Assembly: GCF_002157835.1 (NCBI RefSeq) | Contig: NZ_CP020809.1 | Location: 7,440,001 to 7,504,000 of the forward strand | Direction: 5' to 3' | DNA: 64,000 bases | From: Mycobacterium dioxanotrophicus | Lineage (GTDB): Bacteria; Actinomycetota; Actinomycetes; Mycobacteriales; Mycobacteriaceae | In this document: piece after piece, positions 1 through 64,000 of the stretch | How the letters are laid out: every line of letters starts with the position of its first letter | How positions within the stretch are numbered: position 1 is the first letter of the stretch | The notes under the pieces: model-generated | Seen by the model: the letters and a program-made list of their open reading frames with translations, nothing else | Database searches by the model: none | Told to the model about the DNA's origin: nothing | Translations under genes and position numbers: made by a program

Positions 1-247
1 CTGGGTATGCATTGCCAAAGTTGCCAGTGAACTCCACGAGGTCATACGACTCCAGGTACGCCCTCACAGGAACGGCAACTCCCTCAGTTAGCCCTATACC
101 CGGATCGGCAGTCCATTGCACCCGGACGTCACTAGCTACGCCCGGCCACCCACGCACCTCGGTTTTGTGGGTTTTTCCGCAGCTATTGACGAGTTGCACC
201 ACAACAGCACATAAGAGCACTAGCACCCTTGTACGCGCTAAGATCAT
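1..247 (-). CDS. Lipoprotein, C-terminus cut off by window edge
   Basis: This reading frame runs off the left end of the window, so only about 82 residues are visible. Its ATG overlaps the stop of the upstream effector gene in an ATGA arrangement, which argues strongly for a translationally coupled gene. The N-terminus has Arg/Lys residues, a hydrophobic stretch rich in Val and Leu, and then a lipobox-like LVNSC with the Cys near residue 23, so the product should be exported and lipid-anchored on the outside of the membrane. The family is not recognisable from this piece. A second effector in the window (10417-11964) is also followed by an overlapping lipoprotein, so I infer a partner or immunity role. 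Base composition here is visibly AT-richer than in the ESX genes. Confidence 0.6.
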   Translation of the reverse strand, partial: MILARTRVLVLLCAVVVQLVNSCGKTHKTEVRGWPGVASDVRVQWTADPGIGLTEGVAVPVRAYLESYDLVEFTGNFGNAYP

Positions 248-2634
248 TTCGGCGGTTCCGCGATCTTCGGATCAGGATTCTGCGTGACCTGATCATATTT
301 GTCATACATCGACTGCGTAGCATCCTGACGATCAGTTGGACTACCTGGCACAGTAGCGTTCAGTACATTCGCAAGAACCGAATCAGCATCGTTCACACTC
401 ACTCCGTTGGCTTTCAGCCCAGGAAGATCTTGTATTTGGGGATGATAACCGGGGCGCGGTTCATACGGATTATCACCAGTCCCCGTGTCACCCGCATGTG
501 TGCCCGCCACCTGGGGTGGGTCGGCAAAGTACTTTTGCGGATCGAATTTATCAACGTTGTCATACACGAGCGGTACATCATTAGCACTTAGTGCATTAAG
601 TGCAAAGCGTGCACATTCCGCTTTTGACGCAGGAGGAATGGTGTAATGGTCACCGGTTGGCTCTTTGCCGATGATCGAGTCTTCCATCACCGTGGCAAAC
701 ACATCGAAGCTAGGGCCAGCCACTACGCCATACCCGGGAATCGTGCCCAGGCCCCCAGTCACTGCCTTTTGCCCCAACTCGTAGGCACTCTTCTGCTCCT
801 GCCACATTTCGTGTGCGTTCTTGCCGAGAGCCTCCGCTGCCTGTTGAGTACCGACCGCCGAGAGCCCCTTCAGCGTCTGCGCGTCCGTTAACCTCGGATC
901 ATTTTGCGAAACGTGCACCCCATTCTTGACATCTTCCGCCCATGAGTAGCTTGCGGCGAGTGCATGTGCGTTAGCAGCGCCGTGGAACTCTTTGTACGCT
1001 TCAGGATCGGTACTCAGCACCGAGAACACGCCTTTGGCCACTGGCTGATCCAGCAGTTGCTTATCAGGTTCAAAATTTGCGAATACTTTGCCGTCGTCGC
1101 CGACACTCGACAGCCCAGCGATTTCCGGTATATATGGGCTTAGACCATGCGCATATCCTCTGACTAGCTCAGGATTTACCTGCCCGAGCGTATGGTGATT
1201 GGCGCCGCCCATCAAGTCAGGCTTGTGACTACCAATGTAACTCGCATATTTGTCTGCGGTTTCCGCGGCCAGAGCTCGCTCTTCCGGGAGATGGGCATCG
1301 TGTGATTCGTTAGTCCAGCTGAAGAGATGGCCAGCAGCTTTCCCATTGTCGGGCCAGTCGATTGCATTGACATCATGAAGGAAGTCGTCAGCACTTACCC
1401 CATTCCTGCCCATTACCTGATCGTTGATAATTCGGTGATCGTCATCAACGGCTTCGAACAGACTCTGGATCGCTTCGGCACCTCCTACCCGAGGATTATC
1501 CGCGATGACATCCATCGCTTTGTCGGCGGCGACTATCATTTGCCTATCGAGCTCAGTTCCCGTCTGGAATGCCGGGTTTCCATCCTTCACAATGTCGGCA
1601 ATACTGTCCAGTTCCGATCCGAATGCAAGAGCCTTTGTCAAGGGGCGATCGTCCGTCACGATGGTCTGATCAGCACGTTGCAAGACGTCTCGGACACTGT
1701 CTGGCAATAAATCAGCGCCGCCCCTTGTCGTGTATTTCGGATCATCGAGCGCCCCGACCTTTGGTTCAGTGACGGAAAATTGTACGTCTTTGTTACTCAT
1801 CAACTGCCACGAATTAGCGATGACACCCTTGTGGTCGCCTAGGCGTTGCTCTGCTTTTTTGAGTGCCTCGACGCTCATTCCCTTCTGCTGAGCCTGCATC
1901 TGGCTCAGGTAGGCCGATTGCTCTTCGGTGAGTTTCTGACCTGGTTTGATCCCTGACAGAACCTTGTCCACTTGCGCAGCAGCTTGTTGATCGCCGGCGA
2001 GCGTCTTGTGCACATCTTGCTCAGCCCGAGTGTGCACGTCCTTCTCGTCGGGCTTGTCGCCCTTCTTGTTGCCCATCTCGTCCGGCTTATCCCCCGGGCC
2101 CTTCTCCCCTGGCCCCTTCTCACCCGGCGCAAACTTCTGATTCGTAAGAGCGTCGTATTCGCCTTTGATGCCCTGCACCCGTCCGCGGATGTCGGTCATG
2201 TCGTTAGTGGACTTCTGGATGATGTCGCTGACCTGGCTGACACCCTTGTTGACGATCGGCAGCAGCTTACGGTCACGCTCGTCGGCGTCGGTATCGGGAA
2301 TCGACGCCGCCATGCTGGAGACCCAGCTCTTGACGTTGTCGAGGTTCTGCCGGCCAGTGGTCACCACATTGGCGGCATTGGTGACTTCAGCAGCCATCCG
2401 CTTGTCCAGATCCGCGAGCTTGCCGTAGACCTGCGCATGTTCCTTGTTCGCCGCGGCATAAGCATCCGAAGCCGTGCCCTGCCAACGGGAATCAGGTGCG
2501 GCGGCCTCCACGCTCGACTTCATCTGCAGCAGCCGCGAACTGCCGTCGAACTTGGAGCCGTCCTCAGGAGTGCCCTGCCCGAACGTTTCCCGCGCTTGCG
2601 ACCACGTCTCGTTGAACGCATCGAGCAGCCCCAC
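244..2634 (-). CDS. EspA/EspE-like type VII secretion effector with TPR-like region
   Basis: The product is about 796 aa. I chose the GTG at 2634 because a GGGAGG ribosome site sits just upstream and the homologue at 11964 starts at the same VGLLD; the open frame extends further only as a shadow of the next gene. Residues 1 to about 165 form a helical domain with a W-x-G (RWQG near residue 46), almost the same as the N-terminus of the protein at 10417-11964. Residues 165-220 are a charged, Gly/Lys/Glu-rich linker, and the rest is a long helical region like that called TPR-repeat region in actinobacterial proteins. No nuclease or other catalytic motif is evident. It lies downstream of an EspC-like gene and upstream of a coupled lipoprotein. 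Co-secretion through ESX-1 is inferred from context and from EspA/EspC precedent. Confidence 0.7.
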   Translation of the reverse strand: MGLLDAFNETWSQARETFGQGTPEDGSKFDGSSRLLQMKSSVEAAAPDSRWQGTASDAYAAANKEHAQVYGKLADLDKRMAAEVTNAANVVTTGRQNLDNVKSWVSSMAASIPDTDADERDRKLLPIVNKGVSQVSDIIQKSTNDMTDIRGRVQGIKGEYDALTNQKFAPGEKGPGEKGPGDKPDEMGNKKGDKPDEKDVHTRAEQDVHKTLAGDQQAAAQVDKVLSGIKPGQKLTEEQSAYLSQMQAQQKGMSVEALKKAEQRLGDHKGVIANSWQLMSNKDVQFSVTEPKVGALDDPKYTTRGGADLLPDSVRDVLQRADQTIVTDDRPLTKALAFGSELDSIADIVKDGNPAFQTGTELDRQMIVAADKAMDVIADNPRVGGAEAIQSLFEAVDDDHRIINDQVMGRNGVSADDFLHDVNAIDWPDNGKAAGHLFSWTNESHDAHLPEERALAAETADKYASYIGSHKPDLMGGANHHTLGQVNPELVRGYAHGLSPYIPEIAGLSSVGDDGKVFANFEPDKQLLDQPVAKGVFSVLSTDPEAYKEFHGAANAHALAASYSWAEDVKNGVHVSQNDPRLTDAQTLKGLSAVGTQQAAEALGKNAHEMWQEQKSAYELGQKAVTGGLGTIPGYGVVAGPSFDVFATVMEDSIIGKEPTGDHYTIPPASKAECARFALNALSANDVPLVYDNVDKFDPQKYFADPPQVAGTHAGDTGTGDNPYEPRPGYHPQIQDLPGLKANGVSVNDADSVLANVLNATVPGSPTDRQDATQSMYDKYDQVTQNPDPKIAEPPK

Positions 2635-2716
2635 CACGACCTCCCGGAATCCCCTACAGCTAACTCTCAGTATCGCAGGCTGGCCGCGGGGCCACGTGCA
2701 CGAATCCCGTCCAGCG

Positions 2717-3652
2717 CTACGACTTGTCGGGCAGGAACGGCGGCGATTCCCAGGTGCGCGTATCGGGCATGTCGTCGTTGGGCCAGTTCCGGGAGACCGG
2801 TGGCGACTGTGACGGTCCAGGTTCCAACGTGTCACCGTTGTCGGGCCAGTCCCCGTAGATCGGTGGAAGCCGCGGGTGAGATTCGCCGTGGACGATGACG
2901 TCACCCCCTCCGTGTCCCATGACATCGCCACCCGCGTGACCCATGACGTCACCGCCGAATGGTGGGAGCCCCTGAAGCTCGCGCATCCGCTCTTCGCTCA
3001 GGATCCCGCTCTGAACTGGTGGCCTCTGGCCGGCTGGGGCTCCCGCACCCGGCCCGGCTCCGGCCGCGCTGGCCTTCGCTGCAGCATCGGCCGCCGCGGC
3101 GCCACCGCCGCCGGCACCCTGCATTGCGGTCTGCACGATACCTTGCGCACCCTGCATCGCCTGCTGCGGGATCTGCGAAAGCCCCTGCACAGCGCCCTGA
3201 ACAGGCTGCGCCATGCCCTGCATCATCTGCCCGGCCACCTGACCGAACTGGCTCATCACCTGGCCCGCCGGCTGGGGGCCGCCCTGGGCACCCTTGCTCA
3301 TCACCGTCCCGGCGCCTTGGCGGTTGTCCGTTTGAGCGGACTCCATGCGATCGGCCTGCGCCTTGAGCCGGGCGGCGGCCTCCGAGTCCCCACGCTCGTA
3401 GGCCTGGGCGGCCTGCTTCAGCAGGTCACCGATTTTGGCCGACGCTGACTGAGTCGCGCCCAAGGCGTTGCCGCGCGCCGATTGCGCGGCATCAAGCACA
3501 TCCTGCATCGGAAAGCCGATGGTGCCGTGGCTGTTCTGCACACCCGAGGTCGCCGGAGCACCACTGACAAAGCTGGCAACCTCGTCACTGAGGCTGCTGA
3601 CCTGTTGCCCCCACCAGGTCACGGCACTTGTGTCAGCCCTGAACTGCGTCAT
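2717..3652 (-). CDS. EspC-like ESX-1 secretion-associated protein with low-complexity tail
   Basis: The product is 311 aa, longer than the roughly 100 aa of EspC. The first 105 residues look like the EspC/EspF (DUF2580) helical hairpin and end with AYERGDSEA, a YxxxD type VII secretion signal near residue 87. The tail is a Gln/Met/Gly-rich stretch, an Ala/Gly run, a short tandem repeat of GGDVMGH-like units containing His and Asp, and an Asp/Pro/Trp-rich end. No membrane segment is seen. It is the first gene of a minus-strand unit with the EspA-like effector and a lipoprotein, and is divergent from mycP1. By analogy with EspA-EspC, I infer that it supplies the export signal for the effector encoded downstream. 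Confidence 0.65.
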   Translation of the reverse strand: MTQFRADTSAVTWWGQQVSSLSDEVASFVSGAPATSGVQNSHGTIGFPMQDVLDAAQSARGNALGATQSASAKIGDLLKQAAQAYERGDSEAAARLKAQADRMESAQTDNRQGAGTVMSKGAQGGPQPAGQVMSQFGQVAGQMMQGMAQPVQGAVQGLSQIPQQAMQGAQGIVQTAMQGAGGGGAAAADAAAKASAAGAGPGAGAPAGQRPPVQSGILSEERMRELQGLPPFGGDVMGHAGGDVMGHGGGDVIVHGESHPRLPPIYGDWPDNGDTLEPGPSQSPPVSRNWPNDDMPDTRTWESPPFLPDKS

Positions 3653-3937
3653 CGGCCCCTCCGATTCTGACGGACTTGCTGACCGACAAGTCTATTGCCG
3701 CTGCCGCCACCCCTCGAACGGAAAGTCTGGGACAACAATCGGCCTTGCTGTCATTGGCCAAGTACCCCAGGAAGAAAGCGTAATTCCCACGTCTGGTACA
3801 CCCTTATGATTGCCTGCGTGCAAATGGCCAGTCGGCTTGTCGTAGGTAGACGCGGTTCGGGGCAGGCGCAGATTTGTTTGCTACATGTGCATCAGCACAC
3901 GGCAGACGGATCTACCGTCGAGGGGGGTGCGTAGGAC
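3653..3937. promoter_or_regulatory. Divergent promoter region between espC-like gene and mycP1
   Basis: This 285-base stretch separates two divergently transcribed units (the EspC-like cassette and mycP1-eccE1-espB-espL), so it must hold promoters for both. I see no convincing coding frame and no clear -35/-10 pair that I would assign. The bases before mycP1 (TCGAGGGGGG) give a strong ribosome binding site for its GTG start. Confidence 0.5.
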
Positions 3938-5287
3938 GTGCAGCGCTTAGCCGTCATGATGCTTGCGGTGTTGCTGGCGATGTTCAGCGCACCGCCGGCC
4001 TGGGCCATCGATCCGCCGGTGATCGACGCCGCAGCAGTTCCGCCGGATCAATTGGGTCCCGACGAGCCGACCGAGCAGCGCTACGAGTGCAAGGGCCCCA
4101 CGGTCATGCCCAACTCGAACTTCGCCGACAAGCCATGGGCCAACAACTACCTCCGGATCGCCGATGCGCAGAAGTTCGCAACGGGCGCCAGCGTAACTGT
4201 GGCCGTCATCGATACCGGTGTCAACGGGTCGCCGCGCGTCCCTGCCGAACCCGGCGGTGATTTCGTCGATGCGGGCGGCAATGGCATGTCCGACTGCGAC
4301 GCCCATGGGACGCTGACCGCGTCGATCATCGCGGGGCGGCCGTCCCCGACCGACGGGTTTGTCGGCGTCGCTCCCGACGCCCGAATCCTGTCGCTCCGCC
4401 AGACCTCCGGGATGTTCCAACCGAAAGGCGCCCAACGGGATCCGAACAACCCGAACGACACCCCGACCGCCGGCTCCATCCGCAGCCTCGCCCGCTCCAT
4501 CGTGCACGCCGCCAACCTCGGCGCGCAGGTGATCAACATCAGCGAGGCGGCCTGCTACAAGGTGACCCGCCGCATCGACGAGTCCACCCTGGGCGCCGCG
4601 ATCAACTACGCCGTCAACGTCAAGAATGTGGTCATCTTGGTGGCCGCGGGCAACACCGGCGGCGACTGCACTCAGAACCTCCCGCCGGATCCGTCGATCC
4701 CCTCCGACCCTCGGGGATGGCGCGGAGTTCAGACCATCGTCAGCCCGGCCTGGTACGACCCGATGGTGTTGACCGTCGGCAGCATCGCCGAGAACGGTCA
4801 GCCGAGCGGATTCTCGATGTCCGGACCGTGGGTGGGTGCCGCGGCACCCGGTGAGAACCTCACGGCGCTCGGATACGACGGCCAGCCGGTCAACGCCGTC
4901 GCCGACCAGGACGGCCCCAAACCCCTGTTCGGCACGTCGTTCTCGGTTGCCTACGTGTCGGGCCTGGCCGCCCTGCTCAAGCAGCGCTTCCCAGATCTCA
5001 CTGCCGCGCAGATCATCAACCGAATCACCGCCACCGCACGCCATCCCGGCGGCGGCGTGGACAACTACGTCGGAGCCGGCGTGATCGATCCGGTCGCCGC
5101 GCTCACCTGGGAGGTCCCGAGCGGTCCTGCCAAGGCCCCGATGCGGGTCAAGGAAGTACCGCCGCCGGTGTACATCCCGCCGCCAGACCGTGGCCCGATC
5201 ACCATCGTCGTCGCCATCGGTCTGGGGTTGGCGTTCGTCCTCGGGGTGGCCGCCATGGCCCGCCGCGCGTTGAGGCGACGCCGATGA
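3938..5287 (+). CDS. mycP1: Mycosin MycP1, ESX-1 membrane-anchored subtilisin-like protease
   Basis: The product is 449 aa, matching the usual mycosin length of about 446. It starts with a Sec-type signal peptide ending near AWA. The catalytic triad of the subtilase S8 family is visible: Asp in VAVIDTGV near residue 92, His in CDAHGT near 121 and Ser in FGTSFS near 333. A proline-rich linker is followed by a single TM helix at about residues 422-442 and an Arg-rich cytoplasmic tail. Mycosins cap the periplasmic side of the ESX complex and process ESX-1 substrates such as EspB. It starts with GTG, and its stop overlaps the eccE1 start by four bases (ATGA). Order and strand match the M. tuberculosis mycP1-eccE1-espB-espL group. 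Confidence 0.93.
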   Translation: MQRLAVMMLAVLLAMFSAPPAWAIDPPVIDAAAVPPDQLGPDEPTEQRYECKGPTVMPNSNFADKPWANNYLRIADAQKFATGASVTVAVIDTGVNGSPRVPAEPGGDFVDAGGNGMSDCDAHGTLTASIIAGRPSPTDGFVGVAPDARILSLRQTSGMFQPKGAQRDPNNPNDTPTAGSIRSLARSIVHAANLGAQVINISEAACYKVTRRIDESTLGAAINYAVNVKNVVILVAAGNTGGDCTQNLPPDPSIPSDPRGWRGVQTIVSPAWYDPMVLTVGSIAENGQPSGFSMSGPWVGAAAPGENLTALGYDGQPVNAVADQDGPKPLFGTSFSVAYVSGLAALLKQRFPDLTAAQIINRITATARHPGGGVDNYVGAGVIDPVAALTWEVPSGPAKAPMRVKEVPPPVYIPPPDRGPITIVVAIGLGLAFVLGVAAMARRALRRRR

Positions 5288-6678
5288 ACCTCCTGCGCCA
5301 GTTCGGCTTTCGGTTCAGCACCGGCCACGCCATCTGGGCTGCCGCGCTGATTCCGGCATGCGTGGCAATCTGCATGCACTTCCACCTGCTGTGGTTGGGC
5401 ATCACGCTGGGCGTGCTCGTCGCATTGTTCTCAGTGCTGACGATCCGCGGACGCCGACTGACCGGCTGGGTCGCCGCTGTGTTCTCGTGGCGGCGCCGGC
5501 ATCGCACCACGCCCGATCCGGCCTCCGACCCGGCCGTCGGATCGACCGTGATGCCCGGCGATCACGTCGCGGTGCGCTGGCAGGGCGACTACCTGATCTC
5601 CGTAATCGAGTTGGTGCCAAGGCCATTCACCCCGACCGTGATCGTCAACGGCAAGGCCGTGACCGACGACATCATCAGCAGCAAGCTCGTCGAGGACCTG
5701 TTGCTCGCACACTGCCCCGACCTCGAGGCCGACATCGTCTCGTCCGGGCATCGGGTGGGCCGCACCGCCCCGGCCAGCCTGGTGGCGCTTTACGAGCAGG
5801 TGGTGGGCCCCTATCCCGCGCCGGCGAACCGGCGCACCTGGGTGGTGCTGCGTGCGAATCCCGATACGACGCAACGCTCTGCACAGCGCCGCGACTCCGG
5901 CGTCTCCGGCCTGGCCCGGTACCTGGTGGCGTCGACGACGCGGATCGCCGATCAGCTGGCCAGCCACGGGATCGACGCCCAATGCTGCCGTAGCTTCGAC
6001 GACTACGACAAAGCCACGGAGATCAGCTTCGAGAAGGAATCCTGGTCCGTCATCAAGGGCCGCAGCACGTTTACCGCTGCCTACAGCGCACCGGGCGGCC
6101 CCGATGTCTGGTGGTCGGCGCGTGCCGATCACACCACCACGCGCGTTCGGGTCATCCCGGGCATGGCGCCGATCAGCACCGTGCTGCTCACCACGTTGGC
6201 CAATCCCACGACACCACGCGGCTTTTCGTGTCTTTTCGGCGGCCAACGGGCTGCCCTGCAGGGCATCAGCCCGGTGACCGACAAGCATTACGAGCTCCCG
6301 ATCGGGTCGGCCGGTGTGCTGATCGGCGAGACCGCCGACCGCTACCCGGTGTACATGCCGTTCGACGACGTCGACGTCAGCATCAACCTCGGCGACGCCC
6401 GGCTGTTCACCCAGTTCCTGATCCGCTCGGCCGCCGCCGGCGCGGTGATCACGCTGAGTCCACAGTTCCGGGAGTTCGCCTCGCTGATCAACGGCCGTGT
6501 CGGACGCGTGCCCCGGGTGGCGTGGCCCCATGCCACGACGTACCTCGGCCCACACCAGGGAGTGGGACGAGTCATCCTGCGGCCCAACTTTATTGACACA
6601 CCTCGGCACCGGCAGCTGCCCATCCAGCTGATCAATCCGCGTGAAGAGAGCCGCTACCAGATGGCGTTGGAACAGTGA
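5284..6678 (+). CDS. eccE1: EccE1, ESX-1 membrane core component
   Basis: The 464-aa product is very near the roughly 462 aa of M. tuberculosis EccE1. Two adjacent TM helices lie at about residues 14-55, then an Arg-rich loop and a large mixed alpha/beta domain to the end, as is typical of EccE. EccE sits at the periphery of the hexameric ESX core with EccB, EccC and EccD. The start is coupled to mycP1 through an ATGA overlap, and espB follows after 43 bases. The frame is intact, unlike eccA1 and eccD1 in this window. Confidence 0.92.
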   Translation: MNLLRQFGFRFSTGHAIWAAALIPACVAICMHFHLLWLGITLGVLVALFSVLTIRGRRLTGWVAAVFSWRRRHRTTPDPASDPAVGSTVMPGDHVAVRWQGDYLISVIELVPRPFTPTVIVNGKAVTDDIISSKLVEDLLLAHCPDLEADIVSSGHRVGRTAPASLVALYEQVVGPYPAPANRRTWVVLRANPDTTQRSAQRRDSGVSGLARYLVASTTRIADQLASHGIDAQCCRSFDDYDKATEISFEKESWSVIKGRSTFTAAYSAPGGPDVWWSARADHTTTRVRVIPGMAPISTVLLTTLANPTTPRGFSCLFGGQRAALQGISPVTDKHYELPIGSAGVLIGETADRYPVYMPFDDVDVSINLGDARLFTQFLIRSAAAGAVITLSPQFREFASLINGRVGRVPRVAWPHATTYLGPHQGVGRVILRPNFIDTPRHRQLPIQLINPREESRYQMALEQ

Positions 6679-6721
6679 CAACCGTCATTGGAGGCGAGCC
6701 TCCAGTTGGTTCGGGGGGACC

Positions 6722-8287
6722 ATGGGTGAGCAAGTAAATGCGATGACCGACCAGATTCGGGCGCGAGCGACGAGCCTCGAAGGCCTGAGAGTTCCGACGA
6801 GTATGGGGCAGTCATCGGTCCAGCGGCCCTGCGGGTTGGATTTCGCCGGCACAGTGGCTCAGAACTTTGGTCGGGGCGCAGACGGCATCATGGGCTACCA
6901 GGTCGTCGGTGACAACCAAAAGACGCGTCTCACGCAAGCCCTGACATCTGCGGCCAATGCCTACGAAAGGGTCGACAGCGAAGTCGCAGACGCGATCAAG
7001 GCAGGCGCGGGCGGTCAACTCCCGACTGTAACGGTCGAACAACCGAGTACAGACGCCTTGCCCGCTCCTCGCGCTATCGATGCTCCAACAGCGCTCTCGG
7101 CTGCGGGCTACGCCCAGATCAAAGACACCGAGGAGCGTCTACACGACGGCGACAACGGATCTTCGCTCCGCACGGCTGCTACCCAGTGGCGTATAGCCAG
7201 TGCGCAGCTGACGACCATGAGCTCGCAGTTCAACACGTACGGTGTGCCATGGGAGGGAAGCGCGGCTGAGGCCGCATCCCAAAAGTTCGACGCGATGTCG
7301 GTGTGGTTTACCAAACTCGCGGGCGCGTGGATGGAACTCGCAGACGAGGCAGAGCGCATCGCCGACGCGCAGGAAACCGCGAAGGCTGCACATACGCCCG
7401 TCTATCAGTGGTACGCGATCGGCGACGCGGTGCTCAAGTGGATGATGATCAACGGCGTTGATCAATTCGACGGGTTGACAGCAGAATTCATCGCCCAAGA
7501 GATGGCGAAGCTACAAGCCGAGTCCGATGAGATTCGCAACACCTACAAGAATGCCGCCATGATGAAGGCCATCACGCTCGATCCGCCTCCCGACGGGGCG
7601 ATCAATGTCGGTGGCCCTGACGATCGCAGTATTGGACCAGATGACAGCCTATCCCGGAAAGAGGGTGGGCCCAAGCCGGGTGAATCTGGGCCGCAGTCCG
7701 CGAATTCGGCTACGCCAACCGTGTCTCCCGCAAGTGCTGAACAGAAGACCGCCTCGAAGCCGCAAACCGCTTCGCCCTCCGGCGACGCGCCATCGGGCGG
7801 CTCCCCGTCAGGCGCAAGCGGTTCCCCGTCAGGCGCAGGCGGCTCCCCCTCAGCAGCGGGCGCGGCTTCTGGCGGCATGCCAGCTGGGCTCGGCGGCAAA
7901 CCAGATCTGCCGAAGCTCAACGAACCAACATTGAAGCCCGCCAGCCTCGGCGGAGGCGGTGCAGGCGGCGGGGGCGGAGGGGGAATGTCCAAAGCTCCGC
8001 TCGGACCGTCCATGGGCGCGGATTCGTTCGGACAGACTCCCACCGGCGCACGGGGAGCGAATGCTGCTGCTGTACCCGCCGGCGCTGCGGGTGGCGGCAT
8101 GGGTGGCGGTGGCATGGGTGGCGGTATGGGTCACGGCGCCGGTAAGCAGGGCAAGGAGAAGCGCCGCGACCCGAAATTGTCCCCAGATGAAGACCTGTAC
8201 AAGGAAGACCGCGCGTGGACTGAGCCGGTGATCGGCCGTCAGATTCCGCAACGACGCCGCAAGGAAAACGTGAAGGAGCCGTCATGA
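6722..8287 (+). CDS. espB: EspB, ESX-1 secreted substrate
   Basis: The product is 521 aa, against 460 in M. tuberculosis. I chose the ATG at 6722 because GGGGGG lies just upstream and the EspB-like helical bundle starts there. The PE-like half carries the YxxxD export motif (AYERVDSEV) near residue 80. The PPE-like half has a W-x-G (VPWEGS) near residue 177. Residues from about 300 are Pro/Ser/Gly-rich and low in complexity, with Gly-Met repeats. The end, with DEDLYKEDRAWTEPVIG, closely matches the EspB C-terminus. EspB is cleaved by MycP1, oligomerises into rings and is exported by ESX-1. Its stop overlaps the espL start by ATGA. Confidence 0.9.
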   Translation: MGEQVNAMTDQIRARATSLEGLRVPTSMGQSSVQRPCGLDFAGTVAQNFGRGADGIMGYQVVGDNQKTRLTQALTSAANAYERVDSEVADAIKAGAGGQLPTVTVEQPSTDALPAPRAIDAPTALSAAGYAQIKDTEERLHDGDNGSSLRTAATQWRIASAQLTTMSSQFNTYGVPWEGSAAEAASQKFDAMSVWFTKLAGAWMELADEAERIADAQETAKAAHTPVYQWYAIGDAVLKWMMINGVDQFDGLTAEFIAQEMAKLQAESDEIRNTYKNAAMMKAITLDPPPDGAINVGGPDDRSIGPDDSLSRKEGGPKPGESGPQSANSATPTVSPASAEQKTASKPQTASPSGDAPSGGSPSGASGSPSGAGGSPSAAGAASGGMPAGLGGKPDLPKLNEPTLKPASLGGGGAGGGGGGGMSKAPLGPSMGADSFGQTPTGARGANAAAVPAGAAGGGMGGGGMGGGMGHGAGKQGKEKRRDPKLSPDEDLYKEDRAWTEPVIGRQIPQRRRKENVKEPS

Positions 8288-8622
8288 CCGATGGAATGCA
8301 TCCCGAGGTTGCCGCAGTGCTGCAGAAGGCGCAACAGCTGCAGGCTCTGATGGACGACCAACTGCACAAGATGAATACCGAAACCTTCACGGCAGCTGAC
8401 GAAACCAACACAGTCGAGGTGACCCTGAACGGTCACCATCACCTGAAGTCGGTGTTCATCGAGGACGGCTTGCTTCGGCTGGGTGCTCAAACAGTCGAGC
8501 AGCGGCTCAATGAGGCGCTGCAAAAGGCGACCGCTAAAGCATCGGCATCGATCACCGCCGACCGGGAACGACTCGACGAGATGGTGGCGGGCTTGACCAG
8601 AGAGGGCACGCCCCAGCAGTAG
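8284..8622 (+). CDS. espL: EspL, YbaB/EbfC-family ESX-1 accessory protein
   Basis: This 112-aa acidic, helical protein has the YbaB-type core with a leading helix, then VEVTLNGHHHLKSVFI and a second long helix. Its length and position directly after espB match M. tuberculosis EspL (115 aa), a cytosolic protein reported to stabilise EspE, EspF and EspH and to influence whiB6 expression. Its start overlaps the espB stop. I see no secretion motif, consistent with a chaperone-like or regulatory role. Confidence 0.85.
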   Translation: MTDGMHPEVAAVLQKAQQLQALMDDQLHKMNTETFTAADETNTVEVTLNGHHHLKSVFIEDGLLRLGAQTVEQRLNEALQKATAKASASITADRERLDEMVAGLTREGTPQQ

Positions 8623-8696
8623 CCGTCCGCGTGACCGCCCGCCCGACACCCATGCGGCTGCAACCGGATTGCACTGAACGTGACTGAAGGGGATGC

Positions 8697-9704
8697 ATGA
8701 CTCTCGGCGGCGGTGACTCGCCGAATCCGTTCGACGCACAACCGTTCGGCGGCGCCCCAACATCGCCGCCTGCTGTACCACCACCCCCTCCTCGGGAACA
8801 GCGAGGCAACACTCTCGCCACCCTGTCGGTTGTCTTCGCATTCGTCTTCGCCCCAGTGGGAGTTGTGCTCGGTCACCTGGCGCTGTCGGAGATCAGGCGC
8901 CAACCGCAGCAGGGCCGTGACCGAGCGCTGGTCGGCGTGGCGTTGTCGTACTGCGCTATTGCGATCGCGGTTGTCACCGTCGTGGTGTGGTCACTGCTTC
9001 ACCCCGGCGACACAGACACATCGCCACAAGCGTCGCCAAACAGTTCGCCGAACCGAGCCTCGACGACGGTGTCGACCCAAATGGCGACATCGTCGAGCAC
9101 TACGCCGACAGCACAGCCGAAATTGTCACCACACGACTGGCTACTCGACGGTCCCGAACTCACTGCGGTACTGCATGTTCCGTTTTTCCCCAACATCCAG
9201 TCTGAAACGGAAGGTCCCCTCTCGAGGATGTTCGACCGCACATCGATTGTGGATGCGCCGGAATGCCTCGGCGCCTACACGGTCGCAGCGGGAAATATCT
9301 ACGCACCTAGCGGGGGAACCGAGTTCGCCCAACAGGCATTGGCTCCTCCCGTCAGCGCTACCGGTTGGCTCGTCGAAGAGGCAGTGATCATCTACCCCTC
9401 CGAAGCAGTGGCTAGGGCCCAGTTCGCGGCTATGACGCAGCAGTGGAAAGACTGCATGGGCCGCACCATGACATTCCCTTCCAACGGGGAGAACTACACC
9501 CTAAAGGACATGCAAGCGACCGACTCGACACTCGAAGGTCTTGTCGGAGGACCCTCCCCTTCCACACCCAATCGGCGCACCGTTTCTGTGAGAGACAAGT
9601 ACATCGTCGATGTACGAGTTGTCGGGTACGCGAGCAACCACGACGATCCGGGAAGTGGTGCTTCTGACGTAGCCAATGCCATCTCCACGAAGATCGGCGT
9701 GTGA
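8697..9704 (+). CDS. DUF4190 membrane protein with extracellular PknH_C-like sensor domain
   Basis: The product is 335 aa. A short cytoplasmic tail carries an NPFDAQPFGG motif and prolines. It is followed by a two-helix DUF4190 segment at about residues 42-100, a Ser/Thr-rich linker and an extracellular domain from about residue 145 like the PknH C-terminal sensor. That domain has two cysteines (PECLG and KDCMG) in the usual disulfide spacing. There is no kinase domain. It follows espL after 74 bases, with GAAGGGG before the ATG, where M. tuberculosis has espK. It is the fifth member of a paralogous set whose other members lie at 33.3-36.1 and 52.9-53.6 kb, so it may link ESX-1 to that cluster. 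Function unknown. Confidence 0.75.
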   Translation: MTLGGGDSPNPFDAQPFGGAPTSPPAVPPPPPREQRGNTLATLSVVFAFVFAPVGVVLGHLALSEIRRQPQQGRDRALVGVALSYCAIAIAVVTVVVWSLLHPGDTDTSPQASPNSSPNRASTTVSTQMATSSSTTPTAQPKLSPHDWLLDGPELTAVLHVPFFPNIQSETEGPLSRMFDRTSIVDAPECLGAYTVAAGNIYAPSGGTEFAQQALAPPVSATGWLVEEAVIIYPSEAVARAQFAAMTQQWKDCMGRTMTFPSNGENYTLKDMQATDSTLEGLVGGPSPSTPNRRTVSVRDKYIVDVRVVGYASNHDDPGSGASDVANAISTKIGV

Positions 9705-9793
9705 ACCGCAGCCGCCATCCAATTCGACGAAAGTGCCGCTAAACCAAGAGAATCACTGCGTTAGCGTCGAACTCGGAGCAGCGGATGACCCCA

Positions 9794-10423
9794 TCAAGGC
9801 GTGGGCGCGATCGGCGGTTCGGGTGGCAATTGACCCGCCGGCAGATTCACCACGCTCTGCATCAGGAAGCAGTCTCCGGTGATTTCGAGGGTGGCGTACT
9901 TGATTTGGCCGAGCTTGAACTCGTAACCGTTGCCTGTCACGGCGTAATCGCGCTTGGCCTGATCGTTGAAGAGAGACGATTGGTCGGTCGCGCCGTAGGC
10001 GGCGGCTTCTTGACGGACGATGTCGTGGGCCGTCGCGAATTCCTCTGTTCTGAAGGTCCTTCCGAACACCACGGGATCGGCCATCGGCCGGCGGGCGATG
10101 TCGCCGGTGAGCTTTTCGCACGGCAGCCCCTGCCGCTTGGCATCGAGACCGTGCGGATCGTCCTCGAACTTCCACGTCTGCCCGGGAACGGCAGCGACGA
10201 TGCGTGCGGCGATGACGCCCGCTGTGTCGGTGATGCGTTGGCGGGCCGTTTCGAAGGAGCCTTTGGGCCGCAGACTGTCGATGAGCTGGATGGCGTCGTC
10301 ACCCTTCACAGTCTTCGACTCGTACGGATTCTCGGTCACCTGGCATCCACCCATCAGTGTTGAGGCACAAAGCAATAAGGACGCCGCCGCCAGACCGCGC
10401 CAGGCGCGCCGTGAACTCACCAT
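9794..10423 (-). CDS. LppA-like lipoprotein coupled to effector gene
   Basis: The 209-aa product has an Arg-rich start, a hydrophobic segment and the lipobox LMGGC with Cys near residue 27, so it should be a surface lipoprotein. The body contains RQRITDTAGVIAARI and a late cysteine pair (LPCEK and GDCFL), which resembles the mycobacterial LppA lipoprotein family. Its ATG overlaps the stop of the upstream effector by seven bases, the same coupling seen at the left window edge. It is convergent with the sensor-domain gene at 8697. I infer a partner or immunity role for the hydrolase-domain effector. A structural lipoprotein unrelated to the effector is the alternative. Confidence 0.7.
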   Translation of the reverse strand: MVSSRRAWRGLAAASLLLCASTLMGGCQVTENPYESKTVKGDDAIQLIDSLRPKGSFETARQRITDTAGVIAARIVAAVPGQTWKFEDDPHGLDAKRQGLPCEKLTGDIARRPMADPVVFGRTFRTEEFATAHDIVRQEAAAYGATDQSSLFNDQAKRDYAVTGNGYEFKLGQIKYATLEITGDCFLMQSVVNLPAGQLPPEPPIAPTP

Positions 10424-11964
10424 GACAGGGGCGTCTCCTTCACTGCGAGATCCGGACGGTTGAGCAGGATCGCGGCGAGGTTGTAGCCGGTCATCCGTTG
10501 TTCGGCATCCCGCCCGTAATCAGAATGCCCTGACGCGCCGGTCTTCGATTCGTAGCCGGGTATCGGCGTGTCACCGGCTGAGGTTTCCAGGTGTTGGAAC
10601 CGGAACCGCAGGTGCCCATCATCGTTGATGATGTCGTTGGGATCCGATCCCCAGCCGTGGAACGGCGCCAAAGCTCCGATCGGGTTGATCGGATCGTCGG
10701 GCGCGGCCATGACGAAGAAGTTGTTGTCGTTCATGCCGAGTTGCGCCGGGGTGGTGGCTTCAAAGCCCGGTGTGCCGTACAGCACGGCGTTGTCGACGTA
10801 GGCGCTCGCTCCCTCCTTCAGCGCGATGCCAGACGTCAGAGAGCCGTAGGAATGCCCGAACAGGGCCGTGGTGTGGCCCGGATTCTTCGACGCCGCATCG
10901 ATGTCGTGCAGGAAGGACGTGAGCTTCGGCGCTCCCGCCTGAGCCAGGTCGTCGCTGAGCATGCCGGAGTCACCGAGGTTGGGTGGCGGTTGATACCCCA
11001 CCCACGCCACAGTGGCGATGTTCTGGCTGTCGCCGACCTGTCGGGCGATGTCGATGGCTTCGTTGCGCAATTGGGCTGCCTCACCGGTCATCCCGGCTAT
11101 GGTGCCGCGCGTCGTCCCGGACACCCCGGGAACCGTCACCGACACGTGGTCGGCGGTGAACGGATCACCGACCGAGGTGGCCGCAGGGATCATCTGCGAC
11201 GGGTCGGCCGGCTTCTCCAGGTACACCAAGTGCGAACCGGGAACCTTCAGTGCGTCCTGGACTGCCGCGATGTCGGCCAGTCGATCACGCTTGACCTGAC
11301 CGTCGGGAAGGCGCTGGTATTCGTCGAGCATCTCCTGCAGCAGCTTGCGGTTCGCCTCGTCGATCTGCTTGATGTCCCCGGACGACATGTCGGTCTTGGT
11401 CGGCCGCTCGTCCTTGCCGTCGTTCTTGAATTCGTGGATGTCACGGTCTTTTTCGGCTCCGGGGCCGAACTTCTGGCGGGTCAGCGCCTCATATTCGCCC
11501 TTGAGTCCCTGGATCCGCCTGCCGATCTCGGTCATGTCGGCGGTGGATTTCCGGATGATGTCACTGATGTCGCCGGTGCCCTTGCTGACGATGGTCATCA
11601 GGGCCTGCCGGCCTGCGTCGTTGTTGGGTACCGAGGATGCGGCGCTGGCGACCCAGTCGCGACTCACATCGAGATTCTGCCGACCTGCGGTGACGACGGC
11701 TGCAGCGTTCCTCACTTCGGCGGCCATCCGCTTGTCCAGATCTGCGAGCTTGCCGTAGACCGCGGCGTGCTCCCTGTTGGCCGCGGCGTAGGCGTCCGCG
11801 GCAGAGCCCTGCCAACGAGAATCCGGCGCTGCCGCTTCGACGTTGGTCTTCATCTGCTGCAGCCGGGAACTACCGTCGAACCGCGAGCCGTCCTCGGGCG
11901 TGCCCTGGCCGAACGTCTCCCGCGCCTGCGACCAGGTCTCCAGGTAGGTATCGAGCAGCCCCAC
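10417..11964 (-). CDS. EspA-like N-terminal domain fused to alpha/beta hydrolase (DUF1023) effector
   Basis: The product is 515 aa. The GTG at 11964 follows a GGAGGTGG ribosome site and aligns with the start at 2634. Residues 1 to about 165 repeat the helical domain of the 244-2634 protein with few differences, including the RWQG turn. After a charged linker comes an alpha/beta hydrolase of the DUF1023 type, with the nucleophile elbow GHSYGS near residue 369 and a likely acid/His pair late in the domain (SGHSDYG). Candidate activities are lipase, esterase or cutinase-like, with no substrate visible. It follows eccD1 after about 140 bases, in the place of M. tuberculosis espJ. The shared N-terminus suggests ESX-1 export, but I see no YxxxD motif of its own. 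Confidence 0.75.
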   Translation of the reverse strand: MGLLDTYLETWSQARETFGQGTPEDGSRFDGSSRLQQMKTNVEAAAPDSRWQGSAADAYAAANREHAAVYGKLADLDKRMAAEVRNAAAVVTAGRQNLDVSRDWVASAASSVPNNDAGRQALMTIVSKGTGDISDIIRKSTADMTEIGRRIQGLKGEYEALTRQKFGPGAEKDRDIHEFKNDGKDERPTKTDMSSGDIKQIDEANRKLLQEMLDEYQRLPDGQVKRDRLADIAAVQDALKVPGSHLVYLEKPADPSQMIPAATSVGDPFTADHVSVTVPGVSGTTRGTIAGMTGEAAQLRNEAIDIARQVGDSQNIATVAWVGYQPPPNLGDSGMLSDDLAQAGAPKLTSFLHDIDAASKNPGHTTALFGHSYGSLTSGIALKEGASAYVDNAVLYGTPGFEATTPAQLGMNDNNFFVMAAPDDPINPIGALAPFHGWGSDPNDIINDDGHLRFRFQHLETSAGDTPIPGYESKTGASGHSDYGRDAEQRMTGYNLAAILLNRPDLAVKETPLSW

Positions 11965-12102
11965 GGACCACCTCCAGGAACTCAACAGTTGACTGTCAGT
12001 ATCCCAGGGAGGCAGCCACCCCTGGCGCACGAATTCTCGGCAGGCTGCCAAAAAGGTGATCCTGGGCGGCGCAACTGCCCCGCCCAGGATCGGTGACAAG
12101 CC

Positions 12103-13625
12103 TTAGTGCAGACGAAGATTTCGCAGCAGGTCGTACACCCCGGCGATCCACAGCAGCAGCGGAATCACTGCAGCGATCGCGGCACCGTCGGTCAATTCGA
12201 GAATGCGCTTGGTGACCGGGGAAACCCTCCGCACACCATCGGTGGCACCGACGGTGATCAGGGCGACGACACCCACGACGGTGTAGATCGCCAGCACCAG
12301 CCACGCGCTGTCCGGGTACCACAGGCACAGCCTGACCATCACGCCCGTCGGGACGATCACGGCGGCTGCCAGAAGCGCCCAGGAGCACCATCTTTCGGCG
12401 TACAGCCGAGACCGGAAGCCACAGACGACCGAAACCAGGCCGGCCACGATGAGGCTGTGGATGAAGAAATGGCCCTGCACCACAACGGCGATGGCGCCGA
12501 CGGACAACACCAGGGCACCCGCGGACAGGAAGCCGATCAGCAGCTGGCGGGTCAGCAGGCTGCGTTCCTGCAGCCGCACAGCCGATTCCGGCACCGACGC
12601 GATGATCGCCTGCCAGGTCGAGGTCTCTTCCTCAGCCGCGTCAGGACCCGCGACCGGGTCGAGCAGCTCGTCGTTGGAGACGACTTCGCCCGGCGCGGGG
12701 ATCGGCGGCAAGGCGATACGAGCCACGGCCACAGTCAGTTTCGCCGAGTTGGTGACGACGATGAGGCCGAACGCGATCGCTCCCGCAGGCACCCAGGCGT
12801 GCGATCCGTACCCGTAGGCAACGGCAGCACCCGTGATGGCGACCGCCAACACGGCGACGAACGACGCGACCTCGGCCCGGCCTCGCGGCCCGCCAACGTC
12901 AACAGCAACACCACAACCCCGGCACCAGCGACCTGCGGAGCTCCCAAGCCGTCGACGCCGTTGGGCAGCGGCACCGCCAACGCAGCGGCCCCGGCCAGGG
13001 CAGGCGCCGCACCGAGCAACAGGCTCTCGGCCAGGTTGACGTTGTCGTAGTTGGTCTGCGCGAACACACTTCCGCCCAGCAGCCCCAGTCCGAAGATCGC
13101 CAGTGCCAAGGGCCACCACCAACCGTGGTTGGTCTGGCTCCACGTCACCACGGACATCACCGTGACGGCCAGCGCAACCACCGGGATCGCGATCCCGATG
13201 AAGCGGTGCAGCGACTCCCGGGTGAACACCGGCGACTCGTCGAGCACGGCGATCGCGTCGATCACGTCCTCGACCAACGGCCGGTACCGCTCAGTGCGGC
13301 TCACCGACACCAGGGTCAGCAGCGATCCGTCGACCACACCGGAATCATCCAGCGATTCTTCGGCTTTCAGCGGCGGAGCCCCGGGACGGGCGAACGCCCA
13401 CGAGCCCTGCGCGGTGAAATCGAATCCAGCCAGCACGTCCTTCGGAGTGTCCTCGAGCAGATCGGCCAGGACACTGACGGTTTCGTCGATGTAGGTCTCG
13501 ATCGGCGCCGCCGCGGGCAGCACCAAATCGGTCATCCGCTTACCGGTGAGGACGGTGACCCGCGTCGTCGCCGGGCGGCCCGGCGTCACACTTGAGGTGT
13601 CTGAGGCGGCGGCGGTGGCGGTCAA
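12103..13625 (-). pseudogene. eccD1: eccD1, ESX-1 polytopic membrane channel component, one frameshift
   Basis: The frame opens at 13625 with a ubiquitin-like domain (residues about 20-100) and the first TM helices. It leaves frame near 12885 and continues in another frame to 12103 with the remaining TM helices, ending in an intact C-terminus. Joining the two pieces gives about 508 aa, the normal EccD size with 11 TM segments. The break lies in a GC-rich run: restoring one C to GCCGGGCC brings the frames back together. Every other part of the protein is conserved, so the lesion is either very recent or a sequencing error. EccD forms the bulk of the ESX inner-membrane pore lining. The start overlaps the espI stop by ATGA. 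Confidence 0.8.
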
Positions 13626-15046
13626 CGGCGTTCGAGCCTGTCGAAGTCATCGGACAGGGCCGCGGCCAGCTCGGTGATCCGGCGCTGGAAGGTGTCGCCG
13701 AGCAGATCCAGCTGAATCTCGGTGCCCTGGGCGATGTGCTTGTCCCACGGCAGCACGATGACTCGGCCGGGCGGCACGTGCCGCTCGAACTGCTGCACCA
13801 GGTCCTCGACGTCGACGTTCGGTTTGCCCGGGGTGACGTGGTTGATCACCACGCAGGAGCGGCCGAGTAGGTCTTGATAACCGTTCTGGCGCAACCAGTC
13901 CATGGTGATGGCAGCCTGCCGGGCGCCGTCGATGGAGGCGCTGGCGACGATCACCATGCCCGACACCGTGGAAAGCACGCCACGCGACGACTTCTGGAAC
14001 AGGCCGGCACCACAGTCCGCGAGCACCAGGTTGTAGTAGCGCGACACGATAGAGGTCGCGCCCTTCCAGTCGTCATCGTTGAACTCGCGGGTGGCGCCGC
14101 TGTACTCCTCGGAGGACAGCACCTCCAGATTGGAGGAGTTCATGCTGGTGTAGGCGCGAATGTCGTTGTAGCGCGACAACTCTTGATCGGACAGCAGGTC
14201 GGAGACGGTTGCCGCGGACTGCCGGCCGGCCCGATCAGCGAGGTTGCCGCCGTCCGGGTCGGCGTCGATGGCCAGAATGCGGTCACCGCGGATCTTCGCC
14301 ATCGCGGACCCGAGCGCAACGGTCACGGCGGTCTTGCCGACGCCGCCCTTGAGGCCGAAAATGCCGATCTGGTACGAATCACGCGCGTTGCGGCGGATCC
14401 GGGTGTGCAGATCCAACTCGTACACCTCGTCGGGCGACAGCCCGAGATTGATGCGCGTCATCAGGTAGAGCCAGTGCCGCCAGCCGCGCTGCGACGGCAT
14501 CTTCACGCCGGTCTTCACGCCGACGTGCGACAACGCGTCGATGGCGCGGTGATTGCCCATGGTCGCCGCGGAGGTCTGCGCCGGTTGGGCCGGAACCGGA
14601 ATCGCTTGTCCGGCACGCCATGCGCCACTGATCTCGGGGTCGAATTCGGGGAACTGCGAGGGCGCCGGGCCGGGGGCCACCCGGGCGGGCGGGCCGGGCA
14701 GCGTGCGCGGCTGCTCGTGGCGGGCTCCCGTGGGCATCTGCTGCTGCGGGGCGCGCAACATGGAGTTCTGCGGCCACTGCGGCGCGGCCGGGGGCGGCGG
14801 CATCTGGGGCATGGGCGGCGGCGCTTCAGCGTGCCGCTGCGGCGGAGCCGACTGCGCCTGGGTCTGCGGTGGCGTCACCGGCATGGGTGTCGACGGCGCA
14901 TCGCCCGATCCGGTATCCCCAGTCGGCATCGGCGGCGGTGTCGCCGTGGCCTTCAGAATGGCATCTCGGTCCACGGTGATCGTGGCATCGTCGACCGGTT
15001 TCCCCGGATCTGACGAGTGAAAGAGCCGGTCATAGTCGGCCGACAT
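13622..15046 (-). CDS. espI: EspI, ESX-1 MinD/ParA-like ATPase
   Basis: The product is 474 aa, shorter than the 666 aa of M. tuberculosis EspI because its Pro/Gln-rich N-terminal half is reduced. Residues 1-165 are disordered and Pro-rich. From about residue 180 the ATPase follows, with a deviant Walker A GLKGGVGKT near residue 227, IDADPDGG shortly after and LADCGAG as the Walker B region. EspI was reported to down-regulate ESX-1 when ATP is low. It lies between esxA and eccD1 as in M. tuberculosis, and its stop is coupled to eccD1. A paralogous ATPase is encoded at 28262-29791. Confidence 0.88.
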   Translation of the reverse strand: MSADYDRLFHSSDPGKPVDDATITVDRDAILKATATPPPMPTGDTGSGDAPSTPMPVTPPQTQAQSAPPQRHAEAPPPMPQMPPPPAAPQWPQNSMLRAPQQQMPTGARHEQPRTLPGPPARVAPGPAPSQFPEFDPEISGAWRAGQAIPVPAQPAQTSAATMGNHRAIDALSHVGVKTGVKMPSQRGWRHWLYLMTRINLGLSPDEVYELDLHTRIRRNARDSYQIGIFGLKGGVGKTAVTVALGSAMAKIRGDRILAIDADPDGGNLADRAGRQSAATVSDLLSDQELSRYNDIRAYTSMNSSNLEVLSSEEYSGATREFNDDDWKGATSIVSRYYNLVLADCGAGLFQKSSRGVLSTVSGMVIVASASIDGARQAAITMDWLRQNGYQDLLGRSCVVINHVTPGKPNVDVEDLVQQFERHVPPGRVIVLPWDKHIAQGTEIQLDLLGDTFQRRITELAAALSDDFDRLERR

Positions 15047-15170
15047 GGGGTCCCCTCAGAATAGTGAAAATAAAGATATTCAGGTGTCTACACCCAGGCG
15101 CACGCAGTGGGCGGGTGAGGCTTGGCCTAGTCGGCTAGCCTACCCGCCCACAAGCGTGCATATGGTCGTG

Positions 15171-15458
15171 CTAGGCGAACATGCCAGTGACGCCGGCCTC
15201 GGTCTGCGCCATGGTCGAGCTGGCCTCGCTGATGGTGTGCGCGAGGTTCTGCAGCGCGGTGTTCAGCTCGTTGGAGGTGTTGTCCCAACGGGTCTGAACG
15301 GCCTGGTAGGCCTCCGAACCCGAGCCGCCCCACACCGAGGCGAGCGCGGCCAGCGAGCCCTTGCCCTCGTCGAGCAGACCGTGGGTGGTGCTCACAGCGC
15401 CCTGGATCTCGCCGACTCCGCCTTCGATACCGGCGAAATTCCAAACCTGTTCCGTCAT
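15171..15458 (-). CDS. esxA: EsxA (ESAT-6), WXG100 ESX-1 substrate
   Basis: The 95-aa product equals the length of ESAT-6. It opens with [13 protein letters not shown] and has the WGG turn of the WXG100 hairpin at about residue 43, followed by [10 protein letters not shown]. The C-terminus ends in TGMFA as in M. tuberculosis EsxA. A GGAGA ribosome site precedes the ATG. It is encoded 32 bases after esxB. EsxA forms a 1:1 heterodimer with EsxB that is exported by ESX-1. Confidence 0.96.
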
Positions 15459-15490
15459 GTCTGATTCTCCGTTTCTCTGTGGTCTCTAGG

Positions 15491-15790
15491 TCAGATGTTC
15501 ATCGCCGAGGACAGCGAGGAGGCCTGGTCGTCATCGGTCGAGCTGTACTGGGTGCCCGACTGGTGGATGTTCTGCGAGATGTCGTTCAGCTCCTGGACCT
15601 GCTTGGCAGCGGCCTCGTGGAACCGCGCGAGAGCAGCCTGGGCTGCGGTGCCGGCCTGGCCGACCATCTGGCTGGCCAGCGTGCTTCCGGTGGACTCGAC
15701 CTGCGCGATGACGCTCTGCAGCTCACCGGAGATACGCTCGAAATTGCCGGCCTCCTTGGCGAGGACGGCAACGTCTGTATTCATTGCCAT
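15491..15790 (-). CDS. esxB: EsxB (CFP-10), ESX-1 substrate carrying the secretion signal
   Basis: The product is 99 aa and has the CFP-10 signature KEAGNFERISGEL. The YxxxD export motif is present near the end (QYSSTDDD). The helix-turn-helix turn reads QMVG (Met42-Val43-Gly44) where most CFP-10 proteins have WRG, so the Trp of the WxG motif is missing. The C-terminal tail ends SSAMNI, near the Leu/Met-containing tail that contacts the third ATPase domain of EccCb1. The start follows AAGGGG. esxA lies directly downstream. Confidence 0.95.
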   Translation of the reverse strand: MAMNTDVAVLAKEAGNFERISGELQSVIAQVESTGSTLASQMVGQAGTAAQAALARFHEAAAKQVQELNDISQNIHQSGTQYSSTDDDQASSLSSAMNI

Positions 15791-15879
15791 GTTGGATACC
15801 CCTTATTTTCCTTTTGTCCTCACCATGGGTATGGCGAGTCTTCCGACCCTGTGGCCGGGAAGTCTTGTGGTGCAACCAC

Positions 15880-17208
15880 TTACCAGTCGTCGTCTTCGTC
15901 TTCCGACTGGTCGTAGGTCAGCGGCGTCGCAGCGGTAAGGCCCTGCTTCGTCGACTCGCCTTCCTTCTTCTCCTTGGCCGTACCGGTCATCGGACCGGCA
16001 CCGCCCGCCCCGACCGGAGCCAGGCCGCCCGTCGCGTTCGACGAGGCACCTGTGGCGGCCGGGATCTTGACGTCCTCGGTGGTGCCGAGCAGACCGGACA
16101 GCAGCGAGGTACGCGGCGTGGTACCGCCGAGGCCCGGCAGCGACGCCGCCCGGACCAGCCCGGCCCCCGAGCTCGGCCCCGAGCCTCCGGCCAACGGATG
16201 GTTCGAGAACGGCATCGCATTCATCAGCCCCATCTGAATGCCCTTGTCCTGCCCGCCGCCCATGCTGCTGAACTGGCTGACCATCTGGGTCACCTGTTGC
16301 AGCGGCTGGGTCAAGGTCTGCATCGGGCTCTGGATCATCTGCGCGAACTGCTGCGGGATCTGGGCGGCCTGCGATCCCATCTGCATGGCCATCTGCATCC
16401 CTTGCTGAAGGCCCTGCTGCGCCGGTTGCTGACTCTGCTGAGTCTGCTGACCCGAATTCTGTGCATTCTGCGCGGCGCCGACCGCGCGCTGCTCCCCCTG
16501 ATTGATTTGCGCTGCTGTGCGGCCGGTGATCAAACCGACCGACTCAATCATCGCAGTCGCGCCGACCTGTTCGATCACCAAATTTCGGAGGGCCCCCTCG
16601 GCGGCCCGAGGGGCCGTCGACGCCAACGCCGCAGCCGCGGTCGTCTCACCTACTCCGGGCATGACGATCGGCGTCATCGGCATGATCGGCTCGAACAGCA
16701 GGTTCACGGCCGTCTCGGCCTGGTAGGCATCCATCGCGCCGGCCGCCTGGTTCCACATCCGGACGACATAATCCGTCTCATTGGCGGCGATGGCTCCGGT
16801 GTTGACCCCGAAAAAGTTCGTCGCATTGAGAACCGCATTGGTGATGTGGTTTTCCTCGATCTCCGGAATAGGCGGAGTCGTGGCCAGCGCCACCGAATAA
16901 GCACTGGCCTGCGCCGAGGCCTGTAATGCCCGCTTCTGCGCTTGCAGGGCCGTGGTCCGCAGCCACATCACCATCGGCATGGTTGCCGCGACCGCGCGTT
17001 CGCTGGCCGCCCCGCTCCACACCGAGGTGAGGTTTTCCAGCGCCGCCGCCAATTCGTCGGCTTGCGTCTCCAGCAGCACCGCCATGGCTTCCCAACCGGC
17101 CGCGGCCTGAAGCATCGGCGCCGGGCCGGCACCGACCATCAACCGGCCCGTGTTCACCTCGGGTGGCATGCCGTGCCACGTGGGTGGCGCAGGCGGTACC
17201 GGGACCAT
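15880..17208 (-). CDS. PPE68: PPE68-type PPE protein of ESX-1
   Basis: The 442-aa product carries the Pro-Pro-Glu motif at residues 15-17 and the conserved PPE helical domain with a VWSG turn near residue 64. A central Gln/Met-rich segment follows, then a Gly/Ala/Ser-rich region and a very acidic end (SEDEDDDW). M. tuberculosis PPE68 is 368 aa, so the tail is longer here. PE35/PPE68 form a heterodimer recognised by EspG1, which is encoded in the same operon. No strong Shine-Dalgarno sequence is seen before the ATG; the gene lies 43 bases after PE35. Confidence 0.92.
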   Translation of the reverse strand: MVPVPPAPPTWHGMPPEVNTGRLMVGAGPAPMLQAAAGWEAMAVLLETQADELAAALENLTSVWSGAASERAVAATMPMVMWLRTTALQAQKRALQASAQASAYSVALATTPPIPEIEENHITNAVLNATNFFGVNTGAIAANETDYVVRMWNQAAGAMDAYQAETAVNLLFEPIMPMTPIVMPGVGETTAAAALASTAPRAAEGALRNLVIEQVGATAMIESVGLITGRTAAQINQGEQRAVGAAQNAQNSGQQTQQSQQPAQQGLQQGMQMAMQMGSQAAQIPQQFAQMIQSPMQTLTQPLQQVTQMVSQFSSMGGGQDKGIQMGLMNAMPFSNHPLAGGSGPSSGAGLVRAASLPGLGGTTPRTSLLSGLLGTTEDVKIPAATGASSNATGGLAPVGAGGAGPMTGTAKEKKEGESTKQGLTAATPLTYDQSEDEDDDW

Positions 17209-17251
17209 TGCTGGTTGAACCTATCTGTTGGAGACGAATGCTGACCGAGAG

Positions 17252-17545
17252 TTAGAGCGTGCTGGCCTGCGCGGAGTCGACCGCGTTGTAGATGCCCGAG
17301 GCCTCCGTGTACGCCGCACCGGCCCGAGTCAGCTCTTCCTGGGCGAACGTGTTCTGCGTCAGAGCTTCGACACCCTCGCTCGCGAAAGACATCGCGGCCA
17401 GGGCGGACACCTCGTCAGCGCCGGCAGGCACCAGTGCGGTCACTGCGGCGGTGGCGGTGGTGCCACCGGCGAGACCACGTGCGGCATTTGCGATAACCTG
17501 CGCAGCAATGGCTTCGGCGCCCGGATTGTGCATCATCGGTTGCAT
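17252..17545 (-). CDS. PE35: PE35-type PE protein of ESX-1
   Basis: The 97-aa product is the same size as PE35 and forms a two-helix hairpin. The strict Pro-Glu pair near the N-terminus reads Pro-Gly-Ala-Glu here (HNPGAEAIAAQ). A YxxxD export motif is present as IYNAVDS near residue 87. AAGGAGA precedes the ATG. PPE68, the expected heterodimer partner, follows directly. The PE/PPE pair is encoded just before esxB/esxA and after eccCb1, as in other ESX-1 loci. Confidence 0.9.
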   Translation of the reverse strand: MQPMMHNPGAEAIAAQVIANAARGLAGGTTATAAVTALVPAGADEVSALAAMSFASEGVEALTQNTFAQEELTRAGAAYTEASGIYNAVDSAQASTL

Positions 17546-17648
17546 TTGCTGTTCTCCTTTATTCGAGACGAATAGTAAGGACGTGCACCCACGAACAGCC
17601 CGGCTGCAATTTGCCGGTCCGCTAAGGAATCTGTCCCCCGATCCCTTT

Positions 17649-17668
17649 GCTGGCGGGCTGCCGCCAGC
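17649..17668 (-). terminator. Hairpin between eccCb1 and PE35
   Basis: A perfect 8-bp GC stem (GCTGGCGG / CCGCCAGC) with a 4-base loop lies in the 147-base gap between eccCb1 and PE35. No U-tract follows in either direction, so it may be a weak attenuator or an RNA-processing or stability element that sets PE-PPE-esx expression apart from the ecc genes. Confidence 0.35.
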
Positions 17669-17692
17669 GTTGCTGAGTGCGTTGAATAAATA

Positions 17693-19474
17693 CTAACCGC
17701 CCTGTAGGGGTGGTGCGAACACTTCTTCTTCGGGGGGATCGATGTAGGCCGCCTGAATGACTTCCTTGGCGTCCGGAGACACCATAAACGCCTGGCCAGG
17801 GGGCCTTTTCTTGACCGTGATCTCCCGCGACGGGAAGTCGTTCTTCTCCCCCGAGAGGAACAACGTCGGCGAACCCGCGCCGTACGCGGCACCCACGAAC
17901 TTGTCCATGGTGGCCTTGTGCGCCTGGCTCATCTGACACGTCACCACGAGATGCAGGCCGATGTCGGCAGCTGCAGGCAGCAGCGGCGACAACGGCATCA
18001 TCGGCGACATCATGCCGGAGGCCGCGACGATCATGTGCCAGTCGTCGACCAGCAACACGATGTCCGGGCCGCTCCACCACGACCGCGCCCGTAGCTGTGC
18101 CGTCGTCAGATCCGGTGGCGGCAGGCGCTTCTGCAGGTTCTGCGCGAGCGCCTTGATGGACTCCTCCAGCGACGCGTTGTTGCGGTTGATGGCGCCGGCG
18201 GCCAGCAGATGACTCTGCGGCACCGCGTCCAGCAGGCCGGAGCGGTAGTCGGCCAGCATGAACCGCACCTGCTGCGGGCTGTTGCGGGCGCAGATCGCCC
18301 GCGAAACCGCCTGCGCGATGGTCGTCTTGCCCGACTTGGGCGCGCCGAAGATCAACAGGTGCGGCGTCACGTTCATCTGGTTGTAGGCGACCGTGAGGTC
18401 CGATTCGCGCACGCCGACCGGCACCGTCCAACGGGTCCGGTAATCCGAATCCGGGCCGGGCGGGTTGGGGTCGAGCTGATGCAGGTAGATCCGCTCGGGC
18501 AACACCCGCACCTGGGGCGCCTGCTCGGTGTAGAGCTCGGAGACGTGCTGCACGGCCGCCGAGATCGCCGCGACGATCCCGTCGGCGCTGTGCACACCGT
18601 CGAGCCGCGGCACCCCCATCATCAGGTGGTGTTTCTCCACCGAGACCGCCCGACCGGGCCGGTTGGCGGGGATTTCCCGGGTGATCCGGTCGATCTGCGT
18701 CTCGTTCACGTCACCGAGGCGGAACTCGATCTTGGTGCCGAGGTAGTCGCGGACACGGGATTTGAGTTCGGTCCACCGGGGCGTCGAGATGATGACGTGC
18801 ACACCGAACGCCAGCCCCTGGCCGGCGAGGTCCTGGACCACCGGCTCCAGATCGGGGAATTCGGCGACGAAGGCCGGCCACCCGTCGATGACCAGGAACA
18901 CATCGCCGAACGGGTCCTGGTAGGCGGCATGCTCGGGGTCCTGCCGCATCTCGCGGTACGCCGCGATCGAGCCGACCCGGTACTGCTTGAACATCTGCTC
19001 GCGCGCTCGCAGCACCGCCTTGACCTCGGCGACGACGCGATTGACCCGGTCCGGTTCGGCGCGGGTCGCCACACCGCCCACGTGCGGCAGGTCTTCGAGG
19101 TACATCAGACCGCCACCGCCGAGGTCGATGCAGTAGAACTGCACCTGCCGCGGCGAATGAGTGGCACCGGCCGAGAGCATCAGTGTCTGCAGGAACGTGG
19201 ACTTGCCGGTCTGCGGCGCACCGCCGATCGCGATGTTGCCGCCGGCCGCCGAGACGTCGACGCCCCACACCTCCTGCCGGTGCCGGCGCGGCTCGTCCAT
19301 GATGCCCAGCGCGAAGCGCAGCGGCTGGCGCTGGTAGTCGCGTTCGATCAACTCGTTGACCGGTGTCGGGTCGGCCAGCGGCGGCAGCCACATCTTGTAG
19401 GCGCGCGCCTCGCCGGTGGCCAGCTGCCCGAGGACCACCTCGCGCAACGCCTTGGGTTCGGCCTCTGTACTCAT
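17693..19474 (-). CDS. eccCb1: EccCb1, ESX-1 FtsK/SpoIIIE ATPase, second half
   Basis: The product is 593 aa (591 in M. tuberculosis). I chose the ATG at 19474 (MSTEAEPK), since the longer open frame covers only a repeat. It holds two FtsK-type ATPase domains with Walker A motifs [10 protein letters not shown] near residue 90 and [10 protein letters not shown] near residue 380. The second domain's pocket binds the EsxB C-terminus. EccC in ESX-1 is split into Ca and Cb, as here. A 67-base gap separates it from eccCa1 and contains a repeated element. Confidence 0.93.
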
Positions 19475-19504
19475 CCGCGATCCACCCCCGTCTCGTCGCT
19501 GGGA

Positions 19505-19536
19505 CTCATGCGCGATCCGCCTCCGGCTACTCGCTG
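19505..19536 (-). repeat. 32-bp dispersed repeat, copy A, upstream of eccCb1
   Basis: This 32-base segment matches the segment at 37290-37321 at 31 of 32 positions. A diverged, roughly 32-base version lies directly beside it at about 19471-19503 and includes the eccCb1 start codon. The core GATCCGCCTCCGGCT is easy to spot. Such elements may be small mobile or structural repeats that supply start-proximal sequence. Confidence 0.6.
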
Positions 19537-19541
19537 CGCGC

Positions 19542-21779
19542 TCATCGCGTCGCTCCCGCCGCATCCAGGATCGGTGCCGTCGTGAACTGACGGATCCGAA
19601 TCGCGGTCTGCCGCTTGGCACGCGGCTTGTCCTCGTCGCCGCTGTCCTTGCCGGCGGGTACGTAGTTGGCGCCGGTGTAGAGGCTGCGGAACTTCACCGG
19701 GTCCTCCATGCCGACGCGCAGGAAGCCGACACCGCTCTCCTTGTTGGTGATGAACTGCGCCTCGGGAGTGCCGATCACCGCTTTGGACTCCGCAGAGCTG
19801 GTGGTACGCAACGCGATTCGATAGGTCAGGTTCGGTTCGAGCTTGTCGATCCGGACCCCGCCGGTGTTCAGCGACTGCGTCGCCAACAGCAAGTGCACGC
19901 GCAACGACCGGCCGACGCGGCAGATCCGGTCGAACAGCGCGATGAAGTCGGGGTGGTTCTGCAGCAGCTCGGCGAACTCGTCGACCACCACGAACAGCGT
20001 CGGCAACGGCGCGAGGTCGGCGCCGCGCTCGCGGTGCTTCTCGTATTCGGCGACACCGGAGAGCGCACCGGCCGCACCCACCTGGATGCCGGCCTGCCGC
20101 AGGATCGACTGGCGCCTGTCGAGCTCGCCGGTGAGCACCTCGCCCATCCGGCTGACCAGCTCGGCTTCCTCTTCCATGTTGGTGACGACCGCCGCGGTGT
20201 GCGGCAGCTTCTCCATGCCGAGGAAGGTCGAACCACCCTTGAAATCTGTCAGCAGGAGGTTCACCTGGTCCGGATGGTGGGTGGCCACCAACGACAGGAT
20301 CAGCGTGCGCAGGAACTCCGACTTACCCGAGCCGGTGGTCCCGATCAGCATGCCGTGCGGGCCTGCGCCGAACTCGGCGCCTTCCTTGATGTCGAGGCTC
20401 ATGATCTCGCCGGACTTCAATTCATGGCCGAACGGGATCTTGAGCCGGTCGCGGTCGGTGTCGCTGAACATCCGCCAGCGGGCCGGGGTGACCTCTTCCA
20501 CCGACTGGGCGCCCACCAGGTGGTGCCACTCGTTGGAGACCTTCTTCTGCACCCGGACGTTCTTGTCGATGATCGTTCCGGTGATCGACCAGCCCGCCAG
20601 CTTGCGCGCAATCCGGTTGGCCTGCGTTGGGGTCATCCGGTCGGTGCTGCGGACCACCTCGCGGTAGATCTGATTGGGCAGCTTGTCCTCGGTCATGCCG
20701 TCCGGTGAAACCCGCAGCCGGTACGCCGAACCGCGATGGTTGCCCAGGGTCAGCACCGTGACGCCGGCCCGCCCGTCCACCGGGAAGCCGGCCTTGCCAC
20801 CGGTGAGGTCGACGACGATGACGTACGGGCCGCCCGGCGCCGCGTCGGGAGTGTGCGGCCCACGCGCCGTCAGATCGGCCAGCCCGTCGGGCCGGGTGAA
20901 CACCATCCGGGTGGAACCCGCTGCATCGGTGTCGGTCTGGTGCTGCACATGCGGCAACCACTTGAGCCAGGACCATTTCGGATCCTCGGGATCGTCGGTG
21001 AGCACGCGGATCTGCAGCAGGTCCGGCGGATGGAACACCGCCAGGTGGCAGATCATCGCGGTCAGCAGCTCGGCCGCGCCTGCCTCGTCACCACCGACGG
21101 CGATGGTCGGAAAAGCGCGCAGCTGAACGAGTTTGGGGCAATCGTGTACCAGACCGTGGGTGCGCAGGAACTTGGTCACCCACATGTGGCTGACGGGTTC
21201 CAGATGCGGCGCCGGAGCGGCCTGCCCGCCCGACATCTCGCCGCTGGTGTTCGGCTTGAGCAACCGGTCGACCGCGACCTCGGCACCGATGCCCACCCGG
21301 GCGGCGGTGAAGAAGTCGGGGTTGCCGTTGGTCTGCCGCGACCACTGCCTGCTGGTGCCGATGATCGACAACAGGTCTTGCGGATGCGGGGCGTGGTAGC
21401 TGAAGAACGCCACCTGAGCCGACGCCGACGACGTCACGCGGGTACGCAGGCCGGCCAGGTACCGCAGGTACTCCTTGCGGTCGGCGTTGACCTCGGGAAC
21501 CTTCTTGCCGCCCGATCCGCCGCCGGCCATCATGCCGAACGCGCCCATGATCATCATCAGCGGCATCATCAGCATGTACGGCGACAGCTGCCGGAAGCCG
21601 GTGAAGGCCATGATCGCGATCATGCCGATCATGCAGCCGCCCATCACCCAGGGCATCGCCTTCTGGAAACCCGAAGGCGGGATCTCGATGCCGAGATCGT
21701 CGGGGGGAGCGACGTTGATCTCGCCCGGCGTCAGACGCGGACCACGCTTGATGGTCGGAGTGAATTTCCGTGTCGTCAT
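19542..21779 (-). CDS. eccCa1: EccCa1, ESX-1 membrane-bound FtsK/SpoIIIE ATPase, first half
   Basis: The product is 745 aa (747 in M. tuberculosis). Two TM helices lie at about residues 40-85, followed by the linker domain and one FtsK-type ATPase domain with Walker A GTTGSGKS near residue 477 and Walker B LFVVVDEF. The active ATPase provides energy for ESX-1 export together with EccCb1. The start overlaps the eccB1 stop by ATGA. Confidence 0.94.
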
Positions 21780-23218
21780 GAGCCTGTCTTGTCCTCCACC
21801 TTGCGCGGCTGGGGATCCGCGGGCAGCGTGTCGTGCTCCAACAGGGCCGCATCCTTCGACAGCACCGGCCCCTCCACGAGCAGGCTCACCACCGGCCAGG
21901 GCGCATTGACCGGAGCTCCCAGGCCGAGGTTCTTGGCGGCATCGGCGTTGGCCACCCCGTACCGAACTCCCTGAGGATCGATGTAGAACAGGCCCTCACC
22001 GACTTTCGGATCGGGCGACTGCAGCCGCACGAACTGCCCACCGTCGATGTACACCGTGGCGTCACCTTCGATCTGCTTGACGCCGGTACCCATCGCCGCG
22101 GACGAGATGGGCAGATGCCGCCCCGCGATCACCGTGGTCTTGGCGGACTGATCACCCGGCTCGCGCTGCCAGGCCCAGCACAGCACCGGGTCTTCCTGAC
22201 GGAGCAGGATGGTCATCGGCTTGGCCGGCAGCGGCGAAACGTACACCTGCTCAGGGATTTTCGCGACGACGCTGGACTCGACCGTCGGCGGCGTGAGCAA
22301 ACCATAGGAGTTGGTCGCACGCAACGCCGCAGCGGTCGTCTCGTTGACACGCGCCACTCCGTCGGTCAGCACCACGTACTGCTGATTACCGGATTCCGTT
22401 GCGGTCTGGAACACCGACCCGATCACCAGATTCGCCGGCAGCCCAACGGTATTCGGTGCGCCGGCGGCGACGATCTGCGGCAGCTGCCACGGCCCCATGT
22501 TGGGCAGCGCGTTGAACAGGCCCTCGGAGATCGGCGTGGCCTTGGCGGTGACCGGGATACCGACCGCGGAGGTCACCGCGCGGTCGGCCAGATCGATGGC
22601 GTGCCTGCCGACGTCGTTGACCAGCCAGTTGCCGCCCTTGAACGTCACCAGCATGCCCTGGCTCGGGTTCAGCGGCCCGACGGACATGTCCGTCACCAGC
22701 GACCGAATGAGGACCGACGTTTCCACTTCCGGCGCAGCGCTGTCCGGCTTGGTCACGGTGTCGCACAACGACCAGGTGGATGCCGGAACACCCGTCGGGG
22801 TGGCGTACGGCGCGCCCGGGATACCGATCGGCTGGCCCTTCGGCATGCGGTTCAGTTCCTCGGACTTGACGACGGTGGGTGCGTCGCCGTGCCCCAGCGC
22901 CAATCGCGCCGAGGTGAGGTTGTACACGGGCCGCAGCAGATCCGAGCCGGGCAGCATCACATAGAGCTGGTTGGTGGTGCGATCCACCACCAGGGTGTCA
23001 CTCCCGCGCTTGCCGAGCGGCTTGAAGTAGGCCAGTGCTACCGCGCCCAGGCACACCATCACGGCGACGACGATGCCCGTCGACACCGCGCGGCTGTAGA
23101 ACTGCAGCGGGTCGTCGAACATCCGGGTATCCCGGCGCACGATCGCGTGCTCGACCCGGCGCAGCAGGAACCGCCAGCCGCTGACCTGGATCTTTGTTGT
23201 GAGTCGGAACCCTGCCAT
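21776..23218 (-). CDS. eccB1: EccB1, ESX-1 periplasmic core component
   Basis: The product is 480 aa and matches the EccB family throughout. A short cytoplasmic N-terminus with [19 protein letters not shown] is followed by one TM helix at about residues 44-66 and a large periplasmic domain of R1-R4 repeats around a central C domain. EccB proteins form the periplasmic scaffold that contacts MycP. It starts 13 bases after the eccA1 stop and is coupled to eccCa1. Confidence 0.94.
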
Positions 23219-23231
23219 CGCCCGTTCTCGC

Positions 23232-24958
23232 CTACTCGCCGATGTTCAGTCGGCTGTGCACCGACGCGATCGCCGATGCCATGTCTTCGCCGTTGATCTC
23301 GCTGAGCTGATCCACCCCGAGGCTGTCGAGGTCGAGCGTGCGGGCCAGCCGCATATCGCGGTTCTGCTCGCCGGCCTCGACCAGCTGGCGCGCGTACCGA
23401 CCGTTGCCCGCGATGTCCAAGGCCGGCTTACCGTTGAGCCGGCGCTGGCTGAGCAGCGAAGCCGCCTCGTACACCCGCTTGGCAGCGGTGTCGTCGAGCT
23501 GTGAATCATTGGCTTTGGCAATGACTTTCGAAATCTCGACGATGTCTTCGGGTGCGTAAGAATCGAATTCGATGCGCGTCGCGAACCGTGAGCGCAGACC
23601 GTCGTTGGCCTCCAGGAGCCGGTCGATGTCATTGCTGTAGCCGGCGATGATGACCACCAGTCGGTCGCGGTCGTTCTCCATGCGGGCCAGCAGCGTGTCC
23701 AGCGCCTCGGTGCCGAACGGGTCGGCCCGCCCGTCGCGTTCCTGCACCAGGGTGTACGCCTCGTCGATGAACAGCACCCCGCCGAGCGCCCGGTCGATGG
23801 TCTTGGCCGTCTTGACCGCCGACTGGCCCTCGTACTCGGCGACGAAATCCTTACGCGACGTCTCGATCAGCTTCGGCTCGGCGATCACCCCCGAGACCGG
23901 CCAGGATATTGGCCACCACGCGCGCGATGGTCGTCTTGCCGGTACCCGGAGGGCCGGCGAAGATCATGTGCTTGGAGGCCTGGGCGACCTTCATGCCCCC
24001 GCGCCGCACGGATCCTGGCCATCTGGGTGGCGGCCCGGTAGGCCTCGATCTGTTCCTTGACCCGGCTCAGCCCGATCTGCCGGTCGAGTTCGGCCTGCGC
24101 CTCGGCGAGCAGTTTCTCCCGGCCGGAGGTGTCGGCCACAACGCTGTTCGGATCCCAGGGGTCCTTACGCGACGAAATCGCCTCTGCCGTGGTGGTTTTC
24201 AGCCGATAAGTCGGATCATTAAGGGCAGCAGTGACTTTCGGCTCCGGGAAGTTGGCCTGCAGCCACTCCAACAGAACCCGGGCCGATTCCTCGTTGCCCT
24301 CGTTGCGGCGCGCCATCGCCAGGTACCAGGCGATGGCGGGGCCGCACGCGTCGCCGACCGGGGTGTCGTGCGCCTCGGTGAGCCTGCGGTCGGCCTCGGT
24401 GAACAACCCGAGGTTGGCAGCCGCGACGCCGTGCGCGACGCCCGCCGCCGCGGCGAGGAACTTGTCCGGCCACCCGCTGGCACCGCGGACCTCGTCGATG
24501 ACGTCGGTCCAGCGCTGCGCGGCGCCGTAGATGACGGCCTTGACCCACGCGACCAGGTATTCCGAGCCCGCGGCCGGGGCACTCTCGAGCGCCTCCATGG
24601 CGTCGGCGTAGTTGCCCTGGGCGGCCTCCTGCACCGCGAAGCCCATGGTGATGGCCAACGGCGAGTTGATGGGGTAGCTGATGTCCCTGCTGAACATGCC
24701 GCCGATCGGAATCCGCGCGCCCAGGCTGTTCATCGAGATCTCGGCGGCACCGGCGAGTTGTCCGAAGTTGGACCGCGAATACCACGCCCGGAACAGGGTC
24801 ACGCGGTCGATGTCACCACACCGGATGCGCCCGACCCAGGCGTCGCACGCCGATTCGTCGTAGTTGGTCATCTCGGTGAACACCTCGAGGGCACGGGCCG
24901 GGGAACTGGCCAGCATGCCCACGGCGCTCCCGAACATGCCTGCGAGATGGTCAGCCAT
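23232..24958 (-). pseudogene. eccA1: eccA1, ESX-1 cytosolic AAA+ ATPase, two frameshifts
   Basis: The ATG at 24958 opens a TPR-like N-terminal domain that reads cleanly to about residue 317. Near 24003 the frame is lost at a run of five G where four are expected. The next stretch, which holds the Walker A GPPGTGKT, reads only in the second frame. Near 23888 a second run of five G again needs one fewer, after which the CbxX/CfqX AAA+ domain (Walker B VLFIDEAY) continues to 23232. Removing both extra G bases gives about 574 aa, the normal EccA1 size. All three segments are fully conserved, so recent mutation or sequencing error is likely. The start overlaps the espH stop by eight bases. Confidence 0.8.
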
Positions 24959-25487
24959 TTTCTCCTCCGTAGCGGGTTGCGAAGATCTGGGCCCGGGCCG
25001 CGTCGGACTGTTCGGGCGTCGGCAGGTTGAGATCACGGGTCAGGAAGTCGCGGGTCGCGAAATCGTCGTGCCCCTGTTCTCGCATCCCTTCGAGCATGAA
25101 CGAGTACTGGGCCGAGCGAGCGTCCTGCGTCGCCAGTTCGGCGATCACGAGAATCTCGTCGATGAGGTCGGATTCGGTCATGTTGACGGCCTTGGGCGAC
25201 AAGTCGATCTGCTGCACGCGGCCATCCATGTACGCGGTGACCGTCACCGTCCCGGGCGGGTTGGTGACGCTGAAGATCGGCACGTCGGGTTCGTCGGTCT
25301 CGACGTCGAGGACATCGAGAGCGGTGAACTCGGTCTCGACGTCGTCGGACCCCGATGGGGCGCCGACCTGCACGTCGAGGTCGGCATCGTCGTCGGGTTG
25401 CTGGTCCGGGTACGCGAAATCGATCGCCGAAAGGATGTCCTGATCGTCGTCTTCGTAATCCCGGTCGTATGGCGGAGACTCACCCAC
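24951..25487 (-). CDS. espH: EspH, ESX-1 associated acidic protein
   Basis: The product is 178 aa, very acidic at the N-terminus. The core aligns with M. tuberculosis EspH through FSVTNPPGTVTV, a DGRVQQIDL-type strand and the near-terminal LNLPTPEQ and IFATRYG. EspH was shown in M. marinum to be needed for EspE and EspF secretion, whose genes lie just upstream. The GTG at 25487 lies 14 bases after the espG1 stop. It is cytosolic, with no signal or TM. Confidence 0.85.
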   Translation of the reverse strand: MGESPPYDRDYEDDDQDILSAIDFAYPDQQPDDDADLDVQVGAPSGSDDVETEFTALDVLDVETDEPDVPIFSVTNPPGTVTVTAYMDGRVQQIDLSPKAVNMTESDLIDEILVIAELATQDARSAQYSFMLEGMREQGHDDFATRDFLTRDLNLPTPEQSDAARAQIFATRYGGENG

Positions 25488-25501
25488 CGTGGCGGCCTTT
25501 C

Positions 25502-26350
25502 TCAGTGAAGATAGGAACTGTCCGAATCGGTCTTGTCGAACCAGCCACCAGAGGGCAGGAACTCCATCAGCCCGTCGAGGGCACGCTGCAGGTTGTCCTG
25601 CGTCCCGGACAGGAAACTGCCGTACAGCTCGCCGTTGACCTTGCGCGGGATCGAGACGATCCGCCCCGGTGCAGAGTCCAAAACCCCTGCGGCGACATCG
25701 GATTGGGCAGTCGTCCCGCCGGGGAGGCGTTCACTGCCGACGATCTCGACCCAGCTCTCGGGCTCGGAGATGATGCTCGCGTAAGCACGGGCCGAGTTGG
25801 GCGGGATGCCGTAACCGATGAGGTCGTCGGCGGTGCGGCATTGCGCGAGTTGGTCGGCGACGCCGGTGAGCGGTTCGACGTTGGCAGGGTTACCGGTGCC
25901 GAGCACCGTCATCACCATGCCGGCCATCCCGACCTGTGGTGCCACCCGCTGCAACACCAGCATCTCGTTGTCCCGCGCGCATACGACATGTCGAGCCCCC
26001 TTACGACACACCACGAACCGGATCATCTTCCCACCGAGGTTGCGGCGCCACCAGCGCCCCTCCAGGGTGCGATCCGCTCTGCTCAGAGTGTCGAGCATGG
26101 CAGCGACTTCAGGGTGGGGGTTACCGAAAACGTCCAATACACCCTGCGCGGTCAGGTCCCGTTCGACCTGCTCCCAGACGATCTGGCGCAGGTCCACCTG
26201 CGGGATGTTCAGCCGGATACCGAGGGACGGCGGGAAATCCGTCAGTCCCAGTTTGTCGGCGATCACCAGCATGCCGTCGATGGTCACCTCGGCGCCGACG
26301 ACGTCGTCGTAATGCGGCGCGCCGGGATCAGCCCCGTGCACGGACGTCAT
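25502..26350 (-). CDS. espG1: EspG1, PE/PPE-specific chaperone of ESX-1
   Basis: The product is 282 aa (283 in M. tuberculosis). It has the ESX-specific EspG fold with the early TIDGMLVIADKLGL-type segment and a long mixed alpha/beta core. EspG1 binds the PPE68 helical tip and keeps the PE35/PPE68 pair soluble before export; both are encoded downstream. The start overlaps the espF stop by ATGA. Confidence 0.9.
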   Translation of the reverse strand: MTSVHGADPGAPHYDDVVGAEVTIDGMLVIADKLGLTDFPPSLGIRLNIPQVDLRQIVWEQVERDLTAQGVLDVFGNPHPEVAAMLDTLSRADRTLEGRWWRRNLGGKMIRFVVCRKGARHVVCARDNEMLVLQRVAPQVGMAGMVMTVLGTGNPANVEPLTGVADQLAQCRTADDLIGYGIPPNSARAYASIISEPESWVEIVGSERLPGGTTAQSDVAAGVLDSAPGRIVSIPRKVNGELYGSFLSGTQDNLQRALDGLMEFLPSGGWFDKTDSDSSYLH

Positions 26351-26688
26351 CGGGTTTGCTCCGCCAGCTGTCCGAAGCTGTCGGTGTGCGTTTTCAGGGC
26401 CTCGGCCCGGTCTTCATCGGTGTGGTCGTAACGCCGCGCGGCGGCAGTCAGCTTTTCACTCAGGCCCTCGGACTGCGTCGCCATGCTGAGGCCCGCGGCA
26501 CGGCGAGCTTTCTGTGCAGCCTCGACCGCACCGGCCGTCGACCATGAAATCGGCCCATGTGTCCAGCGCAGCGAGCTGTCGACGCCGGTCACGGCCTGCG
26601 ACGCCGTGGCCAATTCGCCGGCGGCGTGACCTTGCCTTTTGGACAGTTCGCGTAAATGTTCGGTAGCGACGCGCAAATCCTCCGACAT
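26347..26688 (-). CDS. espF: EspF, EspC-family ESX-1 substrate
   Basis: The 113-aa product (103 in M. tuberculosis) is an EspC/EspF family helical hairpin. A tryptophan-containing turn (RWTHGPISW) is followed by the export signal YxxxD in RYDHTDED near residue 87. It lies 29 bases after espE and is coupled to espG1. EspE and EspF are exported as a pair, with EspF supplying the C-terminal signal. Confidence 0.85.
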   Translation of the reverse strand: MSEDLRVATEHLRELSKRQGHAAGELATASQAVTGVDSSLRWTHGPISWSTAGAVEAAQKARRAAGLSMATQSEGLSEKLTAAARRYDHTDEDRAEALKTHTDSFGQLAEQTR

Positions 26689-26717
26689 GTTTTCCCCTCG
26701 ATCCCTTTCCTAGATTC

Positions 26718-28121
26718 TTACGTCCCCGTCACGGACGTAGATCCAGGAGTAGCGTCATCCAATCTAACCGCAGCCGGAACACTTAGCTGAGCCTGCTTCA
26801 AATCCACTTCCGCCCGGGCCGGTGCACGGAAGGCACCGCCGCTGAATTCGCCTGACCCAAGGTCCGGCGGCAGCGTCTTGGCGGCGCCTTTGTCCGTCGG
26901 GCCCGCGCCGGTGACGGCGGCGCCGGCGTCGGGTGTGCCGGGATTCCCGCCCGGTGCACCCTTTTCCGCCGCGGGGAAGACAGCCTTGCTGCGGTCCTTC
27001 GCATCCTTCGCGGACTTGTCGTCCTTCTCGTCCTCACCGGACTTCTCGTCCTTGCCGTCACCGGCCGGGTCGACCTTCTCGGCCTGGTCGTCCAGGGTCG
27101 CCGAATGAGGCTGCGCCTGCCCGACCCCTTGCGTGACGCCCTGGACGGTTTGCGTGGCGGCCTGCACCGCCGCCTGCAGGGCCTGCGACGCGGCCTGGGT
27201 GATGCCGCCGAGGATGCCGCCGAGCGGACCGAGGATCGAGCCGACCACGGTGCCCGCCATCACGGCCGCCATGTCCCCACCGCCCGCGCCCGCAGGGGCC
27301 GGCCGGGACGCAGACGTGGGTGTCGCGGAGACCGCGGGGGCCGGGGCGGCGGATTCGTCACGCCCCGGCGCTGCCGGGCTCGGTGTGCTGTCTTCGGTGT
27401 CGCGGTCGTCGCCGCCGGGCCTGGTGTCGCGCGCGATATCCGCATATTTGGCGACGGCGCCGTGCAGTTCGGCGGCGTTGGCGTCGACGTTTTGCTGCAT
27501 GGCGAGCAGCTGGTCGGTCGAGACGCCAAGCGCACGCGCCACCATGGCGATCTCCGTTGCGGTCTGCGAAGCCTTGCCGACATACGGAATGTTGCCGATG
27601 GCCGTGGTGACCTGACTCATGTCGGCCAGCCAGTCCGATTGCCCGTCGAGGTTTTCGCGGGTGGTGGAGATCTGCTCCGATTCGCGCGCCAGCACGGTCG
27701 CGACGGTGTGATCGGCCTCGATCATCGCGGAGGTGCGGCTGAGCTGCTCGTTGTTGCGGGCGGCGTAGGCGCTCGATCCGCTGCTGTGCCATGAGTCGTC
27801 GGGAAACGCCGACTTCAGCGTGTCACCCGCCTTGCCGAGCTGCGCGGCCGCCGCACCGAACGTGCTGCCGTCGTCCGGCATGCCGGTACCGGTCGTGGTC
27901 TTCATGCCTTCGATGACGTTGCGCCCGGCATCGAGGATGCCCTCGCCGGGTTCACGACCCTCAGTCAGTTCCTTGCCGGTTTTGGCGATATCGCCCGTCA
28001 CGCCCATACCCAGATTACCCCTCGACGCGACAGACGTTACCAGCGCGAGGTGGCCCGTCTGAGCACCAAATTTCTGCCCAAATCCGTTGCCCTTCGGCCA
28101 TTTAACCTGCGGATATGACAT
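26718..28121 (-). CDS. espE: EspE-like ESX-1 secreted protein
   Basis: I chose the ATG at 28121 (MSYPQVKWP), giving 467 aa; the open frame further upstream is only the antisense of the divergent ATPase gene. The EspA/EspE-type helical domain spans about residues 60-220, with a W-H-S-S-G turn near residue 114 (DDSWHSSG) and a hydrophobic amphipathic part. Residues after 230 are Pro/Ala-rich, then a Gly/Ala-hydrophobic patch, then a Lys/Asp/Glu-rich linker. It begins the main minus-strand ESX-1 operon and is divergent from the MinD-like gene with 140 bases between. M. tuberculosis EspE is 402 aa. Confidence 0.8.
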   Translation of the reverse strand: MSYPQVKWPKGNGFGQKFGAQTGHLALVTSVASRGNLGMGVTGDIAKTGKELTEGREPGEGILDAGRNVIEGMKTTTGTGMPDDGSTFGAAAAQLGKAGDTLKSAFPDDSWHSSGSSAYAARNNEQLSRTSAMIEADHTVATVLARESEQISTTRENLDGQSDWLADMSQVTTAIGNIPYVGKASQTATEIAMVARALGVSTDQLLAMQQNVDANAAELHGAVAKYADIARDTRPGGDDRDTEDSTPSPAAPGRDESAAPAPAVSATPTSASRPAPAGAGGGDMAAVMAGTVVGSILGPLGGILGGITQAASQALQAAVQAATQTVQGVTQGVGQAQPHSATLDDQAEKVDPAGDGKDEKSGEDEKDDKSAKDAKDRSKAVFPAAEKGAPGGNPGTPDAGAAVTGAGPTDKGAAKTLPPDLGSGEFSGGAFRAPARAEVDLKQAQLSVPAAVRLDDATPGSTSVTGT

Positions 28122-28261
28122 TGAGGTCAGAGCCGTCGGCAGATGAGCTGCCGACGCCTGGTACCCGGTGCTGCCACCGGCGGCTGCGGTGAGGCGGTGG
28201 CGTAGTCGATACTGAGGGCGGTCGAGATAGCCGTCGCGTGACAACCCGAGGAGATTCAGTC

Positions 28262-29791
28262 GTGACCGACCCCGACGACACCCTGCGTAGAGAACTCGGC
28301 TGGACGGGTGGGGAGGACACCGATTTCGAACCGGACACCGGGCCGACGCGCCACCCGCGGCGGGCCCCGGAGCCGCCTGCACCGTCGCTGCCCGGCCGGC
28401 CCCCGGTCGACTACGTCCCGCCGAAGTCGCCTGCCCCGAATGACGACGACTCGCGTCCCGGACATCACGAGGCCGCCGACCCGCCGCAGGCTTCCGCAGA
28501 GGAGCAGCCCCGCAGCAGCTTCCGCGAGCCCGCTCAACCACAGCAGCCGCCTCAGCAAGCGGCGCAGCAGAATTCCAAGCAACCTGCGCATCCGCCGCGT
28601 GACGGCCGCCCGGCTCCCTCGGCACCTCCGCGGCCCGAAGGCAACCAGTGGGAACAACAGTCCGGCTGGCCGGTCCATCAGCAGCGGCCGCAGTCACCCC
28701 CGCAGCCCACTCCTCCAGCCCCGCCTGCGCCCCCGGCTCCGCAGCCACATCAACCCTTCGGGCCACAACCGGGGTCGCCGTGGCCTGCCGAGGGCGGATT
28801 CGCGCCAGATGGCCACCCTCAGGCCACGCCGCCGACCGCGCCCGGGTCCTACGCCGACCGGATCCGCGTCAACGATCTCGTCCCGCCGCGTCGTGAACCC
28901 CCTGCAGGAGGTTGGCGGCTGCTGGTCTACAAGGCGTCGTTCGGATTGATCAACCCCGGACCGTCTGCCGACGATGTGCGGCAGGCCGAGCTCGAAGCCA
29001 AGATCAAGGGAGTGCTGCGCGGCCACTACAAGGTCGGCGTCATGGGCAAGGGCGGTGTCGGCAAGACCACCGTCTCGGCCAGCATCGGGTCGGTGTTCGC
29101 CGAACTGCGCCAGGACGATCGCGTCGTCGCCATCGACGCCGACACCGCCTTCGGCAAGTTGGGCAGCCGTGTCGACCCACGCGCCCAGGGCTCCTACTGG
29201 GAGCTGGCCTCCGACAAGCACCTCGACACCTTCGCCGATGTGCGCAGCCGGGTCGGCAACAACGCCGCAGGCCTTTTCGTCCTGGCCGGCGAGGGCACCC
29301 CGGCCCGCCGCCGAGTCCTGGACGCCGCGATCTACCGCGAGGCGACCACCCGGCTCGACCGGCACTTCTCCATCTCGATCGTGGACTGCAGCTCGACCAT
29401 GGACTCCCCGGTCACCCAGGAAGTGTTGCGGGACCTGGACGCCCTGATCGTGGTGTCCTCGCCGTGGGTCGACGGTGCCGCCGCGGCCGGTCAGACGCTG
29501 GACTGGCTCGCCAACCGCGGCATGACGAGCCTGCTGCAGCGCACGGTTGTCGTGCTCAACGATTCGGATGGCCACGCCGACAAGCGGACGCGGTCCATCC
29601 TGGCCGGGCAGTTCGCGGGACAGGGCCAGAGCGTCGTGGAGGTGCCGTTCGACGGGAACCTGAGGCCCGGCGGCGTGATCGAAGGCACCCGGGTGATGAC
29701 GCCGGCCGCACGCCGCAAGTTTCTGGAGATCGCCGCGGCGCTGGCCGACCACTTCCCGTCGTCAGACGACCGCCACCGGGAGCGGTACTGA
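28262..29791 (+). CDS. MinD/ParA-like ATPase, EspI/Rv3860-type
   Basis: The 509-aa product starts with GTG at 28262 after AGGAG. Residues 1-210 are disordered and Pro/Gln/Arg-rich. The ATPase follows, with deviant Walker A GKGGVGKTT near residue 262, AIDADTAFGKL and the VDCSSTMDSP region in place of a Walker B Asp-Gly. It resembles EspI (13622-15046) in layout, and its site next to espE and whiB6 recalls M. tuberculosis Rv3860. It may position or gate the ESX-1 machine, but this is inference. It is convergent with the HTH gene, nine bases apart. Confidence 0.82.
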   Translation: MTDPDDTLRRELGWTGGEDTDFEPDTGPTRHPRRAPEPPAPSLPGRPPVDYVPPKSPAPNDDDSRPGHHEAADPPQASAEEQPRSSFREPAQPQQPPQQAAQQNSKQPAHPPRDGRPAPSAPPRPEGNQWEQQSGWPVHQQRPQSPPQPTPPAPPAPPAPQPHQPFGPQPGSPWPAEGGFAPDGHPQATPPTAPGSYADRIRVNDLVPPRREPPAGGWRLLVYKASFGLINPGPSADDVRQAELEAKIKGVLRGHYKVGVMGKGGVGKTTVSASIGSVFAELRQDDRVVAIDADTAFGKLGSRVDPRAQGSYWELASDKHLDTFADVRSRVGNNAAGLFVLAGEGTPARRRVLDAAIYREATTRLDRHFSISIVDCSSTMDSPVTQEVLRDLDALIVVSSPWVDGAAAAGQTLDWLANRGMTSLLQRTVVVLNDSDGHADKRTRSILAGQFAGQGQSVVEVPFDGNLRPGGVIEGTRVMTPAARRKFLEIAAALADHFPSSDDRHRERY

Positions 29792-29800
29792 CCGCCGGGG

Positions 29801-30589
29801 TCAGACCATGGCGCTGATCAGCGCCTCGATCGCGTGCACGGCGGCGGCGTCCACCGGATATTCGGCCTCGGTGCGGCTGATCACGTCCTCGGGCACGCCC
29901 GCTGCCTGCGCCATCTCGCCCATGGTGAGGTTGGCGCGTCGACGCGCGGCGTAGAGCCGCTGCCCCAGCGTGGCCCCCGGCGCTGCGGCGGCTCGCATGG
30001 TGAGCTCGTCGATCTGATGCCGGACCGCACTGAGCGCCTTGATCAACGCCGGGGTCACCTGGCTGATCCGAGCGGCCCGGGATGCCACTGCCTCGAGCTG
30101 GCGCAGGTCGGCGAGGATCGCCGTGACGCGGGGGGTGAAGTCGGGATCGGTGACCGGCGGCATGGCGTCCATGGTCGAACCGAGTGTGTTGGCCGCGGTG
30201 AGCACGGCCTGGGCGATCAGCGGCACCTCGGCATTCGCCGGGGCCGACGCGGGAGCACTGGGTGCTACCGCGGGCTCGGCAGGCAGACTCGCCGCGGGCG
30301 GGGGCGGCAGCGCGGGTTCGGCAGCCGGGACCGGACCGCCCTGACGCAGCCGCGCGATGGTGCCCGGCGGCCAGCGCAAAACCTCTTCCAGCTTCAAGCG
30401 GGTGCGCTCGCGAGGCCAACTGCGGCCCTTCTCGAAGGCGATCAGCGCACCGGCATTGATAACACCGTCGGCAGCGAGACTGCGCTGGCTGATGTCGAGT
30501 TCGCGGCGGCGCGCAGCGGCAGCCGCTCCGGCGCGGATCAAGCCGACGTCGAACTCGCCGGTCGCGAGATCGAACTCCGCATCGGTCAT
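29801..30589 (-). CDS. Putative regulator with two XRE-type HTH regions
   Basis: The product is 262 aa. An N-terminal helix-turn-helix (ELDISQRSLAADGVINAGAL, residues about 30-60, then FEKGRSW) and a C-terminal one (RANLTMGEMAQAAGVPEDVI, about 217-236) flank a Pro/Ala-rich linker and a helical middle. No ligand-binding domain is recognised. It lies divergent from whiB6 with a 383-base region between, so it could control whiB6 and through it ESX-1. It is not EspR, which is 132 aa with one HTH. No gene name is assigned. Confidence 0.65.
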   Translation of the reverse strand: MTDAEFDLATGEFDVGLIRAGAAAAARRRELDISQRSLAADGVINAGALIAFEKGRSWPRERTRLKLEEVLRWPPGTIARLRQGGPVPAAEPALPPPPAASLPAEPAVAPSAPASAPANAEVPLIAQAVLTAANTLGSTMDAMPPVTDPDFTPRVTAILADLRQLEAVASRAARISQVTPALIKALSAVRHQIDELTMRAAAAPGATLGQRLYAARRRANLTMGEMAQAAGVPEDVISRTEAEYPVDAAAVHAIEALISAMV

Positions 30590-30972
30590 CTCCGGATGGT
30601 TCCTTAGCTGAATGAGCTGGAGCGCTTGGCGGCCCGTGATGGCTGCGTGGACCCATCGATTCTAACCCCATACCGCAGCACCGCTACGACTTGGGTTTCA
30701 GGATTTTTGCCTAACCGCACCAGTGCTACAGCTTCGCCGGGCTGCCAACCGTACCCATGCTACGGAGCCAGCACGGGCCGCTTCATTTGCCATCAGTGCT
30801 GTTCATGCAGGTAATGACAACTAGGTAGTTTTACGCTGGCGAGCCAACCGAAACTGTTTCGTAGCGCCGCAACGGTTTAAATTTCCGCAAACTGTTGCAC
30901 TGCTACGGTTCTTGCTATAGCGTTCCCCTCAACGCGGGACACCGCATAGTCCTTACGAGGGGAGCAGTACAC
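30590..30972. promoter_or_regulatory. whiB6 / HTH-gene divergent promoter region with repeated GCTACG motif
   Basis: No gene is seen in these 383 bases, which are AT-richer than the surroundings. The 6-mer GCTACG occurs at about 30683, 30759 and 30902, a variant GCTACA at 30725 and the inverse CGTAGC at 30860. Two of them share the longer TGCTACGG. Runs like AAACTGTT and CAACGGTTTAAA lie between. These are candidate regulator sites. GAGGGGAGCAG just upstream of 30973 is the whiB6 ribosome site, and TATAGC near 30914 is a possible -10. Confidence 0.5.
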
Positions 30973-31266
30973 ATGACCGCATTGATGGCCAACGGAATCC
31001 CGCTCGGCGTCTGCACCGCCAACCCGGAGCGCTGGACCTCCACGCCCGACGACCAGGCGAAAGTCATCTGCCGGGCGTGCCCGCGCCGTTGGCTGTGCGC
31101 CCGGGAAGCCTGCGAACTGCCGCGCGCCGAAGGGCTCTGGGCCGGGATCATGGTTCCCGAAGGCGGCCGCGGCCGCACCTTCGCGCTCAAGCAACTCCGC
31201 TCGCTCGCCGAGCGCAACGGCTACCCGGTCCGCAAGACCAAGCTGATCTTCCCGGAAGCCGCCTGA
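30973..31266 (+). CDS. whiB6: WhiB6-type iron-sulfur regulator of ESX-1
   Basis: The 97-aa product has the four WhiB cysteines (GVCTAN, then VICRACPRRWLCAR) for a [4Fe-4S] cluster, the EGLWAG turn and the tail QLRSLAERNGYPVR, which is characteristic of WhiB6. The ATG at 30973 follows GAGGGGAG; a longer open frame starts upstream but lacks support and would cover the promoter. WhiB6 controls ESX-1 genes in M. tuberculosis and M. marinum in response to redox signals and secretion state. Its presence beside espE supports the same function here. Confidence 0.88.
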   Translation: MTALMANGIPLGVCTANPERWTSTPDDQAKVICRACPRRWLCAREACELPRAEGLWAGIMVPEGGRGRTFALKQLRSLAERNGYPVRKTKLIFPEAA

Positions 31267-31271
31267 TCCAC

Positions 31272-31317
31272 CTGCCCTCTCGCCGCCGATTTCGAGGGGA
31301 CGGCGGCGGGAGGGCAG
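31272..31317 (+). terminator. Strong hairpin after whiB6
   Basis: A 17-bp stem with one mismatch (CTGCCCTC... / ...GAGGGCAG, GC-rich) and a 12-base loop begins six bases after the whiB6 stop. There is no clear U-tract, which is usual for mycobacterial terminators. It should end whiB6 transcription. Confidence 0.65.
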
Positions 31318-31467
31318 CAGTTCCACACGGGGGAGGAATAGGGGCCCGGGGCGTGCTGTTTATGCATCCGACGGTGCCGGGCATTGCCCCGGGCCCCACA
31401 CCAAAACTGTCGCTTCGAGCGACCACTCGCCGCGAGGCGCACTGACGGCACCGTCCCCCAACTTCTT

Positions 31468-31725
31468 TCAGCGCTCGAGCGTGGCGACCACCGCGTCGAG
31501 CAGACGATCGACCTCGTCCTCGTTGTATCCCCGCTGGAACAGCGGTGGCTTCGGGAACGCAATGTTGCGCACGTCGCCGGCGCTCAGGTGTCCACGACCC
31601 TCGAGCCGGCGGGCGACGAGTTGCAGGAAGTCATCGACGGACTTGCGGTCGTAACCCCGTTTACCCATGGGCGGTTTCGTCAACGTGACATTGCGAACGT
31701 CGTCGGCAGTCAGCGGCCGGGTCAT
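31468..31725 (-). CDS. Small protein with two DivIVA-type motifs
   Basis: The 85-aa product consists of two tandem copies of a 37-residue DivI1A-like unit: L-(T/S)-A-x-DVRN-(V/I), two prolines, (K/Q)RGY and an acidic (D/E)-(S/E)-V-D helix. This matches the short DivIVA-domain proteins of actinobacteria. The full coiled coil of Wag31 is absent, so any role in polar growth or septation would be as an adaptor. The start could also be the ATG at 31734. It is divergent from the pirin gene. Confidence 0.7.
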   Translation of the reverse strand: MTRPLTADDVRNVTLTKPPMGKRGYDRKSVDDFLQLVARRLEGRGHLSAGDVRNIAFPKPPLFQRGYNEDEVDRLLDAVVATLER

Positions 31726-31780
31726 GCCGGACATGCTAACCAGGCGTGCCGGCCCAGTGGATCGCACTACGGTGGCAACC

Positions 31781-32746
31781 ATGAGCAACACCGACGCCCT
31801 CCCGGCCGAAGTCACCTGCACGGCTTCGGCATTCACCGGGGTTCTGCACGCGCGTGAGGTGCCGCTCGGCGGGCCGCGCGCTCTGCTGGTGCGGCGCACC
31901 CTGCCGCAACGTGACCGGTCGCTGATCGGCGCGTGGTGCTTCGCCGATCACTACGGACCCCACGATGTCCGCGGCGGTACCCGCATGGATGTTCCGCCCC
32001 ATCCGCACACCGGATTGCAGACCGTGAGTTGGCTCTTCCAAGGCGAGATCGAACACCGCGACAGCGCCGGGGTACACGCGATGGTCCGTCCAGGCGAGCT
32101 GAACCTCATGACGGCAGGCGCAGGCATCTGCCACTCCGAGGTGTCCACCTCGACCACGACCATCCTGCACGGCGTGCAACTGTGGGTCGCCCTGCCCGAC
32201 GCCGACCGCGACACCGACCGCGATTTCGCCCACTACGCACCGCAGGCCCGCGACATCGGCGGAGCGACGCTACGGGTATTCCTCGGTGAGTTGGCCAATT
32301 CGCGGTCGCCGGTACACACCTTCACCCCGCTGCTCGGCGCGCAGCTCGACGTCGACCCCGGCGCCGCCGTGACCCTGCAGGTCGACCCGACCTTCGAGCA
32401 CGGCGTGTTGCTCGACGAGGGCGATGTCGAGGTGGCCGGAACGCCTCTGGCGGTCGCCGACCTCGCGTACCAGAGCCCCGGCCACCGCGAGCTTCACCTG
32501 GTCAACCGCGGGTCGGGCCCGGCTCGCCTGATCATCCTCGGCGGTGTCCCGTTCCGCGAGGAACTGGTGATGTGGTGGAACTTCGTCGGACGCAGCCATG
32601 ACGACATCGCCGCGTACCGCGAACAGTGGCAGGCCAATGACGCCCGGTTCGGCGACGTCGAGGGATACGTCGGCCGCACGGCACGGCTGCCCGCGCCGCC
32701 GCTGCCCAACGCCAAGCTCAAGCCGCGGCCGCATCCGACGTCCTAG
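31781..32746 (+). CDS. Pirin-family cupin protein
   Basis: The 321-aa product has the pirin N-terminal cupin with the metal-binding HPHTGLQTVSW and the later GEIEHRDS and GAGICHSE signatures, followed by a C-terminal cupin. Pirins bind Fe(II); some are quercetinases and others regulators. Length is near the family norm of about 290-320. The stop shares the CTAG with the convergent oxidase gene stop. No link to ESX-1 is apparent. Confidence 0.85.
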   Translation: MSNTDALPAEVTCTASAFTGVLHAREVPLGGPRALLVRRTLPQRDRSLIGAWCFADHYGPHDVRGGTRMDVPPHPHTGLQTVSWLFQGEIEHRDSAGVHAMVRPGELNLMTAGAGICHSEVSTSTTTILHGVQLWVALPDADRDTDRDFAHYAPQARDIGGATLRVFLGELANSRSPVHTFTPLLGAQLDVDPGAAVTLQVDPTFEHGVLLDEGDVEVAGTPLAVADLAYQSPGHRELHLVNRGSGPARLIILGGVPFREELVMWWNFVGRSHDDIAAYREQWQANDARFGDVEGYVGRTARLPAPPLPNAKLKPRPHPTS

Positions 32747-33258
32747 CCGGACACCCCGTCGCCCAGGTATTGCGCCGTGCTGCCGCTCACCGGCATGTCC
32801 GGCAAGCCCAACTTGCGGTGATCCCAGCTCCGCAGCCGGCCGGGCACCACCCGCACGGCGATGCGGTTGTTCATCATCTGATCGACGAACGGCCGCATCT
32901 CTTCGGTGTAGGGGCCGGTGTAGCGCTCCCACACGCTGATGCCCACGCGCAGTATGGTTTCCGGGTCGTCGACGATCTCGGCTCGACCGTCGATGGACAC
33001 ACCACGCAGGGTGCCGTAGGTGAGCCCGTCCTCGATCATCACCGTGACCGTGGGATCGCGACGCAGGTTGACCGCCTTCTGCGACTTGGCCTTGGTCTCG
33101 AACCAGATCTCGCCGTCGAGCACCGCGTACCACATCGCGACGAGGTGCGGCCGGCCGTCGGCCTGCAGCGTCGCCATGGTCGCCGTCCGGCTGTGCTCGA
33201 TGAATTCCGCGATCTCGTCGTCGGCCATGACGATCTTCGCGCGTTCGTTCTTACCCAC
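32743..33258 (-). CDS. PPOX-class (pyridoxamine 5'-phosphate oxidase-like) flavin/F420 protein
   Basis: The 171-aa product is a split beta-barrel protein: ATMATLQADGRPHLVAMWYAV, then IWFETKAKSQKAVNLRRDP and VSIDGRAEIV are typical of the PPOX family, which in mycobacteria often binds F420 or FMN. Substrate unknown. Length is near the usual 130-170 aa. It overlaps the pirin gene tail to tail by four bases. Confidence 0.8.
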   Translation of the reverse strand: MGKNERAKIVMADDEIAEFIEHSRTATMATLQADGRPHLVAMWYAVLDGEIWFETKAKSQKAVNLRRDPTVTVMIEDGLTYGTLRGVSIDGRAEIVDDPETILRVGISVWERYTGPYTEEMRPFVDQMMNNRIAVRVVPGRLRSWDHRKLGLPDMPVSGSTAQYLGDGVSG

Positions 33259-33335
33259 GCACCAGCACCTCTCTGCTCATCGGATTGGACTCAGCTTCCT
33301 CCAGCCCGGTCGACCGATGGCACAGGGGTCGGTGC

Positions 33336-34235
33336 CTACGCCGGTATCCGCGACAGAATCTCCAGAGCAATCGATTCCGCGCTCTCACCGAGATTGGCGC
33401 CCATCAAAGCGAGGTCGACGACGACGTTCGCCTTGGCCACGACCACCCGTGTGCTGACGAACAGCGGTGAATTGTCCATCGTCGCACTCACCAGCACGAT
33501 GGACGGATTCCGGTTGCCGTGGGTGACCGGCCCCACCGTGTAATGCGAGGTGGGCGTACCGTCGTCGAAGGCAACGGACACCGGGCCTGCACACCCGCGC
33601 CATTTTGCCTCGACATCGGCGACGAGTCGGCTTGCGACAGACGGGTTTTCGTAGAGCACCACGCGCTGCTCGAGACCACCGAGGCCGACCTTCTTCATAT
33701 CCCCGACCAGGTTCACGTTCCGGGCGAAGGTCGCGATGACATCGCTGGGAACGTATACCTCGGTGCCGCCGCCGAACAGCGCGGACACGCACTGCGGTGG
33801 GGTGACGGTGATGCCCTCCGATCCGTTGAGTGCCGTGCTGTCGGTCGTCTTGTAGTCGTTGGCGGCGTTCGCCAGCCGCTTGACGTCGTCGAGGGACAGC
33901 AGAAAGCCGGCCAGCTGCGACGGGCTGACGGGTTCCGGCACGCTCAAGGTCGGGGTGGTGCTCGTCGACGTGGTCGTCGTGGTCGCCGCCGGCCCGGCCG
34001 ACGGAGCGCTGGAATCGCCGGGTATGACCAGCCAGATCACCAGCGCTGCAACGCAGATCACCACCACGGCGGCCAGCGCCGCGAGGATCACGCCGCGTCG
34101 CTTCCGGCGCGGTGGTGGCTGCGGGGTGGGCGCCGGGATGACCGGCGGTCCACCGTACGGGGGCTGCCGGCCCGCGGGATAGCTGCCGAACGGCGCCCCA
34201 CCGAACGGGTCCTCTGGTCCTCCCGGGTATGTCAC
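33336..34235 (-). CDS. Single-pass protein with extracellular PknH_C-like sensor domain (paralogue 1)
   Basis: The 299-aa product starts with GTG at 34235, one base after the stop of paralogue 2. The cytoplasmic tail has DPFGGAPFG and prolines, then an Arg/Lys patch, one TM at about residues 48-70, a Thr/Ser linker and a PknH_C-like domain with two cysteines (PPQCVS and WRGCAG). Such domains in mycobacteria sit outside the membrane and likely sense ligand or cell-wall state. It is the last gene of the GTPase cluster. Confidence 0.75.
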   Translation of the reverse strand: MTYPGGPEDPFGGAPFGSYPAGRQPPYGGPPVIPAPTPQPPPRRKRRGVILAALAAVVVICVAALVIWLVIPGDSSAPSAGPAATTTTTSTSTTPTLSVPEPVSPSQLAGFLLSLDDVKRLANAANDYKTTDSTALNGSEGITVTPPQCVSALFGGGTEVYVPSDVIATFARNVNLVGDMKKVGLGGLEQRVVLYENPSVASRLVADVEAKWRGCAGPVSVAFDDGTPTSHYTVGPVTHGNRNPSIVLVSATMDNSPLFVSTRVVVAKANVVVDLALMGANLGESAESIALEILSRIPA

Positions 34236-34236
34236 G

Positions 34237-35250
34237 TCAGCCCGGAATCTTGTCGAGGACGTTGTTGACCGCCCTGATGTTCTGGTCGGTCAGATCCGCT
34301 CCGACCATCTGCACGTCGACCAGGACATTGGACTTGGCTCCGATGGCCCGATAGATGCCGGTGGTCGAACCGATGTTGGTGTTGTGCACACCCGTCACGG
34401 CGCCGCTGTTCTCGGGTGCACCGAGGATGAACTTGGACCACTTGGCATCCTGGACGATGGTCCATGTCAACGTCTTCCCTGCGCACTGCTGCAGAAGCCC
34501 GATGTAATGGGACAGCGTCTTCTGCGCGGCGGCGGCGTCATCGAAGACGGCCACACCGATGCCGGCCTGCGTGTTGCCATGGGGCCCCGAGGCATTCACC
34601 GACAGCACCGAGCGGTAGCCGCTGTCCTTGTACGGCTCCGGGGTGAACGAATTCATCGACACCACGCATTCCGGCGGGTCGAAGGTCTGCACGGACGGAG
34701 ATACCACGCCCACCTCGTCGCCGTTGCCCGCGTCGGTCAGATCCGGCGTGTTCATGAGCTGACGCATCTCGTCCAGGCTCGGCAGCAATCCGGCCATGCC
34801 CGCGGGAGTGACCGGTGGAGGTGGCGGCGGGGGCGGTGGCAGCGGGCTCGTGGTGGTCTGCGCCGAGGTGGTCGTCGTGGTGGTCTGTGCAGCAACGGTT
34901 TTCGACTCGGAAGCCGGCGGTTTCACCGCGATCCACACGACCAGGCCGACCACGGCCGCCGCGATGAACGTGTACGACAGGGCCACCCCGATCAGGGCAC
35001 GGTCGTGGCCGCGCTGCCCGGTGCGCTTGACCTGCGACAGGCCGAGATGGCCCAGCACCGCGCCGATGGGAGCGAATACGAATGCGAACACCACCGAGAG
35101 CGTCGCGAAGGTGTTGACCTCGCCGGACGCTGACGGCGGTTGCGGCGCAGCCGGAATGACGGGCGGACCGCTGTAGGGCGGTGGCGGAACCGACGGCAGC
35201 TGGCCGAACGGCATCCCGCCGAAGGGGTCGTCCGGAGGTGGATAGGTCAT
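34237..35250 (-). CDS. DUF4190 protein with extracellular PknH_C-like domain (paralogue 2)
   Basis: The 337-aa product starts at the ATG at 35250, which overlaps the upstream stop as ATGA; the longer open frame upstream is antisense noise. The N-terminal tail reads DDPFGGMPFGQ. A DUF4190 two-helix segment (NTFATLSVVFAFVFAPIGAV) at about residues 46-105 is nearly the same as in the gene at 8697. A Thr/Pro-rich linker follows and then the sensor-like domain with cysteines in PPECVV and LQQCAG. Function unknown. Confidence 0.75.
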   Translation of the reverse strand: MTYPPPDDPFGGMPFGQLPSVPPPPYSGPPVIPAAPQPPSASGEVNTFATLSVVFAFVFAPIGAVLGHLGLSQVKRTGQRGHDRALIGVALSYTFIAAAVVGLVVWIAVKPPASESKTVAAQTTTTTTSAQTTTSPLPPPPPPPPPVTPAGMAGLLPSLDEMRQLMNTPDLTDAGNGDEVGVVSPSVQTFDPPECVVSMNSFTPEPYKDSGYRSVLSVNASGPHGNTQAGIGVAVFDDAAAAQKTLSHYIGLLQQCAGKTLTWTIVQDAKWSKFILGAPENSGAVTGVHNTNIGSTTGIYRAIGAKSNVLVDVQMVGADLTDQNIRAVNNVLDKIPG

Positions 35251-36134
35251 GTCAGATCGCCGATCCGGGCCAGTATTTCCGCGGTGATCGTCTGCGCCCC
35301 ATCGCCGAAATTGCCACCGAACACCGCCACATCGACCAGGACATTGTTCTTGGCGGCGACGACCCGGACGTTGCGGAAGTTGGGAACACCCGGTGTATCG
35401 GTCACGATGCTGCTCAACACCACGATCGACGGATCCTGCGGTGAGCGGGCCAGAGGGTCCACCTGGTACTTGATCCAGTTCTTGCCGTTGTTCAGCGTCT
35501 CGGTCAACAGGCCCACGCACCCACGCCACCGATTCGCGATGTCTGCGGCCTGCTTGGTTGCCGCAGGCGCGTTCGGGTACAACACCACTCGCTCTTCGAC
35601 CCCGCCCAGCTCGGTCGTGGTCAACGGGTCGGGCAGCACGATCGATCGCGAATACGTGGCCGTGGCACCGCTGTTCACGAATACCTCACCGGCGCCGGTG
35701 AACAACGCCGAGCGACAGTTGTCAGGCTGTGTCGCAACCCCTTCGGAGGCGTTGAACTGCTGCTTGTCGGTGACGGTGTAGGCGGTGCTCGTCGCGTCCG
35801 TCGCGCGCTTGGCCTCGTCCATGCTCAGCAGCAAACCGGGCAGTCGAGCCGGAGTCGCCAGCGCCGGTGCCGCCGTGGTGGTCGGTGTCGATGTGGTCGT
35901 CGAGGCCGGACCCGCTGCCGGCGTGCTCGGCGACTCGGGCATCACGGCCCACACCACCAGCGCCGCAACGGCTATGGTCACGATCCCACCGACAGCCGCC
36001 AGCATCACGACGGTCTTGGTTCTGCGCGGCGGCTGCTGCTGCGGGGGCTGAGCAGGTGCGGAGATGATCGGCGGACCATCCGGTGACTGACCGAACGGCG
36101 CCCCGCCGAACGGATCCCCCCAACCCTGCGTCAC
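35247..36134 (-). CDS. Single-pass protein with extracellular PknH_C-like sensor domain (paralogue 3)
   Basis: I chose the GTG at 36134 (MTQGWGDPFGGAPFG), two bases after the stop of the GTPase gene, over the longer open frame. The product is 295 aa. It has the DPFGG tail, a Pro/Gln-rich part, one TM at about residues 40-65, a Thr-rich linker and a domain with two cysteines (PDNCRS and WRGCVG). It is more like paralogue 1 than paralogue 2, so an internal duplication is likely. Confidence 0.75.
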   Translation of the reverse strand: MTQGWGDPFGGAPFGQSPDGPPIISAPAQPPQQQPPRRTKTVVMLAAVGGIVTIAVAALVVWAVMPESPSTPAAGPASTTTSTPTTTAAPALATPARLPGLLLSMDEAKRATDATSTAYTVTDKQQFNASEGVATQPDNCRSALFTGAGEVFVNSGATATYSRSIVLPDPLTTTELGGVEERVVLYPNAPAATKQAADIANRWRGCVGLLTETLNNGKNWIKYQVDPLARSPQDPSIVVLSSIVTDTPGVPNFRNVRVVAAKNNVLVDVAVFGGNFGDGAQTITAEILARIGDLT

Positions 36135-36136
36135 CC

Positions 36137-37294
36137 CTACAGCACCCCGAAGCTCGACGTCACCCACCGCACAGGGTCAGCACACCGGAACGGGGCGATG
36201 CCCCGCGAATGCAGCCGGTTGCCGCTGGGCGGCTGCCCCAACGCGGACACGACGAAATAGCGGTTCTGCAAACGCATTCCGTTAGACGGGTTTTCGACGG
36301 CGGCGACGATGGAGCCGGCATTGAGCCGCGTCAGCAGGCTGCGTACCTCTTCGTGCATCAACTGCCCACCGACCTCGTCGTACTGCTGGCTGTCGGAGGT
36401 GTCCCGCAGGTAGGCCGCGCCCGCGTTCGACATGATCAGGCTCCACTCGGAACCCTCGACCTCCCGCAGCACGCGTAGGGCATCGAACTTCGAGAGGATC
36501 ACCGCGAGCTTGGGCTGCCCCGGCGCCACCGCCATCGTCACGTTGTTGAGCACCGATCGCGGGTCGCCACCGCTGAACAGCTGGGCGGGCAGCAGATCTT
36601 GCAGCTGATCGCGAATTGCCTTGACCCGCAACGGGTCGAACATGAAGAACACCGCGTCGGCATTGGCGAAGAACCGGAACGGCGGCGTGTGCAGATCACC
36701 GGACTCCATGTCCTCGCCTGCCACATCGCGCAACACCAGGAACCGCCGTACGCCGTGCCAGATGCCGATCGAGAACATCAGCGGTTCACGCTGCGTGGAG
36801 GCCTGGGTGTGCACGGTCGGGGTCGGCGGGATCAGCCCGCGCTGCACGTACAGCGGTGTCTCGTAGTTGGTCGCATAGGCCTGCGCGGTCGCGCGGGTGA
36901 CCGGCTCCATCGACACCCCGAGCCGTTCACACAGCAGCTCAAGCTGTTTCACCAACACACCGATGTACAGACTCTTGCCGGTGGCACGGGCCCCGGCCAT
37001 GGCGATGCAGATGGCGTGCCCCTGCCGCCAGCCCTCGGGCAACACGTAGTGGCAGACCGGGCAGATCTCGACCGCCGGGCCCTGCAGAGCTCGGCTGGCC
37101 TCCGCGGTCGGCGGCGGCGGGCCGTTGTAACCCGGCGTGCGGGTCCAGGTGTAGAGCGGGCCGCAGTCGGCCGGCGCCCCCAGATACGCCGTGGCGACGT
37201 CGTCGCGGTAGCGCGTGCCGCCGGCCTGAGCGGACAACGTCCACAGATGCTGGTTCGGATTGAGCGCCGAAAAACAGCGCGGGCATTTGCTCAT
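36137..37294 (-). CDS. Zinc-ribbon GTPase (double-GTPase-2 type), cluster NTPase
   Basis: The 385-aa product has two CxxC pairs, in MSKCPRCF and EICPVCHY, that should form a split zinc ribbon. The P-loop is AGARATGKS near residue 100. DVAGED near 190 would be the switch-II motif and SKFD near 264 the base-specificity loop. This fits the double-GTPase-2 class of GTPases known mainly from computational studies of multi-gene NTPase systems. The ATG at 37294 lies within the 32-bp repeat. It follows the vWA gene by 31 bases. It may be the motor or switch of the cluster; catalysis is inferred. Confidence 0.72.
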   Translation of the reverse strand: MSKCPRCFSALNPNQHLWTLSAQAGGTRYRDDVATAYLGAPADCGPLYTWTRTPGYNGPPPPTAEASRALQGPAVEICPVCHYVLPEGWRQGHAICIAMAGARATGKSLYIGVLVKQLELLCERLGVSMEPVTRATAQAYATNYETPLYVQRGLIPPTPTVHTQASTQREPLMFSIGIWHGVRRFLVLRDVAGEDMESGDLHTPPFRFFANADAVFFMFDPLRVKAIRDQLQDLLPAQLFSGGDPRSVLNNVTMAVAPGQPKLAVILSKFDALRVLREVEGSEWSLIMSNAGAAYLRDTSDSQQYDEVGGQLMHEEVRSLLTRLNAGSIVAAVENPSNGMRLQNRYFVVSALGQPPSGNRLHSRGIAPFRCADPVRWVTSSFGVL

Positions 37295-37321
37295 GCGCGA
37301 TCCGCCTCCGGCTCCTCGCTG
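37290..37321 (-). repeat. 32-bp dispersed repeat, copy B, at start of GTPase gene
   Basis: This segment matches 19505-19536 with one difference in 32. It includes the start codon of the GTPase gene at its low-coordinate end and separates it from the vWA gene. Both complete copies lie immediately 5' of a P-loop NTPase gene on the minus strand. Confidence 0.6.
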
Positions 37322-37325
37322 AAAC

Positions 37326-38255
37326 TCATGGGGCCAGGGCCTTCGCCAGCGACGCTGTGATCCGGTCCAGCACAGGCGGATGCGCCAGCAACTCGGCCGT
37401 CGCCTCGTTGCCCGGACGCGGCGCCGGGAGGCGCGCACCCGCGGCATCGAGCCTGCGGTCGTTGGACAGCGCGATGACCGGAAACCGTTGCCGCACCGCA
37501 CTTGTGGGGTAGTCCGCGCAGACCACCACGCGGGAGCGCCCGGGTGCCAGCCGGGACCAGCGGGCGCCTGCCGACCAGCGCGGCGTCGCCCGCCGAAGCG
37601 CCTCGCCCAGTTCCGCACTGCCCGTCGCGGTCACCGGGACCACGTCCGCACCCACGAGGACCGCCGATATGTTGCGCACACCCACCGCGTCGGCGACGCC
37701 GACCACGATCTCGGTGGCCGCCACCACGCTGCCGTCCGCGAACCAGCTACGCATCGAGGCCGAGGTGTCGAACGCGATCAGCACCGCACCGTCGGACTCG
37801 CCCGGCCCGCGGCCGGTGATCTTGCGCGCCGAGGTGCGGGCGGCGGTGGCCAGGGGGCTCAGCTGGGTATCGGCGACGGCGCTGACCGAGATGTCGATCT
37901 GTGTGCCGTCGGGGGTCAGCTTGGCGAACGTCAGCCCGGTGTCACCGCTGACGTCGATCGGGTCGAACATCACCTGGACCGGATCGACATCACCGGGATT
38001 GTCGTGGGCAATCGCCAGATGGATGACCGTCCCGCTGCCGAACCGGTCGGTGCCCACCGGGCGCACCGCGACCATGACGGGGCCGGTGAGACTGGGCAGC
38101 AACGCCTGATGCGCGCTCGAGCGCACCACCGGCTGATCGGGTCCGCCATGCACCTCGAGCGCGGCACCGCCGACGGCGCCGGTGATGGCCACCGACAGCG
38201 CCTGGCTGGGTATCTGCACCCGCTGGTTGCGTGCATTCACCACGTAGATCGGCAT
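37326..38255 (-). CDS. Cytosolic vWA-domain protein
   Basis: The 309-aa product has an N-terminal beta-rich part (TerD-like in feel, but not assigned) and then a vWA domain with MIDAS DTSAS near residue 163 and a likely Thr/Asp later. No signal or TM is seen. Such vWA proteins bind Mg2+-dependent partners and are often paired with MoxR or GTPase modules. The start shares one base with the upstream stop (TGATG). Confidence 0.72.
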   Translation of the reverse strand: MPIYVVNARNQRVQIPSQALSVAITGAVGGAALEVHGGPDQPVVRSSAHQALLPSLTGPVMVAVRPVGTDRFGSGTVIHLAIAHDNPGDVDPVQVMFDPIDVSGDTGLTFAKLTPDGTQIDISVSAVADTQLSPLATAARTSARKITGRGPGESDGAVLIAFDTSASMRSWFADGSVVAATEIVVGVADAVGVRNISAVLVGADVVPVTATGSAELGEALRRATPRWSAGARWSRLAPGRSRVVVCADYPTSAVRQRFPVIALSNDRRLDAAGARLPAPRPGNEATAELLAHPPVLDRITASLAKALAP

Positions 38256-40741
38256 CAGCGACTCCCCCGCAATCGGGCCGCCAGCGACGGCTGTGCGTCA
38301 TAGCGCCGGGCCAGCAGCCTGCCCACCATCTTCCGGTACCGCCGCACCGTGCCGTCCGAGGCATCCCCGGACAGCTGTGTCATCAGCATCGTCACCGCGT
38401 CGACGTCGCTCTCCTCACCGGGCATGCCCGCCGCCACGCGTTCGGCCAGCTGCCCCATCAATTGATCGATCACGTCCAGCTGCTGCTGGGCATCCTCGGC
38501 CGACGCGACACGCAGCAGCGTCACCGCCAGCACCGCCTGCGGCGCCACCTCGTAGCCGTCGACCAGCGGCGTCACCCGCGCGATGGCCTCGCCGCCGAGA
38601 CCGGAATCAGCCGCCAACGCCGCACAGGCCTGCGGGTAGGGCTGGCCGGCGACGACGCCCAGCAACGCGAACGTCAGCATCCGCACGGCGAAGTCGTGGT
38701 GCACGGCGCTGGGCTCGGTAGTGGCCAGCACCTGCTCCCAGAACGGCAGGTAGGCGCTTTGGTGGGTCTCCACATACCGCTGGTGCATCCACATCTGCGG
38801 TTCGATGTATCGCACTGCCGCACAGGCCACGGCCGTGCTGTCGCCGTTACCGTCGATCACCCGGCCGGCCAGCTCGGTCAGCGCAGGCGAGTCCGGCGCG
38901 CCCACCAGTGTGCGCACGGTGCCGGCCCCGGTGATCGGGTCGGCGCCCAACGCCAGCAGGAGGTCGGCCGGGTCCCACACCGACTCCGCGACGGCCTGTT
39001 CGAAATGCGGGGACGCGGTCGCCCGCAGCCACCACAGCTGCGCCCCGGAATCACCGGGCTCGACCGATCCGCGCCGGCCGGCCCGGATACCGCGCAGCGC
39101 CGCCCGGATCCAGGTCGGGTCCCACGGGCTGGCGTGGGCCAACTCGTCGGCACCAGGCAAGGGTGTCGCATCGGCCAACCAATCGAGCAGGTTGTCGCTG
39201 ATCGCGGTGCCCTCGACATCGCCACCGGCCCGCAGCAAAGCCGCGCCGATCGCCAACCTGCCGTCGACGTCGACGCGTTGACGCATCTTCGGGCCGCGCG
39301 CCGGATCGTCGAGGTGCGGCACCACGTCGTCGAGCAGGGCGGGGGCGAGCCGGTCGTCGTCAACCCCGGCCCGCAGCAGCAGTTCGATCACCCGAAGCTC
39401 ACGTTCGGGACCTTGGTCCCGGGCCGCGGCAAGCCCGGGGCCGATGGCCGACTGCACCTGTGAAGGCGTTGGTTTCCCGTGAAACAATCTGTGCCCCAAC
39501 GGGATTGGCCCGAGTTGGCCGAGCCACGTGTCATCGGTGATGGCCCGGCTCAGATACGTCGCATCGGCGAAATCGGCGGCGGGTCCGTCGGGCAGTTCCT
39601 GTACCGCACGCCAGGCGTCGGCGGTGCTGGTGCCGACGACCGCCGACAGCACGTCGGCGATGGTCTGCGCTGCCTGCGACCCGGCCGGGACATCCGGAGG
39701 CGAGTGGGCGGCGATCACCTCGTGTGCCTCTTCGACAGCGTCAGCAAATTCCGGGCGGCCGGCCACCACCATGGCCGTCGGCCAGGCGGGGTGCAGGCCC
39801 TCGTCGTTGACCTGCTCGGCGATCCGGTCGATGTCGTCGAGCAACCGCCGCGCCGAATGTGGTTCCAGCAGCACCACCTGGGCCATCGCCGACAAGTGCG
39901 TGGCCTCGATGGTGTGCCCGCGTGCGGTCTTGTGCGGCTCGCCGTCGAGCTCGCCCATCGATACCGCTTCGGTCTCGCTGATCACGACCACGCCTGCCGG
40001 CACGGCATCCAGATCACCGATCGGCACGGCCGTCAGCAACTGGCCACTGTGCAACGCCAGCATCACCTGGTCGGCCCGGTCGAACGTGGAAAAGCTCAAG
40101 CCCGCGGCGGTTCCCGGTGACATCAGAAAGCTCACCAGCCCGATCCACTGCGCAGCCGATTCGACCGACTCCGCACCGAGGACCACCGGTGCGCCGCCGT
40201 CGAGCGCCCCGGCCACGGCATCGAGCAGCGCGAACAGCGTCGCCAGCCGCCAGGTGGTGGTGTCCAGCGCGAACGCCACCACGCTGTCCTTGGTCACGAC
40301 CGTGCCCGGCTCGGGTGGGCTGTCGGGAATCGTCGCCCTGCTCACCGCCGCCGCGCCGTACGGACGGGCCCACTGCGGCGAGCGCCACCACTGGATCGGC
40401 CGCCGCCGCGGCGAAGACAGCGGGGTGCGGTCCAGCACGACGTGGGCGAACACGTTGCCGGGCCGGCCGGTGCTGTCGGACCCCGCGGGCACGGTGTGCC
40501 AGTACCCCGTACCGGTTTCGACCCTGCCGTAGGCCAGCCGTCGCGGTCCCTGCTCGAGCTGTTCGGGTGTCGGATAATCGGGCAGCGGCTGCACCGGCCG
40601 GAATACCGTGCGGACACCGGCGATCAGCTGCTGGGTCTCTTCCGGCGTGAGGTCGCCGGTCGTCTGCTTGACCTGCCAGCCGCCGGCCGAACCGACAGCA
40701 TCGAACGACGTGTAGGCCAGCTGGCCATAGCGTGAGGTCAT
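38255..40741 (-). CDS. GTPase-associated protein 1 (GAP1-like)
   Basis: The 828-aa cytosolic product begins YGQLAYTSFD and continues with GWQVKQTTGDLT, typical of the GAP1 N-terminal domain. A middle domain with ALDTTTWRLATLFALLDAV and a long helical C-terminal region follow. In computational surveys GAP1 proteins occur beside double GTPases, vWA proteins and other NTPases; the biochemical role is unknown. The N-terminal Met is coupled to the upstream gene by ATGA. Confidence 0.72.
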   Translation of the reverse strand: MTSRYGQLAYTSFDAVGSAGGWQVKQTTGDLTPEETQQLIAGVRTVFRPVQPLPDYPTPEQLEQGPRRLAYGRVETGTGYWHTVPAGSDSTGRPGNVFAHVVLDRTPLSSPRRRPIQWWRSPQWARPYGAAAVSRATIPDSPPEPGTVVTKDSVVAFALDTTTWRLATLFALLDAVAGALDGGAPVVLGAESVESAAQWIGLVSFLMSPGTAAGLSFSTFDRADQVMLALHSGQLLTAVPIGDLDAVPAGVVVISETEAVSMGELDGEPHKTARGHTIEATHLSAMAQVVLLEPHSARRLLDDIDRIAEQVNDEGLHPAWPTAMVVAGRPEFADAVEEAHEVIAAHSPPDVPAGSQAAQTIADVLSAVVGTSTADAWRAVQELPDGPAADFADATYLSRAITDDTWLGQLGPIPLGHRLFHGKPTPSQVQSAIGPGLAAARDQGPERELRVIELLLRAGVDDDRLAPALLDDVVPHLDDPARGPKMRQRVDVDGRLAIGAALLRAGGDVEGTAISDNLLDWLADATPLPGADELAHASPWDPTWIRAALRGIRAGRRGSVEPGDSGAQLWWLRATASPHFEQAVAESVWDPADLLLALGADPITGAGTVRTLVGAPDSPALTELAGRVIDGNGDSTAVACAAVRYIEPQMWMHQRYVETHQSAYLPFWEQVLATTEPSAVHHDFAVRMLTFALLGVVAGQPYPQACAALAADSGLGGEAIARVTPLVDGYEVAPQAVLAVTLLRVASAEDAQQQLDVIDQLMGQLAERVAAGMPGEESDVDAVTMLMTQLSGDASDGTVRRYRKMVGRLLARRYDAQPSLAARLRGSR

Positions 40742-42879
40742 TGCGCCATCGCAGTCAACCGCAGGCTGTCCACCGGAGGATCGAGCAGGGCGATCACCCG
40801 CAGCCGCTCAGCCGACGGGGTGTTGACGAACAACCGGATCCAGCCCTGCAGGCCACGGACGTTGGCCGCCCACAGCTCGCCGGTACCGGAGGTCGTCAGT
40901 TGCGACCAGCGCAGTTCCTTCGACGGACGGTCGGCGAACTGGCCTTGCGCATCCAGCGGCGCCACGTCGACGGCCTGGCCATCATGGACGCTCAGCGGTA
41001 TCCGCTGCGGGTTGTTGACCAGGACGAACGCGGGTGAGCCGGGAAGGTCGTGCTCGGAGCGCATGGCGATGGTAGCGGTCGTCGGGAAACCCTGCGGGTC
41101 CCGACCGATGCGCACGGCGTACTGCAGCCGCAGCAGTCCGTGGTACTCGACGCTGGCGATCGCCCCGGTGACCCGCCGGCCCCCCGAGAACGCCACCGGG
41201 GCCAGGTGCAGCGAGCACCCGCCGACCGGCAGCTGCCCGGTGAGCTGCATCCCGCCGTACTTCTCGTATTCCTCCAGCGAGATCTCGAACGACTTGCCGG
41301 TCAACCCGGCGCGCGGGTCGTAGCCCTTGGGGGCCAGGTACAGCACCACACCGGCCGCGCCGTCGGGCCAGTCGAAGGTGAGCACCTGCTTGTTGCAGTA
41401 CTCGGCCAGTTCTATGTCGCGGATCGCGCCGGTCCGCACCGACGACAGCGTGCGGCCCACCAGGGCCCGGCCGGCCAGGATGGTCACCGGAGTGAGGTAG
41501 GCGCGGCTCCAGTCGGCCGGCCAGGACACCCCCGCCATCAGCGCGCGGGGCCTGCCGTCGGGCCCGGTCTGGGTGACCACGGGCTGGGTGAGCCGCAGCT
41601 CCGGCGTCAGCCCGACCTGCTCGAGCGCGCCTTCGGGCAGCTCGGCCGATTCCGCACCGGCGTTCGGTCCGTCCTGGGTGCGGTAGATGACGATGCGCCC
41701 GCCTACCGGCGGGGTCCAGGTGAGGTCGAAGGACGAGCCGTCCACACCCGTCGCCACGGCGAGGTCGGTGACCGGGGCCAGCACAGCCGAGATCTCGATG
41801 TCGGTCTCGACGGCTTCCGACAGCCGCAGCACCCCGTCGACGTTGGCCGCGCAGCGGGCGCGGTACTGGTAGCGCTCACCACGAACGGGCTCGGAGTCGA
41901 CGAAGCCGTTGAGGTTGTCGCTGCCCGCGAGGATGCGGTACTGCGGCCCGTCTCGACCGGCCTCGGCGGCGGGCACCCGGTAGACGTATACCGCGCTGAC
42001 CCCCGCCGGCACGGTCCACTGGCCGATGACCCGGCCGGAGTCCTCCCGGATGGCGAAATCGGTGATCGGGCTGACCAGCACGCCGGCGGCGTAGAGCATC
42101 GGCTGCGCGGTCAGGGCCTCGGCACGGGTGGCGCCGACGTTGATCCAGACCTGGTAATGCCGGACCGCCGCGCCGGGTGGGCGGGTGTCGGCCGCCGACG
42201 TCGTATCGGTGGCGGCCACCAGATCGGCGCGATCCGGTGAGTACGGCGGGTTGTCCTCGGAGCTCACCAGCCGGTACAGCACGACGCCGTCGGAGCCCTG
42301 CAGCGGCGGCCAGCTGATCTCCATGGCACCGCCGGCTGCGTTGCGGCGCAACGCGATGCTCTGCCGGGGCGACTGCTGCTGCCCGAACGTGAACGGGGTG
42401 AAATCGGCTGCAGTGAGCGGGCTTTCGGCCACCGGTGCTGGTTCGGCGGGCGGTGGCGCCGGCGCGGCAGGTGGGGCCGGCTCGGAGGGGACCGCCGGCG
42501 TCGAAGGCGGCAGGGTCCCCGACGTCCCGGCCGGCGGCAAGGTCGGCGACGGGAGCGCCGCGCCGGCCGATGCGTCGGTGGTGCGGTGCCTGCCGGTGAT
42601 CGACGTCTGCTCGGTGGACGACGTGTCCAGCTCGGAGAGCACCCTGGCCATTTCGTCGGCGTGCTCGGCGACGGAGCCGGGCAGCATCGCCCGGATCTGT
42701 TCGACGTCCGTGCGGCCGGACCTCAGCACCAGACGAAGATGTGCCTCTTTGAAGCTGCGCGCCGCCACCGCACCGGAATCGATGAGTTGCTGGCGCCAGG
42801 CCAGCAGGGGTGCCAGCCGGGGGTCGGCGTCGTCGGGATCCTCCCGGTGAAAAGGATCGGGGCTGCTGGAATCCTGCAT
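40738..42879 (-). CDS. Beta-domain adaptor with N-terminal helical domain
   Basis: The 713-aa product starts at ATG 42879, one base after the upstream stop. An N-terminal helical adaptor-like region (RLAPLLAWRQQLIDSG to about residue 95) is followed by a Pro/Ala linker and several fibronectin-III-like beta domains with repeated VVLYR / VYVYRVP / IVIYRTQ strands. No signal peptide or TM is seen, so the beta domains would be in the cytosol. It may bridge the GTPase/GAP1 pair and the membrane parts. Family not firmly recognised. Confidence 0.62.
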   Translation of the reverse strand: MQDSSSPDPFHREDPDDADPRLAPLLAWRQQLIDSGAVAARSFKEAHLRLVLRSGRTDVEQIRAMLPGSVAEHADEMARVLSELDTSSTEQTSITGRHRTTDASAGAALPSPTLPPAGTSGTLPPSTPAVPSEPAPPAAPAPPPAEPAPVAESPLTAADFTPFTFGQQQSPRQSIALRRNAAGGAMEISWPPLQGSDGVVLYRLVSSEDNPPYSPDRADLVAATDTTSAADTRPPGAAVRHYQVWINVGATRAEALTAQPMLYAAGVLVSPITDFAIREDSGRVIGQWTVPAGVSAVYVYRVPAAEAGRDGPQYRILAGSDNLNGFVDSEPVRGERYQYRARCAANVDGVLRLSEAVETDIEISAVLAPVTDLAVATGVDGSSFDLTWTPPVGGRIVIYRTQDGPNAGAESAELPEGALEQVGLTPELRLTQPVVTQTGPDGRPRALMAGVSWPADWSRAYLTPVTILAGRALVGRTLSSVRTGAIRDIELAEYCNKQVLTFDWPDGAAGVVLYLAPKGYDPRAGLTGKSFEISLEEYEKYGGMQLTGQLPVGGCSLHLAPVAFSGGRRVTGAIASVEYHGLLRLQYAVRIGRDPQGFPTTATIAMRSEHDLPGSPAFVLVNNPQRIPLSVHDGQAVDVAPLDAQGQFADRPSKELRWSQLTTSGTGELWAANVRGLQGWIRLFVNTPSAERLRVIALLDPPVDSLRLTAMAQ

Positions 42880-42880
42880 G

Positions 42881-45520
42881 TCAGAACACCATGTCCTCCC
42901 CTGGCGGCGCATCGGATTCGGTGCGTCGAACCATCATCGTGGGCTCGTCCTCGCCACCTGGCGCGACGGGCACCGGCATCTCGAACAAAGCAAAATCGTA
43001 CGGCGGCAGACCGTCGCTGGCCTGGACAACGACTGCCCGGTAGCCCAGCCCGGCCCGGATCACCACCGCGTCGTCGACCGCGACGCCGGACCGGCCTGCC
43101 GTCACCGCGGCGTTGGTGAACAGCGACGCGTCGAACGGCGCGGCCCGGCCCGGGCGGTGGTCGGTGAATCCGGCACCGAACTGTTGCGCGGGCACTTCCC
43201 GAGCCAGCGTCGGCACCGCGACCGTGCCGGTCAGCGCGTCGGCCAGGCCACCCGGTTGCCCACCGGCCTCGTCGGCGAACATCTGCTCCACGCGGGCCCA
43301 CAGCGCATCGGCCCCGGCAGGCCGGACCCGGCCCTGCAACACTGCCGACGACCACTGGTCCAGCCCGGACCCCGACCCGACGCCAGGAAGCTTGAACAGT
43401 GCCGCGGGCTCCTCACGGAGCCGGCCCGCCGCCTCGCCGAGCATGTCCTCCCACGGTTTGGTCAGCCAGCCCAGCGCGTAGAGCCTGCGCTGGATGCCGT
43501 GGGTCGCGTTGTCGGCCTGGTCGGCGCTGGGCGTGGCCACCCCGATCTGGGTGGACCGCGGCAGTCCGTCGACCAGTTGCCCGACGGCCGCGCGAGCCGG
43601 CGGCGCGACGCCGAACGGGGCCCGCAACACCGCGCCCAGCGTGCGGCACCACGCCAGCAGCTGACCGTAGGCGGACGTCAGCCGGCTCAGGTCCTGCACC
43701 GCGTTGCGCAGGTTCGCATGCATGGTCTCCAGCTGATTGAGCTGCGATCTTCGCAGGTTCATCTCGGCAAACAGGTCGCGTTGGCTGAGCATGAACAACC
43801 CGAGCGAGACCACGATGTACAGCACGATCAGGGACGCCCCGGTGATCAGGGCGAACTTCCAGCTCGACCAGCCGATGGCGGCGACCCCGATCAATGCCAG
43901 CAGCACCACGAACAGCGCCACGGTGAACGTCTTGAGGATGGTGCTGACCGCCTGCTGCCGCTGCCGCAGCTGCTCGTCGACGGCGTTGCGGTCACCCATC
44001 GACTGGATCTGGGACACCAGGCCGGCCACCTCGCCGCGGGCCCGCTGCATGAAGTCGGCCAGGATCGTGCCGACCTGCCAGGCATAGCTCTTCGCCGCGG
44101 CGGCCTGCCAGCGGTCCAACTCGGTCCCGGTGTTGCGGGCCTCCACCCCGGCCGCCGGGTCGGAGTAGGCGTTCTGCAGGCGTTCGCGGACGTTGGCGGC
44201 GCCAAGGACGTCAGCGCCTTCGACGGCGGTGACGCCGATGACCGCTGCCAGCGAGGTGGGAATCCCGCGGAACTCGTCGGCCGCGCTCGGCACCACGTCG
44301 GCGGCGTTGAACACCACGCCGACCGCCGATCCCACGGCGATCGGGTCAAGGCCCGCCGCCCGGCGACCGCCATCGGCGAGGGTCAGCGCGCCGTTGACGA
44401 AGTCGGTCCACAACGCGCTGAGATCCTGCTGCGCCAGGTGCGCGCCCTGCCCGCTCAGCGCGGTCTGCAGGGTCTCCGCGCTGCGGTTGAGGTCCTGCCA
44501 GTCGGCCTTGGCGGTATCGGCGACGACGGCGAACGCCGAGTCGGTACGGCCGAACACGGTGCCCTGCACGGTGGTCGCCACCACCGAGGTCACCGACCCC
44601 ATCACCGCCGACAGCCACGCCGACGGGGCGCTGCGCAGCGCGGCGCCCATGAATTTGAAGAACATCTTCAGCGCGGCCCAGATGCCGATCGCCTGGGTGG
44701 GCGCGGCGTCGGCCGCGAGCCGAGGCCCGCGCAGCACGTCGCGGTGTTTGGTCCACAACGCCCGGGCCATCGACTGTGCGGCCGTGGGAACGTCTTCGAC
44801 ATAGACCACGGGCACCTGCCCACCGCGCGGCAGCGGCAGCCGCCCTGTCGGGTCGAACAGCTGCGTGCGCAGCGTGCTCTCCACCGCGGTGGTGTCCAGC
44901 CTGCGGTAGAACGCCCGCACCGCGCGCACGGTCTGACCCGGCAGGATCTCCATGGTGTCGAACGGACTGTCGTCCACCCCGGCCCACAGGCCTGCGATCC
45001 CCGCGACCACCGGCGCGGTCTGCTGGGCGACGTCGAGGGGATCGGTCAGCCGGCCCCACGGCACCGCGCCGAGACCGGGCGCGGCGGAATCCTCCGGCGC
45101 GATCAGCAGGTTGTGCCAGCCTTCGAGCACCAGCGCCAGATCCGGGGCCGTCGGCACCGAATGCCCCGGCGTGAGCAGCAGCCGGAGCAGGCTGATCCGC
45201 GCGCCCATCGACGTGCTGCGCACGATCTGCTCCACGGCCTGCTCGGCAGCCAGCGGAACCCGCTCGGCGGCAGGCGCCTCGATGGGCACCAACACGGCCA
45301 CGCGGATCCGGTCGTAGCGCTCACCGGTCAGCAACTGTTGCAGCACAACAGGTTCGGCGTGGCCGTCGCGGATCAGGGTGGCCGGGGTGGAGGCGCCGCC
45401 GACATCACCGGCGTCGACCCAGGCGAACGGGCTCAGCAGCCCCACCGCCGAGTAGTCGGCCAGCACGGCGAGCACCTCTTCGCATGCGCGAGGCGGTGCC
45501 AGCAGGACGGTCAGCGACAT
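42881..45520 (-). CDS. Large two-TM membrane protein of the GTPase cluster, function unknown
   Basis: The product is 879 aa. Residues 1-525 are mixed alpha/beta and helical with hydrophobic patches near 270-330. Two TM helices lie at about residues 530-577 with a short loop. The C-terminal third is helical, then a beta-rich end with an acidic tail. No enzyme motif was recognised. Its place between the tubulin-like and adaptor genes, with gaps of two and one bases, argues that it works in the same complex, perhaps as membrane anchor. Confidence 0.6.
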   Translation of the reverse strand: MSLTVLLAPPRACEEVLAVLADYSAVGLLSPFAWVDAGDVGGASTPATLIRDGHAEPVVLQQLLTGERYDRIRVAVLVPIEAPAAERVPLAAEQAVEQIVRSTSMGARISLLRLLLTPGHSVPTAPDLALVLEGWHNLLIAPEDSAAPGLGAVPWGRLTDPLDVAQQTAPVVAGIAGLWAGVDDSPFDTMEILPGQTVRAVRAFYRRLDTTAVESTLRTQLFDPTGRLPLPRGGQVPVVYVEDVPTAAQSMARALWTKHRDVLRGPRLAADAAPTQAIGIWAALKMFFKFMGAALRSAPSAWLSAVMGSVTSVVATTVQGTVFGRTDSAFAVVADTAKADWQDLNRSAETLQTALSGQGAHLAQQDLSALWTDFVNGALTLADGGRRAAGLDPIAVGSAVGVVFNAADVVPSAADEFRGIPTSLAAVIGVTAVEGADVLGAANVRERLQNAYSDPAAGVEARNTGTELDRWQAAAAKSYAWQVGTILADFMQRARGEVAGLVSQIQSMGDRNAVDEQLRQRQQAVSTILKTFTVALFVVLLALIGVAAIGWSSWKFALITGASLIVLYIVVSLGLFMLSQRDLFAEMNLRRSQLNQLETMHANLRNAVQDLSRLTSAYGQLLAWCRTLGAVLRAPFGVAPPARAAVGQLVDGLPRSTQIGVATPSADQADNATHGIQRRLYALGWLTKPWEDMLGEAAGRLREEPAALFKLPGVGSGSGLDQWSSAVLQGRVRPAGADALWARVEQMFADEAGGQPGGLADALTGTVAVPTLAREVPAQQFGAGFTDHRPGRAAPFDASLFTNAAVTAGRSGVAVDDAVVIRAGLGYRAVVVQASDGLPPYDFALFEMPVPVAPGGEDEPTMMVRRTESDAPPGEDMVF

Positions 45521-45522
45521 CG

Positions 45523-48500
45523 TCAGAACGTCCCGCCGTCGGGGATGACCACCGAACCGCCGACGTCGTCCAGGAACGCCGCGGCACCGGCCTGCTCGCC
45601 GCGGGCGAGCGCGTCGGCCTCCCGGTTGACCAGCTTGATCAGCACATCGGTGGCCCAGTACACGTCCGGGGCGACATCACGGAAGATCGGCGTCTTCGAT
45701 GCCTTGGACCGCGTGGTGATGGTCGTGAACGCACCGTCCGGGGTGGCTCCCGGGGTGTCGGCGGGCAGGTACTGCGCGGCGACGTCGCGGACACTGCCCA
45801 GCCAGGTCTCCGCCGCGGCACGGCGCTCCTCTGGAGTCTGAGCGGCCGCGATCGGGCCGATCCGGGAGGTGACGCCCTGTCCGGAGGCCCCCGACCGCAG
45901 GAAGTCCCGCAGCAGGCCGGCCGCCGACAACTCGACGATGCCGCTGGCCGGGTCCTGGCTGTGCGAATCGTAAAGCTCACGCAACACGCTGTAGGGCCGC
46001 AGCGACCGCATCACCGGCGGCTCGTGCGACGTCGCGATGGCCAGCAGGATGCCCTCCAGCACTGCGGGCAGCCAGTCGTAGGACGCGGTGAACGCCGACG
46101 GCGGGGTGAGCAGCGGGTTGGGGAACGCCAGCCACTGGTTGTCGGCGCCGTCGTAGATGCGGACGGGGTCGTTGTACGGCGAGGCCGGGATCTGAATGCG
46201 GCCCAGGATCTGGCCGAGGAACCAGCCTGCGGCCATGGTGCGTCGCTCGTCGTCGGTCATCGGCAGCGACGCCGACAGCGGCCGCGAGCGCCGGTACCGC
46301 CAGAATTGGCCGCGGCCCGGTCCGGCGGTCTGCGCCCACTGTTGCGCGGCAGGCTTGAGCACCGAGTCGAACGCCAACGGCGAGTAGTTGGGGTACGAGC
46401 CGAAGATGTCGATGCGGGTGACGCTGTCCTCGTCGGACAGCGAACGGCCGTAGTTGTCCTTGGTGGCCTGGTCGATGCGCGGGTTGGCGCGTAACACCTC
46501 GGCCAGCGCGTCGGCCACCGGTTGCCCGGCGAACGGCACCTCGGAGAACTTGTACCGGTACTCGACCTGCTGGCCGGGGTGCACGCGTTGAAGCGCCTGA
46601 TCGTTGACGCTGGCCAGCGGGCGGGCCAGCGACAGCGCCTCGTTGAACTTGGTGGCGATGTCGCGGCGGCGCGTGCTGATCTCGGATTCCGCGGCGCCGA
46701 CACCCTGCACGTAGTCGCGCAGCGAGACCCGGCAGAACTCCTCGAACGCCTCGCCCGGCCGGCCCACGTAGAGCCGGGCACGCGCCAGCAGTTCGGCGGG
46801 ACGGGTGTGAATATCGAACTGCGCCATGGCCGGAACGCGCGGACGACCCGTTTCCGGGTCGGTGCCCAGCGCCCGGGTCACCCACGTCGAGGTGACCTCG
46901 GTCAGCCCGCCGGGTGCCGAGACACCGCCGGTGGTCTGCCACTGCCCCAGGATCACCCGGGTGCTGGCGTCGTCGACGGCGGTGCGCAGCGGGATCATCG
47001 CGTGCGCCCCGGCGACCGCCTTGGGTAGGTCGGTCTCGTAACGCTGCTTGAAGGCCGCCGAACTGATCAGCAGCACTTCGTTGTTGGCCTCGGCGAAGCG
47101 GGCGGGCACCAGCTCGTCGGAGTCGGCGGGCCAGGCCACGTACTGGTCGGTGGACAGCCGCGCCAGGCCGACGTCCGACGGCGGTTCGGCGCGCGCCTTC
47201 TCCAGCAGGATCATCGCCTCGCCGAGCGAATCACGCAGCGGGGCAAGCAGTTCGGCGCCCATCACCCGCATCACGTCGGCGATCCGGGCGGCCGCATCGG
47301 CGTAGAGCTGGCGACGCACCGAGGACCGGAACCCGTCGAGCGCCATCGCCAGCACCTGATCGGCGTTGGTCATCACGCCGCGCAGGGACCGCAGCGCGGC
47401 GTCGACCTGCGGGGGCACGGCGACGATGTCGGGCGGGCCCATCGCGCCCAGTTGCGCGACGCCCGGCGCCAGCACGTCGTCGATGTGCCTGCGCAACCGG
47501 TCGACGAGCTCGCGGGCGTACGGCAGGCCGAGAGTCGCCGCGGCCGCGCCGACCACCTGCTCGAGGTGCTCGGCGAATTCGCGGTGCCAGCTGTAGGCCA
47601 TCGCGTAGCCGATCTCGGCGCAGGTGCGGGCCAGGTCGGCCCGCCGGTTGAGCACCGCCTGACGGAAGATCGGTACCCACTGCTCGGCGGCCATGCCCTG
47701 CGGATTGGGCAGGAAACCGCGCAGCTGCCGTTCGATCAGATTGTTGACCGCACCGGCGACGGCCTCGGGAGCGAACGCCCCGGTTGCGATCCAGTTGCCC
47801 AGGATGCCGACCCGGGTCTGCTCGTCACCGGCCGCGTCGGGGATCCGGAGCTCACCGCAGTGGGTCTGCCACTGGCTGCTGAGCAGCGTGTCGAGCTGCT
47901 CGTTGCTGGATGCCGGGTTGCCGTGCTGGATGTGACCGAACAGCAGCTTGTCGGCTGCACTGCGGGCCAACCGCTGCGCCGCGTACTCGGCGTACCGATC
48001 GCGGCCCATGCTCAGGCTGGAGAAACCATAAGTGCCCCAAGGCAATACATCCCATGACGAGATGCCCCAGCCGAGCACGTCGCGGTCGCCGACGGGCGAG
48101 GCGGTGTTGCCGAGGTCGTAGGAGACGAACTGATCGCTGGCTTTGCCGCTCATCATCAACCCGGCCAGACCCCGCGCCAGGCCGCGGTACACGGCGTTCT
48201 GCGAGCCGTCGCCGAACAGGGTGCGGTCCGCACCGATGTAGCGGCCGACCGGGAACACGCGCGCGAACGGGATGGGCTCGCCGTCGCCGTGATGCTGACC
48301 CAGCGCCCGCAAGATCCGCACGTCGTGCTCGCGGGCAGCCCCGGCCTGGCTCGCCACGATCTCGCCCAGCATCGCCAGGGCGTTGGCGCGCACGCCGGTG
48401 CGGGCGCTCTCCGGCAACGAGTCGAAGATGTCGGGCGTCACCATGAAGACACCCATGAGCTTCGGGTCGAGTCCGGTGACCAGGGTCAGCAGCCGGCACA

Positions 48501-49074
48501 CGTCGAGCGCCATCGAGGCACCCGCACCGCCGGCCATCGACGACACCACCAGCACCAGCGGTGGCTCGTTCGGGTCGAACCGGCCCATGCCGGGCACGCT
48601 CGCGTTGGCCATCTCCGAGATGGTCTCGACCCGGAACAAGGTGTCCCAGGCCGACTGCAGCCGGGCGTGGATCTCGCTGGCCTTGCTCAGCGTGATCATC
48701 CGGCCGATCGCGCGGTACTGCCCGGCGCCGGCCGAGATCGGGTTGGTCACCTCTTGCGGATTGCGCGGCGCCCAGGTGGCGATGGTGTCGAGCGCACCAC
48801 CCGCGGCCAGCCGCTGCGAGAGCGCCCCGTCGAGGATCGCGTAGCTGCTGCCCTGCGGACCGCAGCCGATGTAGCTGCCGCCCTGGGTCGGCACGTTCGC
48901 CAGCCCCTCAGGTCCGGACTCCGCCGCGCTCGGGACGTCGATGTGCACGAATTGCCAACCAGCCAAAAGCTTTTCGATGCCGGCGGCGTGCAGCTCAGAA
49001 CGCAGCTGGTCCATCATGAACGCCAACGTGGCGCCACCCGAACCACCGCATCCGACTACCAGGAATCGACGCAT
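45523..49074 (-). CDS. Giant tubulin-like (Tubulin_2-type) GTP-binding protein
   Basis: The 1183-aa product opens with FLVVGCGGSGG, a nucleotide-binding loop at the end of the first strand. The tubulin signature-like loop SSMAGGAGASMA lies near residue 180, in place of GGGTGS. The first 450 residues would form the tubulin-like core, while the remaining 700 are helical and of unknown fold. No TM is seen. Proteins of this type are annotated as tubulin-like in actinobacteria and proteobacteria and have not been shown to polymerise as far as I know. The start overlaps the vWA stop by one base. Confidence 0.72.
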   Translation of the reverse strand: MRRFLVVGCGGSGGATLAFMMDQLRSELHAAGIEKLLAGWQFVHIDVPSAAESGPEGLANVPTQGGSYIGCGPQGSSYAILDGALSQRLAAGGALDTIATWAPRNPQEVTNPISAGAGQYRAIGRMITLSKASEIHARLQSAWDTLFRVETISEMANASVPGMGRFDPNEPPLVLVVSSMAGGAGASMALDVCRLLTLVTGLDPKLMGVFMVTPDIFDSLPESARTGVRANALAMLGEIVASQAGAAREHDVRILRALGQHHGDGEPIPFARVFPVGRYIGADRTLFGDGSQNAVYRGLARGLAGLMMSGKASDQFVSYDLGNTASPVGDRDVLGWGISSWDVLPWGTYGFSSLSMGRDRYAEYAAQRLARSAADKLLFGHIQHGNPASSNEQLDTLLSSQWQTHCGELRIPDAAGDEQTRVGILGNWIATGAFAPEAVAGAVNNLIERQLRGFLPNPQGMAAEQWVPIFRQAVLNRRADLARTCAEIGYAMAYSWHREFAEHLEQVVGAAAATLGLPYARELVDRLRRHIDDVLAPGVAQLGAMGPPDIVAVPPQVDAALRSLRGVMTNADQVLAMALDGFRSSVRRQLYADAAARIADVMRVMGAELLAPLRDSLGEAMILLEKARAEPPSDVGLARLSTDQYVAWPADSDELVPARFAEANNEVLLISSAAFKQRYETDLPKAVAGAHAMIPLRTAVDDASTRVILGQWQTTGGVSAPGGLTEVTSTWVTRALGTDPETGRPRVPAMAQFDIHTRPAELLARARLYVGRPGEAFEEFCRVSLRDYVQGVGAAESEISTRRRDIATKFNEALSLARPLASVNDQALQRVHPGQQVEYRYKFSEVPFAGQPVADALAEVLRANPRIDQATKDNYGRSLSDEDSVTRIDIFGSYPNYSPLAFDSVLKPAAQQWAQTAGPGRGQFWRYRRSRPLSASLPMTDDERRTMAAGWFLGQILGRIQIPASPYNDPVRIYDGADNQWLAFPNPLLTPPSAFTASYDWLPAVLEGILLAIATSHEPPVMRSLRPYSVLRELYDSHSQDPASGIVELSAAGLLRDFLRSGASGQGVTSRIGPIAAAQTPEERRAAAETWLGSVRDVAAQYLPADTPGATPDGAFTTITTRSKASKTPIFRDVAPDVYWATDVLIKLVNREADALARGEQAGAAAFLDDVGGSVVIPDGGTF

Positions 49075-52000
49075 CAGGCTCCTCCACCAAAGGGGTCGAA
49101 CGGATCAGAGTCATACCGCTGAGGCGGCGCGGGAGGCGGGCCACCGCGCCGGTCATCGGGCGGGGGCTGCTGTTGCTGCGGCGGCTGCTGTTGAGGCGGC
49201 TGCTGCGGCGGGTACCCGCCCGGCTGGTAGGTGATGGGCGCCTGCTGGGTCACCTCATATGGGTCCGGCGGAGGCGGGTTGGCGCCCGGCCGGTAGTTCA
49301 CCGGGGCGTGCTGGGTCACCTCGTGCGGGTCGGGCGGACGCGGGGTCGGCGGGGCGGGCGCCGCTCCCCCGCCACCGAACGGATCCGCACCCTGCGGAGC
49401 CTGAGCGTGGGAACCGACCGGAGCCATCGGCGCCGGACCGCCCCCGCCACCGAACGGGTCATAACCCGTCGGGGCACCCCCGCCGGCGCCCTCGCCGAAC
49501 GGTGAGCCGCCCTGCCCCTGATCGTCATACGGCGAGGCCTGCCCGGCCTGCACCGCACGCAGGCGTAGCCCGTTGAGCAGCTCGGGCAGTCGGCGGGCCA
49601 CCTCTTCGAAGATCTTCTCCCTGGCGGCGGTGTCGGTGTTGCCGCTGACCAGCAGCAGCACCTCGGCCTGTGAGGACGGTCCGCGCGGATCGTGCAACAC
49701 CACCCAGGTGTTGTGCACGGCCAGCGGCAGCACCGCATGCAGCCCCGTGCCGTCGGTGCCCGGCAGCTCCGAACTCACGCTCAGCAGGTTGCCCGCGTCG
49801 ACCACGACGCGGCCTGCGCCGAACGGGCTGCGGCCCATCACGGCGTTGAGGGTGACGCCCAGCACCGACAGCCGCCGAACCCCGTCGGTCAACCCGGTCA
49901 CCGGCTGCACGAGATCGGTTTCGGCCATGGCGAACGGTTCCCCGTTGCGCAGCGTCATGTCCTGGTTGACCTCGACGGGGATGCGCTCGGCCAGCAGCGG
50001 GGTGTTCGGGATCTTGGTCACCCACCACTTGGACAGGTACAGCAGGCCCAGTGGGATGCCCGGGCCCAGCAGCAGCGCCGCGATCAGCACCAGCACGAAA
50101 TTGGTGGTGTTCAGCGGCTTGAGCAGCGAGGCCACGAACGGCACGTCGACAACCTGCCCGTCGTCGGGGTGGTCGAGCGCCGCGACGTGCACGGGCACCG
50201 TGCCGTTGAGGCCGCCGTGGCCGTCGTGCTCGGTGCGCAGCGTGACCTGCAGCTGCCCGGTCTGTCCTTCCTCGACCTTGAGGCAATTGCTCGACGAGTT
50301 GGACGGCGACGTCAGGGTTGGCGTGCCGATGTCGTCGGGGCTGGCCGTGGTCTTGATGGCTTCGCCGTCGGCGATCCACGCACAGCCCGGGCCGGTGATG
50401 GCCAGTTGCGCCGTCACGCCCTTGGCCGCTTGCACGGTGCCGAAATCGATGCGCTCACCCGGTGTGGGCAGCCCGAGCTTCGGCAGGATCTGCACGGTCT
50501 CGGTCTTGTCCTGCGGCGAGAGTTTGGTGCCAGGGGCGATCTGCACGCCGGCCGGGTCGATGGCCGGCGCCGTGGTGACGACGAGGGACATCTTGAGCGT
50601 TGCGCGGCCCGGGTTGACCTTCGACAGGTCGGCTTTGACCGGCTTGCCGATGTCCTCCTTGGCCGCCGCATCCAGCAGCGAGATGGGTTCCTTGCCGTCG
50701 GGCACCAATTGGACCGTCATCTCCGCGGTGCCGGCCAGACTGTCGGTCGGCACCGGCTTGCCCTTGGCGTCGACCAATCCGAAGGTCAGATCGTCGACGG
50801 TCGCGCCGCTGCGCCACTGGACCTTGTCGGCCTTCAGCAGCGCCGGGAAGATGTCGGTGCTGATGTGGATGTTGACCTTCGACACCGCGTCGGCATGCTC
50901 GCCGGTGGTGTCGACGTAGACGATGGCCCACTGGCCCGCCCACTCGCCGCTGCCCGCGTTGTTGATCGCGATGGACTGCGCAGTCTCGGACTGCCATTCG
51001 TAGCTGACCGGCGTGCCACCGACCTCGACGTTGACCTTGCCGTCCTTCTTGGGCAGCTCGACGGTCTGTCCCGACGGTGACACCAGGTACGGGACGACGC
51101 CCGTCACATCACCCGAGCCGAGGATGTTCACCGACTTGATCGACTTGTCCAGCACGAAGTTGTGTCGCGCCTCCGGGCACACCTGCAGCTGGCACACCGG
51201 GCCCTGGGTGTTGATGCCGGGATCCGGGGTCAGCGAGTCGAAGGCGAACAGCATGTCGTCGATGTTGGACACCGGATAGAAGTCGCCGGGCACGGGATCG
51301 GTGATGTTGCCGCACTTCATCCCGTTCAGACCCTTGCCGGTGGCGATCGCGCTCATCACGTCGAAGTCGGCGGGCGTCTCCTTGGCGCCCAGACCGACGG
51401 CCAGCGTCACGATCTCGGCCGAACGGATCTGGTCGGCCAGCCCACCCGCGCGGCAGATCGAGTCGATCGACTTCTGTTTGGCTGCCTCGACGCCGGCCTG
51501 CGTGCTGAGGTCCACCCCCTCGGCATACGGCTTGGTCACCTGGCGGGGAGTGAAGTCGATCTGACCGTCGGAGAACCACGCGATGGCCTGGCAGCGCTGC
51601 CCGCCGTTGGGGCCCTGCCCGCGTGCGGCCAACGCCTGCCGCGCGCCGTCGAGCGCTTGCCAGTAATCGGTGTCCAGACCGTTGTTCTTCGATTTGATCT
51701 CGTCGAGCTGCTGTGCCGTCGAGTCGGCGGTCGCGGCGGTGAGCTCGCTCCAGTCGTGTTCCGGCTTATAGGTGTCGGAGAATCCGGCGGCGGCCACATC
51801 GAGCTTGGCGTCGACCCGGTCGGCGTAGCGGCCAAGGGTCTGCAACAGATAGCGGGCGGCGTCCACCCGGGCGCCGTCGGGGTCGGTCTGCTGAAGGCTG
51901 CCCGATTCGTCGAACAGCAGCAGCAGGTCGCCCGTCTTCTGGGCGGCCAGGCACGCGCCGAACCGCTTTGCCCCGCCAGAGGCCGTTTCCGCCGAGGCGA

Positions 52001-52091
52001 CCGGCGCCCAGCCCATCAATACGACCGCCGCGGCCAGCACGGCCGCGACGGTGAACCTCATGGTCCTCGACCTGGTGATCCCCCGAACCAT
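49074..52091 (-). CDS. Exported, membrane-anchored vWA protein with DPFGG-rich cytoplasmic tail
   Basis: The 1005-aa product begins with a signal peptide ending near VASAE. The vWA domain has MIDAS DESGS near residue 60, paired cysteines and an Ig-like extracellular region (about 330-650). One TM lies at about 662-684, then a cytoplasmic part of about 320 residues with a folded piece and a Pro/Gln-rich tail with several DPFGGG and PHEVTQ repeats. It links outside to inside. The start at 52091 lies three bases after the previous stop; ATG 52061 is an alternative. Confidence 0.72.
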   Translation of the reverse strand: MVRGITRSRTMRFTVAAVLAAAVVLMGWAPVASAETASGGAKRFGACLAAQKTGDLLLLFDESGSLQQTDPDGARVDAARYLLQTLGRYADRVDAKLDVAAAGFSDTYKPEHDWSELTAATADSTAQQLDEIKSKNNGLDTDYWQALDGARQALAARGQGPNGGQRCQAIAWFSDGQIDFTPRQVTKPYAEGVDLSTQAGVEAAKQKSIDSICRAGGLADQIRSAEIVTLAVGLGAKETPADFDVMSAIATGKGLNGMKCGNITDPVPGDFYPVSNIDDMLFAFDSLTPDPGINTQGPVCQLQVCPEARHNFVLDKSIKSVNILGSGDVTGVVPYLVSPSGQTVELPKKDGKVNVEVGGTPVSYEWQSETAQSIAINNAGSGEWAGQWAIVYVDTTGEHADAVSKVNIHISTDIFPALLKADKVQWRSGATVDDLTFGLVDAKGKPVPTDSLAGTAEMTVQLVPDGKEPISLLDAAAKEDIGKPVKADLSKVNPGRATLKMSLVVTTAPAIDPAGVQIAPGTKLSPQDKTETVQILPKLGLPTPGERIDFGTVQAAKGVTAQLAITGPGCAWIADGEAIKTTASPDDIGTPTLTSPSNSSSNCLKVEEGQTGQLQVTLRTEHDGHGGLNGTVPVHVAALDHPDDGQVVDVPFVASLLKPLNTTNFVLVLIAALLLGPGIPLGLLYLSKWWVTKIPNTPLLAERIPVEVNQDMTLRNGEPFAMAETDLVQPVTGLTDGVRRLSVLGVTLNAVMGRSPFGAGRVVVDAGNLLSVSSELPGTDGTGLHAVLPLAVHNTWVVLHDPRGPSSQAEVLLLVSGNTDTAAREKIFEEVARRLPELLNGLRLRAVQAGQASPYDDQGQGGSPFGEGAGGGAPTGYDPFGGGGGPAPMAPVGSHAQAPQGADPFGGGGAAPAPPTPRPPDPHEVTQHAPVNYRPGANPPPPDPYEVTQQAPITYQPGGYPPQQPPQQQPPQQQQPPPDDRRGGPPPAPPQRYDSDPFDPFGGGA

Positions 52092-52094
52092 CCC

Positions 52095-52661
52095 CTATAA
52101 CCTGCCTGCCCACAGAGCGATCTGCCAGGCGCCGATGGCGATGCCGACGAGGCACACCGCCAACACCACCCAATACAACGTTGTCGTCCAACCTGGCGCC
52201 GAATAGATGAACTCGGTCCTTCTGCGGGTGTCCACCCGGGTGTAGAGGGCCAGCGCGCCGATCGCGATGGGGCCGGCCAGCAGCCACCCGGCCACCGCGG
52301 TCGGCCAGCCGAGCCCAAGGACCGCGCCAAGGATGCCGACGATGACGCCGAGCAACGCCAGTCCCAGCGCCACCGCGAACCAGACCAGCGGTGGGCCTGC
52401 GGTTTGCAGCGTTGCTCCCGGTGCGACGGCGGCGGGCTGACCGAACGCGTCGACGGCGCCGTAGTTACCGGTATCCGGCGCGGCGCCGAACGCGTCCTGA
52501 GGCTGCGTGTGCTGTGTGCGCGGTTGGCCCGGAGGTTGCCCTGCCCACGGGTCGAAACCGCCGGACTGCGGCGCCGACGGCGCACCGGCCGGTGCGCCCT
52601 GCTGGCTCGGCCGCTTCGGTGGCCCGAAGTCGCTGAAATCGAACGGGTTCGGATTGCTCAT
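52095..52661 (-). CDS. Small multi-TM protein with Pro/Gly tail
   Basis: The 188-aa product starts at ATG 52661 (MSNPNPFDFSDFG). A cytoplasmic tail with the NPFDFSDFG and FDPWAG motifs leads to about four TM helices (residues 85-188), much like other DUF-type small membrane proteins of mycobacteria. It lies directly before the exported vWA gene. The longer upstream frame is not supported. Confidence 0.65.
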   Translation of the reverse strand: MSNPNPFDFSDFGPPKRPSQQGAPAGAPSAPQSGGFDPWAGQPPGQPRTQHTQPQDAFGAAPDTGNYGAVDAFGQPAAVAPGATLQTAGPPLVWFAVALGLALLGVIVGILGAVLGLGWPTAVAGWLLAGPIAIGALALYTRVDTRRRTEFIYSAPGWTTTLYWVVLAVCLVGIAIGAWQIALWAGRL

Positions 52662-52867
52662 GACCGCCCCAATCCTCCGTTCTGCGATCCGGTCATCCAG
52701 GCGTCGGCGACCGCGCGAATGCGTCGGCAGCAGCCCGCTGTGGTTGCTGTGAACACCGGTCGGGCGGCATTGCACGACTCTATCGGAGACATCTCGACTC
52801 GGACCCCGTCAGCTAACTTCCGCCGGAGCGGTCGCAGCGGTCCGTTCGCATCCGCGCGGAACCCATG

Positions 52868-53638
52868 TCAGCCGCGGTAAGGCGAGATGCAGGCGAAGAT
52901 CGTCTGGTCCGCATCTGCGATGAATTGGTCTGTGCACACGTTGGTCGGTGCCACCTTGTCGACGCGATAGATCCCCGGGATCGCGAGGCACGCCGACCGC
53001 ACCATCGTGACGGCCTTGGCGTCGGGGTTGTTCGGAGAGGCCCCATGCTCCTCTATCTGAATGCAGTCCCCGGCCCGCAGATCGGTGACGTGGACCTGCT
53101 GGGGCTGCGGCGGAGGGGGCGGCGCAGGCACCGTGGTGCGCGTCGTCGACCGCTTGGTGGTGGTTTTCGACGTGCTGGTCTTCGATGTCGTTGTGGTGGT
53201 CGTCGTAGTCGAGGACGACGAGTCGTTCTTGTTCAGCACCAGGAACACGACAAGCGCGATGATCGCCACGAAGATCATCAGGTAGGACACTGTCAGACCG
53301 ATCAGGGCGCGTTCACGGCCCTTCTCACCGGTCTTCTTGATCTGTGACAGCGCCAGATGCCCGAGTACCGCACCGATGGGCGCGAAGACGACGCCGAAGA
53401 CGATCGAAAGCGTTGCCAACGCGTTGGTCTGACCCGACTGTGGGCCGGGCGGTGGTCCGTATCCCGGCGGCCCCGGCGGATAGCCAGGAGGGGGCCCCTG
53501 CGGCGGAAAACCGGGCGGACCGCCCGGTGCGCCGGGAAATCCCGGTGGACCTGCGGGAGGAAAGCCTCCGCCTTGTCCGGCGAACGGATCATTGCCGAAC
53601 GGACCTGTCGGGCCACCCCCGTACCCGCCGTATGTCAT
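52868..53638 (-). CDS. DUF4190 protein with LppU-like extracellular domain
   Basis: The 256-aa product has a Gly/Pro-rich tail with NDPFAGQGGG, a DUF4190 two-helix part at about residues 73-132 and a Thr/Ser linker. The end domain (VTDLRAGDCI, then AVTMVRSACLA, NVCTDQ and IFACIS) resembles LppU/septum-formation-type domains and has four cysteines that should pair outside the membrane. It is separated from the rest of the cluster by 206 bases and could be the first gene or its own unit. Confidence 0.7.
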   Translation of the reverse strand: MTYGGYGGGPTGPFGNDPFAGQGGGFPPAGPPGFPGAPGGPPGFPPQGPPPGYPPGPPGYGPPPGPQSGQTNALATLSIVFGVVFAPIGAVLGHLALSQIKKTGEKGRERALIGLTVSYLMIFVAIIALVVFLVLNKNDSSSSTTTTTTTTSKTSTSKTTTKRSTTRTTVPAPPPPPQPQQVHVTDLRAGDCIQIEEHGASPNNPDAKAVTMVRSACLAIPGIYRVDKVAPTNVCTDQFIADADQTIFACISPYRG

Positions 53639-54232
53639 TTATCAGTCCCGCCGTCGACTACGCGTGATTCTGCGTCAAATTCCACCACCATTGCACACGG
53701 ATTACCCGTCAATGTCGGTGCGGAGACTCGATCGTAATCGGCCCGCGTTTGCCATGCGTGCCGCTGCGTACTGGACTGTGCCACTACCGCCTCGAGCCTC
53801 CTTCGGTGTTCCACGTGCAACGGCCGCCTTGAGCCTAACCCGGCATGACCCGCCCTCCCGGCACCAAATAGGTTGGCTGAGCGAGTGCACAGGAAGGGGT
53901 CGCCCGCTGTGGCTCCCGGGTGGTCGTCTTCCGTTGTCCTACATCGTTGAACACGTCACTCACGTCGAGCCCATCCTCTCCGCCGGAGTGGTCACCGGGC
54001 GCGTGGAATCTGTTGCTGGACAACAGTTCTGAAATAGTTGTCGGGCAATCGGAGATGCACGCCGTCAAGAGGTGCGCCGACCATGCTCCCGCTTGTCGCC
54101 TCGCCGCAACGACGGCTCACCGAACTGCGGAGACCGGAGCACTAAGACGTTCGTTCGAGTCAATGGTTCGAGACAGCGCGTGGATAAGCTTCGCGTAGCC
54201 AAACAACATCTTCGGAAACTGGAGAGCGTGCC
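53639..54232. other. Intergenic region between GTPase cluster and TetR gene
   Basis: These 594 bases hold the divergent promoters for the minus-strand cluster (leaving at 53638) and the plus-strand TetR gene (54233). I see only short frames with no family resemblance and no RNA gene. GGAGAGCG just before 54233 gives the ribosome site for the TetR gene. Confidence 0.4.
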
Positions 54233-54820
54233 ATGCGGGTGCCGGCAGACGAACGAAAAGAACAACTGATCTCGGCGACCGTTGAACTGATGCGTCGCGA
54301 GGGTGTTCAGTCGGTGACCATCCGGGCGATTGCCAAGGAGGCCAACGCCAACTTGGCTGCGGCACATTATTGCTTCAGCAACAAGGACGAGCTCATGGAC
54401 GCGGCCGCCGAGGCGTGGTTCAAGAACTTGAGCCGGTTTTCCAAAGACGCCTCGATTGAGCTGGGGCTCCGTACGGCAGTGGAACAGGTGGCAGACGGCT
54501 ACTGGCGCGCGTTGGAAGAAGAACCAAGGAGCCTGCTCGCCGAGTTCGAACTCATCTTCTGGGCAACGCGGAATGCCGCCGTCAGCCCGCTGGCTACGAA
54601 AATTTACCCTGCCTACGAAGCGGAACTCGGACGCATCTTCTCCTCCGCCGCCGGTAACAGTGGTGACGAATGCCTCATCGGATTCCCGGCGCTCGTCAGA
54701 TCCTTTCTGATGGTTTACGACGGGGCTGCCATCCAGTATCTGACCGATCCGACAGCCGCTGATTACCGAGCTTTGTTCTTCATGATGGTTGACGCACTGC
54801 TGGTCAAAGCCGGCGTGTAA
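54233..54820 (+). CDS. TetR-family regulator, paralogue A
   Basis: The 195-aa product has the TetR N-terminal HTH (SVTIRAIAKEANANLAAAHYCF, residues about 25-46) and a ligand-binding helical domain. It is closely related to the regulator at 60141-60728 over its full length, and the two flank the BCCT transporter gene. It likely represses the transporter or itself. The ATG lies after GGAGAGCG. Ligand unknown; an osmolyte such as betaine or choline is a guess from the neighbour. Confidence 0.85.
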   Translation: MRVPADERKEQLISATVELMRREGVQSVTIRAIAKEANANLAAAHYCFSNKDELMDAAAEAWFKNLSRFSKDASIELGLRTAVEQVADGYWRALEEEPRSLLAEFELIFWATRNAAVSPLATKIYPAYEAELGRIFSSAAGNSGDECLIGFPALVRSFLMVYDGAAIQYLTDPTAADYRALFFMMVDALLVKAGV

Positions 54821-55032
54821 GTTCCGCTACCCCTGACGGCTACCGCTCGCGTGCATCCCATTCGAATCTGGCTCCGCACTGAATCCAGCGCCACGCAGCT
54901 AACCCCTCCGGCCATGCTGACGCCCGGCGGCGCCGCAGAGTCAGCCCGTCTCCAGAATCTTCCGACCGCGCCCCCCGACAGGCCGGCGGGCGCCCACCCA
55001 TGCCCGAGTTGATCCAGGTCCGACATCACTAA

Positions 55033-55051
55033 CGACCGTCTTAAACGGTTG
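55033..55051. promoter_or_regulatory. Imperfect inverted repeat upstream of BCCT gene, candidate TetR operator
   Basis: CGACCGT and ACGGTTG form a 7-bp inverted repeat with one mismatch around CTTAA, in the 482-base gap between the TetR and BCCT genes. A TTAAAC direct repeat (about 55041 and 55054) overlaps it. The size and place suit a TetR-family operator, but no second site was found to support it. The rest of the gap 54821-55302 shows no gene. Confidence 0.3.
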
Positions 55052-55302
55052 ACTTAAACCAGTGTCTATGTCACAGTTGTGCCCGTCGCCGTAGGTGACT
55101 GACGTCACACCTGGTTGTTCGTAAGCGGTCCGCCTCCTCTCAGCCACACGACGGAGGCTCGGGCCCGGTGACTACCTATCTCTCCTCTCTCCCTGGCGGC
55201 GCTGACTTGATCAACGCCTTCGACACCAGGGCGAAAAGGCTGAGGACACAACTTCATCGACTGCAATGCGCGCGGCCTGAACCCAGAAATGGAGCTGGAC
55301 CA

Positions 55303-56376
55303 TTGAGTATCACCAACAAAGAGGCTGAAGAGCCGCCCGCCAAACTTGCGGACAGCGGCGGGCCCAGAGTCAACTGGCGAGTGCTCATCATTGCCGCAGC
55401 TATCATCCTAACCTTCTCTATCTGGGCGATAGCGACTCCCCGCAATGCCAAGGACACCATGAAAACGGCCATGTCGTGGCTCGCCGCAAACGTCGGCTGG
55501 GTCTATGTCCTCACGGTCACGGTCGTCCTCGGATACATCCTGTGGGTGGCACTGTCCAAGGTTGGCTCCATCCGGCTGGGCCCCGATCACTCCCGCCCGC
55601 AATACCGACTTTTCACGTGGGTCGCCCAGTTGTTTGCCGCCGGCGTGGGAATCGACATGCTGTTCTTCTCCGTCACCGGACCCATCACCCAGTACATGAA
55701 TCCCCCCGCCGGCGAAGGCCAGACGCCCGCCGCCGCCCAGGACGCGGTGGTGTGGACCATGTTCCACTACGGGATAGCCGGCTGGGCCATGTATGCGCTG
55801 CTGGGCATGGCCATGGGGTATTTCGCCTACCGGAAGGGCAAGCCGCTGTCGATCCGGTCCGCCATATACCCGTTGCTGGGCAAACGGGTCCACGGCGGCG
55901 TCGGTGACGCGGTCGATATCGTCGTCTTGGTAGGAACGGTCGTAGGGGTCGCCACGGCACTGGGTATCGGAGTGGTGCTACTGAATGTCGGCTTCTCCAT
56001 CATCTTCGGCCTCGAACAGGGCCTAGCTCTGCAGATCGCACTGGTAATTGTCGCCGTAGTGGTGACCATCGGTGCGTGCACCTCGGGCGTCGACAAAGGA
56101 ATCCGCTGGATAGCCGAGCTGAACATTTGGGCCACGGCGGCCACGCTGCTCTACATCTTGGTGACCGGCCAGACGTCCTTCCTGCTCAACGCCCTGCTGG
56201 AGAACATCGGCCGCTTTATCTTCACCCTGCCGGCCCGCACACTACAGACCTTCGCCTACGAGCCGGGCGGCTCAGAGTGGATGGGTGCCTGGACTCTGTT
56301 CTTCTGGGCTTTCTGGCTGGCCTGGGGACCTTTCGTAGCCCTGTTCCTGGCACGTATTTCACGTGGTCGGACGCTG
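55303..56376 (+). pseudogene. BCCT osmolyte transporter, 5' part, disrupted by IS21
   Basis: The likely start is TTG at 55303 (MSITNKEAEE), with GGAG ten bases before it; the open frame from GTG 55168 adds 45 residues of weak character. About 358 residues follow, with eight or so TM helices and the BCCT signatures AAGVGIDMLFFSVTGP and, near the break, LAWGPFVALFLARISRG. The frame ends in the insertion sequence three bases after the target. It continues at 59059. BCCT transporters take up betaine, choline or carnitine. Confidence 0.8.
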
Positions 56377-56444
56377 TGATGGCGCTAAAGAAGACTGCCC
56401 AGAGATGCTAAGCGAAATTGCCCAGTTGGCTTGAGTGGCTAAGG

Positions 56445-56744
56445 TTAGCAGGTTCGTCGTTGCAGGGGAACGATTGTGCCGTCGCCGGGGGTGCTGGGGC
56501 GGGCAGCTTCTGGAGTGGTCAGCAAAGCGACGATGGTGATGGGTTCGCCGCAATGCGGGCAGGAACGGGTGGCGGCCGGCTGTGGGGCGGGTGGCCGGGC
56601 CTCGGTGACGGTGGCGGCGGTGTCGCTGTGTTTGCGTTGCTCCCAGGCGTGTTTGCGGCAGCGGTCTGAGCAGTAGATCTTGGTCGGTGTGGTGGCGGTG
56701 AATTCGGTCCAGCAGGCTTGGCAGGAACGGGTCTCAGCTGACAT
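56445..56744 (-). CDS. Small CxxC zinc-binding protein carried by the IS21 element
   Basis: The 99-aa product starts at ATG 56744 (MSAETRSCQAC), overlapping the istB stop by 11 bases. Two CxxC-type clusters are seen: CQAC with YCSDRCRKHAWEQRKH, and CPHCGEP. It looks like a tandem zinc ribbon and may be a passenger or accessory to transposition. The longer upstream frame is antisense noise. Function unknown. Confidence 0.55.
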   Translation of the reverse strand: MSAETRSCQACWTEFTATTPTKIYCSDRCRKHAWEQRKHSDTAATVTEARPPAPQPAATRSCPHCGEPITIVALLTTPEAARPSTPGDGTIVPLQRRTC

Positions 56745-57542
56745 GGGCGGCGACCGCCTTACGCATCGTTTCGGCGGTGGCTTGGTGGTTGCGCAGCCGG
56801 TAGCTGGGTCCGTCGATACCGACCACGGTGGCGCGGTGCAGTAGCCTGTCCAACATGGCGGCTGCGACGGTGGCGTCTCCGAAAGCGGTTGCCCAGTCAG
56901 CGATCCCAACATTGGTTGTCAGAATCGTACTCGACTTCAGATACCGTTGGTTGATCACCTGGAACAACGCGGATGCCCCATCGCCGGGCAGCGGAAGGTA
57001 GCCAAGTTCGTCAATCACCAACAGTTTCGGTCCGGCGAAGAACCGCATGCAGGTGTGCCAGCGGCCTTCCAGGGCGGCTTTGTGGCAGCGGGCCGCCAGG
57101 TCGGCGGCGGTGGTGAAATACACCCGGTGGCCGGCCTCGACCGCGCCGCGGGCCAACGCGACGGCCAGCATGGTCTTGCCGACCCCGGGTGGGCCGACGA
57201 ACAGCACGTTGGCCGCGTCGTCGAGGAAGCGCAGACTGGCCAGGTCGTTGATCAGTTTGGCGTCGACCCGGGCTGGGCGGCGAAATCGAAATCGGCCATG
57301 GTCCAGGGTTCGGGCAGACAGGCGAACCGCAACCGTGAGGTCAGCCGGCGGGCTTCGGTGGCGTTGACCTCGATCTCCAACAGCCGCTCCAAAGCGGCGG
57401 TCAGGGACAGGTTTTCGGCGCGGGCGGCATCGAGGATGCGGGGTAGCGCTTCGGCTGCGTCGCCGAGTTTCAGATAGGACAGATGTGCCCGGAGTTGTTG
57501 GTATCGGCGGGCTTCGCTCATCTGTGGGACGGTTTTGCTCAA
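56734..57542 (-). pseudogene. istB: istB, IS21 helper ATPase, one frameshift
   Basis: Starting at TTG 57542 or ATG 57521, the N-terminal helical part reads to about 57270, where one C appears lost from a CCCCGGG run; the next frame continues through Walker A GPPGVGKT, Walker B VIDELGYLP and the end at 56734. Joined, it gives about 262 aa, the normal IstB size. The core is fully conserved. IstB is the ATPase helper that promotes transposition and target choice. Confidence 0.78.
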
Positions 57543-57547
57543 GGGGG

Positions 57548-58911
57548 TTACTCCTGGTTCTGTTCGGTTGGATGGTGTTGGGGAACAACGGATAGCCGTG
57601 CTGCGGTCGCCGCATAGACGGCCAGATCGATCACTACCTTCTGGGCGGGATCGTTCGCCGGGGCACCACGCAGCCGCGCGGCCTCGGCAACGGCGGCCAC
57701 CGAGGGCGGTCGCCGGGTCTTATGAGTGCAAGGCCTGGCCGTCGAGAACCCCGATAGCACTGCCTGTTCGAGCGCGACGACGTGACCGGCATCGCGCACC
57801 ACCGCGCCGCTGCCGTCGACCGCGCGGCGGTGCGCGGCAACAACGGCTCCCGATGCCGTGGTCAATTGCACGGTGTCAGAGCCCAGGCGGTGGGTGACGG
57901 TCACCGTGGCCCCGGCCAGCCCCGGCGGCACCGAGTACTGATTGCCCCGCCAGGACACCAACGCTTGTGGAGTGACGATGCGGTGTTCGGTCAACTCGGC
58001 CGGATACGAACCCGTCGGCAGTGACCGTAGTGGTTCGGCATCGGCCAGGGCGCCGACGGTGGTGGCCTGCCCGTCGCGGCGCCGGCGGCGCCCGTCGAGC
58101 TTCACGCACAGCCGGTCCAGCGACGCCTGGGCTTGCTCGATCGTGGTGTCGTCGGTGACGGTGCGCCACCAGCGTTGGGCGGCAGCGTGATTGGACTTCT
58201 CCACCACACCCTTGCGGTTGCCCCGTCGTGGCGGGCACACATCGACGGCGACAGCGTAGTGTTTGGCCACCCCGGCGAACGCCGCGGTGATCCGGCCCGA
58301 TTCGGGATGACATACCGTGGCCATCCGGTCGAACCGCCACCGCTGGGTGACCCCACCCAACCGGATGCTGACCGCCTCGATCGCTTCCACGACGTGCGCG
58401 AAGTCCTCGGCCGGGCCAGCGCCCCGCGCCAGCGGCTCGAATGGGCCAACGCCCCGACCAGCAGGTGGGCATGCCGGTCAGCCGCCCACGATGCTGGTGG
58501 ATCGGGCAGCTCGACCCAGTCCCACTGAGTCTCGACCCCGGGCGGATGATCGATGACCGCGACGTCGCGGCCCTTGACCGACTGACACGGCTCGCAATGC
58601 GGTCGCAGCCCCAGGTTTCGGATTGCCAGGGTCAGCGACGGATACGAGCCGGTAAAACCTAGCTCGACGAGTTCGTCGAACAGGGTTGAGGCCCACAGGT
58701 GCGGATCGTCAGCCAGGCGGATCCGGCAGTACTCGACGAACGGATCGATCACCAGCGGTTCAGAGCGTTGGCGTTGCCCGGGTACTCGTTCCCCAGCCAG
58801 ATAGGCCCGAACGGTTCGGCGATTGATCCCGAGATGGCGAGCGATCGCCGATATCGACCAACCCTGCTCCCGAAGCGCATGCGCTTCCACATCACCCTCC
58901 AGCGACAGCAA
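57548..58911 (-). pseudogene. istA: istA, IS21 DDE transposase, one frameshift
   Basis: The first frame from 58911 holds the HTH (WSISAIARHLGINRRTVRAY) and the start of the DDE core (TQWDWVEL). It is lost near 58430 at a CCC run where CCCC is expected; the other frame continues from AEDFAHVVEAI to the C-terminus at 57548 with VVEKSNHAAAQ, the usual IstA core. Joined length is about 454 aa. Stop and istB start are only a few bases apart. Confidence 0.78.
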
Positions 58912-59058
58912 ACGACGGCCCTCCCATTCATCAGCGGAAACACAACTCCGCTGACGATGAGCAGAACCCCGACAAGCAGTCCGACGACACGCCGAACCAC
59001 CGCTGCCAACTGGGCACTTTCAATTAGCGAGACTGAGCACTTTCACTTAGCGCCATCA

Positions 59059-60085
59059 GCTGCGCGAGTTCGTGATTGCTGCGATCACTGTCCCGGTGCT
59101 GTGCGACTTCTTGGTCGTGAGCATCTTCGGCAACAGCGCTATGCACGAGGTCCTGGGAGGGAACACTGCGTTCGCTCAACTGGCCATGGACAACCCCCAA
59201 CAGGGCTGGTACGCGTTGCTCGGGACGTTCCCCGGAGCAGCCATTCTGATCGGTCTGGCCACGTTGGCGGGCGTGCTGTTCTACATCACCAGCGCCAACT
59301 CCGGTGCCATGATGATGTCCAACTTCTCTTCCACCATTCCTGATCCGTCGCAAGACGGGCCAAAATGGCTGCGAGTGTTCTGGGCCCTCGTCACCGGGCT
59401 GCTGGTCATCGCGATGCTGGTGGCAGGTGGCGTGACCACCATGGAGTACGCCACGCTCATCTTCGCCCTTCCCGTGACGATTATCGCCTGGCTTGTCATG
59501 GCGTCCTTCACCAAAGCGCTGCGGGTGGAGCGCGCCCAACTTGAAGGCCGGGTGCTGCGCCGGTCGTCCATGGCGGTAACCAACGGTCATACGGCCGACC
59601 ACACCTGGCGGCACAGGCTTCGCGGGATGTGGTCCTATCCGTCCAAGAAACAGGCCGCCCAGTTTATGGAAGACACCGTTCATCCCGCACTGACCGAACT
59701 GGTGGCGGAGTTCATTGAGCAAGGCCACCAAGCCAGCCTCGATATCGAGCCGAACGCCGAGATAGACATTCCCGGTTACACATTGGTGGTCGGCATTCCG
59801 GACCACAGCGACTTCGTATATCAGGTCCAGGCTGTGGAAGCTCCCGTTCCTGTATTCGGTGGGCGCATGTTCCCTGAAACCGATGCCTACTACCGGGTGG
59901 AGGTTTTCACCCAGACCGGCTCCAAAGGCTATGACCTCATGGGCGTGACGCACGACCAAGTGATCGAAGACGTCCTGGCCCGGTACGAAAGTCACCTGGG
60001 CTTCCTGACCTACCTGGAACAGGCACAACCACAGGCCCGCGAACAGACCCGCCGGCCCAAGGAGCTGACTGAACCTGCACATTGA
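59059..60085 (+). pseudogene. BCCT osmolyte transporter, 3' part
   Basis: The frame resumes after the IS with LREFVIAAITVPVLCDF and continues with about four TM helices, the MMMSNFSS segment and a cytosolic tail of about 170 residues that ends at 60085. Joined to the 5' part it gives about 700 aa, long for BCCT because of the regulatory-looking C-terminal tail. No own promoter is obvious, so the fragment is probably not expressed as a working transporter. Confidence 0.8.
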
Positions 60086-60140
60086 TCAGCAGAACGTGAG
60101 GTTTTGAGGCCGACTCAGTCTCGTACCTGGAGGGGTGGCT

Positions 60141-60728
60141 ATGCGGGTGCCCGCAGACGAACGACGAGGACAGCTGATTTCAGCGACCCTCGAACTCATG
60201 AGACGCAAAGGCGTTCAGTCGGTGACCATGCGGGCCATCGCCAAGGAGGCCAACGCCCCCTTGGCCACCGCGCACTATTGCTTCGACGACAAGAGCGAAC
60301 TCATGGACGCGTCCGCCGAGGCGTGGTTGAAGAACTTGAACCTCTTCTCCCACGGGATTTCGGTTCACCTGGGACTCCGTAAGGCCGTGGAACAAGTGGC
60401 CGAAGAGTACTGGCGTTCTTTGACCGAACAACCTGCAAGCCTCCTCGCCGAGATCGAACTCATTCTGTGGGCAACCCGTAACGCTGAGGTAAGTCCGCTG
60501 GCAGCGAAGATCTATCCCGCCTATGTGGTGGAGCTGGGAAATACCTTCGCTGCCGCGGCCCAAAACAACGGTGATCAGTGCCTTATCGACTTCACGACAC
60601 TCGTGCGGTCTTTCTTGATGATCTACGACGGGGCAGCCCTTCAATACATGACCGACCCGAACGCAAGCGATTTCAGCTCGATGTTCTTCACGATGGTTGA
60701 TGCATTGTTGATCAAGGCCGGCGTTTGA
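60141..60728 (+). CDS. TetR-family regulator, paralogue B
   Basis: The 195-aa product starts at ATG 60141 after GGAGGGG, matching paralogue A (MRVPADER); a GTG six bases earlier is less likely. The HTH (SVTMRAIAKEANAPLATAHYCF) and ligand domain are closely related to 54233-54820, with the same ATRNA-x-VSPLA-x-KIYPAY core. The pair flanks the transporter, so one arose by local duplication. It may now control the cupin gene downstream. Confidence 0.85.
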   Translation: MRVPADERRGQLISATLELMRRKGVQSVTMRAIAKEANAPLATAHYCFDDKSELMDASAEAWLKNLNLFSHGISVHLGLRKAVEQVAEEYWRSLTEQPASLLAEIELILWATRNAEVSPLAAKIYPAYVVELGNTFAAAAQNNGDQCLIDFTTLVRSFLMIYDGAALQYMTDPNASDFSSMFFTMVDALLIKAGV

Positions 60729-60976
60729 AGACAACGGCCACGGCGGGACCGGTCCTGCGGGGTCGCCTGCGAAATACACGCCGTGAGTGGCACCGAGGTA
60801 GCTGTTCGGTATCGGAGAGCCTAGGGAATGGCACTCATCGGCGTAGCTGTTGCAAAGTCTGTACCAGAAAGGCGGACAGGTTCGACGCTTCATTGAGCGC
60901 CGTTCCGCATTGAGATGACCTTCCTAAACTTTGACCAGAACTTCTGCCATGCAGATGTTCTGACGAACGGAGAGAT

Positions 60977-61387
60977 GTGACGAAATCGACCGCCCAGCCG
61001 TCGATGCTGCCGGTGGGGAATGCAATCGATTCTTGGCCGGCAAAGACCATGCAGCCCATGAAGAACGAGTGGCCCAGATTGCGGTGCAGGTTCATAAACG
61101 CTGACCCTGTCGGTGCGTGGGATGACTTCATACTCATGGAGTGGGAGCTGGACCGATGCGGTTGGGAGGACTTCCATCCTCACTCTGAGACGGCCGTCGT
61201 TGTGGAAGGCGAACTCCACATCGAGTGTGACGGTGAATCTGTCATTCTGGGCCCCGGCGACTCGGCTCGCGTGAATCCCCACCGCACAGGGCGATATTGG
61301 GCGCCTGTCTACGCGCGGATGGTAACGACCTACGGACCCAACCCTGACGGTTTGGAGTCCCACTCGTTCCGATACTTCGAAATCTGA
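60977..61387 (+). CDS. Cupin-domain protein
   Basis: The 136-aa product starts with GTG at 60977 after GGAGAG. A single cupin is visible: metal-ligand region EDFHPHSETAVVVEGELHIE and then LGPGDSARVNPHRTG. It is probably a small metal-binding sensor or enzyme of unknown substrate. The gap of 248 bases to the TetR gene holds its promoter, with no other gene seen. Confidence 0.75.
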   Translation: MTKSTAQPSMLPVGNAIDSWPAKTMQPMKNEWPRLRCRFINADPVGAWDDFILMEWELDRCGWEDFHPHSETAVVVEGELHIECDGESVILGPGDSARVNPHRTGRYWAPVYARMVTTYGPNPDGLESHSFRYFEI

Positions 61388-61516
61388 GTTCGAGCCGAGG
61401 ACAAGAGGCCGTCGCGCCCGAAGTAAACGAGGACACCAACTGCACCGGGCCCCTTCGTCATACCGTGCGAGGCGTGGCACTTGGAAGGCTCCGGCTGAGG
61501 TTCGTGAGGAGCTGGC

Positions 61517-61840
61517 ATGCGACTGCCACAGCAGTTGCCCGGACCCAATGGCGACCATTGGGAATGGCAATTACGTGCGCGCTGTCGAGGTGTTGATTCG
61601 TCAGTGTTTTTTGCCCCGGATGGCGAGCGCGGTCGTGCCCGGTGGGTGCGAGAAGAACGCGCCAAACGGCTGTGCCTGGACTGTCCGGTGCTTGCGCAGT
61701 GCCGCGAGCACGCGCTGACCATCGCTGAGCCATTCGGTGTATGGGGTGGATTGTCGGAGACGGAACGGGCGCCATTAGCGGGGAGCGTCGCGGCCATCGG
61801 CGACAGTAGAGCTCCCGGTGTACCCGACCCGGAACGCTAG
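61517..61840 (+). CDS. WhiB3-like iron-sulfur regulator
   Basis: The 107-aa product opens with a LPGPNGDHWEWQL segment and has ARCRGVDSS, LCLDCPVLAQC and GVWGGLSETER, thus the four WhiB cysteines and the G-(V/I)-W-G-G turn. The FF-x-PDGERGRAR block is like WhiB3. It could be WhiB3 or a paralogue of it. No neighbour suggests its targets. Confidence 0.8.
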   Translation: MRLPQQLPGPNGDHWEWQLRARCRGVDSSVFFAPDGERGRARWVREERAKRLCLDCPVLAQCREHALTIAEPFGVWGGLSETERAPLAGSVAAIGDSRAPGVPDPER

Positions 61841-61925
61841 TCAGCCATCGACTGATTCGGCTGCACGAGCTGGTCGGCTACGACACGTTGGACGGTTGAG
61901 CGGCCTGCGGCGTTAGCCTGGTCAG

Positions 61926-62702
61926 ATGGGGTCTGTGATGCCAGCGGCGTTCATCGGGCACGGCAGCCCGATGAACGCCATCGAATCCAACCGGTACACC
62001 GCAGCCTGGCGGGAATTCGGCCGCTCGGTGCCCCGGCCACGGGCCATCTTGGTGGTCAGCGCGCACTGGTACATCAATGCCACCGCGGTCACCGCGATGC
62101 CCAGGCCACGCACCATCCACGACTTCTACGGATTTCCGCGTGAGCTGTTCGACGTGCAGTATCCGGCGCCCGGCCTGCCGGAGTTGGCCGAGGAGATCAG
62201 CGACACCGTGCATCCCACCTGGGTGGGCGCCGACGTGGACAGCTGGGGCATCGACCACGGGACGTGGTCGGTGCTGGTGCACGCCTTCCCCGACGCGTCG
62301 ATCCCGGTGGTGCAGTTGTCCATCAACGCCAATGAACCCGCCGACTATCACCTGCAGCTCGGAGCCAAGCTCGCCGCACTGCGCGAACGCGGCGTGCTGG
62401 TGCTGGCCAGCGGCAACATCGTGCACAACCTGGCCGGGATGGACGCCGCACGTCCCGACGACGGCTACGACTGGGCGCAGCGTTTCGACGACGCCGCGCG
62501 CGAGCAGGTGCTCGACTCCCCCGCCGACATCCTCACCCTCGACGCCCACCGCGACTATCCGCTGGCCGTGCCCACCCCCGACCACTTCATCCCGTTCCTG
62601 TATTTCGCCGGACTTGCCTGCACCGCAACCACTTCCGCAGGGGTACTGATCAATGGCTACACCTTCGGGTCCTTGTCCATGACGGCTTACACGCTGCGCT
62701 GA
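61926..62702 (+). CDS. LigB-type extradiol dioxygenase (DOPA 4,5-dioxygenase-like, YgiD family)
   Basis: The 258-aa product has the class III extradiol motif FIGHGSPMNA near the start, LVVSAHWY near residue 44, GIDHGTWSVLVHAFP near residue 107 and GNIVHNL near 165, which give the His/Asp metal site. Length matches the YgiD/DODA family of about 260 aa. The natural substrate in bacteria is unclear. No ribosome site is visible before ATG 61926, so it may be leaderless; ATG 61938 is an alternative. Confidence 0.85.
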   Translation: MGSVMPAAFIGHGSPMNAIESNRYTAAWREFGRSVPRPRAILVVSAHWYINATAVTAMPRPRTIHDFYGFPRELFDVQYPAPGLPELAEEISDTVHPTWVGADVDSWGIDHGTWSVLVHAFPDASIPVVQLSINANEPADYHLQLGAKLAALRERGVLVLASGNIVHNLAGMDAARPDDGYDWAQRFDDAAREQVLDSPADILTLDAHRDYPLAVPTPDHFIPFLYFAGLACTATTSAGVLINGYTFGSLSMTAYTLR

Positions 62703-62738
62703 GCCCGATCTGTCGGTGGCCCGCCGTAGCGTGCCGTC

Positions 62739-63155
62739 ATGACGTACTGGATCAACACGGTCAGCCGTGACCACGTCGCACGCGGGGTGGCCGGCGGCTT
62801 CACCCAGGCCAACCATGGCAAGCCGCACATGCTGCGCAAGATGGTGCGCGGGGACTGGATCATCTTCTATTCACCGAGGACCACATTCCCCGACGGGCCA
62901 CCGCTGCAGGCGTTCACCGCGATCGGCCAGGTCAGCGACGACGAGCCGTATCAAGCCGAGGTGGCCCCGGACTTCCGCCCGTGGCGCCGCGCGATGGATT
63001 TCCAAGCATGTGAGGAAGCCCCGATCCGGCCGCTGATCGACCACCTCGACTTCGTGGAAGACAAGAAGCGCTGGGGATATCGGTTCCGGTTCGGCGTGTT
63101 CGCGATCGATCAGCACGATTTCGAGGTCATCCGCTCGGCGATGAGCCCGCCGTGA
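62739..63155 (+). CDS. EVE-domain protein
   Basis: The 138-aa product has the EVE/PUA-like fold marks: YWINTVSRDHV at the start, RKMVRGDWIIFYSPR, AFTAIGQV and RWGYRFRFGVFAI. EVE domains bind modified bases in DNA or RNA. Single-domain forms like this one are common in actinobacteria and of unknown role. It is followed by the methyltransferase after 22 bases, so the two may form an operon. Confidence 0.82.
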   Translation: MTYWINTVSRDHVARGVAGGFTQANHGKPHMLRKMVRGDWIIFYSPRTTFPDGPPLQAFTAIGQVSDDEPYQAEVAPDFRPWRRAMDFQACEEAPIRPLIDHLDFVEDKKRWGYRFRFGVFAIDQHDFEVIRSAMSPP

Positions 63156-63177
63156 TCGCGCGCCTACACTCGGACCG

Positions 63178-63846
63178 GTGACAACGACGCAGCGCCGCGG
63201 ATTCAACGACACCGTCACCCGATTCTGGAGCTTCGCCGCCCCGGCCTACGACCAGCGGTGCCTGCAGCGGTGGGTCTACCGGCCCGCACAGGACGAGGTC
63301 ATCGCCCAGCTGCGGCAGCGTGGATCGACTGACGATGATTCGTGCTCCTCGCGTGCGCGGATCGCCGACATCGCATGCGGCACCGGCATCCTGGCTGACC
63401 GCATCCAGCGGGAGTTGCTGCCCGACGAGGTGTACGGCATCGACATGTCCGAGGGCATGCTGGCGCAGGCCCGCAAACGGTCCGACCGGGTGCGGTGGAT
63501 GTCGGCCCCCGCCGAGGAACTGCCGTTCGAGGACGGATTCCTCGACGCCGTAGTGACCACGTCGGCGTTCCACTTCTTCGACCAGCCCGCCGCGCTGGCG
63601 GAATTCCACCGCGTGCTGGCCCCGGGCGGTATCGTCGCGGTGACGACCATCAGTCCGCGCCAACCGATTCCGGTGTTGCAGGCACTCTCCGCGGCGGTGT
63701 GGAGCCCCGCGCACAACCCGTCCGAATCGGAATTGCTGGCTCTGTTCGCGGGCGCCGGGTTCACCGTTGCCGACCAGCACCGGGTCCGCCGGCCGATCTG
63801 GACGCCGATCTCCGACCTGATCACCGTCGGCGTCAAACCGGCGTAG
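63178..63846 (+). CDS. Class I SAM-dependent methyltransferase
   Basis: The 222-aa product starts with GTG. The SAM-binding motif I is IADIACGTGILA near residue 62, the acidic loop GIDMSEGML follows, and motifs II/III are seen in DAVVTTSAFHFF and LAPGGIVAVTT. It resembles the UbiE/Coq5-like Methyltransf_11 group. Substrate unknown. Confidence 0.85.
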   Translation: MTTTQRRGFNDTVTRFWSFAAPAYDQRCLQRWVYRPAQDEVIAQLRQRGSTDDDSCSSRARIADIACGTGILADRIQRELLPDEVYGIDMSEGMLAQARKRSDRVRWMSAPAEELPFEDGFLDAVVTTSAFHFFDQPAALAEFHRVLAPGGIVAVTTISPRQPIPVLQALSAAVWSPAHNPSESELLALFAGAGFTVADQHRVRRPIWTPISDLITVGVKPA

Positions 63847-63867
63847 TGCCTGCCGCTTAATTAGGGA

Positions 63868-63883
63868 GCTCCGACGTCGGAGC
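63868..63883. promoter_or_regulatory. Perfect 16-bp palindrome after methyltransferase gene
   Basis: GCTCCGACGTCGGAGC is a perfect palindrome 22 bases after the methyltransferase stop. It has no loop, so it suits a regulator site better than a terminator. The rest to 64000 shows no gene start that I can support. Confidence 0.4.
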
Positions 63884-64000
63884 GAATTTCGGCACGTACC
63901 ACGCGAATTCCACCGAGGTAGGTCACGGCGGCACACCGCGGAATCGAACGCTGGTGTGCGCGCACAGGGGACGGTTCAGCTGCGACGGCAGAGCGGCACG

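Follow-up and report, generated by a model that had tools for sequence, protein, structure and literature searches.

The twelve genes that lie beside ESX-1 genes in the window (the whole 64,000-nucleotide stretch of Mycobacterium dioxanotrophicus DNA analysed here) raise the question of whether their products work as one machine, and what would bring them together. The region 33336-53638 holds twelve consecutive minus-strand open reading frames, each with a start and a stop and none with an internal stop. Ten of the eleven junctions measure -4 to +31 bases, with TGATG at 49074 and 38255 and ATGA at 40738 and 35247; the remaining one, the first, from the DUF4190 gene to TM2, is 206 bases. The original prediction of tightly packed genes with these overlaps is thus borne out. 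The genes are given below with refined starts for TM2, FN3, the GTPase, Pk1 and Pk2; family counts refer to 81 loci.

52868..53638, minus strand: DUF4190 membrane protein, 256 aa, N-tail NDPFAG, mycobacterial accessory (Pfam DUF4190, E 7.6e-12)
52095..52661, minus strand: TM2, core gene 1, an N-tail and then about three hydrophobic segments by eye (family in 64/81 loci)
49074..52091, minus strand: vWAex, core gene 2, exported vWA protein with cytosolic region and tail (70/81 loci)
45523..49074, minus strand: Tubulin_2/FtsZl1 protein, core gene 3, 1183 aa (Tubulin_2, E 7.7e-47)
42881..45520, minus strand: M2TM, core gene 4, an N-terminal alpha/beta domain and then a C-terminal part
40738..42879, minus strand: FN3 adaptor, core gene 5 (74/81 loci)
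38255..40741, minus strand: GAP1 protein with GAP1-N2 and GAP1-M, core gene 6 (68/81 loci)
37326..38255, minus strand: vWAcyt, core gene 7, cytosolic vWA-like protein (65/81 loci)
36137..37294, minus strand: DO-GTPase, core gene 8 (66/81 loci)
35247..36134, minus strand: PknH_C sensor (Pk1), N-tail DPFGGAPFG, accessory (Pfam E 1e-26)
34237..35250, minus strand: DUF4190 + PknH_C sensor (Pk2), N-tail DPFGGMPFG, accessory (Pfam E 2.9e-27 and 2.3e-9)
33336..34235, minus strand: PknH_C sensor, N-tail DPFGGAPFG, accessory (Pfam E 5.7e-26)

Only one tubulin gene is present in the cluster, and its product has an additional helical region. The Tubulin_2 domain scored 160.7 bits against a cut-off of 27, and GGAGAS, a variant of the canonical GGGTG[ST]G, is invariant or nearly so. 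The predicted model aligned to most of CetZ, FtsZ and tubulin, so that the tubulin fold proposed earlier is upheld by model comparison; as modelled, the protein is a two-domain tubulin fold of the CetZ-like kind. The model also suggests that the large helical region is inserted within the two-domain tubulin and is not a C-terminal fusion. Should this model hold, members of the family would be complete two-domain tubulins that carry a large insertion of helices, and not truncated relatives. A conventional FtsZ (one PF00091 gene) is encoded elsewhere in the same genome, and profile comparison of the Tubulin_2 protein with it gave no match.

The GTPase has the features expected of a DO-GTPase, including Glu in Walker B: DO-GTPase2 matched below the cut-off of 27 (E 1.3e-4, 22.1 bits), with the motifs intact, and GARxxGK, DVAGE and SKFD are invariant across 18 aligned sequences. 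Its N-terminal zinc-ribbon Cys pairs, seen by eye, are lost in some corynebacteria. In the GAP1 protein, GAP1-N2 (E 6e-19, 68.9 bits) and GAP1-M (E 1.1e-8, 35.6 bits) both exceeded the cut-off of 24. vWAex shows a signal peptide, DxSxS and one transmembrane segment (by eye), with a VWA_2 match (E 1.8e-4, 22.5 bits) below the cut-off of 27, and vWAcyt carries DTSAS (DxSxS) by eye with a weak vWA-TerF-like match (Pfam E 0.28). Between its N-terminal domain and C-terminal part, M2TM has long helices and, by eye, two hydrophobic segments. The FN3 adaptor has a weak fn3 match below the cut-off (E 0.028) and, by eye, an N-terminal HRDC-like segment; the Pfam scan matched no HRDC in this protein and nothing in TM2.

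These genes stay together in other genomes. The eight core genes occur in identical order in 55 of the 81 loci; the other loci are incomplete or, in two cases, have an extra GAP1, and none of the 81 is reordered. Because this order recurs across Actinomycetota, including Arthrobacter, Brevibacterium and propionibacteria, the clustering exceeds chance. Rhodococcus jostii (L090) also carries the operon, and among the control genomes Corynebacterium glutamicum matched both PF13809 and GAP1-N2. Of 148 congeneric genomes, 14 are tubulin-positive, and in every one of them about 7.5-8.3 kb separates tubulin from GAP1-N2. The genes therefore co-occur across genomes as had been anticipated, and the conserved set contains both outside and inside parts of the NTPase machine proposed originally. 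The four sensor-like proteins noted earlier are present and tagged, but they do not belong to the conserved core: their genes were seen only in mycobacterial loci (28/81), and they are mycobacterial accessories. Their tail tags support their belonging to the system.

The system had been called undescribed, and this fails, since it was described computationally in Makarova and Koonin 2010 and Kaur 2020. The locus is a mycobacterial copy of a GAP1-N2/DO-GTPase system and matches the tubulin theme of such systems in actinobacteria (Kaur 2020, PMC7159879). With that theme, as presented in the relevant section, it shares a zinc-ribbon DO-GTPase, GAP1-N2, a single tubulin with a large helical region, an FNIII protein (here a weak match), a membrane vWA protein and gene linkage. 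The theme as defined there also has HRDC fused to the FNIII protein, a beta-rich domain in the membrane vWA protein, and absence where VMAP systems occur. The same section gives the helical part as a C-terminal fusion, whereas our model suggests an insertion, and it does not name M2TM, TM2, the PknH_C/DUF4190 sensors or the tail motif. FtsZl1/Tubulin_2 machines were recognised from sequence in 2010, when the family and its vWA-GTPase operons were described and membrane remodelling was proposed (Makarova and Koonin 2010, PMC2875224). Common to those operons and this locus are a Tubulin_2 protein beside a conventional FtsZ, and vWA and P-loop GTPase partners. In contrast to those operons, the twelve genes here contain no OmpA-like gene or kinase in Pfam scans, and our model aligns most of the fold, whereas T6-H7 and an FtsZ/tubulin-like C-terminal domain were not identifiable in PMC2875224. 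Our literature search found no experimental paper on any core component.

What is new here is a tail tag common to unrelated membrane proteins of the cluster. A [D/N/S]P[F/W]G-like motif occurs in the tails of otherwise unrelated membrane proteins, and by family it is strong only in TM2, vWAex, DUF4190 and PknH_C proteins. The TM2 N-tail of the window reads NPNPFDFSDFG..GGFDPWAG. In the genome of the window, 6 of 22 DPFGG DNA matches (against 2 matches for the reversed control) lie inside the 20-kb locus, all six in frame and in tails:

49084-49097, 49372-49385 and 49447-49460, minus strand: three DPFGG tags in the vWAex tail
34198-34211, 35216-35229 and 36103-36116, minus strand: DPFGG tags of the three PknH_C sensors

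Such tails could be functionless low-complexity drift, as Pro/Gly-rich tails are common in actinobacterial membrane proteins and may be a fashion shared by related genomes. The tails are indeed compositionally biased, and DUF4190 tails from tubulin-less genomes are mostly GYPPP-rich. However, across 56 dereplicated loci, composition-preserving shuffles gave 5.0 motifs in TM2 tails and 4.9 in vWAex tails, against 87 and 139 seen. The density of [DNS]P[FW] in TM2 tails correlated with that in vWAex tails across loci (rho 0.54; 0/1000 permutations), and GFG, SPF and PW taken singly gave no significant correlation. Furthermore, the tandem form DPFGGxPFG occurs in 8 of the 148 congeneric genomes (reversed control zero), all among the 14 tubulin-positive ones, which are related to each other so that such counts are not independent, and with tags on G117:C182 and G021:C39 counted with the operon, which these contigs are suggested to continue; it is absent from the 134 tubulin-less congeners. 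The tandem form is missing in 6/14 tubulin-positive genomes and a family-level scan of 251 genomes matched only the genome of the window; it is therefore mycobacterial. Drift, already disfavoured, is improbable.

The tag also led to proteins encoded away from the operon. They form a four-helix membrane family, which occurs in 6 of the 148 genomes at E < 1e-15, all tubulin-positive, and this tracking of tubulin likewise argues against drift. In five of the six, the gene is on a different contig from tubulin. DPF is found at each of the six C-termini and in each of the four N-tails that are complete. Another seven relatives from the database have DFDPFS as their last residues, and P0260, which shares 40% identity with 35% of the query, still has DFDPFS at its extreme C-terminus. 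The tubulin-less genome G067 has one match to the family (E 9e-4) without the tag, and 8 of the 14 tubulin-positive genomes, that of the window included, have no confident relative. As controls, we took 30 of 46 DUF4190 matches from tubulin-less genomes; four loci that gave no match were dropped, and four duplicate pairs reduced the rest to 22 distinct proteins. Among these, 21 lack a strong motif, one has DPFA and four have a weaker xP[F/W], with doubtful tails in L192/L199 and L200. In a separate reading that included minus-strand loci, L138 and L139 look misread.

How the tag would act can be considered in two ways. In eukaryotic endocytosis, short Asp/Asn-Pro-Phe motifs (DPF/NPF) in disordered tails recruit proteins to a membrane scaffold. 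The likeness is by analogy only and no homology is claimed; Pfam scans of the twelve proteins found no adaptor-appendage or EH domain. Alternatively, the aromatic-Gly/Pro tails could be multivalent stickers that self-associate like FG-repeat proteins into a condensate at the membrane, with no need of a dedicated reader. Each tail has several motif copies, and lineages differ in the residues flanking the aromatic (DPF, NPF, GFG, PWG), a pattern expected if all that mattered were an aromatic among Gly and Pro. Several corynebacteria, along with a few others, have GFG or PWG in place of the motif or lack it altogether, which counts against a docking tag. However, NPFDFSDF at TM2 N-termini and DFDPFS in the four-helix family, P0260 included, are kept over long distances, and this conservation of the flanking Asp/Asn-Pro suggests a specific pocket. 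We regard stickers without a reader as unlikely.

We favour, at a probability of roughly 55%, a tag-recruited, GTP-controlled membrane tubulin scaffold made of the eight-gene core and the four mycobacterial sensors. The tag-bearing tails would be cytosolic, and the tag would be a docking label that brings membrane proteins to one common cytosolic component. Candidate readers, themselves untagged, are the GTPase, vWAcyt, FN3, the tubulin and perhaps GAP1. The DO-GTPase/GAP1 pair may be the switch that lets tubulin assemble beneath the membrane, and assembled tubulin would gather the vWA and PknH_C domains outside the cell into patches for sensing or remodelling the envelope; this output is the least certain step. 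A broader proposal, to which we give a little less than even odds, is an actinobacterial protein-sorting code in which DPF/NPF-type tail tags mark unrelated membrane proteins, some far from the operon, for the GTPase-controlled tubulin scaffold. New sensors would join by gaining the tag, as eukaryotic adaptors collect cargo through tail motifs. If true, bacteria would here offer an uncommon example of membrane proteins being sorted to a cytoskeletal scaffold by linear motifs in their tails. A tag that names the member membrane proteins would make an orphan operon into a machine that can be tested; it points to components whose genes lie elsewhere in the genome and gives peptides and point mutations to work with.

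As for the output, the cluster might instead be a conflict (defence-like) system, in which detection of an invader sets an effector free, as proposed by Kaur et al.; the part of Kaur 2020 (PMC7159879) that treats GAP1-N2 systems places them among NTP-dependent conflict systems, possibly equivalent to VMAP systems. Against this, the core content is fixed, not variable, Pfam scans of the twelve genes found no nuclease, protease or other known effector domain, and none of the seven scanned core proteins matched PADLOC, in a scan of ten of the twelve proteins (TM2 and the DUF4190 gene at 52868 left out) in which a missing profile is compatible with defence. We consider defence possible but rather unlikely; it concerns the output, and can be compatible with the tag-recruited scaffold.

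Regulation of the neighbouring ESX-1 secretion system, another of the roles proposed originally, fares worse. ESX-1 genes adjoin the cluster in the window and likewise in G108, EccB being 26 kb from tubulin in G000 and G108, and a tagged DUF4190-PknH_C protein is encoded at 8697-9704, inside the ESX-1 gene region. However, adjacency was found in only two of the six tubulin-positive genomes where it could be judged (the other eight of the 14 were not judgeable): EccB is on the same contig as tubulin at 0.56 Mb in G099, 1.9 Mb in G074 and 1.1 Mb in G118, and was not found on the tubulin contig of G061, even though this contig runs on for about 71 kb downstream. The core is also present in Arthrobacter, Brevibacterium and propionibacteria, which are not known to have ESX-1. 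A regulatory link to ESX-1 is thus very improbable. The tag of the DUF4190-PknH_C protein within the ESX-1 gene region reads NPFDAQPFGG.

All twelve minus-strand genes claimed in the original prediction are present, intact and tightly packed. In order of transcription, they encode a DUF4190 membrane protein, TM2, vWAex (an exported vWA protein), Tubulin_2, M2TM (a two-TM protein), FN3, GAP1, vWAcyt (a cytosolic vWA-like protein), a DO-GTPase of the zinc-ribbon type and three PknH_C proteins. A Pfam scan placed Tubulin_2, GAP1-N2, PknH_C and DUF4190 above curated cut-offs, and DO-GTPase2 and VWA_2 were significant matches below the curated cut-off. FN3 and vWAcyt were assigned by weak matches (fn3, E 0.028; cytosolic vWA, E 0.28) together with motifs seen by eye. 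The GTPase motifs are intact and the model of the tubulin is tubulin-like. This tubulin is 99% identical to relatives in Mycolicibacterium brisbanense and Mycobacterium aquaticum, and, judged from sequence, both species are closely related to the host. The M2TM model (mean pLDDT 83.5) has an N-terminal alpha/beta domain, whose top-ranked structural matches were small GTPases with a borderline Z (8.4). No P-loop was seen by eye in this domain, Foldseek matches of M2TM were all weak and mostly pore-former and helical, and kinship of M2TM with the DO-GTPase was unsupported by profile comparison. The original prediction regarded the locus as a probable undescribed system; it is instead a new member of an already described system. 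The locus matches the actinobacterial tubulin theme of GAP1-N2 systems in the text of Kaur et al. 2020 (PMC7159879), which describes a single tubulin bearing a helical domain, together with a zinc-ribbon GTPase, GAP1 and two FNIII proteins: an FNIII-HRDC protein and a membrane vWA-FNIII protein. The comparison is by text, and genes beyond it may appear in figure 6 or the source data of that paper. In the text of Makarova and Koonin 2010 (PMC2875224), the tubulin is FtsZl1, its partners are vWA and GTPase proteins, and membrane remodelling is the role proposed for FtsZl1 systems. Tubulin_2 proteins are divergent FtsZ-like homologues in the text of a 2023 study (PMC9871819). Experimental work on any core component was not found in the literature searched.

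Genome contigs scanned with a profile yielded 108 relative-encoding loci, and the best 80 were analysed together with the window (81 loci). Among these best 80 of 108, core loci occur in Mycobacterium and allies, Rhodococcus, Williamsia, Gordonia, Nocardia, Corynebacterium, Propionibacteriaceae, Microlunatus, Arthrobacter, Brevibacterium and Microbacteriaceae. Core genes were assigned with a simple gene caller and iterative profiles.

Core genes found per locus
TM2: 64/81 loci
vWAex: 70/81 loci
Tubulin: 76/81 loci
M2TM: 75/81 loci
FN3: 74/81 loci
GAP1: 68/81 loci
vWAcyt: 65/81 loci
GTPase: 66/81 loci

The machine is conserved: the exact eight-gene order was found in 55 of the 81 loci, the window among them, and an altered order in none of the 81. 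Two loci have an extra GAP1 match 3' of the GTPase. The 24 incomplete loci pool genuine gene loss with miscalling and with truncation at contig ends, and in one of them (L038) no gene was called. PknH_C/DUF4190 genes are present in 28/81 loci, namely the window plus 27 whose titles name Mycobacterium, Mycolicibacterium or Mycolicibacter. One locus titled Mycolicibacterium sp. (L083) is without sensors in the stretch examined and has NPF/DPF tails and a tubulin 50% identical; it is either a transfer or a mislabelled record. The tubulin occurs in 14 of 148 congeneric genomes, each with GAP1-N2 on the tubulin's contig, ~7.5-8.3 kb off. GAP1-N2 without tubulin was found in 13 further genomes, which probably represent the other themes of Kaur et al.

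The membrane proteins share a short [D/N/S]P[F/W]G-like tag on their tails. Its tandem form, DPFGGxPFG, is in the N-tails of all three operon PknH_C proteins, and DPFGG occurs three times in the C-tail of vWAex. The DPFGG DNA pattern has 22 matches in the 8.08-Mb own genome (reversed control, 2), six of them inside the 20-kb locus (binomial P of ~2e-11). These six are all in frame and in tails; most of the other sixteen appear by eye to be out of frame. Sixty-three loci had both a TM2 and a vWAex tail, and 56 remained after dereplication. Against shuffles of each tail, [DNS]P[FW][GADS] was observed 87 times versus 5.0 expected in TM2 N-tails and 139 versus 4.9 in vWAex C-tails, being present in 47/56 loci for each. 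These two tails are non-homologous. Their [DNS]P[FW] densities are correlated across loci (rho 0.54; 0/1000 permutations, which ignore phylogeny). DPF alone and NPF alone are also correlated (6/1000 and 3/1000), whereas no correlation was seen for GFG, SPF or PW (83, 444 and 564 of 1000). NPF is in both tails in several Gordonia and GFG in both in one Corynebacterium (L096); others diverge.

Tag by family, observed versus expected
TM2: 87 vs 4.2
vWAex: 184 vs 11.6
DUF4190: 34 vs 1.8
PknH_C: 10 vs 0.5

By the same per-family count, GAP1 and M2TM show roughly two-fold enrichment, and tubulin, FN3, vWAcyt and GTPase none. The signal peptide and the positive-inside rule, applied by eye, suggest that the tagged tails are on the cytosolic side.

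The tandem tag also follows the tubulin across genomes. DPFGGxPFG, as a DNA pattern, was found in 8/148 congeneric genomes, all within the 14 tubulin-positive ones, and in 0/134 tubulin-less genomes; the reversed pattern was zero in every genome. The hypergeometric probability is 6e-10 assuming independent genomes, which they are not. The exact pattern is missing from 6/14 tubulin-positive genomes. In a family-wide draw of 251 genomes (tubulin status not determined), it was in the own genome only, and thus the tandem form is mycobacterial. Of 17 matches, 12 are on the tubulin's contig, two (G117:C182 and G021:C39) are on contigs resembling operon continuations, and three are elsewhere: a DUF4190-like gene in genome G108, and an unrelated four-helix membrane protein in G128 and G102. 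The four-helix gene adjoins a gene resembling UDP-glucose dehydrogenase (UDP-glucose 6-dehydrogenase-like, named by eye, at loci L163 and L164), and no operon genes were seen around it in 9.0 kb of a 25.5-kb contig and in a whole 5.2-kb contig, respectively. Searching with the membrane region alone, tags excluded, we found relatives at E below 1e-15 in 6/148 genomes, all six tubulin-positive (2e-7 under independence). A weak untagged match (E 9e-4) in tubulin-less G067 is regarded as chance, and 8/14 tubulin-positive genomes, the own genome included, gave no confident relative. All six relatives have a C-terminus DPFS or DPFQ, and all four with a complete N-tail have DPF there. The gene is on a contig other than the tubulin's in 5/6; in G090 it is ~5 kb upstream of the tubulin. 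Scoring the best 8000 candidates of a database search gave at least 8 relatives, one being the G102 protein. Among the matches listed, 8/8 end in DFDPFS and the seven having an N-tail carry several DPF in it, one of these sharing only 40% identity across 35% of the query. The family was found via the tag and then co-distributed with the tubulin system; thus, the tag predicted a component. In the passages of the literature searched, no prior description of the tail tag or of the recruits encoded elsewhere was found.

Further tagged genes were found among PknH_C and DUF4190 proteins. In the own genome PknH_C has 16 matches: three in the operon, three elsewhere with a related tag, one with DPWP/QPWA and nine untagged. 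The three tagged ones outside the operon are a pair at 2.60 Mb (DPFGT; SPFDPSPFDG; C1:2604976-2606848) and an ESX-1-embedded gene (NPFDAQPFGG). DUF4190 has nine matches there: two operon genes, these same three tagged genes, two genes without a tag and two that were unreadable. The DUF4190 control drew on 30 of 46 matches from 12 tubulin-less genomes, with 26 rows, or 22 distinct proteins, scored. DPFA was found in 1/22 tails and a weaker xP[F/W] in four more; most were GYPPP-type. The ESX-1-embedded DUF4190 + PknH_C protein (window 8697-9704, plus strand; tag in its N-tail), ~24 kb from the operon, is a possible tagged recruit. The tagged DUF4190/PknH_C gene of G108 (contig C11) has MDPFGGQPFGG, and a DnaG primase-like gene (by eye) adjoins the tagged genes both there (L166) and at the 2.60-Mb pair (L168). 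A single-TM protein with the N-tail SPFGSNDPFGQ adjoins tagged sensors in G118 (L170, 9369-10583, minus strand) and G021 (L167, 5851-6855, plus strand) and is a candidate further recruit.

We propose that the tags would dock on a cytosolic component and that the GTPase/GAP1 pair may gate tubulin assembly, which would cluster the extracellular vWA and PknH_C domains. Eukaryotic adaptor motifs of DPF/NPF type are a parallel to the tag, by analogy only. The output might be envelope remodelling or, alternatively, conflict. Regulation of the neighbouring ESX-1 system, also raised in the original prediction, is unsupported, and the adjacency is a local feature. The ESX-1 locus is inside the window (EccB, EccE, EspB, EccA1, EspG and others), and among the six of 14 tubulin contigs on which adjacency was judged, the EccB-tubulin distance is 26 kb in the window and in G108, but 0.56 Mb in G099, 1.9 Mb in G074 and 1.1 Mb in G118; the G061 contig has no EccB despite ~71 kb downstream of GAP1. 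The own genome has seven EccB genes and therefore several ESX loci. EccA1 in the window reads as two overlapping minus-strand ORFs (23232-23888 and 23885-25036), an AAA part and an N-terminal domain.
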